44,267 bases of DNA from Acidobacteriota bacterium (GCA_021790995.1 JAJYFA010000014.1:1-44267); one strand, 5' to 3'; numbered from the stretch's first letter, positions 1-44,267 are shown. A program made the numbers and translations. Notes: a model not told the origin generated them from the letters alone.

Positions 1-75
1 CTGAAGGCGGCGAACCCGCTGGGGATATTGCGGCAGATCGACGGCGTGTTTACCCGTGAGCCGCTCCAGAAATAG
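1..75 (+). CDS. C-terminal fragment of a truncated CDS (…LKAANPLGILRQIDGVFTREPLQK*), product unknown
   Basis: Open frame 1 from the window edge to TAG at 73-75; family not recognisable from 24 residues. Confidence 0.4.
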   Translation: MKAANPLGILRQIDGVFTREPLQK

Positions 76-147
76 ATACTTGCCGCGGCAAACAACAAGG
101 GCAGCCTCTCAACGACGGGCTGCCCCTGTTTCTGTTCTGCGCGGCGG

Positions 148-891
148 TTACCAGCTTCCGCGCTCACCGAACATTTCAATCACGCGTTCCAGGCGTGTGC
201 AGCCGTTTTCCCAATTCGCGCAGAGCGCGCGCTCCAGGCGGTCGGGGTCTCCGTTGAGTAGCGCCGCGATAATCTCTTCGTGTTCCTTCACGGAAGTCTT
301 CAGCTCGCCGATGATGGAGCTGGCATAGAGGCGCCAGTAGCGTTCCGTTTGCGGCTCGATGGCACGGTGCAGAGCGACCAGGCGTGGCCCTGCGCCCGCC
401 GCAATCAGCAGGCGATGAAACTCGTGGTCGAGATCGAAGATCTTTGGCCCACCCAGGCTCCGGTCGTTCGCGATGGTGGCCAGTTCTTCATTGATCCGCT
501 CCAGCTTGCCCGCCAGTTCCTTGCGCTCCGCCAGCGGCAACGCAGCCGTGCGCCGCCCGGCAAGCCCCTCGATGCGTCCGATCATGGGATACAGCTCACC
601 GGCATCCTCTTTGGTCAGCGGCGCAACAACCATGCGCGACTTGCTGCCGTTGCGAACTTCGTGCACGTACCCTTCGCGGTGCAGCAGGTAGAGCGCGCCG
701 CGCACCGGCGTGCGGCTCATGTTCAGGTGCTCGCACAGATCGCTCTCCACGATCCAGCTCCCCGGCGCCAGCTTGCCGTGAACGATCAAATCGCGAATCT
801 GCTGGAAAGCCAGCCCCACGCTGGTTCCGTGCTCGGCTTTCGCGGCGCGCTTCTTCGAACCGCGAACCGCCCTCGTGGCTGCGCTTTCCAT
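148..891 (-). CDS. GntR family transcriptional regulator, FCD domain (paralog A)
   Basis: N-terminal wHTH (AFQQIRDLIVHGKLAPGSWIVESDLCEHLNMSRTPVRGALYLL) followed by FCD helices (DLDHEFHRLL, EHEEI). Start at MESAATR chosen by alignment to the paralog at 13672. Confidence 0.92.
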   Translation of the reverse strand: MESAATRAVRGSKKRAAKAEHGTSVGLAFQQIRDLIVHGKLAPGSWIVESDLCEHLNMSRTPVRGALYLLHREGYVHEVRNGSKSRMVVAPLTKEDAGELYPMIGRIEGLAGRRTAALPLAERKELAGKLERINEELATIANDRSLGGPKIFDLDHEFHRLLIAAGAGPRLVALHRAIEPQTERYWRLYASSIIGELKTSVKEHEEIIAALLNGDPDRLERALCANWENGCTRLERVIEMFGERGSW

Positions 892-1055
892 GGTCTTCAC
901 TCTTTCGTTCCCGGGCCTGGACCTTGCGGCCTTCGCGCGCCGTGCTCTTTCCGGGCTATGCAGAATGTTGGAATCGCCCGTTCCAGGCGCTATCTTGCGT
1001 CTCACTTAGGATACATCTTTGCACTTTTGCCCGGTTCTGCTTCTGCCGCGCGGGT

Positions 1056-3050
1056 TTACGCGTCGATGCGCCGCAGGTAGACCGAGTAGCGCTCGTCCAT
1101 GATCTGATTGAGCGGAACCAGCGTGTGGCGAGGACCGCGGCCCTTGGTGTGAAAGCGCAGGCCATAGCGAGGCGACGCTTCAGCCTGCTCGAACCAGACG
1201 TCATCGGCGACGGCCGGCGGCGCCTGGCTGCTTTGGCCGTGGTGCATGGGGGGACGCAGGTCGACGGCGGGCATTGGATAGCCGTCGTCGAATCCGCTGG
1301 GACCACTGCCGCCATAGATCATCGAGGTAGTCAGCCCTTCGGTTCCGAGTAGCGCGGCCAGCACCAGAGGACCGTACATGGCGGTCTGCACATTCTTGTC
1401 GTCAGGCGTAGTGCCGAGGTGCGGCGTGAGAGGCATTTCGACGGTGACGAGGTCGCCGGTTTTCCAGGTGCGGTCGAGCGTGAGATAGGTCGAGGGCGCG
1501 GCGGCGACGTTCTGCAATGCGCCGTTCACGCTCACCTTGACGCCCTTGGCCGCCCAGTAGGGAACGCGAATCCTGAGCGCCGTGGGTTGAGTGGGCGCGG
1601 CATCGAACTTGAGCGCGATGCGATCGTCCTGCGGAAGATCGGTAGTGAGGCGCAGTTTGAGGCCGCGCTCGTTCCAGTCGAGCGTGGAGGGGATGAAGAG
1701 GTTGACGAACAGCGACGACTCGTCGTGAAAGTAGATCGAGTCGGTGAGCTTGGAGTACTCCTCGCAGCCCGTGCCGGTGCAGCACCAGAAGGCGTCGAAG
1801 GGCGTACCAAAGGTCTTGTACATGCCTGGCTCCAGCGGCACGTAGTACATCAACATGCCGTTGCGGTCCTGCGTGCCGTAGCGGACGTTGTAGAGCAGCC
1901 GCTCATAGTAGTCGAAAAACTTCGGGTCGGGATTCTGGCCATAGAGATGGCGCGTGAGCTTCATCATGTTGTAGCTGCAGCAGCACTCCTCGGCCGCGGG
2001 GCCAAGCTGAGAGGCGATGGCGTCGGGGGCGTGCCACATCTCGCCGTTGCTGGTACCGCCGGTGCAATAGATGTGATGCCCGGTGAGGATGCCGTAGAAG
2101 TTCTCGCTGATCTTCCGGTAGCGATCGTCGGCCGTGAGCTCGTAGCCGCGGGCCGCTCCAATCACCTTGGGAATGTTGGTATTGGCGTGGTTGTGGTCGA
2201 GGATGTCCTTGTCGTCCGCCAGGGGATCGAGGATGCGGCGATGCTCGAAGCGGAACCCAAGGTCGCGGTACTTCGTGCTGCCGGTGATGGCGTAGAGATT
2301 GAAGGCCGACTCCATCATGCCGCCCTGTTCGACGTTGAGCACGCTCTGCCAGTCGGCATCGGTGAAGGAAGCCGAATAAGCCGCGGCCCAGTCGGCCATG
2401 CGCGTGGCCATCTCAAGCGCCTGCCGGTTGCCGGTGTGCTCGTACATGTCGATGAGGCCGGCCATGATTTTGTGATAGGTGTAAAAGGGCGCCCATACGC
2501 GCTCGTGCTTGCGCAGGCGCTCAAAGTACGAGACGGGGAAGGCGCTCAGATAGCCGTCTTTCTGCTGGCACTCGGCGAGCATGACGACGAGTTCCTCGGC
2601 TTTGGCGCGAATGAAGTTGTCGCCGGTGCTGGCGTGCATCAGGGCGCAGGATGACATGTAGTGGCCGACGTAGTGACCGCGCAGCTCGCAGTCGGGCGCC
2701 TCCCATCCGCCCAGCGGATCTGCGTCGGACGCAATGCCGGCGTTGACGCGAAAGTTATGCGCCAGCCGCTCGTTGGGCAGCGAGTAGAGATAACTGCGGT
2801 TGAGCTCCATCATGTCTTTCCAGAAGCTGGGCAGCAGACGTACATCGGGCATCGGAAACGGCTCGGCCTTCCATTGCACTCTGGCAACCTTGGAGTGGAC
2901 GAGATCCTGGTTGGCAACGTCCTCCGAGCCTGCCGAGGACTGGCTCGCGCGGGCAGCGTCAAGCGCCACCGCGGGATGAGCAAGCAAAGTGGCTGTACTG
3001 GCGGCAACTGCGCCGCCGAGAAACTTCCTTCGATTGAAGCTGGAATCCAT
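1056..3050 (-). CDS. DUF1680 glycoside hydrolase (GH127/GH146-type beta-L-arabinofuranosidase), Tat-exported
   Basis: Tat signal RRKFLGGAVAAS; family motifs CTGGTSNGEMW, ECCCSYNMMKLTRHLY, DYYERLLYN, FWCCTGTGCEEYSKL. Confidence 0.88.
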   Translation of the reverse strand: MDSSFNRRKFLGGAVAASTATLLAHPAVALDAARASQSSAGSEDVANQDLVHSKVARVQWKAEPFPMPDVRLLPSFWKDMMELNRSYLYSLPNERLAHNFRVNAGIASDADPLGGWEAPDCELRGHYVGHYMSSCALMHASTGDNFIRAKAEELVVMLAECQQKDGYLSAFPVSYFERLRKHERVWAPFYTYHKIMAGLIDMYEHTGNRQALEMATRMADWAAAYSASFTDADWQSVLNVEQGGMMESAFNLYAITGSTKYRDLGFRFEHRRILDPLADDKDILDHNHANTNIPKVIGAARGYELTADDRYRKISENFYGILTGHHIYCTGGTSNGEMWHAPDAIASQLGPAAEECCCSYNMMKLTRHLYGQNPDPKFFDYYERLLYNVRYGTQDRNGMLMYYVPLEPGMYKTFGTPFDAFWCCTGTGCEEYSKLTDSIYFHDESSLFVNLFIPSTLDWNERGLKLRLTTDLPQDDRIALKFDAAPTQPTALRIRVPYWAAKGVKVSVNGALQNVAAAPSTYLTLDRTWKTGDLVTVEMPLTPHLGTTPDDKNVQTAMYGPLVLAALLGTEGLTTSMIYGGSGPSGFDDGYPMPAVDLRPPMHHGQSSQAPPAVADDVWFEQAEASPRYGLRFHTKGRGPRHTLVPLNQIMDERYSVYLRRIDA

Positions 3051-3132
3051 GACGTTACCTCGTGAGGCCGGCCGAAAAGCCTGCCGGAACCTCTTGCTGT
3101 TGATTGAGCATTGACAACCGATCGTTGACCAC

Positions 3133-4905
3133 TTAGGGATGGGTCGGATGATCGCCGTAAAACTTCCACTGGCTAGTGTAATCGCTAACCAACTTCAGGT
3201 TCTCGATATCGGCGCGCAGCAGTTCGACGGGCATGTTGTTCTCGTGCAGAATGGCGTCGTGAAACTGGCGATCGGTCATCTTTCCCGAGTCGACCAATTC
3301 GTGGTGCATCGCGCGAAATTGTAACGCGCCGAGCAAATAGGCGCTCTGGTAAAGCGGCCCAACCGATCCGTCGAAGGCGCGGCGCACCTCGGCAGCGGCG
3401 TTATCGGGCTCGAAATCCACCTTGTCGATCAGATACTGGACGCATTGTTGCGGCGTCCAGCGGCCAAGATGGAAGTTCATGGTGAAAACGATGCGCGCCG
3501 AGCGGTGCATACGCCAGGCCAGCGCGCCGATACGTTCCTCTGGCGTCTTGTCGAAGCCCTTGTCCCAGAACAGCATTTCCCACCAGAAGGCGTTACCTTC
3601 GGTCCAGAACGGCGTGTCAAAGATCTGCCGGTATGGCCGGTAGCGCTGCTGCATGTAGAACTGCAGGAAGTGGCCAGGTATCATTTCGTGAAAGGCCGTG
3701 GCGTGCGCGAAAGGAATATTGTTGCCCCTCATGCTCATCTCGCGCTGCTCGTAGGTCATGGTGTTGGTGGGGTAAGAGACGCTGATCTCGTCGCCGCCGG
3801 TGAAGAAGGGATTTACGAGCTGCCGCTCAGGCGTCATCATGGTCATGCGCCAGGTCTCGTCGGCTAGCGGCGGCACGGTCACCAGGTTGTTGTCCTTCGC
3901 AAAGTCGCTGCCCTCGATGACCAGCTTGCGGATCAGGTCCGGCTGCTCACCGGGCGGTACGTGCATCTGCTTCACTTTTTCAACCGCAGCGCGCCAGTCG
4001 TCGCCGTAGCCCATCTCGCGCGAGGCTTTGAGCATTTCTTTCATGCACCAGTCATACTCGGTTTCGGCGATAGCGATCAGCTCCTCGGGTGTGTAAGGAA
4101 TCATATTGTCGGCGAGTTCCTGATGAAGTGCTTCGCGGCCGACAGGATCGCCGAGAATCGTCGTCGTGTCGCCCGGTGCGATACCGGCCAGCTTTTCCCG
4201 CAGAAATCCCGCGTAATTCTTCAATGACTCCTGAGCAGCGTTGTATGGCATTTTGACCCACCAGGTGAACTGGGGATCATAGCCGTCGTACTGCTCGAAC
4301 CACTTCTGCAGATTCCTGCTCAACTCCTCGGTAGCCATCGCCGCCCGGTTGGCGACTACGGCATCGAACTTCGCTTTGTCTGTCGTCGACCCAGGCAGCA
4401 CTGCGGCTGCGCGACCATGATCGAGTTGCGCGCGGAGAAGCTTGATTTGCCGCACCATGTCGCTCAGCGCCTTCGCATCCTGCTCCGCATCGGGGTGCTG
4501 CATCAGACGCTTCTTCGCTAACAATCCCTCGATGACCGGAGCAAAGGGCAGCAACGGAGCCATCTCGTTCACCCGCTGTTTTCTAAGGGCTAGTTGGTGC
4601 TTTTGGCTACGTACGTAGTTGCGAAGCAATAGGTAATCGATCTGATCTTCGTGTGAAAGCGTGATGAAGTCGATCGCCGCCAGATTGGCTTCAGTTGCAG
4701 CATAGAATCTTTCCAGTCGCTTGCTGCGATCCGGAGAGATCGCAACCCGGTAAGTGCTGTCGATCGCGTACAGATCTGCCGAGAACTCCCGAATCATCTG
4801 CGGCATTTGTGGAGCGGGCTGGGCCGCCAGAGGAAAACTGCAGAACAAGCAAATTGCGGCGGCAAAACTGCCAAGGATGCCAACAAACCGCGCGAAGATT
4901 CCCAT
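3133..4905 (-). CDS. DUF885 family putative zinc metallopeptidase, secreted
   Basis: N-terminal signal peptide; HEMIPGH motif in ATAFHEMIPGHFLQFYMQQRY; overall DUF885 pattern (EGWxxY-like FWTEGNAFWWEMLFWDKG). Confidence 0.85.
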   Translation of the reverse strand: MGIFARFVGILGSFAAAICLFCSFPLAAQPAPQMPQMIREFSADLYAIDSTYRVAISPDRSKRLERFYAATEANLAAIDFITLSHEDQIDYLLLRNYVRSQKHQLALRKQRVNEMAPLLPFAPVIEGLLAKKRLMQHPDAEQDAKALSDMVRQIKLLRAQLDHGRAAAVLPGSTTDKAKFDAVVANRAAMATEELSRNLQKWFEQYDGYDPQFTWWVKMPYNAAQESLKNYAGFLREKLAGIAPGDTTTILGDPVGREALHQELADNMIPYTPEELIAIAETEYDWCMKEMLKASREMGYGDDWRAAVEKVKQMHVPPGEQPDLIRKLVIEGSDFAKDNNLVTVPPLADETWRMTMMTPERQLVNPFFTGGDEISVSYPTNTMTYEQREMSMRGNNIPFAHATAFHEMIPGHFLQFYMQQRYRPYRQIFDTPFWTEGNAFWWEMLFWDKGFDKTPEERIGALAWRMHRSARIVFTMNFHLGRWTPQQCVQYLIDKVDFEPDNAAAEVRRAFDGSVGPLYQSAYLLGALQFRAMHHELVDSGKMTDRQFHDAILHENNMPVELLRADIENLKLVSDYTSQWKFYGDHPTHP

Positions 4906-4980
4906 CGATTCCTCCCGTGTGGATAAGACGATAGAGATAAGCTCAGCATTGATCGGACCCCGCCAGGGACATGGATTGAG

Positions 4981-5013
4981 TTATACAACAAGAGAATAAT
5001 GAATACAACATCG
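4981..5013. promoter_or_regulatory. Candidate GntR operator: direct half-sites TTATACAAC (4981-4989) and GAATACAAC (5001-5009)
   Basis: 20-bp spaced direct repeat in the divergent promoter region between the DUF885 gene and the dehydrogenase genes. Confidence 0.5.
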
Positions 5014-5119
5014 TATTTCTGTTTTGGCAAACTCTCCTACCCGGCTTCGCAGTGGTGAAATAGCCGTGATCTGGTAAAGCTCCGGAGAACGCAAGGAGGA
5101 AGATTTGCAGATGCTGATA

Positions 5120-5131
5120 TACAAAATTGTA
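5120..5131. promoter_or_regulatory. Candidate operator TACAA-AA-TTGTA
   Basis: 5-bp inverted repeat with 2-bp spacer, just upstream of the 2Fe-2S subunit gene. Confidence 0.45.
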
Positions 5132-5211
5132 CACATTGGCTGAGTCGGGTTATGATCTCTGCTATACGTGCGGCGATCGCTGCCATTCAGGCGGCAAGCG
5201 TGCGGGAGAAG

Positions 5212-5460
5212 ATGTTGGCGGACAGGAAGATTTCGCTCACCGTGAACGGCAAGCCTGTCGAAGTGGCGGCCGGAACGAGTGTCGCCGCGGCGGTGATGAT
5301 GGCTGGTGAGCCGTCCCGGTTTTCGGTTACTGGCGAAGCGCGCGCGCCGCTCTGCGGCATGGGCATCTGCATGGAGTGCCGGATGACGGTCGATGGCGTG
5401 CCGCAGCGGCGCGGCTGCCAGTTGTTGTGTGCCGACGGCATGGAGGTGCAATCGTCGTGA
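5212..5460 (+). CDS. 2Fe-2S ferredoxin-like subunit of an amino-acid/opine-type dehydrogenase (HcnA / hydroxyproline dehydrogenase gamma-like)
   Basis: Plant-type 2Fe-2S ligand pattern CGMGICMEC…C. Alternative start at 5152 in the same frame. Stop overlaps the next gene by 4 nt (GTGA). Confidence 0.85.
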   Translation: MLADRKISLTVNGKPVEVAAGTSVAAAVMMAGEPSRFSVTGEARAPLCGMGICMECRMTVDGVPQRRGCQLLCADGMEVQSS

Positions 5461-6749
5461 GGGCACGCTTTGATGTTGTAGTGGTTGGCGCCGGTCCGGG
5501 TGGAATTGCTGCCGCAGCGGTCGCTGCCGCTGCAGGTATGCGCGTCTGTCTGTTGGACGCGAATCCTGGCTTGGGCGGACAGGTGTGGCGCGGCATCGGC
5601 GCGGGGACGGCGCGCTCCTATCCGCACGGAGGCAAGTTCGTGCGCTGGAAGGCGCGGCTCGATGCGTCTGGGTGCGAGGTCTGGCAGGGCTGGCAGGTTG
5701 TGGACGCGCCGAAGCAGCGGCTGCTGCGTGTGGAGTCGGATGTCGAGAGTAGGGAGATTGAATTCGTGCACCTGATTCTGGCGACGGGAGCGCGGGAGCG
5801 ATTCCTGCCGTTTCCAGGATGGACGCTGCCGGGCGTGATGGGCGTTGGCGGCGCGCAGGCAATGGTGAAATCAGGGCTCGATGCGAGCGGCAAGCGTGTT
5901 GTTGTGGCGGGCAGTGGTCCACTGCTGCTGGCCGTTGCCGCGGGCCTGGCCAAAGCCGGCGCGACGATCGAAGGCGTCTTTGAGCAGGCAACCCGAGCGC
6001 AGATGGCGCCGTTTGTCTTGTCCGCACTCGCTGCGCAACCTGGCAAATTGATTGAAGGCGCACTCTACCGATTATGGACGTTCGGCGTTCCCTATCGCTT
6101 CGACTCGTGGGTAAGGCGTGCGGAGGGACACGCGCGCGTGGAACGCGTGTGGGTGAGCATTGGCGGTAAAGAACGCGCCATCGCCTGCGACTGGCTGGCG
6201 TGCGGATTCCATCTTGTGCCGAACTTGGAGCTGCCGCGGCTGCTGGGATGCCAGATCCTGGCTGGTTGCGTGAAGGTGGACGCGTTGCAGCAGAGTTCCG
6301 TCGAGGGTGTGGCCTGCGTGGGCGAACTGACCGGAATTGGCGGACTCGAAAAAGCACTGCACGAAGGCGAGATTGCCGGATGGGCGGCGGTGGGCAATCA
6401 GGCGCGAGCACTTTCGCTCGCCAGCCGGCGAAGAAGGCAGTTGGAATTTGCGGCACGCATGGAGCGAGCGTTCGCGTTGAGGCCGGAGCTGCGCCGGCTG
6501 CCGACCGATTCCACGATCGTTTGCCGCTGTGAAGACGTCACGCACAAAGAACTAGCCGCATGCGAAGGCTGGCGCGAGGCCAAGCTGCACTCCCGTTGCG
6601 GTATGGGTTCGTGCCAGGGGCGCATCTGTGGCGGTGCGGCGGAGTTCTTGTACGGATGGGGTCCGAAGGACGCCCGGCCGCCGGTTTATCCAACCAAAGT
6701 TGCAACCCTGGCCGCCGAGACCGACACGGCGGATAGGGCAAGCCGCTGA
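5457..6749 (+). CDS. NAD(P)/FAD-dependent oxidoreductase with C-terminal BFD-like [2Fe-2S] domain (HcnB / D-hydroxyproline dehydrogenase alpha-like)
   Basis: GTG start at 5457 overlapping the upstream stop; FAD motif VVVVGAGPGGIAAA; NAD motif VVVAGSGPLLLAVA; C-terminal CRCEDVT…CGMGSCQGRICG cluster. Confidence 0.88.
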   Translation: MRARFDVVVVGAGPGGIAAAAVAAAAGMRVCLLDANPGLGGQVWRGIGAGTARSYPHGGKFVRWKARLDASGCEVWQGWQVVDAPKQRLLRVESDVESREIEFVHLILATGARERFLPFPGWTLPGVMGVGGAQAMVKSGLDASGKRVVVAGSGPLLLAVAAGLAKAGATIEGVFEQATRAQMAPFVLSALAAQPGKLIEGALYRLWTFGVPYRFDSWVRRAEGHARVERVWVSIGGKERAIACDWLACGFHLVPNLELPRLLGCQILAGCVKVDALQQSSVEGVACVGELTGIGGLEKALHEGEIAGWAAVGNQARALSLASRRRRQLEFAARMERAFALRPELRRLPTDSTIVCRCEDVTHKELAACEGWREAKLHSRCGMGSCQGRICGGAAEFLYGWGPKDARPPVYPTKVATLAAETDTADRASR

Positions 6750-6797
6750 AGGCATAGCGCGCTTCAGCGTATATCACTTTCGAAAGGAAGCTCCGCG

Positions 6798-9185
6798 ATG
6801 CTGCCGTTCCAGTTCAAGAGAGGCAATGCTTTGTCTTTCCGTTTTACATGGCTGAAGGTACCCCAACTGCATCTTGTGGCTGCTGTGCTCTTGTTGGCGC
6901 CACTGCCTGCCCGAATTGCAGCACAGCCAGCGCCGGCCGACTATGAACGAGCTCTCGACATCAACCAGAAGTATCACGATCTCGTAGATCATCTGCCTGG
7001 TCCGGTGCGCTGGATCGAGGGAACCGACCGCTTCGTCTACCGCAGGGCAATTCCCGGAGGTTACGAGTTTGTCGAGGTGAATGCCCAGACCCAAACCTCA
7101 AGGCCGGCCTTCGACCACACGCGGCTGGCCGCCGTGCTGAGCAAGGCGATGGGAGAAGAGATCAAACCTGAAGAATTGCCGTTTCAGGATCTGCGTCTCG
7201 ATAAGGATGGCAAAACCTTTCGCTTTTTGCGAGGACGCGCCTTCTGGCGCTGCGACCTCGCGGCATACACCTGCGAGAAGGCGCCGCCGCGCGAGGGCTT
7301 CGATCTTTCCGCCGACGATGACGGCGGATACGACTCTACGCCCAAGGCCATCAACGGCGCTGCTCGCGGCGTCAAATCGCCCGACGGTAAATGGCTGGCG
7401 TTTGTAGAAAACTACAACCTCGCCGTGCGGCCGGCAGACGGCAAGCCCGGCGCTGCCGAGAAGCAAACCGCGATCCTGAGCCAGGACGGGTCAGAAGGAA
7501 ACTATTACTCGGTCGATACCATCGCCTGGTCGCCCGACTCGAAGCACGTGTTGGTTTGCCGCATCCGGCCGGGTTACCGGCGTTTGATCCATTACGTCGA
7601 ATCCTCGCCTGCCGACCAGTTGCAACCGGAGTCTTCGACGATGGTATACCCCAAGCCGGGTGATGTACTCCCGCTCTTTCAGCCGGTGCTGTTTCAAATT
7701 GACGCGAAGCAGGAAGTGCCGATCGGTAATGCGCTCTTCCCCAACCCCTACGAGCTGACGAACTTCGCCTGGCGCAAGGACTCGCACGCCTTCACCTTTG
7801 AGTACAACCAGCGCGGCCACCAGGTCTATCGCGCGATCGAGGTGGATGCGGCCAGCGGCAAGGCGCGTGCGCTCATCGAGGAGACCAGCCGTACCTTCAT
7901 CAACTACGAACCGCTCACACCCGGCCAGTACGACCACGGCAAATACTTCCGCCACGATGTCGCCGACGGCAAGGAGATCGTCTGGGCCTCGGAGCGCGAC
8001 GGATGGGAGCATCTCTATCTCTTCAACGGCCAGACAGGCGCGATGGAGCGCCAGATTACGCGCGGCGACTGGGTGGTGCGCGCGGTCGATCGCGTCGACG
8101 AGGCCCATCGCGAGATCTACTTCGAGGCCAGCGGCATGAATCCCGGCGAAGACCCGTACTACGTGCATGGATACAAGATCGGCTTCGACGGCACGGGGCT
8201 AACGCCGCTTAGTCCGGAAGAGGCAGATCACGCGCTGAGCTACTCCTCCGACGGCAAGTACTACGTAGACAGCTACTCGCGCCTCGATCTGCCGCCGGTG
8301 ATGGAACTGCGACGCTCGTCTGACGCGAGTCTGGTGATGACGGTGGACAAGGCCGACGATGCGCGACTGGTTGCGGCAGGTTGGAAACCGGCTGAGCCCT
8401 TCCACGCAAAAGGACGCGACGGCAAAACCGACATTTGGGGCGTTATCTGGCGGCCTGCCAACTTCGACCCCAGTAAAAAGTACCCGGTTGTCGAAGATAT
8501 TTACGCGGGCCCCCAGGGCTCGTTTGTGCCCAAAGACTTTACCCCGCGCGTTGAGCCGCTGACGGAACTCGGATTCGTTGTGGCGCAGATCGACGGCATG
8601 GGTACCAATAACCGCTCCCGCGCCTTCCACGATGTAGCCTGGCGCAACCTGAAGGACGCCGGGTTTCCCGATCGCATCCTCTGGCACAAAGCCGTCGCGG
8701 CCAGATATTCGTGGTACGACATCTCCCGAGGTGTCGGCATCTTTGGCACCTCGGCTGGTGGGCAGAGCGCCATGGGCGCGCTGCTCTTTCATCCGGAGTT
8801 CTACACCGTCGCTGTGGCCAATTCCGGCAGCCACGACAACCGCATGGACAAGATCTGGTGGAACGAGCAATGGATGGGCTGGCCCGTGGGGCCTTGGTAC
8901 TCCGAGTCGTCGAATGTGGACAACGCCTGGCGGCTCAAGGGCAAGCTGCTGCTGGTCATGGGCGAGATGGATAAGAACGTCGATCCCTCGACAACGCTCC
9001 AGGTCGTCGACCGCCTCATCAAGTCGGGCAAGGACTTCGATTTCCTTGAAGTGCCAGGTGGCGGCCACGGCGCTGGAGGCCGCTACGGCGAGCGCCGGCT
9101 CATGGACTTCTTCGTCCGCAACCTGATGGGCGAACCGGCACCGGACTGGAACAAGCTGCCCTGGACGGCAGGGAAATTGCGGTAG
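6798..9185 (+). CDS. S9 family (DPP-IV-like) serine peptidase, secreted
   Basis: Signal peptide; DPPIV N-terminal beta-propeller; nucleophile motif [19 protein letters not shown] Asp and GGGHGAGG His. Confidence 0.92.
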
Positions 9186-9299
9186 AGAGTGGAAGCCGCA
9201 TTCCCGGTCTGTTTATAAGGCGCAGATTCAATAGGGCTTCCGTAAGACGATGTGCCACGGGCGCGCCAAGAAAAGTTTTTTGCAAAAACCACTTGCAAA

Positions 9300-9340
9300 G
9301 AATACAACATCGGATTCATAATCCTACGCTAGGTTGTATT
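9300..9340. promoter_or_regulatory. Candidate GntR operator: inverted half-sites AATACAAC (9301-9308) and GTTGTATT (9333-9340)
   Basis: 8-bp inverted repeat with starts 32 bp apart; GAATACAACATCG (9300-9312) is identical to 5001-5013. Confidence 0.5.
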
Positions 9341-9358
9341 GAGAATGCGTTTACTCGG

Positions 9359-9364
9359 TATAAA
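9359..9364 (+). promoter_or_regulatory. Candidate -10 element (TATAAA) of the TonB-dependent receptor gene
   Basis: TATAAA 19 bp downstream of TTGTAT (9334-9339); the upstream hexamer overlaps an operator half-site. Confidence 0.3.
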
Positions 9365-9586
9365 AATTCGCAGCCGGCAGAATTTGGCTAGCAGGGCGGA
9401 AATCGCGGGCATGCGGGAGTAATCGCCGGCGGTCCTCTACTGCTCCGTTCGCCCGTCTGCAACTGGCGCATCAGGTACGGGGACGATGAGATGTTCGCTT
9501 TTACTTAACCGGTGGCCAGGTTGTGCTTACGGCACGGACCCGACGGAACCACAGTCGACATGAAGTAGTTCACAAGGAGAGGCGCA

Positions 9587-12500
9587 ATGATGAAATTCAC
9601 CTGCATTTCGAAATGGATCGCTGGCGCTGCGATTGCATGTGGCTTATACACAGTCGCAACGCGGACTGCATTAGCTCAGGATCTGTCAACCGGGGCTCTG
9701 AATGTGACTGTGCAGGACAGCACAGGAGCAGCTATCAACGGCGTGCAAGTGGCCCTGAAGAATCAAGGCACTAACGACATGCACAAAGCCACAACCGGCG
9801 GTATCGGCAACGTGGTCATTTCCTACCTGAATCCCGCGCGGTACAGTTTGACGGTTACCAAGGACGGGTTCCAGACCAAGGTATATCCTTCGGTGACAAT
9901 CCAAGCCAATCAGGTAACCGATCTGACTGTCACATTGGATGTGGGCAGCGCGGCGCTAAGCGTTACAGTTTCGGCGGAGAACAGCCCCCTTCTTGACACC
10001 ACCTCAAATACCCTCGCGACAACCGTAGATTTAAAGCAGGTGGATGAATTGCCGCTGGGAGGCCGCGATGCGTTCGGCCTGGCCTTTCTGGTTCCTGGCG
10101 CAGTGGACGACAACTTTAACAATCTGCCAGGTGGAGCGGTCGATGTCGGCGCCAACGGCTTTTCAACCATGACGAATCGCTTTAAGAGCGGAGGCTTCGA
10201 TACGAATGGATCATCGACCACAAACCGCCTGGAAGATGTCCAGGAGATGACGGTACAAACCGGCGAACTAGACGCCAGCCATGGCGGCACCAGCGTCATG
10301 GACATCGGATTCGTCACCCGGAGCGGTACCAACCAGTATCACGGCCAACTCTATGAGGATTACCGCAGCGGCGGCCTGAACGCCAATAGCTGGTACAACA
10401 ACAACGTCGACCAGCCGCGCGCGTCTATGGTTAAAAACGACTTCGGTGGCAGCGTCGGCGGCCCGATTTTGAAGGACAAGCTCTTCTTTTTCGCAAGTCT
10501 TGCGAACTTTCGCCAACCATCGAATTACACGGCTTCGACCGTGGTAGGAAACGCCAATGCGCTGGCCGGGATTTATGCGTATGTTCCCGCGGGTTCTTCG
10601 ACCACGCAGACGGTTAACGTGTTGCAGGCGGGAGCCGGCGCCGGATGCCCGACATGCACAGGAGCAATCAACTCGCTGATTGCCACCGACCTGGCGAATG
10701 CGGAGTCCACGTATTCCACGCCCAGCCAATATGACGTCAGCTACACAAAGGGTTATGATCTAAACCACGATTTGATCAGTTTTCCTGTACGCGGTTATAT
10801 TCTGAATAAGTTCCCCACCCTGCGCCTCGACTATAACTATTCCCAGCGCTTGCGGTTTACAGGATCGGTGAACGAGAGCAGCTTTTACAACCTCAATACG
10901 GGTGCTCCGCCTTACCCCGGTCCTCTCTATGCCGATATGACCGGCAGCACCTTCTCCAGGAACTACCAGGTTGTGGCCGGCTTTGACTGGGACGTCAAAT
11001 CGAATCTGGTGAATGCTTTTCGCGTCGGCTATCTCTACACAGGTTTTACGTATAACTCGGGAGGCATGAACTCCCCAACCGCCGCCATGATGCAGCAGGG
11101 CGATCTCGCTTTCGGCTTTAATTTGAATAGTGGAGTGAACGGTTTTGCTCAACTCAAAGGCGGATCCCTCTATCCAGTTCTGAGCGTGAAGGACGACGTA
11201 ACCTGGCAACACGGCAGACATACCGTTATCTTCGGTGTGCAGAGTGCGACCGAAATCGACCACTACTATAACAACCAGTTTGTGCCGTACATCGGCGTGA
11301 ACTATATTATCTCGGGCGACCCAGTGCAGAGTGCGCTGGACAGCTCACTCGTCAACCCTCCAAGTTATGCAACCGGCGATGTAGAGGGTCTCTACGCCAC
11401 GCTGACCGGCCGCATGACTTATTACAGCCTGGGTGAGTTTCTAAATGCGAGTACAAAGCAGTTTCAGCCAGGAATTTCCTTCAATCTCCACGAGCGGCTG
11501 AATCAGACCGCACTGTTTGTCGAGGACTCTTGGCGGCTGAGACCATCACTCACGGTCAACGCGGGATTGCGCTGGGATTTTACAGGCGCATCGAAGGATG
11601 AAACAGGATTCTATACTCATCCAACCATTCCGAATCTGTGGGGTCCGACCGCGGTGGGCAGCATCTTCGATCCGGGATCGCTGGGCGGGCTGTCGAACCC
11701 CTATGAGGGGCCGGCGGCGGAAGCTTATGCTCCAACATACGTCCATCCCGAGCCGAACGTCGGTATCGCATGGAATCCCACCACAAAGCCTGGTTCTGTC
11801 CTCCACAGATTTCTGGGCAGCGGGGCAACGGTCATTCGCGCAAGTTATACTTTCAAAAACTATACCGAGGGCGCGCAGAACTTCTGGAACTTTGGCTCCA
11901 ATAATGGCGCTAATTTCAACACGTATTTGTACGCCAATGCGGTTGCTCCCTCCGGCACAACTCCAGGCCCCGGTTTTTACAATGCAGGAACGGTGACTCT
12001 CGGGAACACACCAGCTTCGTCGCAGCTCGCTTCGACCTCGCCAATCCCCTATCAACCGAAAATCTACGAATCAACACAAGCCTTTAGCGGCACCGAATTC
12101 CTTACTTTCGATCCGCATATCAAGCAGCCCTATGTCGAGTCCTGGGAGGTGGGCGTCGAACGCCAGTTGAGCCCAAACAATGTCCTGGAAGTGCGCTATG
12201 TGGGTAATGTGGCCCGCGACCAATGGATGCCCTACAACTACAACGAGATCAACATCTTCGAAAATGGCTTTCTGAAGGACTTCCAGGCAGCGCAAGCCAA
12301 TCTGCAAACCAACGGCGGAACGACCTTTAAGGGGCCTCTGCCCACCCCTATCCTCGATGCAGCCTTTGCCTCTACCGGTGGCGCAGGCTACACCGACGGT
12401 GGCTTTATCACCGATCTCCAACAGGGGCAGGCGGGAGCTTTTGCCTCTACGCTGGCAGGCAGTCCCACGTACCTTTGCTCCATGGTGACCGGCTTCAATG

Positions 12501-13417
12501 GTCCCTGCCAGGCGGTGAACGGCACGAACTCCAGCGGCCCTTATCCCATTAACTTTTTCCAGGTGAATCCTTACGCCACCGGAACGGGCATTCTGGAAAT
12601 GACAAATGCCGGGTACTCTAACTACAATGCGCTGCAGGTCGACTTCAGACAGAAGCTCAATCATGGCATGCAGTTCGACGCCAACTACACCTGGTCGCAC
12701 TCACTGGGAACCAGCGTTCAGGGGAGTGTAACTCCAGGGTTTTACGGCGGCAGGTCCAACAGCGCACCAGGGTTCTATACCCTGCGTAACACACATCTGA
12801 ACTACTTCCCGAGCGCATTCGACGTCCGGCAGGTTTTCCACCTGAGCGGCACCTACGATCTGCCGTTCGGTCATCATCAGCAGTTCTTCAATCAGAACCC
12901 GATCGCAAATTCCGTGATTGGAGGTTGGACGGCGGGCGTAATTCTTACCCGCCAGACAGGTGAGCCCTACCTGTTTTACGGCGGAACAAGCACCGTCAAT
13001 CAGAGCGACTCTGGCATTACGCTTACAGGTGTGACGCCATCCCAATTACAGAAACAGATCAAGGTTCGTCCAGGTACCCCCGGAACAGGCCGGGTCAACC
13101 TATTCGATCCCAAGTACTATTCTTCCTCAGGCACATCCAGCACCAACTACATCAGCCCAAACTTCACCGCTGGACAGTTTGGCACGCTGATGTGGCTGCA
13201 CGGTCCTAAGTGGATCAATACCGATCTGGCGGTCACCAAACTCGTTCCGATTCACAACGAGATGAACTTCACTCTGCAGGCGGAATTTCTGAATGCCTTT
13301 AACCATCCGGCTTGGATCGGCATGGATTCGGGGGTACAAGATACGACGTTCGGGACGACATCCAGTACAGCGAACGCTCCGCGTAACATTGAACTGCGTG
13401 CGAATTTTCGCTTCTAA
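9587..13417 (+). CDS. TonB-dependent receptor with N-terminal carboxypeptidase regulatory-like domain (Oar-like)
   Basis: RBS AAGGAG; CarboxypepD_reg repeat (GALNVTVQDSTGAAINGVQVAL); plug and barrel features; C-terminal aromatic residue (…IELRANFRF). Confidence 0.93.
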   Translation: MMKFTCISKWIAGAAIACGLYTVATRTALAQDLSTGALNVTVQDSTGAAINGVQVALKNQGTNDMHKATTGGIGNVVISYLNPARYSLTVTKDGFQTKVYPSVTIQANQVTDLTVTLDVGSAALSVTVSAENSPLLDTTSNTLATTVDLKQVDELPLGGRDAFGLAFLVPGAVDDNFNNLPGGAVDVGANGFSTMTNRFKSGGFDTNGSSTTNRLEDVQEMTVQTGELDASHGGTSVMDIGFVTRSGTNQYHGQLYEDYRSGGLNANSWYNNNVDQPRASMVKNDFGGSVGGPILKDKLFFFASLANFRQPSNYTASTVVGNANALAGIYAYVPAGSSTTQTVNVLQAGAGAGCPTCTGAINSLIATDLANAESTYSTPSQYDVSYTKGYDLNHDLISFPVRGYILNKFPTLRLDYNYSQRLRFTGSVNESSFYNLNTGAPPYPGPLYADMTGSTFSRNYQVVAGFDWDVKSNLVNAFRVGYLYTGFTYNSGGMNSPTAAMMQQGDLAFGFNLNSGVNGFAQLKGGSLYPVLSVKDDVTWQHGRHTVIFGVQSATEIDHYYNNQFVPYIGVNYIISGDPVQSALDSSLVNPPSYATGDVEGLYATLTGRMTYYSLGEFLNASTKQFQPGISFNLHERLNQTALFVEDSWRLRPSLTVNAGLRWDFTGASKDETGFYTHPTIPNLWGPTAVGSIFDPGSLGGLSNPYEGPAAEAYAPTYVHPEPNVGIAWNPTTKPGSVLHRFLGSGATVIRASYTFKNYTEGAQNFWNFGSNNGANFNTYLYANAVAPSGTTPGPGFYNAGTVTLGNTPASSQLASTSPIPYQPKIYESTQAFSGTEFLTFDPHIKQPYVESWEVGVERQLSPNNVLEVRYVGNVARDQWMPYNYNEINIFENGFLKDFQAAQANLQTNGGTTFKGPLPTPILDAAFASTGGAGYTDGGFITDLQQGQAGAFASTLAGSPTYLCSMVTGFNGPCQAVNGTNSSGPYPINFFQVNPYATGTGILEMTNAGYSNYNALQVDFRQKLNHGMQFDANYTWSHSLGTSVQGSVTPGFYGGRSNSAPGFYTLRNTHLNYFPSAFDVRQVFHLSGTYDLPFGHHQQFFNQNPIANSVIGGWTAGVILTRQTGEPYLFYGGTSTVNQSDSGITLTGVTPSQLQKQIKVRPGTPGTGRVNLFDPKYYSSSGTSSTNYISPNFTAGQFGTLMWLHGPKWINTDLAVTKLVPIHNEMNFTLQAEFLNAFNHPAWIGMDSGVQDTTFGTTSSTANAPRNIELRANFRF

Positions 13418-13431
13418 TTCAAAACCCCACA

Positions 13432-13466
13432 TGCAGCCGCTGGCTCTTAAGCGAGCCGCGGCTGCA
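13432..13466 (+). terminator. Strong stem-loop after the TonB-dependent receptor gene
   Basis: TGCAGCCGCTGGCTC-ttaagc-GAGCCGCGGCTGCA, near-perfect 14-15 bp stem, no clear U tract. Confidence 0.5.
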
Positions 13467-13671
13467 CAACAATCGGCAAGCTGAAATCTTCACCCGCCGG
13501 GCTCAGCAAATTAATGCTCTATCAGTGGCTTTTCTAAGGCTGCGCAGCAGAAGGACGCATACGGAGCCGAGCCTGAAAGCGGCCACATGGCGCATCGGTT
13601 CTCGAAAAGTGAAGGGTGCGTAAAGTTCACGACCCACCAACGACCACGCTTTTGCCAAAGAGCACGAAACA

Positions 13672-14415
13672 ATGGAATCGACAGTTTTCGGGAGAACGCG
13701 TAGTGCGAAGGCATCAGTTGACAGGGCCGAATACGGCGACAGCGCGGGGAAGGCGTTTCAACAGATACGCGATTTGATTGTTCACGGCAGGCTCGCGCCA
13801 GGAAGCTGGATTGTGGAAAGCGACTTGTGCGAGCATCTACGGATGAGCAGGACGCCGGTGCGGGGTGCGCTCTACCTGCTGGAGCGCGAAGGCTACGTGC
13901 GCGAGCGCCGCAACGGTAGCAAAGCGAAGATGTTCGTCGCGCCGCTGACCAAAGAGGATGCCGGCGAGTTGTACTCGATGATCGGGCGCATTGAAGGACT
14001 GGCCGGAAGGCGCGCGGCACAATTGCCAAGAGCAGTGCGAAAGAATCTCGCAGGAAAACTAACTGACATTAATCTGAAACTCGATAAAATCGCGTGTGAA
14101 CAAGGCTGCGATGGTCCGGCAATCTTCGATCTCGACCACGAGTTTCATCGTCTGCTCGTCGATGCAGGATTGGGACCCCGGCTGAAAATGATGCATCGTG
14201 CGGTCGAGCCGCAGGCAGAGCGCTATTGGCGTTTGTATGCCAGCTCGATTATGCATCAGCTTCACGTTTCGGTAGCAGAACATGAGGAAATCGTTGCCGT
14301 GCTCCTCAAAGGCGATCCGAACCAGCTTGACCGGGCACTCTGTGTCAACTGGGAAAACGGTTGCACACGCTTGGCTGCGGTCATCGATCGATTCGGTGAG
14401 CGCGGCAGTTGGTAA
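13672..14415 (+). CDS. GntR family transcriptional regulator, FCD domain (paralog B)
   Basis: Very similar to the regulator at 148-891 over the whole length; both end in FGERGSW. Confidence 0.92.
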   Translation: MESTVFGRTRSAKASVDRAEYGDSAGKAFQQIRDLIVHGRLAPGSWIVESDLCEHLRMSRTPVRGALYLLEREGYVRERRNGSKAKMFVAPLTKEDAGELYSMIGRIEGLAGRRAAQLPRAVRKNLAGKLTDINLKLDKIACEQGCDGPAIFDLDHEFHRLLVDAGLGPRLKMMHRAVEPQAERYWRLYASSIMHQLHVSVAEHEEIVAVLLKGDPNQLDRALCVNWENGCTRLAAVIDRFGERGSW

Positions 14416-14518
14416 AAAGCAAGGCTGGCGTCGCTGTGTGGAATTAACGAACTGAATCAGCCGCCGAGGGTGACAGTATTTTCCTCCGTGGCAGAATAGA
14501 AAATCGCATGGAGGATTC

Positions 14519-17311
14519 TTGAGTTACTGGAGCAAGTTTGTAGGCTTCCTGATGGCGGGTGTGCTGGCGTCTGTCTGTGCGCTGGCGCGCGCTCAGTTCT
14601 ATCCTGCCGGCCGTGATGCTCGGCTCGGCTCCATGCTCGATGATGGGCTGACAAGTTATGCGACGCCACAATTGAATCTGCGCCTGGTGCGATCGTCGGG
14701 AACCGCCGCAGGATTAGAACCGAGCGGCGGCAATGGTTTTGACTTCGTTCCTTCCGAACTACTCGCCGCGCGCTCGACCGACGGCTATTATCATCTGGGC
14801 GATCTCGATCTTCGCTTGCGTGCAGTGGGGACCGACGAATGGCGCGGTTACTCGACCGCGCTCGCTCGCCATCCTGTACGGCCGCTTCCGCCAGCAACAG
14901 GGGAGTTGCGTCGCGACGACTTGCGGCCAACCTTACCCGCCGATTTTCCGCTCGAAGTGACGCGGAGTTGGGCCGTCGTGAACGGTGCGCTGGCGCTGCG
15001 CTTCACGCTTCGTAATCCAGGCAAGAAAGCGATCGAGATAGGCGCGCTGGGCATTCCGCTGATCTTCGACAATATTCTAAGTGGCAAAGACCTTGCACAG
15101 GCGCACACGATTTGCAGTTTCTCGGATCCATCGATCGCGCTTGATGCCGGATACGTGCAGGTCACGCGGCTTAACGGCCACGGACCGGCGCTGGTCGTTG
15201 TGCCGGATGGCAGAACGCCGTTCGAGGCCTATAAACCAATCGCAGGGCCGTATCGATCCGGACATCAAGCGGAACTCTTTCACGACCTGACGCCGCGCAG
15301 CATGACCTTCGAGGGTTTTTACGAGTGGATGGTCGCTTCGGCCGCCTACCAGCAGAACGAGTGGAAGAACGCCGAGCCGTGGAATCCGGCAACCAGCATC
15401 GTTCTTGATCCGGGCGGGGAGCGTACAGTGGGTCTACGTTTTCTGACGTCGAAATCGATTGAGTCGATAGAGGCTATGCTCGTTCGTGCCCACCGGCCTG
15501 TGGCCGTCGGGATTCCCGGCTACATTTTGCCCGAAGATATCGATGCCAGCCTCTTCCTCAATTATCCCAAGCCGGTGAAAACGATCATCGTCGACCCGGC
15601 AGGTGCAATCGAAGTAAAACCGGATGGAAGAACTCCGCACGGCTGGCAACGGTACGCGCTCAAAGGCAAGCGGTGGGGCCGCGCGCGACTTACAGTAACG
15701 TATACCGACGGATTAGTGGAGACCGTGCAGTACAAAGTCATCAAGCCCGAGACAGAAGCAATTGACGATCTCGGCAATTTTCTCTTTACGAAACAATGGT
15801 TCGACCAGAAGAACGATCCGTTCCACCGCGCGCCTTCGGTGATGAGTTACGATCGCGAAGCAAACGCCATCGTGACGCAGGATAACCGTGTGTGGATCGC
15901 AGGCTTGAGCGACGAAGCCGGTGCAGGTTCGTGGCTTGCGGGGGCCATGAAGGAGTACGCGCGGCCCGACAAGCATCAGATCGAACAGTTGGAAGACTTC
16001 GTCGATAACGTGCTCTGGGGCGGCCTCCAGTACAAGGACGGCCCGAAAAAGTACGGCGTACGCAAGAGCTTGTTTTACTACCAGCCCGATAAGTTGCCCG
16101 CTGGCTACTATCGCAGCGATCTAAATTGGCATACATGGGAGAGTTGGAACGAGCAAGCCAGTGAGGATGTAGGACGCTCCTACAACTATCCACATGTTGT
16201 GGCGGCTTACTGGGCGCTGTACCGGCTGGCCCGCGATCACCAGGGCCTGGTAACGCATCACGACTGGCGCTGGTATCTTACGCAGGCCTATGAAACTACC
16301 ATGGCGATGACGCGCTATGCGCCCGATCTTGCCCAGTTCGGCCAGATGGAGGGTGATGTCTTTGTCGCAGTGCTCGACGATCTGTACCGCGAAGGTATGA
16401 CCGCCGAAGCCAAGCAACTTGAGGCTGCAATGCACGCACGAGCCGAAGCCTGGCAAAAGCTGCCGTATCCGTTCGGCAGCGAAATGCCGTGGGACTCAAC
16501 CGGGCAGGAAGAGGTCTACGCCTGGTCACGCTACTTTGGCATGGACGCGAAGGCACAGGCGACGCTCGACGCCATTGAAGGTTACATGCCAACCATTCCC
16601 AATTGGGGTTACAACGGCAGCGCCCGCCGCTACTGGGATTTTCTCTATGGCGGCAAGTATGAGCGGCTCGAACGGCAACTGCATCACTACGGCTCGGGGA
16701 TCAACGCCATTCCCGTGCTCGATGCCTACCGCCGCAACCCTGCCGACCTGTACCTATTGCGCATAGGCTACGGCGGCAACATGGGCGCCATCAGCGGCAT
16801 CGATCAGCAGGGATTTGCCTCCGCAGCCTTCCACAGCTATCCGGACATGATGAAATTCGATCCGTACAGCGGCGACTACGGTCCGAACTTTTTCGGCCAC
16901 GTCTGGGCCGTGGGTACTTATCTTGCCCGCGATCCGGAGTTCGGCTGGCTGGCCTTCGGCGGCAATCTGAAGCTCTTCGGTCAGAGCGTGAGTGTCGAGC
17001 CGCGCGACAGCCTGCGGCAGCGGGTGTATCTTGCGCCACTGGGGTTGTGGCTCACGCTCGATAGCGGCCGCTTCCAGCGTGTGACCATGGATATCGTCAC
17101 GGGCCGGGTCGATGTCACGCTCGCGCCAGTCGATGCCTACACCCCGACGGCGTTTTTACGCGTTGCGCAGCAGGTAAAGATTCCAGGCGTGGGCGCGATT
17201 ACACCGGTGCAGAGTTACGATCGTGTACGCGGCGCCTATGCGATTCCTCTCGGTGAGAAACCTGAAGTTGTGAGCCTGACCAACCAGTTGGACGCAGTGA
17301 AGCAACCATAA
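14519..17311 (+). CDS. DUF5695-like secreted protein of unknown function, possible glycan-active enzyme
   Basis: TTG start with GGAGG RBS at 14511-14515; signal peptide; 930 aa continuous ORF. DUF5695 assignment by recognition only. Confidence 0.75.
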   Translation: MSYWSKFVGFLMAGVLASVCALARAQFYPAGRDARLGSMLDDGLTSYATPQLNLRLVRSSGTAAGLEPSGGNGFDFVPSELLAARSTDGYYHLGDLDLRLRAVGTDEWRGYSTALARHPVRPLPPATGELRRDDLRPTLPADFPLEVTRSWAVVNGALALRFTLRNPGKKAIEIGALGIPLIFDNILSGKDLAQAHTICSFSDPSIALDAGYVQVTRLNGHGPALVVVPDGRTPFEAYKPIAGPYRSGHQAELFHDLTPRSMTFEGFYEWMVASAAYQQNEWKNAEPWNPATSIVLDPGGERTVGLRFLTSKSIESIEAMLVRAHRPVAVGIPGYILPEDIDASLFLNYPKPVKTIIVDPAGAIEVKPDGRTPHGWQRYALKGKRWGRARLTVTYTDGLVETVQYKVIKPETEAIDDLGNFLFTKQWFDQKNDPFHRAPSVMSYDREANAIVTQDNRVWIAGLSDEAGAGSWLAGAMKEYARPDKHQIEQLEDFVDNVLWGGLQYKDGPKKYGVRKSLFYYQPDKLPAGYYRSDLNWHTWESWNEQASEDVGRSYNYPHVVAAYWALYRLARDHQGLVTHHDWRWYLTQAYETTMAMTRYAPDLAQFGQMEGDVFVAVLDDLYREGMTAEAKQLEAAMHARAEAWQKLPYPFGSEMPWDSTGQEEVYAWSRYFGMDAKAQATLDAIEGYMPTIPNWGYNGSARRYWDFLYGGKYERLERQLHHYGSGINAIPVLDAYRRNPADLYLLRIGYGGNMGAISGIDQQGFASAAFHSYPDMMKFDPYSGDYGPNFFGHVWAVGTYLARDPEFGWLAFGGNLKLFGQSVSVEPRDSLRQRVYLAPLGLWLTLDSGRFQRVTMDIVTGRVDVTLAPVDAYTPTAFLRVAQQVKIPGVGAITPVQSYDRVRGAYAIPLGEKPEVVSLTNQLDAVKQP

Positions 17312-17490
17312 TCTGGAGCGCGGCAAGAAGTTTTCTGGCACCTGCGGAATCAGCCGCGCCCCTCTGCGCCCTGCGAAGCCGCGCTCGGGAGCTTCTGAGA
17401 ACCGGTAACGGCTCATCGTGGATGCCGACCAGGAGACGGGCGGCGTGAGCCCGCTTTTGCCTAGCCAGTTCACCTCGCCGCTGAAGCTGC

Positions 17491-19086
17491 TCAAACCTCC
17501 GCCACTTCAGATCCGTCTTCCAGGTGGCCGTTCCGTTTCGCTCTCCGCGTCCAAAAGAGATATACGGGAATCCCCATCAGAACAAGAACCAGACCCGGCC
17601 AGGTGTACTGCGGCTTATAGCGCAGCAGCGCGAGGCAGGTTCCCGAGGCCAGTACGATGTAGAGCGCAGGCAGCCACGGATAGCCAAAGGCCTTGTAAGG
17701 ACGTTCCGCATCGGGCTGTCTCCGGCGCAACACAAATAATCCCGCGATGGTCAGGATATAAAACAAAAGCACCGCGAAGATGATGTAGTCGAGCAGTTGG
17801 CTATAGGACCCCGAAACGCAGAGCATAACCGACCAGATGGCTTGGATGGACAGTCCCGCGGCGGGCGTTTTGAACTTAGGGTGCAGCCGGCCTACGCTGC
17901 GGAAGAACAACCGATCGCGGCTCATCGCATAATAAACCCGTGCGCCGGCCAGGCTCAGTCCGTTGGCGCAGCCAAAGGTTGAGACCAGGATCGCCGCAGC
18001 CATCAGATAGCCGCCTACGCGAGGAAAAATCTGCGTCAGCGCCGCCGTGCCCACGCGGTCTTCAGTGGCGTACTGAATTCCCCGCGCCAGGACGGTCGCG
18101 CCGTGTGGGTCTCCTTGGAGTGGCAGGATCATCAGGTAGGCCGCGCTGGCGAAGAAGTAAGCAGTCAGCACGAATCCCGTGCCCAGCGCCAGTGACAGCG
18201 GAATGTTACGCCGCGGGTTTCTGGTTTCACCCGCGGTAAACGTCACGTTGTTCCAGGAATCGGAAGAGAATAGCGAGCCTACCTGCACCACGGCCAGAAT
18301 CGTCAGCAGGCCTACCATCACGGTTGGTCCGCCGGCACCCACCTGGACAGGGTGCAGCGCCTGCCAGTTGGCATTCCTCCAGAAGTTTGCCCAGTGATGC
18401 CCGAAGTTTGCTTCCACGGCCGCGGAATTGCGCCCAACGGTGAATCCCAGCAGAACCAGCGCCGCCAGTGACGCAGCCTTAGCCACTGTGAAGACATTTT
18501 GCACCAATGCGCCCAGCTTGACGCCCAGTACGTTCAGCGCGGCAAGCACCAACACGACCGAGGCTCCTACCAGGTTTGCCGTGTTCACTCCTATTTCTAT
18601 ATTGCCCAGCGCTATGGGCCCGACGCGAATCGCGGGCACATGCGCGATATGCCAGAGCCAATGTGTGCTCGAAATCGAAGGAAAGAAGACGCCCGAGAAC
18701 TTGCCGAACGCTACACACACCGCGGCGATCGAACCGGTCTGGATCACGATAAAAAATGTCCAGCCGTACAGGAATCCCCAGAGCGGCCCCAGCGATTCGC
18801 GCAGGTAAACATATTGCCCGCCGGCATTGGGCATTAGGGCCGCCAGTTCGCCGTAACTCAGCGCCCCAATCATCGTCATCACCGCGGTGATCGCCCAGGC
18901 CGCCAGAAACAACGCTGGAGAATCTGTGGCGCGGGCAATGTCGCAGTCGACGATGTAGATGCCGCTGCCCACCATGGAGCCGATAACCAGCGCGGTGGCG
19001 CTGAACAGGCCGAGGCTCCGCGTCAATTCGATGGGAGCTTCTCCTCTTTGTTCGGTGGTCGATTCTACCTGTACCGGCACTGCCAT
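17491..19086 (-). CDS. APC family amino-acid permease
   Basis: Multi-pass protein with APC motifs (GSMVGSGIYIVDCDIA, GALSYGELAALMPNAGGQYVYLRE). Confidence 0.9.
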   Translation of the reverse strand: MAVPVQVESTTEQRGEAPIELTRSLGLFSATALVIGSMVGSGIYIVDCDIARATDSPALFLAAWAITAVMTMIGALSYGELAALMPNAGGQYVYLRESLGPLWGFLYGWTFFIVIQTGSIAAVCVAFGKFSGVFFPSISSTHWLWHIAHVPAIRVGPIALGNIEIGVNTANLVGASVVLVLAALNVLGVKLGALVQNVFTVAKAASLAALVLLGFTVGRNSAAVEANFGHHWANFWRNANWQALHPVQVGAGGPTVMVGLLTILAVVQVGSLFSSDSWNNVTFTAGETRNPRRNIPLSLALGTGFVLTAYFFASAAYLMILPLQGDPHGATVLARGIQYATEDRVGTAALTQIFPRVGGYLMAAAILVSTFGCANGLSLAGARVYYAMSRDRLFFRSVGRLHPKFKTPAAGLSIQAIWSVMLCVSGSYSQLLDYIIFAVLLFYILTIAGLFVLRRRQPDAERPYKAFGYPWLPALYIVLASGTCLALLRYKPQYTWPGLVLVLMGIPVYLFWTRRAKRNGHLEDGSEVAEV

Positions 19087-19530
19087 CGATATTCGACCTC
19101 ATCCTCGTGGGAACTGCGTCTGCGCGTTAGCATGCTACCGCAAGGCCAGGAAAAGTGTTTTATGAATTTTCCAGGACAGTTCCAATAACGGAACTTGTAC
19201 GCGAGTCATTGTGAAACTAATTGTATCCAGAGGGCTATATGAGATGTCGATTCCTGCGCTGATTGGCTTCTCTGTCACCTCCAACTCCTTGCCTTGCCAG
19301 TTCTTTCAGCGGCCATGAAAGAAGCATCGAAACGAAGTTATGCGTGAACTCAATCATTACCTAAGATCGACAGTTGGCCATATTCCCGGGAGGATCGGGG
19401 AAGTTGATTCAAAGACTTTCCGCGCTATGGCGTTGAGAGCGCAATCCACGAGAGCCGATCTGACTTGAAGTGTTCGCGACCGACCGGGAGTTCCGCATCG
19501 TGGCCCCGGATCCGATGCAGGCGAACGGAC

Positions 19531-20127
19531 CTACTCGAGTCGGCAATAACAATAGAGGGACTGCTGGGTTGTTCCAAAGGGCTTGTGATGCAGCTGTTTC
19601 GTGCTTTCCACCAAACGGAAGCGCTTGCCGAACTCGTCGCGCAACGACTTGGCGTCACATCGAACAACATCGCGACCACTGCACCGTGTAGGGCCCTCCG
19701 GTCCAAATGTGCCTACGATCACATGACCACCGGGTTTCGCCGCCTTTGCAACTTGGTGAACATAGAGAAAGCGGTCCTCGGGGGCGGTTAGAAAATGAAA
19801 TACTACGCGGTCGTGCCACACTTCGAAACTTGAAGGCGGCAATTGGACCTTCGTGATATCAGCCGTAAGCCAGTGGACCCGCTCTGCGTTTTCTCCGAGC
19901 CGCTCCCTATTGGCATCGATAGCCCTCTGCGAAATGTCGAGGACCGTGAGGTTCTGGTATCCCCGGGCCAGTAGGTCGTCGACCAAGGTCGATTCTCCGC
20001 CGCCAATGTCGACGATCGCGGCTGCACGCGAAACGAATGCGCGCTCGATCAAGTCGAGCGAGGCATCGAGATGAGGGCAGTACCAACTCACCTGATCCGG
20101 AGCCTTCGTCCCTAAATCTGTTCCCAA
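19531..20127 (-). CDS. Class I SAM-dependent methyltransferase
   Basis: Motif I VDIGGGESTLVDDLL; LTVLDISQRAIDANRERL; PPSSFEVWHDRVVFHFL. Confidence 0.85.
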   Translation of the reverse strand: MGTDLGTKAPDQVSWYCPHLDASLDLIERAFVSRAAAIVDIGGGESTLVDDLLARGYQNLTVLDISQRAIDANRERLGENAERVHWLTADITKVQLPPSSFEVWHDRVVFHFLTAPEDRFLYVHQVAKAAKPGGHVIVGTFGPEGPTRCSGRDVVRCDAKSLRDEFGKRFRLVESTKQLHHKPFGTTQQSLYCYCRLE

Positions 20128-20166
20128 TGCTGCTGAGTGTTCATGGAATGAGCATTCCTTTCGTGC

Positions 20167-22563
20167 TCAGAACATATTCACCAGGGTGGAAATCGCGCTT
20201 GTAAAACGCTCTTGTGTCACGGACTCAGGCAAAGGAATCGTCAATGCAGGGCGGTTTGTGCAGGAGTCGCGCGTGAACAGTGAGGATAGAACCTGACCCA
20301 AGCGAATGGTTGGCACGCCATTTGAACTCCCCGCTGCAATCGATTCGATAAACCTCATCCCGGCCTCGAGGAACGACGCTGCCGCAAGCTCGACGTCGCT
20401 GGCATTCGGCGCCGCTGCAGTTACCGGAGAAATGCCTACGGGCTCCGGTACCGTTTCTCCGGACAAACTGACCAGCTGTGCCTGAACATCGGCCTGTTTT
20501 TGCGTAAGAGCAACCGGTTCGGCGGGAGCGTGGTCAATTACCGGTTTCGGCTGGTCCGGCTGTTCAGCGAAAATCTCCTTCACTGCCTGCAGAATTGTCT
20601 TGCTGCCTAGCTTGGCGAAGCTGATCTCGGCAGTGGGAGAATCAAACACCCCGGCGAAAAGCGATTTCTTCAAGGCCAGCGTCTCCCACACGCGCTCTTC
20701 GATGCTTTTGCTGGTCAGCATGTGAATTACGTGCACCGGTCGCGACTGGCCCAGCCGGTGTACGCGTCCGATGCGCTGCTCCAGCCGGGCAGGGTTCCAC
20801 GGAGGCTCGAAGTTCACCACCACCGAGGCTGCTTGCAAATTGAGACCCACGCCTCCCGCATCGGTCGAGAGAAAGACCTTGCACGCCGGATCGTTGCGAA
20901 ACTGCTCGATCAAGGCGCCACGCTTCCGCGACGGCACGCCACCATGAAGAGACACGAATCCGATGCCCAGCTTGCGCAACTCCTCGCCTGCCAGATGCGT
21001 CATGCGCTCAAACTCACTGAACACCACGACTTTTCGCCCTTCTCCCATGACGACGTCGGTCATGATCTCGCGGAACTCCTTGAGCTTGGGCGAATGATGG
21101 GTCTGCTTATCGAATAGAAATGTCGAGTTGCACAACATGCGCATGTTTTGAATGCAGCATAGAATGCGCTTTTGATCGATCTCTGAGAGCCAGCCTTGGC
21201 GCTCCCACTTGCGTACGAGCTGCGCCAGCAGATCGCTCTGCTCGTAGTAAGGCTCCGCCTGATGACTGGTCAGCGGTACGCGAAAAACTTTATCTGTCCG
21301 CTCGGGAAGATCCTTCAGTACCTCGGCGCGCGTACGCCGCAGCAGGATCGGGGCCAACTGCTCGTGAATGCGATCCAAGCCGCGATAACCGGTCAGACGG
21401 CCTTTTTCGTCCAACACGCGGTGCTCGTCCACGAAGCGGAATGCTGGTCCGAGCCTGCGGCCGTCGACGAACTCCACAACGGAAAACAGCTCCTCCAGTT
21501 TGTTTTCGAGCGGCGTGCCGGTAAGCACCAGGACGTAGCGGCTCTTCAATTGCTTGATGGTGCGCGCGGTCGCGGTGGTCCAGTTTCTGATTCGTTGCGC
21601 CTCGTCGAGGACGATCAGGTCCGGACGCAGTTCCTGCATGTATCGGATGTCTTTGAGGACGAGCTCGTAGTTGGTGAGAGTGAAAAACTCCGGGGACGCA
21701 TACGACGTGCGCCGCTGCGGCAAAAGACCTTCGACGATCTTCACGGAGCGGTCGGTGAACTTTTCGATCTCCGTCTTCCACTGGTATTTGACCGAGGCCG
21801 GCGCAATCACCAGGACTCTCTCGATTCCTCGCCGTTGACGCAAAAGTTCTGCCGTGGCCAGTGCTTGAATCGTTTTGCCAAGCCCCATGTCGTCGGCCAG
21901 GACCGCACGCCCGCGGCAGGCTGCGAACAGGGCGCCGCGGGCCTGATAGGGCAGAAGCTTCGTTTTTAGAATGCCGGCGGTGGGATCCTGCCCGCGCTTT
22001 AATTTAGCAAGCAGCTTGTGCTCCAGTTCCAGACCTTCGGCCAGCTCGTTTTCCCGGTCGATGTAATCCAGAACATCGCTGTAGATGACTGCCTGGCCGT
22101 CGGCGTTGCGCAGCGATTCCAACACCTCTGAGAATTGCAGGTAACGCTCGCGGCGCAGAAGACCGTTGGCGTCGAAGTGATCCGCAGCGAGCGACAAGAG
22201 CGCAGACGAAGGCGACACGGGCATGCGCAGCCGCACCTCGATCGTATTCCCATACTGAAGCGAGATGGAAGCGCGCGTGCGCTTGAACCTTGCGGTTTCC
22301 AGCCTCTTCTGATGGCGCTTCCGCAGCCGCAGAAGCATCGCCTCGACGTGCTTGCAGGTTCCCAGCGTATTGATCGCGAAATCCGGGCAGGAGCAATAAT
22401 TCTCGAAGCGCCCCAGGCCGCGAATCGCCACCTTATAGGTCCGCCCGCTGGCCGACTTGACACTGTAATCGCCATAAGGCCCGCTTGCGGGCCGTTTCAA
22501 AATCTTCAGCGGGGCCGCCGCAGCCCGTTCCTGCCGAGCGGCGATCTGCTGTTCGATGAGCAT
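20167..22563 (-). CDS. SNF2-family DEAD/DEAH helicase with N-terminal SWIM zinc finger
   Basis: SWIM CSCPDFAINTLGTCKH; Walker A DMGLGKTIQALA; DEAQ; C-terminal helicase STDAGGVGLNLQAAS and RIGRVHRLGQ. Confidence 0.93.
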   Translation of the reverse strand: MLIEQQIAARQERAAAAPLKILKRPASGPYGDYSVKSASGRTYKVAIRGLGRFENYCSCPDFAINTLGTCKHVEAMLLRLRKRHQKRLETARFKRTRASISLQYGNTIEVRLRMPVSPSSALLSLAADHFDANGLLRRERYLQFSEVLESLRNADGQAVIYSDVLDYIDRENELAEGLELEHKLLAKLKRGQDPTAGILKTKLLPYQARGALFAACRGRAVLADDMGLGKTIQALATAELLRQRRGIERVLVIAPASVKYQWKTEIEKFTDRSVKIVEGLLPQRRTSYASPEFFTLTNYELVLKDIRYMQELRPDLIVLDEAQRIRNWTTATARTIKQLKSRYVLVLTGTPLENKLEELFSVVEFVDGRRLGPAFRFVDEHRVLDEKGRLTGYRGLDRIHEQLAPILLRRTRAEVLKDLPERTDKVFRVPLTSHQAEPYYEQSDLLAQLVRKWERQGWLSEIDQKRILCCIQNMRMLCNSTFLFDKQTHHSPKLKEFREIMTDVVMGEGRKVVVFSEFERMTHLAGEELRKLGIGFVSLHGGVPSRKRGALIEQFRNDPACKVFLSTDAGGVGLNLQAASVVVNFEPPWNPARLEQRIGRVHRLGQSRPVHVIHMLTSKSIEERVWETLALKKSLFAGVFDSPTAEISFAKLGSKTILQAVKEIFAEQPDQPKPVIDHAPAEPVALTQKQADVQAQLVSLSGETVPEPVGISPVTAAAPNASDVELAAASFLEAGMRFIESIAAGSSNGVPTIRLGQVLSSLFTRDSCTNRPALTIPLPESVTQERFTSAISTLVNMF

Positions 22564-22808
22564 AGGAAAGCCCCCTCTTCAGGAGCGTATAACATGGCGG
22601 GCTCCATGGCTCAAAGGACTGAGCCCTCTTGCGTTCGCCGCGCCGCATTTTGCCCGGTCCATTGCGGCTCAAGCACTTTCGATGCAAGCCGAACCGAAAC
22701 CTTGTGAGAAATACAGGCAAGAGGCGGGTCTCATGACAGAAAAAGGCCTACGGATCGCTCCCCTTTTACCGATTCTTATCTTTATTTGCTGAGATCTCTT
22801 CCCTGTTC

Positions 22809-23717
22809 TTACGATTCCGACTCGCGTCCCTTCATGTTGCGCGCCAGAACCTTTTCGACGACGCGCTCCACATCGGAGAGGAAGAAGCTGTTGGCGGGCT
22901 GGGGCACGGCAACACGGGTACCTGTGTGGCCCAGTGCGGATGCGATCTCGTTCCAGCGGTAGATGGTCGAGTTGGCCGGTATGAGGATCGGCTTGCGCGC
23001 AGGCTCCGGCAGGATGCAGTAGATCGTCCAAATGACCAACGCGGACAGGATCAGGGATTCGTAGATGAACTGAACCGGATCGTTGTAGGAGGTCAGGTGA
23101 GAGCTCCACGACGCCAGGATGAAGTCGCCTGCCGACATGATGCCGAAACCAAAGGCGATGCCAAAGGAGAGATTGCGCACCGTCAGGCGCAGCGCGTTCA
23201 TGCTCAGGCAGAGGAAGGCCAGCAGGCAAAGCAGCAGGACGCTCGCCGAGTGCATCAGGTTGTACAGGATTTCGACGATGAGGTGGAGATTCAGGTTTAC
23301 GTACGCGGATGTGGTTGAGGCTAAACTCACGACCATGGCGACAATCGCGGCCCAGCGGAAGATTACAATGGCGAATTTCGCAATCGCGGGGAATGGCGCC
23401 AGAGCGTCGCGAAAGACCTCAATGCAGACAAAAAACAACAGAACCACGGCCACGAGGTAGCTGCTCGTGAAGCCCGCTGTATAGATTTCACCTAGAAGAG
23501 CGTGGTGTGCCAGGCCCCAGGGCTGCGTTTTCTCGTGCAGCGTAAGGAACAGGATCGGCGTAAAGAATGCCCTGAACGCCAGATAAAAGCCCATGGCGCG
23601 AAAGCGGCTATACAGGCCCTTGCCCCAAAAGAGAAGAGCAAGCGCAGCCCATAGAAGCATCTCTGCTGTACTCATCGCCGACATGGCAACATTGAAGGGC
23701 ATAAGGCCTTGGCGCAA
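22809..23717 (-). CDS. Multi-pass membrane protein of unknown function
   Basis: About seven hydrophobic segments; alternative start MPFNVAMS 18 nt inside. Confidence 0.7.
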   Translation of the reverse strand: MRQGLMPFNVAMSAMSTAEMLLWAALALLFWGKGLYSRFRAMGFYLAFRAFFTPILFLTLHEKTQPWGLAHHALLGEIYTAGFTSSYLVAVVLLFFVCIEVFRDALAPFPAIAKFAIVIFRWAAIVAMVVSLASTTSAYVNLNLHLIVEILYNLMHSASVLLLCLLAFLCLSMNALRLTVRNLSFGIAFGFGIMSAGDFILASWSSHLTSYNDPVQFIYESLILSALVIWTIYCILPEPARKPILIPANSTIYRWNEIASALGHTGTRVAVPQPANSFFLSDVERVVEKVLARNMKGRESES

Positions 23718-23836
23718 CCTGTAAGGAGTTCAGGATAGCGCCAAGCTGCCTTGAGCCTCAATGACAAAAGGGTAATACGGTACTGGCACTTTAGTGCCAT
23801 CTCGTTCATTTCGCAGCGTATTCCCAAAAAATGAAT

Positions 23837-24019
23837 CTAGCGATTCGGCGTGAAGCACACTTCGTCCTGGCAGGGTAGCGGCCCCGGAAGATTGGCTGAG
23901 CTGCCGGCCATAATCGATACATGCCTGGAATGATTCTGTGTGCGGACCGGAGCAAGCGAGGCGAAAGCAAGGCCGGTGATGGCTACGACGAGGGCGAACA
24001 GACGAATAACGGATTGCAT
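23837..24019 (-). CDS. Small putative secreted protein (MQSVIRLF…PCQDEVCFTPNR)
   Basis: Signal-peptide-like N-terminus; GAGG upstream of the MQSV start; two Cys at the C-terminus. Confidence 0.45.
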   Translation of the reverse strand: MQSVIRLFALVVAITGLAFASLAPVRTQNHSRHVSIMAGSSANLPGPLPCQDEVCFTPNR

Positions 24020-24237
24020 CTTGGATAACCTCATAGGCTGAAAATTAAGAAAGAGGAGTGTCTCTTTCTGGGAAGAAATCGTATCTTAAAAACGCTAGTA
24101 AGTGTAGTAGATTCATATACATATCAAACTTGATCCGGGGTTGATTACCAACGTCATCGCGGATACCTTTCCCTGCCTCGCTGTAACCCGGTGCACGCCG
24201 TTGTTCCACGCCCGCTCGCACCCCGGCCGCATGGTAA

Positions 24238-26925
<2,688 letters not shown>

Positions 26926-27135
26926 TCCTGCGTGACGCCTGCAGGAAACCCTGTACATTTACGGCGGAACGGTAGATGCTGTGTACTGTTGGATTTGTTT
27001 GCAGGCCCAGGCTCTCTGTTGACCGCAGATTTCCAAGGGCCGCAGGAACCCCGGGTCGCAGCTTCGTCGCAAAGAAATTCCGTTTTGGCGATGGAGCAGG
27101 CACTCGAATAAACTTCCATTCAAGGAGTGGTGGCC

Positions 27136-27918
27136 ATGAAATCCCGTCTCAGTTTCGTCTTCCTCACTGTCTTCGCTTTTGCCTTTGCGGCTGCGATGGA
27201 TGGATGCAAATCCACCCCACAGCAGGCGACCAACATGCAGCAGGTCAACGGCTCGCCGATGGCTAACGGCACGCAACCGGCGAATGGCACGCAGCCGGTA
27301 AGCAATGTGCCGCAGGCAAGTAATTACGGCAGCCCGAGTTCGAACGCGCAGCCGCCCGCATCTGCTCCAGTTGCGGGGCAGGCTCAGCAGGCGCCTCCCC
27401 CACCGGCAGTCGTTGATCTTCCGGCAGGAACCGATCTCCGCGTGCGGCTCGATCAGGATCTCGGCTCAAAGATCAGCCAGCCCGGCGATAATTTTGCGGC
27501 CACGATAGCTGACGATGTGATCGTCAACGGCCAGACCGTGATCGCCAGGGGCGCGCGCGCGGAAGGTACGGTGATCGATGCTCAACCGCTGGGCCGCTTC
27601 AAGGGCGCCGCGCGGCTCGTCCTGCGTCTTGAACGCGTGCGCACCAACTGGGGAAGCTATCCCGTCGCCACCAGCACCATCAGCCGCGCGGAAAAGGGCA
27701 AGGGTAAACGCACCGGAATCTTTACCGGCGGCGGAGCCGCCCTGGGAGCCATCATCGGCGGCATCGCCGGAGGCGGCAAAGGCGCGCTCATTGGCGGCCT
27801 TACAGGCGCCGGCGCCGGCGCCGCGGGCAGCGCCTTTACCGGAAATAAGGAGATCCTGCTTCCCGCAGAGACCCTCCTGACCTTCCATCTGGATCACTCC
27901 GTACACATCACGGAATAA
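27136..27918 (+). CDS. Putative lipoprotein with Asn/Gln/Pro-rich linker and glycine-zipper segment
   Basis: Lipobox-like AAAMDGC; glycine-rich [39 protein letters not shown]; in-frame GTG at 27127 is an alternative start. Confidence 0.75.
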
Positions 27919-28007
27919 CGGCAATCATCGAAAATGCCGGCGCAGCCTTTCTGAGCTGAACGATCCGGGCGGAAAGAAACGGGTGGTATTTCGCCCCATC
28001 GGAATTT

Positions 28008-28050
28008 CGCCTCATCCATGACCGCAAAGAACACGGTGATGGATGAGGCG
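28008..28050 (+). other. Long perfect stem-loop (12-bp stem plus inner 4-bp stem)
   Basis: CGCCTCATCCAT-g-ACCG-caaagaaca-CGGT-g-ATGGATGAGGCG. Confidence 0.7.
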
Positions 28051-28117
28051 CCCGGGATCGGAGAACATCCGAGCCCGGCGATAGGCGCCACTCGCGGCGC
28101 AGCGGCAGACAACTCCC

Positions 28118-28567
28118 ATGAAACAACATTCAATCAAGAGATTGCTTCTGGCCGCAGGGCTTCTGGCGTGGGCCACTGCGCACGCCCTCGCTCAATCGGC
28201 AGCTTCCAATGCACTTGCAGGCTCACGCGTTTTCACACTGGACAGAATCACCGCGAAGACCGCCCCGAACGGCGCCGTGGGCCACAATATCTTCAAGGGA
28301 ACGCTGAAAACAGGCGAAGTCATTGCCTTACACGAGACCGTGCAGCCGGCCGGAACCGTCCCCAATCCCGTGCACCGCATCCAGCACTCCGAGGTCATTG
28401 TGGTCGAGGAAGGCACCCTGGAGTTCGTTCACGACGGCAAGGCAGAACGTGCCGGCGTCGGCAGCGCAATTTACGTAGCGTTCGGCACTCTGCATACCCT
28501 CAAGAATGTAGGCCGCGGGCCTGCCAAATATATCGTCTTACAGATCGGCGGCGACACCGGGAAATAG
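28118..28567 (+). CDS. Secreted cupin-domain protein
   Basis: Signal peptide; cupin motifs HRIQHSEVIVVEEGTLEFVHDG and IYVAFGTLHTLKNVG. Confidence 0.82.
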   Translation: MKQHSIKRLLLAAGLLAWATAHALAQSAASNALAGSRVFTLDRITAKTAPNGAVGHNIFKGTLKTGEVIALHETVQPAGTVPNPVHRIQHSEVIVVEEGTLEFVHDGKAERAGVGSAIYVAFGTLHTLKNVGRGPAKYIVLQIGGDTGK

Positions 28568-28623
28568 CCGAGGCGCAGCATTCACCCGGCTTCGGTCTCG
28601 TTTCTCACCGGGATTTGTCCGTC

Positions 28624-29646
28624 TCACCCGCCGCGCACATGCCCTCGCCCATGGCTCTTCACCGCATACATGCGCGCGTCGGCTGTGCCGATGATGGCGT
28701 GCACCTCGACGCCATCGTCCGGCGCGGAGGCCAGGCCGACACTGGCGCTCACGTTCAGCATGATCCCGTTCTTCATCCTGAATGGGGTTTCCATCAAAGC
28801 CCGGTGTACGATCTTCGCCCGCTCAAGGCCGGCCGCTGCATGGGTGTCAGGCATCAGAACCACGAACTCGTCGCCGCCATAGCGAAAGCACATGTCGCGT
28901 TTGCGAATCAGTTCCTGAAGCCTGAGTCCCGTAAGCGCCAGCAGTTCGCTGCCTATCAGATGGCCATGACGATCGTTCACCAGCTTGAACCTGTCGAGAT
29001 CGAGAAATGCCAGGCTCAACGGTGTTCGCGATTTTCTCGACCGCTTCAATTGGCGATCGAGCACATCGTACAGATGGCGCACGTTGTAGAGGCCGGTCGT
29101 GTCGTCGGTGATGGTGAGTTGCTGAATGCGCGTCACGTCGCGCGCGTTTTCGATGGCGATGGCGGCGTGGTCGGCCAGGATATGCAGAAAGGCGATGGTA
29201 TAGTCCGACATCTCGGCGCGGGGATTCAGAATCTCGATCACGCCCTGCGTGCCCTTGCGGCCGCGCAAGGGCAGGGCGATGGCTCCGCGCACGGCACGCA
29301 AGCCGCCAGCGCCGGATTGTTGAATGCGGGCATCGCCTTCGGCTTCAGGAACAATCACCGACTCGCCGTGCTGGAGCACCCAACCGGCCAGTCCCTCGCC
29401 CACTTTCACGCGCAGGCCCTTCAATGCCTCCTGCGCATCGCCCGCCGCAATGGCGTAGTACAACTCCTGACTGGATTCGTCGAGCATGAGCAGCGTCCAC
29501 AGTTCCGCATCCACCATCCTTTCCATATGTTCCAGAATGGTGCGCAAAACAGTATCGAGGTCGAAGCTCGCGGTCAGCGATCGCGCCAGTTGATGAAACA
29601 CAAGCAGATCGGCCAGCGGAATGCGGTCTTCCGTCTCATTCGACAT
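28624..29646 (-). CDS. GAF-GGDEF diguanylate cyclase
   Basis: N-terminal GAF; RYGGDEF active site; RKRD I-site five residues upstream. Confidence 0.92.
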   Translation of the reverse strand: MSNETEDRIPLADLLVFHQLARSLTASFDLDTVLRTILEHMERMVDAELWTLLMLDESSQELYYAIAAGDAQEALKGLRVKVGEGLAGWVLQHGESVIVPEAEGDARIQQSGAGGLRAVRGAIALPLRGRKGTQGVIEILNPRAEMSDYTIAFLHILADHAAIAIENARDVTRIQQLTITDDTTGLYNVRHLYDVLDRQLKRSRKSRTPLSLAFLDLDRFKLVNDRHGHLIGSELLALTGLRLQELIRKRDMCFRYGGDEFVVLMPDTHAAAGLERAKIVHRALMETPFRMKNGIMLNVSASVGLASAPDDGVEVHAIIGTADARMYAVKSHGRGHVRGG

Positions 29647-29761
29647 TTGTTAGCCTTAAGAGGAAGAGTCTATTCATCATTCTGTCACACGAGCGCATGC
29701 AACAGTTCCACGGTTCTATGCTGTGCTTGCTTACGTGCCGGTTCAAGATCCAGGCCGCCGC

Positions 29762-30805
29762 TCATCCGCCGATATGCACCATGGAGCGCGACGGCTTGAG
29801 GAAGCCCGGCTCGCCGATGTGATGACGAGGTTCCTTCGCATTGACGATACGCACGATGTAAGCGGAAAGTTCCTCATCGCCTGCGCCGGCCCGCAAGCGG
29901 CCGTATAAGTCGTGCTCGACCTGCGAAAACAGGCAGGTGCGAATCTTGCCGTCGGAGGTGAGCCGCACCCGGCTGCAGGCGCCGCAGAAGGCCTGGCTGA
30001 CGGGAGCGATGATGCCGATTTCCCCCGTTCCGTCGGCGAAGCCATACCGCCGCGCGGTCTCGCTGGGCTCGCGAGGCGGGAGCTCGACAAGCGACATTGT
30101 GCGGCCGATGTGCTCGACGATTTCCTTGAGCGTTACAACAATCTCCGGCGTCCAAAGCCGGCCCTCTTCAAGCGGCATGAACTCGATGAAGCGCACGACC
30201 ACATCTTCCTCGCGGGCGAATCGGGCGAAACCCTCGATCTGGTCGTCGTTGAAGCCGCGCAGGAGAACGCAATTGATCTTGAGCGGCGTAAGGCCCTGGT
30301 CGCGCGCTGCACGAATGCCCTTGAGAACAACCGGGAAACTGCCTGGGACACGCGTAATGCTCTCGAAGGCTGCTGCATCCACGGCGTCCATGCTCACCGT
30401 GACGCGATTCAGTCCGGCTGCCTTGAGCGGGCCGGCGAGCGATTCGAGCAGATGTCCGTTCGTGGTGAGTGCAATGTCCAGTGGCGCACCTGCCGGCGTG
30501 CGCAAACGAGCCAGCTCCGCGATCAGATCAACCACCCCGCGTCGCAATAAGGGCTCTCCACCGGTAAGACGAACCTTGGTAATTCCCAGGTCGACAAACA
30601 GCCGGATCAGACGCAGGTACTCCTCGTTGGCGAGCTCTGGATACTGCGCCCCCAACTCGCCCGTGCGGCAATAAATACACTTATAGTTGCAGCGATCGGT
30701 GATGGAGACGCGCAGATCGTGAATCGTGCGTCCGAGGCTGTCTGTCAGCGGCGGGTGCAGCGTCGCGGCGGAAGATACGGGACGGGGAGCAGAAGCCATC
30801 TTCAA
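29762..30805 (-). CDS. moaA: GTP 3',8-cyclase MoaA
   Basis: Radical SAM CNYKCIYC; C-terminal CGACSRVRLTSDGKIRTCLF cluster; C-terminal GG. Confidence 0.95.
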   Translation of the reverse strand: MKMASAPRPVSSAATLHPPLTDSLGRTIHDLRVSITDRCNYKCIYCRTGELGAQYPELANEEYLRLIRLFVDLGITKVRLTGGEPLLRRGVVDLIAELARLRTPAGAPLDIALTTNGHLLESLAGPLKAAGLNRVTVSMDAVDAAAFESITRVPGSFPVVLKGIRAARDQGLTPLKINCVLLRGFNDDQIEGFARFAREEDVVVRFIEFMPLEEGRLWTPEIVVTLKEIVEHIGRTMSLVELPPREPSETARRYGFADGTGEIGIIAPVSQAFCGACSRVRLTSDGKIRTCLFSQVEHDLYGRLRAGAGDEELSAYIVRIVNAKEPRHHIGEPGFLKPSRSMVHIGG

Positions 30806-30958
30806 TTACCAGCGTATACCTTTTGGATGCAGTAAGAAAGGCGTCCGTCGCATCGCGGTCTTGAGCGCATCCGGCGATCCAGGCGATAGCATAAATAAAG
30901 CACTACTGCCGCGGTCCCGATCGCGGCGCGAATCCATTGGCGGAGAAAGCGGAGATTC

Positions 30959-31753
30959 ATGCCAGCGACCGGAGCAAGACCGATCGGAACAGCGGACGAG
31001 GCAGGCGCGGCCAAGGCCGTGCAGCAGATGTTCGACTCGATTGCGCCGCGCTACGATCTGTTGAATCACGTGCTCTCAGCCAATGTGGACCGGCTATGGT
31101 GGCGCAAAGCGGCGCGGCGGTTTCGCAACGTGCTGGAACGATCCGACGCCGAGATTCTCGACATCTGCTGCGGCACCGGAGACCTGACGATGGCGCTCTT
31201 GAAGCTGCGTCCACCAGGCGCGCGGCCGATTCTGGCCGGCGACTTTGCCCGCGCCATGCTCCTTCGCGGAGCGCAAAAGTTCGGACGGCAAGCGCGCCAG
31301 GCGCCAGATCGGGGAAAGGACTCCGGCGAGGCGCCTTACGCAATTCCCATCGAAGCCGATGCGCTGCATCTCCCGCTTCGCGGCAGGTCGCTCGATCTGA
31401 TTGTGACCTCCTTCGGCTTTCGCAACCTGGCCAACTACCAGGCCGGCCTCACGGAATTCCATCGCGTCCTCAAGCCGGGCGGGCAGTTGGGGATTCTTGA
31501 GTTCAGCGAGCCTGGCGGCTTGGCGGGCAAGGCATATGCCGTCTATTTCCGGCGCGTGCTGCCGGCCATCGGCCGGCTGATCTGCGGCAGAAGCGGGCCG
31601 TATAACTATCTGCCTTCGTCGGTTGGCGCCTTCCCTGCTCCGGGCCAGATGCTCGCAATGATGCAACAGGCAGGCTTTCAGAATTGCGCATGGCAGCCTT
31701 ACACTTTTGGAATTGCGGGGTTGTACACGGCCATGCGGCCGCCTTTACCCTGA
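30959..31753 (+). CDS. Demethylmenaquinone/ubiquinone methyltransferase (UbiE/MenG)
   Basis: MFDSIAPRYDLLNHVLSANVDRLWWR; ILDICCGTGDLTMALL; TSFGFRNLANYQAGLTEFHRVLKPGG. Confidence 0.93.
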   Translation: MPATGARPIGTADEAGAAKAVQQMFDSIAPRYDLLNHVLSANVDRLWWRKAARRFRNVLERSDAEILDICCGTGDLTMALLKLRPPGARPILAGDFARAMLLRGAQKFGRQARQAPDRGKDSGEAPYAIPIEADALHLPLRGRSLDLIVTSFGFRNLANYQAGLTEFHRVLKPGGQLGILEFSEPGGLAGKAYAVYFRRVLPAIGRLICGRSGPYNYLPSSVGAFPAPGQMLAMMQQAGFQNCAWQPYTFGIAGLYTAMRPPLP

Positions 31754-31762
31754 TCGAACGTC

Positions 31763-33220
31763 ATGAGCTCCGTCATCTCCAACTCGCGGGCAGTTGATCC
31801 TCCAGACCTGAGCCTCGCCGCAATTTCCGCTGAAAAGAGGCGCGTGGCGTGGCGGTCGATGACAGCGGCCGCTGCCATGACCCTGCTCAAGCTTGGCGCC
31901 GGATTGCTTTCGGGCTCGCTGGGCGTGCTCTCCGATGCGGCGCACTCCGGCCTCGATCTCGCGGGCGCAGCACTCACCTTCTTTTCGGTCAACGTAAGCG
32001 ACAGGCCGGCCGACGAAGACCACACCTATGGCCACGGCAAGATCGAAAACCTCTCTGCTCTTACAGAGGCCGGCCTGATGGTCGTCTCCTGCTTGTGGAT
32101 CGTGTGGGAGGCAGTTTCACGCATTGTTTACCACCGGGTAAGCCTGCACCTTTCCATCTGGCCGGTGCTGGTGCTGTTCACTTCGATTGCCGTGGACTTC
32201 TGGCGTTCGCGGCAGTTGCGCGCAGTGGCTCAGCGCACTGGCTCGCCGGCGCTGGCGACTGACGCCTTCCACTTCGCCTCGGACATCTGGGCCACGCTCG
32301 CCGTGCTGGTCGGTTTCTCAGTTACGTGGATGGGAGCGCGCTTTGGAATTGCAGCCCTCCACTACGCCGATCCAATCGCCGCGATTCTGGTTTCGCTCCT
32401 GATTTTGCGCATGGCGCTGCGTCTGGGCCATGAGGCCGCAGGCGCATTGCTCGATGAAATCCCCAAAGAAACCCGGCAACGGCTGGTGCGCGAGGTCGAG
32501 CGCGTGGAAGGCGTGCTGGCTGTGGAGCGGGCGCGTGTGCGCCGCGCCGGCGCCGGCCACTTTGTCGATCTCACGCTGGCCTTGCCGCGACGGTCTACCT
32601 TTGAACACACCGGGGAACTGGTGAATGCAGCCACAGCCGCGGCGCACCGCGTGCTGCCCGCGGCCGACGTCGTCATTCACACCGTTCCGCGTGAGACCCG
32701 CGCCGAAAACATCTTCGACCGCGTGCGCGCCGTAGCCGCGCGCAACAACGTTTCCGTGCATGAACTCAGCGTCCAGTCACATCACGGCCGGTTGCAGATC
32801 GAGCTGCATGTCGAAATCGACGAAAACAAGAAGCTCCGGGAAGCGCACAGCTTCGTCACTGCGCTCGAGGGCGAGATCTTGCGCAGCGTTCCGGAGATCG
32901 ATTCCGTGCTGACGCACATTGAGAGCGAGCCGGCGACCATCGAGCAGTCTGAGGAGGCGGCTGTCGAAGACCGCAGGATCGAAGCGGCGCTGCAGGCCGC
33001 CGCGGCCGGGATTCCCGAGATCATCGACGTGCACGCTATCGCGGTTGGCCGCGCGCGCGATCGCATCTCTGTCACCTGTCATTGCACGCTGCCCGACGAT
33101 TTCGCCATGCATCGCGTGCATGAGGCAATCACGGCGCTCGAAGACCGCTTCAAGCTGGAGTACCCCGAAGTGTACCGCGTCACCATCCACCCCGAGCCGG
33201 TAACGGATAATACCCGATAG
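31763..33220 (+). CDS. Cation diffusion facilitator with extended C-terminal dimerization region
   Basis: CDF motifs (LSDAAHSGLDLAGA, DHTYGHGKIENLSAL, DAFHFASDIWA), then about 270 aa of ZT_dimer-like repeats. Confidence 0.9.
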   Translation: MSSVISNSRAVDPPDLSLAAISAEKRRVAWRSMTAAAAMTLLKLGAGLLSGSLGVLSDAAHSGLDLAGAALTFFSVNVSDRPADEDHTYGHGKIENLSALTEAGLMVVSCLWIVWEAVSRIVYHRVSLHLSIWPVLVLFTSIAVDFWRSRQLRAVAQRTGSPALATDAFHFASDIWATLAVLVGFSVTWMGARFGIAALHYADPIAAILVSLLILRMALRLGHEAAGALLDEIPKETRQRLVREVERVEGVLAVERARVRRAGAGHFVDLTLALPRRSTFEHTGELVNAATAAAHRVLPAADVVIHTVPRETRAENIFDRVRAVAARNNVSVHELSVQSHHGRLQIELHVEIDENKKLREAHSFVTALEGEILRSVPEIDSVLTHIESEPATIEQSEEAAVEDRRIEAALQAAAAGIPEIIDVHAIAVGRARDRISVTCHCTLPDDFAMHRVHEAITALEDRFKLEYPEVYRVTIHPEPVTDNTR

Positions 33221-33262
33221 AGCGTGCGGCGCAGTTTGCGCCCGAAGGTAGCTTCCAATTCC

Positions 33263-34033
33263 ATGAGTACGCGCGTCATCGCCAACTTTTTTCGAGTGGT
33301 CTCTCTGCTCCTGCTGCTTGTGGCCGTGGCGCTGATGGCTGCCATCGTGACCATGCATTTCGCGATTCATGGCGCCGAGGTGCAGGTGCCAGCGCTCAAA
33401 GGCATGACAGTGGCCGATGCGCTGAGTGAAACAGCCGGTTTGGGGCTGAATCTCGATGTGGACAACCGCTACTACTCGGGCAGCGTGGCCGCAGGCCACA
33501 TTGTGTCGCAGTCGCCGCCGGCGGGCACGGTGGTGCGCCGCCAGTGGCGCGTGCGCGTAGCTGAAAGCCTGGGACCGCAAAAGGTTGACGTGCCCGAAAC
33601 GGTTGGCCAGGATGAACGCGTGGCCTCGCTGGAACTGCGCCGCGCCGGGCTTGGGGTGGGTGAAATTGCGCGGCTGCCGTACTCGGGCGCCGTTGAGGGA
33701 AAAGTGCTGGCGCAGGATCCGCCAGCTCATGCGCAAGGCATCGAGCAGCCCAGCGTGAGTCTGCTCGTTGCCGCGCCGGACGATGAAACACCCGATGGAT
33801 ACGTGATGCCGGACTTTACCGGCTGGCTATTCTCAAGCGCCCGGACAACGCTGGCCAAGGCCGGCATTCGCACCGGCTCGCCGAAGCTGATCGATGTGCC
33901 AATAGAACCGATGGGCAGCGGGATTGCGCCCCTTCGTCCGGTAGCAAAGCCGGGCGCAGTGCTGACGCAGTCGCCGCAGGCAGGCTCGCGCATTGACCAG
34001 AGCACGATCGTGCGCTTCGCAGTTGTCAGATAG
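33263..34033 (+). CDS. Membrane-anchored PASTA-domain protein without a kinase domain
   Basis: One N-terminal TM segment, then three PASTA-like repeats (VPALKGMTVADAL…, VPETVGQDERVASL…, MPDFTGWLFSSARTTL…). Confidence 0.85.
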   Translation: MSTRVIANFFRVVSLLLLLVAVALMAAIVTMHFAIHGAEVQVPALKGMTVADALSETAGLGLNLDVDNRYYSGSVAAGHIVSQSPPAGTVVRRQWRVRVAESLGPQKVDVPETVGQDERVASLELRRAGLGVGEIARLPYSGAVEGKVLAQDPPAHAQGIEQPSVSLLVAAPDDETPDGYVMPDFTGWLFSSARTTLAKAGIRTGSPKLIDVPIEPMGSGIAPLRPVAKPGAVLTQSPQAGSRIDQSTIVRFAVVR

Positions 34034-34056
34034 AAAATAACAGGAGACATAGAGCC

Positions 34057-34560
34057 ATGGGTTTGAGTGAGGACCTTGAAAGGATCGCGCTGCAGGAGCG
34101 TGAGCTGCGCCTGCCGAACCTCGATGCGCAGGCTGCGTGGGAGATCGGTTCGCGCCTCCGAGGGTTGGCGGCAGAGCGCGGACTGAAGCTCGTGGTCGAT
34201 GTGCGGCGTTTCGGCCAGCCGCTGTTTTATACGGCCCTCGACGGTACAACTCCAGACAATGCCGAGTGGGTGCGCCGCAAGAGCAACGTGGTGGCGCGCT
34301 TCCATCGCAGCTCCTATGCCGTCGGCCTGACGCTCAAGCTGAAGGAGACGACGCTTCTGGATCGCTACGGGCTGCCCGTTGCGGACTACGCGGCAGACGG
34401 CGGCTCGTTTCCGCTCATCGTGGAAAATGCGGGTATCGTGGGCAGCGTAACAGTCTCTGGGCTGCCGCAGCGCGACGATCACAATCTGGTGGTGGAGGCT
34501 CTCTGTGCCCATCTGGGACATGATTTTGCGGACCTGCGTCTGGAGCCGGAGAACGCGTAG
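34057..34560 (+). CDS. UPF0303 / heme-degrading-domain family protein
   Basis: Family pattern DVRRFGQPLFYTALDGTTPDNAEWVRRKSNVVARFHRSSY … GGSFPL. Confidence 0.8.
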   Translation: MGLSEDLERIALQERELRLPNLDAQAAWEIGSRLRGLAAERGLKLVVDVRRFGQPLFYTALDGTTPDNAEWVRRKSNVVARFHRSSYAVGLTLKLKETTLLDRYGLPVADYAADGGSFPLIVENAGIVGSVTVSGLPQRDDHNLVVEALCAHLGHDFADLRLEPENA

Positions 34561-34579
34561 CGGCGCTTGGGAGCCAGGT

Positions 34580-35956
34580 TTAGGCGATTCTCTCGATCAG
34601 CGCCACAAAGAATCCATCGGTCGGCACCGCGCCAGGCAGCAGGCGTAATGCGCCTTCAGGCGTGAAGATCCTCTCAATCCGATCCGCGGCTGCGGGCACG
34701 AGAATACCGTCGTGGTCGAGCGTATCAACGACCGGCGCAAGTGAAATCTGGCGCAGATTCGGATCCCCCGCAAGCACCGCATGAACCACCTGCTCATTTT
34801 CTTCAGGCTCAAGCGAGCACGTTGAGTAGACCACCCGGCCGCTGGGGCGAACGGCGCGCAAGGCCGAACCGAGAATCGCCCGCTGACGCTCAGCGAGGCG
34901 CGGGAGATCCTGCAACTGGAGGCGGTGGCGGATTTCGGGGTTGCGTCCCAGCGTGCCGGTGCCGCTGCAGGGCACATCGGCCAGTGCAAGATCGAAGGCC
35001 GAATCTTCCTCAAGCGCAGCCGCGTCGGCAAGCCTGCACTCCACGCGATCCGCAAACACCACGAGCCGTTTGCGCAACTCGGCAAGCCGCTTCGGACTCG
35101 ATTCGCAGGCGACGATCTGCGCCTGCCGGTTGCGCTCGGCGAGAATCAGCGTCTTGCCGCCAGGCGCCGCGCACGCATCGAGAATTTTCCCTTGGTCCTT
35201 TTCCCGGTTTCGGATGAGTTTCGCGGCGACGCGGGCGGCCAGCTCGGCAATCAACTGCGACCCTTCGTCCTGCACACGCGCGCGGCCCTCGCGAAATGCC
35301 GCAGTTGCCGTCGCGTCGCCGGAAACGACTGTGCGCACAGTGGTGAGCAGTTCGCCGGGCGCGAGCTCGATTCCCGCTCCGCGCAACTCCTCTTCAACGG
35401 CTGGGTCGGCGAGCCGCAGCACCGTTCGCGGCTGGCTCTGGCCGTGGCGACAGATGGCCTGCATGACTTCCGCGCCATACGTCCTGGCCCAGCGATCGAC
35501 CAGCCAGGCAGGGTACGCCTCTGTCTCCGCAACGCTCTCATCCAAAATCCCGCTCCACGCAGTGGCAGCACTGCGGAGAACGGCATTCACCATTCCGGCG
35601 GCGAAGCGATGGCCCGCCTGTTTTGCCAGCTCCACGCTCTCATCAATGGCGGCGTGCGCGGGAATGCGATCGAGAAAATGCAGTTGGAAGGCGCCGAGGC
35701 GCAGAGCGACGAGAACTTCGGCATCGAGTTTGGCATTGGGGCGCTTGAGCCGCGGACGAATCTGCGCATCGAGCCAGATCTGCCAGCGAAGCACACCCAG
35801 AACCAGCGTGGTCGCCAGATTGCGATCGGCAGCCGCAAGGGCGCTGACCTCATTTGCGCGCAGCAGATCGCCGGCGTGGCCCTTCCCGCGCTCGACGGCG
35901 AGAAGAATATGGAAGGCGGCTTTGCGAGCGGGAGAGATGCCAGCCATCGCTCTCAA
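34580..35956 (-). CDS. rsmB: 16S rRNA (cytosine-967-C5)-methyltransferase
   Basis: NusB-like N-terminus; DACAAPGGKT; DVPCSGTGTLGRNPEIRHR; YSTCSLEPEENEQVV. Confidence 0.93.
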   Translation of the reverse strand: MRAMAGISPARKAAFHILLAVERGKGHAGDLLRANEVSALAAADRNLATTLVLGVLRWQIWLDAQIRPRLKRPNAKLDAEVLVALRLGAFQLHFLDRIPAHAAIDESVELAKQAGHRFAAGMVNAVLRSAATAWSGILDESVAETEAYPAWLVDRWARTYGAEVMQAICRHGQSQPRTVLRLADPAVEEELRGAGIELAPGELLTTVRTVVSGDATATAAFREGRARVQDEGSQLIAELAARVAAKLIRNREKDQGKILDACAAPGGKTLILAERNRQAQIVACESSPKRLAELRKRLVVFADRVECRLADAAALEEDSAFDLALADVPCSGTGTLGRNPEIRHRLQLQDLPRLAERQRAILGSALRAVRPSGRVVYSTCSLEPEENEQVVHAVLAGDPNLRQISLAPVVDTLDHDGILVPAAADRIERIFTPEGALRLLPGAVPTDGFFVALIERIA

Positions 35957-36924
35957 CCCAGGCGCGCGTCCGCCGCGAGCGGATTGCCGCGCAGGAACTC
36001 GCGGGCGTGGAGTCGTCTCTTGCCCTCGAGCTGGACCTCAATAAGTTCGATCCAGGTATTTCCGGCACAAGCAGCGAACATGCGGTGATTCTCAGTGCGA
36101 ACCGAGCCAGGATCGGCGGCTCCCAGCCGCTCGGCCTCGCTCCCGTCGACCGCTGCCATGCGATGCACGATGAATTTCTTACTGTGGAGTGCGGTAAAGG
36201 CTCCTGGCCAGGGTTGAAAGCCGCGCCAGCGGTTGTAGAGGTCCGTCGCCGTTCGCGCGGCAAAATCCATGCGGCCGTCTTCGCGGTCGAGCAGAGGCGC
36301 ATGGGTGGCGCGTTCGTGATTCTGCGTCTGCGGCTGAATGCTTCCTTCAGCGAGCCTGGCCAGCGTCTCGGCCACAAGCGGCGCTCCGTCGCGCGCCAGC
36401 ACGGGAAACAGATCCGCCGCAGTCTGGCCGGGTCCGATCGCGAGCGTTTGCTGCAACAAAATCGGTCCGGTGTCTAGACCTTCTTCGAGCAGCATGGTTG
36501 TATTGCCGGTGACCAACTCGCCCATGGCGACAGCCCACTGAATGGGCGCGGCGCCGCGGTACTTTGGCAGGAGCGATGCGTGAAGATTGATGCAGCCCAA
36601 CCGGGGCAGCGCCAGCATCCACGGCGGAACGATGCGCCCATAGGCTACGACAACAATGGCGTCGGGTGCGATCGCTTCGAGCCGTGCGTGGAATTGTTCG
36701 TTCTTGCGGATTTTTTCCGGCTGCGTCACTTCAAGGCCGGCAGCGAGCGCCGTCTGCTTGACGGGCGGCGCGGTGAGCTCATGGCCGCGGCCTACGGGGC
36801 GATCCGGCTGCGAGATGACGAGTGCGATCTCATGCCCCGCGTCGAGCAACGCTTCAAGCGTGGGTACGGCAAATTGCGGTGTTCCGCAGAAAACCAGCTT
36901 GAGAGGATGCGCCGCGTGTGTCAT
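35953..36924 (-). CDS. fmt: Methionyl-tRNA formyltransferase
   Basis: FCGTPQFAVPTLEALL; LGCINLHASLLPKYRGAAPIQWA; 4-nt overlap with rsmB. Confidence 0.96.
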   Translation of the reverse strand: MTHAAHPLKLVFCGTPQFAVPTLEALLDAGHEIALVISQPDRPVGRGHELTAPPVKQTALAAGLEVTQPEKIRKNEQFHARLEAIAPDAIVVVAYGRIVPPWMLALPRLGCINLHASLLPKYRGAAPIQWAVAMGELVTGNTTMLLEEGLDTGPILLQQTLAIGPGQTAADLFPVLARDGAPLVAETLARLAEGSIQPQTQNHERATHAPLLDREDGRMDFAARTATDLYNRWRGFQPWPGAFTALHSKKFIVHRMAAVDGSEAERLGAADPGSVRTENHRMFAACAGNTWIELIEVQLEGKRRLHAREFLRGNPLAADARLG

Positions 36925-36931
36925 GGCTCGC

Positions 36932-37441
36932 CTACCAGATGCCTTCGCTCTGCATCTTGCGAATCTTGCGCAGATTGAGGCTGCGCTTGAGCGCGCTCAT
37001 GCGGAAGATGAACAGCACGCCGTCAAGATGGTCGATCTCATGCTGGAAGGCGCGCGCCAGCAGCTCTTCGCCGTCCATCTCGAACCACTTGCCGTTTTCG
37101 TCCTGCGCGCGAACGCGGACCTTGGCCGCGCGTACCACCTTCTCGCGAATCTCGGGAAAGCTCAGGCAGCCTTCCTCTTCGTATTGCCTGCCCTCGCTCA
37201 AGATGATCTCTGGGTTGATGAGCACGAGCTTCTCCGCCGGATCTTTACCCAGGCTCAGGTCGATAACGGTGACGCGCTTGGCGACGCCAACCTGTTGCGC
37301 AGCCAGACCAATGCCCTGCGAAGCGTACATGGTCTCGAACATGTCGGCGACAAACTTGCGCAGTTCGCCGTTGAACTCAGTCACCGGTTCGCCGGGCTGC
37401 TCCAGCACGGGCTCAGGATATTTCACGATCTTCAGAATCAT
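36932..37441 (-). CDS. def: Peptide deformylase
   Basis: GIGLAAQQVG; EEGCLSFPE; FQHEIDHLDGVLF. Confidence 0.96.
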   Translation of the reverse strand: MILKIVKYPEPVLEQPGEPVTEFNGELRKFVADMFETMYASQGIGLAAQQVGVAKRVTVIDLSLGKDPAEKLVLINPEIILSEGRQYEEEGCLSFPEIREKVVRAAKVRVRAQDENGKWFEMDGEELLARAFQHEIDHLDGVLFIFRMSALKRSLNLRKIRKMQSEGIW

Positions 37442-37450
37442 TGTTACCTG

Positions 37451-38638
37451 TCAGAATCTCCGTATCTGTTCGATGTACCCTTCGAAGTTTCGCTTCATTT
37501 CCTCGATCGAGTCGCCTCCGAACTTCTCATGCGCCAGACTGGCCAGCACCAGGGCCACCATGGCCTCGGCCGCCACGCCTGCCGCGGGAACCACGCAAAT
37601 ATCGCTGCGCTCGTAACTTGCGCTGGTGGGCTCGCGCGTATCGAAACGCACCGACTCAAGCGGCTGGCGCAGAGTCGAGATGGGCTTCAGATAGCCGCGC
37701 ACCACAATGTCTTCGCCGTTCGAGACGCCGCCCTCGATGCCTCCCGCGTTATTGTGCGGACGCGTGAAGCGCGTTGGACGGCCGGGAGGGTTTTCGGCCG
37801 CGTAATGAATGGGATCGTGCACCTTTGAGCCAAACGTCCCCGCCGCCGCCACGCCGCGCCCAATCTCGACCGCTTTGACGGCTTGCAGGCTCATCACGGC
37901 CCAGGCAAGCTGGCCGTCGAGCCGATCGTCCCAATTGGCGTACGAACCCAGCCCCGCGGGAACGCCGTGCGCCACCACTTCGAAGACGCCGTTCACGGTG
38001 TCGCCTGCGCGTGTGGCCGCATCCACTTCCTCTTTCATGCGCGCTTCCGTGGCGGCATCGACGCACGCCAGCACCACTTCCTCTTTGCCGGCAAGCGCGG
38101 CAATCTCGTCCCAGCCCGCGTCGCGTTCCAGATCCACGCGGCCTACGCGAATCACGTGGCTTGCGACTTCGATGCCGAGCTGACGGAGCAGCAGCTTGGC
38201 GAATGCGCCGGCAGCCACGCGCGCGGCAGACTCGCGAGCCGAGGCGCGTTCCAGCACATAGCGCGCGTCGGGAAAGTTGTACTTGAGCGCGCCGGCCAGA
38301 TCTGCGTGACCGGGCCGCGGCGAAGCCACCGCGCGATGTTTTGCTGGGTCGCCGGTCTCCACCGGCAGCTTCTCCTGCCAGTTCTTCCAGTCGCGGTTGA
38401 CGATTTCAATCGCAACGGGCGTGCCGATCGTCTTGCCGTGGCGCACGCCGGAAAGCACATGCGCCTGGTCGGTTTCGATCTTCATGCGACCGCCGCGGCC
38501 GTAGCCCTGCTGCCGGCGCCACAACTCGCGGTTTGCATAGGCAAGATCGACGGGGACACCGGCGGGAAGCCCAGAAACCAGTGCAATCAAGGCCTCGCCG
38601 TGAGATTCCCCTGCTGTGGAGAAGCGGATCATATACAT
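37451..38638 (-). CDS. aroC: Chorismate synthase
   Basis: MIRFSTAGESHGEAL; RQQGYGRGGRMKIETD; SRPGHADL-type ASPRPGHADLAGALKY. Confidence 0.96.
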   Translation of the reverse strand: MYMIRFSTAGESHGEALIALVSGLPAGVPVDLAYANRELWRRQQGYGRGGRMKIETDQAHVLSGVRHGKTIGTPVAIEIVNRDWKNWQEKLPVETGDPAKHRAVASPRPGHADLAGALKYNFPDARYVLERASARESAARVAAGAFAKLLLRQLGIEVASHVIRVGRVDLERDAGWDEIAALAGKEEVVLACVDAATEARMKEEVDAATRAGDTVNGVFEVVAHGVPAGLGSYANWDDRLDGQLAWAVMSLQAVKAVEIGRGVAAAGTFGSKVHDPIHYAAENPPGRPTRFTRPHNNAGGIEGGVSNGEDIVVRGYLKPISTLRQPLESVRFDTREPTSASYERSDICVVPAAGVAAEAMVALVLASLAHEKFGGDSIEEMKRNFEGYIEQIRRF

Positions 38639-38879
38639 TTCATTGTAAATGCGTGTTGGATTTGGCGGCAGAAAGATGGCTGGCCGCCGCATGGCAGTCG
38701 CTTGCACGTGGAAACTGAGATCGCAACCACTCCGAGACGGCAGGGTCTTTCAGTCTCCGGCTGGTATTTCCGAGCCGTCGCATATAAATCGTACTTGTCT
38801 GCCGCGGCAGGTCTGGCTCCGCTGTCCTCGCCCGCAACCCCCTGTTTCTATCTAGGTTCCCGCTTAAGGAGCCAGAAAT

Positions 38880-39401
38880 TTACTCCCTCACCTGCAGCCG
38901 GTCCAGCATGGAGAACAGAACCACCGCAATCAGCGAATTGCCCACGGCGCGAAACAGCTCTGTCAGCCAGTTCCAGTCGATCGCAAGGCCGAGCAGGAAC
39001 CGGTAGGTAAAGAAGTAAAGGGTGCTGGAGAGCAGCGAAAGCGTAAACGTAAGCAGCAGGCGAATAAAGGGGTTCTCGACCTCGATGCGAATACCCACGG
39101 AGGCTGCAAGAAATCCCACGACAGTTTTAGCGATGCCGTTGACGCCGATGGCGTGATGCGAGAGCGCGTCCTCAAAGAGCCCCATGCCGGCGCCCATGAT
39201 GGTGCCCTGAATGGGGCTGCGGCGTCCCAGGGCAAAGTAAATCGTGACCACGAGCGGCAGGTCAAACCAGTCATAGCGGCCCACGATGCGCGGCAGCCAC
39301 GCCTGCAACACCAGGGAAGCCAGTGAAACCAGCGCATAAACCAGCACTGGGTAGCGGCGGATCTCCATATCGCGCCGGACGCCGGCGCCGAGCAGGGACA
39401 T
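38880..39401 (-). CDS. mreD: Rod shape-determining protein MreD
   Basis: Small multi-TM protein immediately downstream of mreC; GTIMGAGMGLFEDALSHHAIGVNGIAKTVVGF. Confidence 0.88.
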   Translation of the reverse strand: MSLLGAGVRRDMEIRRYPVLVYALVSLASLVLQAWLPRIVGRYDWFDLPLVVTIYFALGRRSPIQGTIMGAGMGLFEDALSHHAIGVNGIAKTVVGFLAASVGIRIEVENPFIRLLLTFTLSLLSSTLYFFTYRFLLGLAIDWNWLTELFRAVGNSLIAVVLFSMLDRLQVRE

Positions 39402-39403
39402 AG

Positions 39404-40651
39404 CTAACGATTCCTCCGCGGCGCGGAATGCGGCTGTGGACTCTTTGCGGTTTGCGATTTGCCGCCCTTCCCTTGAGCGGCGGCCGGAACTGCGGGGCTG
39501 GTTGTCTGCGGATTCGGGGCTTGCCCTGAATCCGTCGCCGGCGTGGCAGTGGTTGCGGCTCCAGGCGGCGAAAACGCATCAGGATGCAGCGGCTGCGGCG
39601 GAGCCGTCGCTGGGTTTGGGTTGCTGCTGTCGTTGAGCGGCTGCTGGTCCGCTGGCAGGTTGGGATCAACAAGCCCCGGCAACTTCTCGGCCATGATCTC
39701 TGCCGCCTTCATCTGGTCCTTGATTGCGGTGGGGACTTGACCCTCCTGCGTGGCGCTGACGGCGATGTCCTGTTGCTCCTCAGGCGAGAATCGCGGCTGC
39801 ATCGAAGTAATCACCAGCACCTCGTCGAGGCGATCGAGATGCGCTGCGGGGTTGACAAGAATATCGATGAACGCATCGCGGTCGGGATCGCGAACCACCT
39901 TTTCGACTACGCCGACAGGCAGTCCCCGTGGAAAGACCAGGTCGCCACCGGCGGTCAATACTTTTTCGCCTGGCTTGATGCGCTCGTCCGCCATGATGCC
40001 CACGACTTCCATCCGGCCTTCGGCGTCGCCTTTGAGGATGCCGCGAATACGCGTGGTTTCGAGGATGACGCCGGCGCCGCTGGTGGGATCGTTCACGGCC
40101 AGCACCTGCGCCGTATGAGGAAACACGTCCCGCACCTTGCCCACAATGCCATTGGCCGCAATCACCGCCATGTCCGGCTTCAATCCGTCGGCAGATCCCT
40201 TGTCGATGTAAAAGACGTGCGAGCGGTCGCTGCCGCTGGAGCCGTACACCTGCGCCGCCACCGTGGAATAGATGTACTTTTCCTGGAAGCCGAGCATCGC
40301 CTGCAGCCGCTGGCCCTGGCGCGCGTCTTCAAGCAGCGCGGCCTGCTCCAGCCGAAGCCTTTCCACCGTCTTCTCCAAATGCTGGTTCTGGTCGCGCACG
40401 TGGCGCAAGTCGAGGTAGTCCGTCCACGCCGATTCCATGGCGATCTTGCTCCAGTGAATCAGTTGCTCAGGTGGCGAAACAATGGCATTGCCCCAGAGCC
40501 GGATCAGGCGCACGCCGCTGGGGTCGCTGGTGTCGAGCGTATTGCGCCCGGACCTGTTGTGGCGCACCTGCACCGCAAGCCCCGCGATCTGCGCCAGCAG
40601 AATAGCCGCGAGCACCACGAGGTTCCGGTAGCGGGCGAAGAAGGTTTCCAT
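39404..40651 (-). CDS. mreC: Rod shape-determining protein MreC with long disordered C-terminal tail
   Basis: N-terminal TM, coiled coil, MreC core (VIAANGIVGKVRDVFPHTAQVLAVNDPTSGAGVIL). Confidence 0.92.
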   Translation of the reverse strand: METFFARYRNLVVLAAILLAQIAGLAVQVRHNRSGRNTLDTSDPSGVRLIRLWGNAIVSPPEQLIHWSKIAMESAWTDYLDLRHVRDQNQHLEKTVERLRLEQAALLEDARQGQRLQAMLGFQEKYIYSTVAAQVYGSSGSDRSHVFYIDKGSADGLKPDMAVIAANGIVGKVRDVFPHTAQVLAVNDPTSGAGVILETTRIRGILKGDAEGRMEVVGIMADERIKPGEKVLTAGGDLVFPRGLPVGVVEKVVRDPDRDAFIDILVNPAAHLDRLDEVLVITSMQPRFSPEEQQDIAVSATQEGQVPTAIKDQMKAAEIMAEKLPGLVDPNLPADQQPLNDSSNPNPATAPPQPLHPDAFSPPGAATTATPATDSGQAPNPQTTSPAVPAAAQGKGGKSQTAKSPQPHSAPRRNR

Positions 40652-40666
40652 AACGAAAGTCGGGAG

Positions 40667-40684
40667 CTAAGGGACTGAGGGACT
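40667..40684. repeat. Left 18-bp inverted repeat flanking the four-helix-bundle gene (CTAAGGGACTGAGGGACT)
   Basis: Reverse complement is exactly present at 41070-41087; contains GGGACTRA octamers. Confidence 0.85.
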
Positions 40685-41057
40685 AAGCGGCTGGAGACTT
40701 CTTGGGGTGGATCGCCCTCATCAAAGCGCCCAGGAGCCTGCCAACGTCGTTGCAGAGTTGCTCGGTGGCATCAAGGCCCGACGGACTCCCAAAACCGAGG
40801 CTCCTTGCAATGAAGATCTGCGTTTCAAGTTCGCAGCATGAGCCTCGAGCGTGACCGAGAAAGAGATGATATTCACCCCTTGTCGAGCGGCCATAGCCCT
40901 CCGCAATGTTACTTGCAACCGAGACAGCCGCCCGTCTCATTTGATTTGTAAGACCGAAACGCTCAGAATCCGGAAAGTGCGAGGTGAGTTTGTAAATCTC
41001 GACGGTAAGTTCGGCGGCTTTTTGCCAGGCAATCAGATCCTTGAATGACTGTCCCAT
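40683..41057 (-). CDS. Four-helix bundle protein (S23 / 23S rRNA intervening-sequence-type, Avd-like fold)
   Basis: FKDLIAWQKAAELTVEIYKLTSHFPDSERFGLTNQMRRAAVSVASNIAEGYGR. Confidence 0.93.
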   Translation of the reverse strand: MGQSFKDLIAWQKAAELTVEIYKLTSHFPDSERFGLTNQMRRAAVSVASNIAEGYGRSTRGEYHLFLGHARGSCCELETQIFIARSLGFGSPSGLDATEQLCNDVGRLLGALMRAIHPKKSPAA

Positions 41058-41069
41058 CGCTTTCCCCTC

Positions 41070-41087
41070 AGTCCCTCAGTCCCTTAG
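41070..41087. repeat. Right 18-bp inverted repeat (AGTCCCTCAGTCCCTTAG)
   Basis: Perfect reverse complement of 40667-40684. Confidence 0.85.
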
Positions 41088-41096
41088 TCCCTGCTT

Positions 41097-42179
<1,083 letters not shown>

Positions 42180-42249
42180 TCAAAGGAACTTGAATTGGAG
42201 CCTTCCTTAATGTTTATTGTACGGCCAGCGGCACAAGGCCGCGAAAGTC

Positions 42250-42288
42250 CGGCCCGTAATTCGCCCGTCAAAGGCAAATCACGGGCCG
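42250..42288. repeat. Inverted repeat CGGCCCGT…ACGGGCCG upstream of mreB
   Basis: 8-bp perfect arms at 42250-42257 and 42281-42288. Confidence 0.5.
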
Positions 42289-42386
42289 AAGGCTAGTCAG
42301 AACTTATCTTTAGCATCGTTGCTCGCGCCTGGATGCGGGTCAGTCGACACCTCTTCCTCGGCCACCTTCCATGTGGCCGCCGGGAT

Positions 42387-42425
42387 CCCCACCCTCGCGA
42401 GCCTTGTTCTTGCGCCAGGGTGGGG
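42387..42425. repeat. Inverted repeat CCCCACCCT…AGGGTGGGG, probable dispersed repeat remnant
   Basis: 9-bp perfect arms at 42387-42395 and 42417-42425. Confidence 0.55.
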
Positions 42426-42470
42426 CACGCAGGATTGCGAAATCACAGATGACGGCGATGGAAGGTCGCG

Positions 42471-43724
42471 CTACTGATCGTTGCCCTCGATCAGGTCTGT
42501 ACTGATTGGAGTGAGATAGCCGAAGACGCCGCCTGAAGCGCGATTCGGCCCTGCGGCAAAATACATCTCTGCAGCGGGACTGCCTGCGGAATCATAGTTG
42601 GTGGAAGTGTTGCCCCCAAAACTGATTCCCCAGATTCCATTGATGGCAAGCGGTTTTCCATTAGCGTCTTCGAGCAGGCCTTTCATGCGGCCGGTGACCA
42701 TGTCGTAGGCGACGATGTATCCGCTCGACTGTGTAGTTCCCCCCCCGGCGAACTGGCCCACCAGCAGATCGTGGCTGAAGGTGCCGAAGTCAAGGGGGGC
42801 CAGCGCCACGCCCCAAGGCGCATTGAGCCAGTCACCGTGCTGGAGCTGCAAGAGCATTCTGCCGTTCGCACTGTAGATATCGACGTAGCCGTTCCCTGGG
42901 CCGTCGGTTTCAAATAGCTGGCCCGGCATATGCAGCGCATAGGTCACCACGATGTCGTTGCCGATGGCCTGCACGTTAAATGGAACATAGTGGGGCGGCA
43001 GGAAACGATCTTCAAAGAAGCCAAACTGTCCTTGGCCCGGACCGCCAGGACCAGGCCCTTCGCCGGCTTCGTCAGGTCCCTCACCCAGTCTGGGTCCATC
43101 ACCTCCAGGGCCCCCTGCCATTTCCATTCCCATTCCCGGTCCAGGACCAGGGGCTCCGCCACGGGCGATCAAGTGAAAATTGGTGTCGTAAACATCCACT
43201 GTGCCCAAGTTAAAATTCGCCGCGTACAACCGAGGCTGTCCGTCGACCATCGTGGTGGTCAGGCCGGTGTAGGACGAGCCGTCGGTGGCCTTCACTACGG
43301 TTATCGCTTTGGTCCCCGCGCCAGGGTTCCAGCCGGCGATGGTGCCATCCACCGTGCTGAAGAGGAAGAAGGCCGATTGGCCATCCGGAAGCATAAACGC
43401 CGAACTGTCGTTGTTGGAGATGATTCCTGTCGGGCTGCCAGCCATTCCGTTTTTTGCGGCGGGTACGGTGACGGTAATTCCCAGCTTGGTGCCATTGCCG
43501 GTGTAGACCGTGCTCAGCCCGGTGCGGTTGTCTGAGACCCACCACGGACTGTTCGTGCGGCGGGCAATTCCCCAGGCGTTCACCATCCCGGAGTCGGTGG
43601 TCGGAGCAACGTCCGAGGCGTTGGAGACAAGGTTAGTTTGGCTGTAACTCTGGCTGAATGCGAGAGATCCGAGCAAGGCGAACGCTAACGCCGACCCTGC
43701 CAGACGGCACACAACTGTACTCAT
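42471..43724 (-). CDS. TIGR03118 family secreted protein with Gly/Pro-rich insertion
   Basis: Start MSTVVCRLAG with GGAGG RBS; SQTNLVSNASDVAPTTDSGMVNAWGIARRTNSPWWVSDNRTGLSTVYTGNG. Confidence 0.85.
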   Translation of the reverse strand: MSTVVCRLAGSALAFALLGSLAFSQSYSQTNLVSNASDVAPTTDSGMVNAWGIARRTNSPWWVSDNRTGLSTVYTGNGTKLGITVTVPAAKNGMAGSPTGIISNNDSSAFMLPDGQSAFFLFSTVDGTIAGWNPGAGTKAITVVKATDGSSYTGLTTTMVDGQPRLYAANFNLGTVDVYDTNFHLIARGGAPGPGPGMGMEMAGGPGGDGPRLGEGPDEAGEGPGPGGPGQGQFGFFEDRFLPPHYVPFNVQAIGNDIVVTYALHMPGQLFETDGPGNGYVDIYSANGRMLLQLQHGDWLNAPWGVALAPLDFGTFSHDLLVGQFAGGGTTQSSGYIVAYDMVTGRMKGLLEDANGKPLAINGIWGISFGGNTSTNYDSAGSPAAEMYFAAGPNRASGGVFGYLTPISTDLIEGNDQ

Positions 43725-44173
43725 GGAAACCTCCTTGGTGTGGAAAGCAATTGAGATCGCGGGCTCTCCAGATGCAGCAGCGGCTGGAAATAGAAAGGGA
43801 AAGGGCCCGAGGAACTCACTCTGCGGCGCTACGATGCTGAAAATTGCTGCCGAGTTGCCCGCCAGCCAACCAATTTCGCGCAGGATGCATCTTCCCCTTT
43901 GCAAAGAGATGTCTATTTTGGGGCTCTATGCTTTGTGACGGAGAAATCCTTGACCGTAAGGCAAAAGTGAGCATACTGCCAGACGCAGTCGTAGCAACTC
44001 TTGCTATGGAAAAACGGGGGACGCACTTCGTTATCAGGGCAAACGCACGAAAGTCGTGAAGCGCGTGAAGCGAGGGTCTTGAAAGGGCACGGCTTCAACG
44101 GTACAGCCTTTCGCGGCCAGTGTTACCCCGGCTTTAGTTCCGGAGGGGTGGCTTTGGGGACGCAAATCTTGCC

Positions 44174-44218
44174 TCAGGGGCTGATGCCCTGACGTTTCTA
44201 TGCCAGCTTGACTGGCAT
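44174..44218. repeat. Two adjacent small hairpins (REP-like)
   Basis: TCAGGG…CCCTGA (44174-44192) and ATGCCAG-cttga-CTGGCAT (44200-44218). Confidence 0.5.
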
Positions 44219-44267
44219 CACTTAAGTCTTGCCGTTTCAAAAACAACATTTTGCCGCAATCTCCCGG

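What the first reader, a model, noticed from the sequence alone, without database searches (positions are those of the whole stretch)
148..19086. Candidate utilization locus for arabinosylated hydroxyproline-rich glycoprotein (extensin-like)
Seen directly: a Tat-exported DUF1680 enzyme, a DUF885 peptidase, a DPP-IV-like peptidase, a 2Fe-2S + FAD/BFD dehydrogenase pair, an Oar-like TonB receptor, a secreted DUF5695 protein, an APC permease and two FCD regulators lie together. Established: GH127 (HypBA1 of Bifidobacterium longum) removes beta-L-arabinofuranose from Hyp-linked arabino-oligosaccharides; DPP-IV cleaves after X-Pro; D-hydroxyproline dehydrogenases use 2Fe-2S plus FAD/BFD subunits. 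Inference: sugar removal, peptide cleavage at Pro/Hyp and imino-acid oxidation are combined in one polysaccharide-utilization-like locus acting on plant wall HRGPs. I am not aware of such a locus being described for this phylum, but could not search.
Basis: partly seen in the sequence, partly recalled or inferred. Interest (0 to 1): 0.75.

Follow-up and report, generated by a model that had tools for sequence, protein, structure and literature searches.

The report
Plant hydroxyproline-glycoprotein utilization locus in Acidobacteriota
This soil bacterium, like several relatives, groups the enzymes predicted to strip sugars from plant hydroxyproline-rich glycoproteins and cut up their peptides with the complete pathway that burns the released hydroxyproline, so one locus could consume both the sugar and the protein half of a plant wall glycoprotein.

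Summary
The window is a whole contig. A 3.4-kb contig of the same genome overlaps its left end by an exact 127 bp; it carries the DAO-like subunit of D-hydroxyproline dehydrogenase (3' part), a DapA-type deaminase and the alpha-ketoglutarate-semialdehyde dehydrogenase whose last codons are window bases 1-75. A third contig (286-bp overlap, 99%) adds hydroxyproline epimerase. So a complete trans-4-hydroxyproline pathway abuts secreted DUF1680 glycosidase, DUF885, DPP-IV-like peptidase, DUF5695, Oar-type receptor, APC permease and two FCD regulators. The set recurs with shuffled order in other Acidobacteriota, sometimes all within 20 kb and with GH27 and GH43 added. Two corrections: the DUF1680 enzyme is GH146-like rather than GH127, and DUF5695 is a remote homologue of PL27 rhamnose-glucuronate lyase, which acts on arabinogalactan proteins (best fold match, and the only profile hit in the PDB). 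The substrate is therefore more likely AGP-type, or AGP plus extensin, than extensin alone. Enzyme activities, substrate and regulation are inferred. Closest analogues: Colwellia collagen cluster, Streptomyces HypR regulon, Bifidobacterium/Xanthomonas Hyp-arabinoside enzymes. New variant of a known kind.

The parts
1..75 (+). 3' end (last 24 codons and stop) of alpha-ketoglutarate-semialdehyde dehydrogenase; the rest is on own contig C211:1772-3361 (locus L180), which overlaps window 1-127 exactly
   Evidence: exact 127-bp contig overlap; Aldedh 167.7 bits; homologous to the ALDH of 13 relative Hyp loci
148..1005 (-). GntR/FCD (FadR-type) regulator 1
   Evidence: PF07729 62.6 bits, PF00392 39.9 bits
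1056..3050 (-). Tat-exported GH146-like beta-L-arabinofuranosidase candidate (DUF1680); Zn ligands E355, C357, C423, C424 by alignment
   Evidence: PF07944 390 bits; best PDB relatives are GH146 5opj and 8k7x/8k7y
3133..4905 (-). secreted DUF885 putative metallopeptidase
   Evidence: PF05960 166 bits; divergently adjacent to the 2Fe-2S/FAD-BFD pair in about 8 genus members
5002..5017 (.). operator-like site AATACAACATCGTATT
   Evidence: AATACAACATCG is intergenic only here and at 9301; the other three exact genome copies are in RND-pump coding sequence
5117..5132 (.). operator-like site ATATACAAAATTGTAC (palindrome TACAAAATTGTA) before the 2Fe-2S gene
   Evidence: conserved at the same place in L039, L044, L059, in part in L040, L049, L051; ATACAA/TTGTAT 29 observed vs 4.0 in shuffles, max 11
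5152..5460 (+). 2Fe-2S subunit of D-hydroxyproline dehydrogenase
   Evidence: ORF with CGMGICMEC...C motif; paired with FAD/BFD in 39 of 40 relative loci
5457..6749 (+). FAD/BFD subunit of D-hydroxyproline dehydrogenase
   Evidence: PF07992 82 bits; orthologues in 46/149 relatives, most beside DAO, DapA and epimerase genes
6798..9185 (+). secreted S9 (DPP-IV / prolyl tripeptidyl peptidase-like) peptidase
   Evidence: PF00930 165 bits, PF00326 140 bits; best PDB hit 2d5l, then bacterial DPP-IV
9301..9340 (.). operator-like inverted repeat AATACAAC-N24-GTTGTATT upstream of the receptor
   Evidence: sequence and pattern search
9587..13417 (+). Oar-type TonB-dependent outer-membrane receptor
   Evidence: PF25183 405 bits, PF13620 63 bits
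13672..14415 (+). GntR/FCD regulator 2
   Evidence: PF07729 50 bits, PF00392 43 bits; same order DPPIV-OAR-FCD-DUF5695 in L157
14519..17311 (+). secreted DUF5695 protein, PL27-like fold (beta-sandwich, (alpha/alpha) barrel, beta-sandwich)
   Evidence: PF18951 1276 bits; AF2 pLDDT 89, pTM 0.90; Foldseek best hit 5nok/5no8, E 1e-30, TMt 0.83; profile HMM hits only 5no8, E 2.9e-24
17491..19086 (-). APC amino-acid permease, candidate Hyp/amino-acid uptake
   Evidence: PF13520 179 bits; APC permeases recur in L043, L063, L089, L094, L116, L163, L164, L221, L222

Best explanation
The locus is a utilization locus for plant hydroxyproline-rich glycoprotein in an Acidobacteriota soil bacterium, most likely for arabinogalactan-protein-type HRGP (extensin-type not excluded). 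Proposed working: secreted enzymes uncap and trim the O-glycans, with the DUF5695 PL27-like enzyme removing Rha-GlcA or related caps and the GH146-like enzyme removing beta-L-arabinofuranose (GH27 and GH43 help in sister loci). DUF885 and the proline-specific S9 peptidase cut the exposed Pro/Hyp peptides. The Oar-type receptor and APC permease import products. trans-4-Hydroxy-L-proline is epimerized, oxidized by the three-subunit D-Hyp dehydrogenase (DAO + 2Fe-2S + FAD/BFD), deaminated by the DapA-type enzyme and oxidized by KGSA dehydrogenase to alpha-ketoglutarate. FCD repressors acting on ATACAA/TTGTAT sites would switch the set on. Shown here: gene content, contiguity, conservation of the association, fold and profile homology of DUF5695, conserved operator-like sites. 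Inferred: all enzyme activities, the substrate, the regulation.
For: Complete Hyp pathway contiguous with the window: C211 overlaps window 1-127 exactly and carries DAO 3' part, DapA and KGSADH; C253 overlaps C211 over 286 bp at 98.95% inside DAO and carries the epimerase. The epimerase is nearest the solved epimerase-type chains 4jbd/4j9w (418 bits) and the NCBIfam 4-Hyp-epimerase models (418.6 bits, cut-off 442). Conserved set: L116 Granulicella has DUF885, DPPIV, FCD, epimerase, DAO, 2Fe-2S, FAD/BFD, DapA, GH27, DUF5695, GH43, GH146-like and APC within 21 kb; L220 has GH146-like, DPPIV, DUF5695, GH27, Hyp genes, GH43 and OAR within 20 kb; L219, L221, L222, L211, L089 and L094 similar. G021 splits the same set over two contigs (L038, L158). 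Genus co-occurrence with FAD/BFD: DPPIV 12/13 P=5e-6, DUF885 12/15 P=1e-4, GH 10/12 P=3e-4, DUF5695 7/8 P=2e-3. Independent DUF5695-first search: 5 of 15 loci outside the genus carry the Hyp pathway. DUF5695-PL27 homology by two methods.
Against: No biochemical or growth evidence. GH146 members act on several substrates (Araf-beta1-Hyp, beta1,3-Araf of AGP, RG-I arabinan: PMC10850190), so sequence alone does not fix the sugar. DUF1680 and DUF5695 homologues also occur without Hyp genes, and the DUF5695-FAD/BFD linkage within the 149 relatives is weak (1/7, P=0.05). DUF885 has no proven activity. GH27 and GH43 are not in the window. Association P values ignore phylogenetic relatedness. The C253-C211 join rests on a 286-bp overlap with 3 mismatches.
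Confidence: 0.74

Rival explanations
1. A Hyp (and general amino-acid/peptide) catabolic locus fed by free Hyp or protein fragments. The DUF1680 and DUF5695 genes next to it serve ordinary pectin/arabinan degradation and are neighbours only because these genomes are rich in glycosidases.
For: DUF1680 genes occur in 56/149 relatives, mostly unlinked to FAD/BFD; other GH families (92, 97, 31, 35, 13) also sit near some Hyp loci; BT0349, the nearest solved relative, belongs to an RG-I locus (PMC10850190).
Against: The same GH146-like, DUF5695, DPPIV and DUF885 families recur with the Hyp pathway in rearranged orders across genera and families, including from a DUF5695-first search; the APC and FCD genes travel with both halves.
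Confidence: 0.15
2. The substrate is specifically arabinosylated extensin (the first reader's version; a sub-case of the best explanation, so its share overlaps with it): GH146 removes Araf from Hyp, GH43 the terminal alpha-1,3-Araf of Ara4-Hyp, GH27 the alpha-Gal on Ser.
For: Characterized GH146 members XeHypBA1 and Bll4HypBA1 act on Araf-beta1-Hyp (PMC6085000, PMC10850190); GH43 acts on Ara4-Hyp in Xanthomonas (PMC6085000); GH27 and GH43 genes in L116, L219, L220.
Against: DUF5695 is homologous to PL27, which removes the Rha-GlcA cap of arabinogalactan proteins, a motif I do not know from extensin (PMC8377490). No GH121 arabinobiosidase partner was noticed (not searched for directly).
Confidence: 0.25
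3. A collagen/gelatin (animal Hyp) utilization locus like that of Colwellia BB5.
For: Same coupling of proline-specific peptidases, TonB receptor and Hyp catabolism (PMC7883544); best PDB relative of the S9 peptidase is the 2d5l aminopeptidase.
Against: No M9 collagenase above the family cut-off in the own genome (best 23.0 vs cut-off 26 bits); plant-type glycosidases and a PL27-like enzyme instead.
Confidence: 0.06

Closest known systems
trans-4-hydroxy-L-proline catabolic operon (epimerase, three-subunit D-Hyp dehydrogenase, Pyr4H2C deaminase, KGSA dehydrogenase; Watanabe 2012, GNN in PMC4113996, subunits in PMC5144071)
   Same: all enzyme families present and contiguous; DAO/2Fe-2S/FAD-BFD triple as in the alpha4beta4gamma4 P. 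aeruginosa enzyme
   Different: split into two transcription units around a GH146-like gene, peptidases and a receptor; in the proteobacterial loci seen here no such genes were found beside the operon
Colwellia BB5 collagen-utilization cluster (PMC7883544)
   Same: polymer-degrading enzymes, proline-specific peptidases, TonB receptor and Hyp catabolism in one ~21-kb cluster
   Different: M9 collagenase and prolyl isomerases there; glycosidase and PL27-like enzyme here; different phylum and predicted substrate
HypR regulon of Streptomyces coelicolor (PMC6608401)
   Same: FCD (FadR-type) repressor controlling Hyp catabolism together with polymer-degrading enzymes
   Different: operator motif differs (TACAATGTCAC); collagen is the proposed polymer there
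HypBA1/HypBA2/HypAA of Bifidobacterium longum and Xanthomonas euvesicatoria (PMC6085000, PMC10850190)
   Same: GH127/GH146 beta-L-arabinofuranosidases; a putative prolyl oligopeptidase gene lies beside xehypAA
   Different: the passages read describe no coupling to Hyp catabolism; GH121 is part of those systems
PL27 L-rhamnose-alpha-1,4-D-glucuronate lyase BACCELL_00875 (PDB 5no8/5nok; PMC8377490)
   Same: DUF5695 shares the beta-sandwich plus (alpha/alpha)6 fold and is detectable by profile
   Different: about 14% identity, larger, with an added C-terminal beta-sandwich; activity unknown

Membership tests
trans-4-Hyp catabolic pathway locus | 4-hydroxyproline 2-epimerase with catalytic Cys pair | tested here: met
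   C253:598-1572 has MCGHG and SPCGTG motifs; 418.6 bits to NF010577 (cut-off 442, just below); PDB 4jbd 418 bits
trans-4-Hyp catabolic pathway locus | D-Hyp dehydrogenase: DAO-like beta, 2Fe-2S and FAD/BFD subunits | tested here: met
   DAO on C253/C211 (PF01266 128.7 bits); 2Fe-2S and FAD/BFD in window; about three quarters of the relative loci carry all three
trans-4-Hyp catabolic pathway locus | DHDPS-type deaminase and aldehyde dehydrogenase in the same cluster | tested here: met
   C211 DapA (PF00701 192 bits) and ALDH (PF00171 168 bits)
trans-4-Hyp catabolic pathway locus | enzymatic activity on Hyp and its intermediates | not testable with these tools
   needs assays or growth tests
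GH127 (HypBA1) | closest sequence relatives are GH127 | tested here: not met
   GH127 4qjy 67.6 bits against 336.5 for GH146 BT0349
GH146 | closest to characterized GH146; Cys3-Glu zinc site | tested here: met
   5opj 336 bits, 8k7y 182 bits; E355, C357, C423, C424 by alignment; no tree with all GH146/GH127 members was built
GH146 | beta-L-arabinofuranosidase activity | not testable with these tools
   needs assay
PL27 | fold and detectable sequence homology to PL27 | tested here: met
   Foldseek E 1e-30, TMt 0.83; only PDB profile hit, E 2.9e-24
PL27 | family-level sequence similarity and conserved catalytic residues | tested here: inconclusive
   about 14% identity; R553, Y557 and Y724 are invariant in the 39-sequence alignment and align with the same residues of 5no8, but the PL27 catalytic residues could not be read (paper not held); not filed as PL27
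FCD regulator of Hyp genes (HypR type) | FadR-type FCD protein with conserved operator at Hyp genes | tested here: inconclusive
   two FCD genes; conserved ATACAA/TTGTAT sites; binding and effector untested
collagen-utilization cluster | M9 collagenase | tested here: not met
   no match over cut-off in own genome

The most novel reading that the evidence does not exclude
DUF5695 founds a new carbohydrate-active enzyme family, PL27-related (lyase or glycosidase), that uncaps Hyp-linked glycans, within a phylum-wide Acidobacteriota locus type that consumes both the glycan and the hydroxyproline of plant HRGPs.
Probability: 0.45. Interest if true: 0.72.

Novelty: new variant of a known kind. Interest (0 to 1): 0.6.

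Why it matters
Hydroxyproline-rich glycoproteins (extensins, arabinogalactan proteins) are a large plant-derived pool of carbon and nitrogen in soil, and who degrades their protein part is poorly known. This locus would give Acidobacteriota, a dominant soil phylum, a defined and testable route that uses the sugar and the imino acid together. It also offers a function for DUF5695 and DUF885, two unassigned families.

Tried and rejected
Genome-wide AATACAACATCG search to find further regulon members: the three extra exact hits are in RND-pump coding sequence, so no further targets were found. HypBA1/GH127 assignment rejected in favour of GH146. Collagen reading tested by M9 search and not supported. 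First DUF5695 model with 11 close homologues was poor (pLDDT 55) and discarded; 39 diverse sequences gave pLDDT 89. Other Foldseek hits (GH94, GH116, GH127, rank 3 downward, TM mostly below about 0.35 for whole-length enzymes) are weaker and only reflect the shared barrel. The recurrent ~750-aa family next to DUF5695/GH146 gave no Pfam match and is absent from the own genome. No Rfam family or tRNA in the window. The 2017 PL27 paper is not held.

Full report
OBSERVATION. The window is a whole contig (C31) of a 4.15-Mb, 263-contig genome. It is Acidobacteriota: a genome of the same genus (G012) carries the sequence of record JAGWSG010000232.1, Acidobacteriota bacterium REEB344. The 2Fe-2S gene (5152-5460) and the FAD gene (5457-6749, with a C-terminal CxC...CxxxxC motif) overlap by 4 bp.

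WHAT LIES LEFT OF THE WINDOW. They do. Window bases 1-75 encode ...LKAANPLGILRQIDGVFTREPLQK*, the C-terminus of an aldehyde dehydrogenase found in 13 relative Hyp loci. Contig C211 (3413 bp, L180) ends with the first 127 bases of the window exactly, a typical assembler k-mer overlap. It carries DAO (3' 276 codons), a DapA-type protein (80% identical to that of the closest relative's Hyp cluster) and the complete aldehyde dehydrogenase. Contig C253 overlaps the other end of C211 for 286 bp with 3 mismatches inside the DAO gene and carries the 5' part of DAO and the only proline-racemase-superfamily gene of the genome. Its protein has both catalytic cysteine motifs and is closest to epimerase-type solved structures. 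Gene order is therefore epimerase, DAO, DapA, KGSADH (+); FCD, GH146-like, DUF885 (-); 2Fe-2S, FAD/BFD, DPPIV, Oar, FCD, DUF5695 (+); APC (-).

CONSERVATION. The FAD/BFD protein has an orthologue in 46 of 149 relatives. In 40 neighbourhoods it is preceded by the 2Fe-2S gene in 39 and accompanied by DAO and DapA in about 31 each, epimerase in 27 and KGSADH in 13; contig ends limit these counts. In the window's genus the degradative genes join: DUF885 in 10 loci, Oar 7, FCD 7, DPPIV 6, GH146-like 5. Gene-by-gene searches give co-occurrence with FAD/BFD within the genus (Fisher P 5e-6 to 2e-3) and physical linkage. P values treat genomes as independent and overstate significance. They are backed by rearranged gene orders: L116 (Granulicella clean406), L094 (Granulicella S156), L089, L158+L038 (closest relative), L219, L220, L221, L222 and L211. 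L220 packs GH146-like, DPPIV, DUF5695, GH27, DapA, FAD/BFD, 2Fe-2S, DAO, epimerase, GH43 and OAR in 20 kb. A search that started from DUF5695 across the phylum (28 of 396 genomes positive) found Hyp genes beside 5 of 15 DUF5695 genes outside the genus and DUF1680 genes beside 7. A planctomycete (L083, Sedimentisphaerales) has a 46% identical DPPIV and a protein with an alpha-galactosidase C-terminal domain beside its Hyp operon.

WHAT THE DEGRADATIVE PROTEINS ARE. The DUF1680 protein resembles GH146 (BT0349 336 bits, Bll3HypBA1 181 bits) far more than GH127 (68 bits or less) and keeps the Glu-Cys-Cys-Cys zinc site. GH146 has members acting on Araf-beta1-Hyp (Bll4HypBA1, XeHypBA1), on beta1,3-Araf of arabinogalactan proteins (Bll3HypBA1) and on RG-I (BT0349) (PMC10850190, PMC6085000). 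The S9 peptidase is closest to solved bacterial prolyl tripeptidyl/dipeptidyl peptidases and keeps Ser, Asp and His in the alignment (naming of 2d5l as prolyl tripeptidyl aminopeptidase is from memory). DUF885 is a putative metallopeptidase. DUF5695 had no PDB relative by single sequence. With 39 diverse sequences AlphaFold2 gave pLDDT 89 and pTM 0.90. Foldseek's best hits are 5nok/5no8, the PL27 L-rhamnose-alpha-1,4-D-glucuronate lyase BACCELL_00875 (E 1e-30, TM 0.83 on the target), with everything else 20 orders of magnitude weaker. Independently, the profile of the same alignment finds 5no8 and nothing else in the PDB (E 2.9e-24, three collinear stretches). PL27 releases rhamnose from gum arabic and other arabinogalactan proteins (PMC8377490). 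AGPs are hydroxyproline-rich glycoproteins, so this is an independent pointer to the same class of substrate, and towards AGP rather than extensin. GH27 and GH43 enzymes in sister loci and a GH51-like alpha-L-arabinofuranosidase in L217 fit either glycan.

REGULATION. Palindromic ATACAA/TTGTAT sites lie before the 2Fe-2S and Oar genes and recur in orthologous intergenic regions (29 against 4.0 in shuffles, maximum 11). FadR-type FCD proteins regulate Hyp genes in Streptomyces (HypR; PMC6608401). That the FCD proteins here bind these sites is inference.

MECHANISM AND CONFIDENCE. The Hyp pathway assignment is nearly certain as gene content (about 0.95). The functional coupling of peptidases and glycan enzymes with Hyp catabolism is likely (about 0.85). 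Plant HRGP as the substrate class is the best explanation (about 0.74), AGP-type more likely than extensin alone. No activity has been shown here.

RELATION TO KNOWN SYSTEMS. Genome-wide inference of HRGP use has been made for Latescibacteria (PMC4454575), whose retrieved passages describe GH127 and AGP enzymes but no Hyp locus. Coupling of a polymer to Hyp catabolism in one cluster is known for collagen in Colwellia (PMC7883544). I found no paper describing the plant-HRGP version or DUF5695's function, within an open-licence library that lacks most subscription journals. Hence: new variant of a known kind.

Noticed in passing
L038:3607-5838(-), L116:1-2108(-), L161:3772-5985(-), L160:10271-12562(+), L164:9507-11855(+), L157:14865-16000(+): A ~750-aa protein family without Pfam match (N-terminus VEGHS/T...) recurs beside GH146-like, DUF5695 and DPPIV genes in relatives but is absent from the window's genome; candidate further HRGP-acting enzyme.
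   Followed up: partly
own genome C128:21715-23388; L162:2610-6101; L219:11871-15053: A second, divergent DUF5695 subfamily (about 23-26% identity to the window protein) is widespread in the phylum and sits beside the first type in some genomes.
   Followed up: partly
L022 (C253) 1858-9487: Next to the epimerase lie a large protein with a weak GH2 sugar-binding match, an AXE1-like esterase and an OPT oligopeptide transporter.
   Followed up: partly
C253 1-286 and C211 1-286: Three mismatches in a 286-bp contig overlap inside the DAO gene suggest strain variation broke the assembly.
   Followed up: yes
L083: A planctomycete (Sedimentisphaerales) Hyp operon also has a DPPIV homologue (46%) and an alpha-galactosidase-like gene beside it.
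   Followed up: partly
window 20167-22563: SNF2-type helicase of unknown role right of the locus.
   Followed up: no
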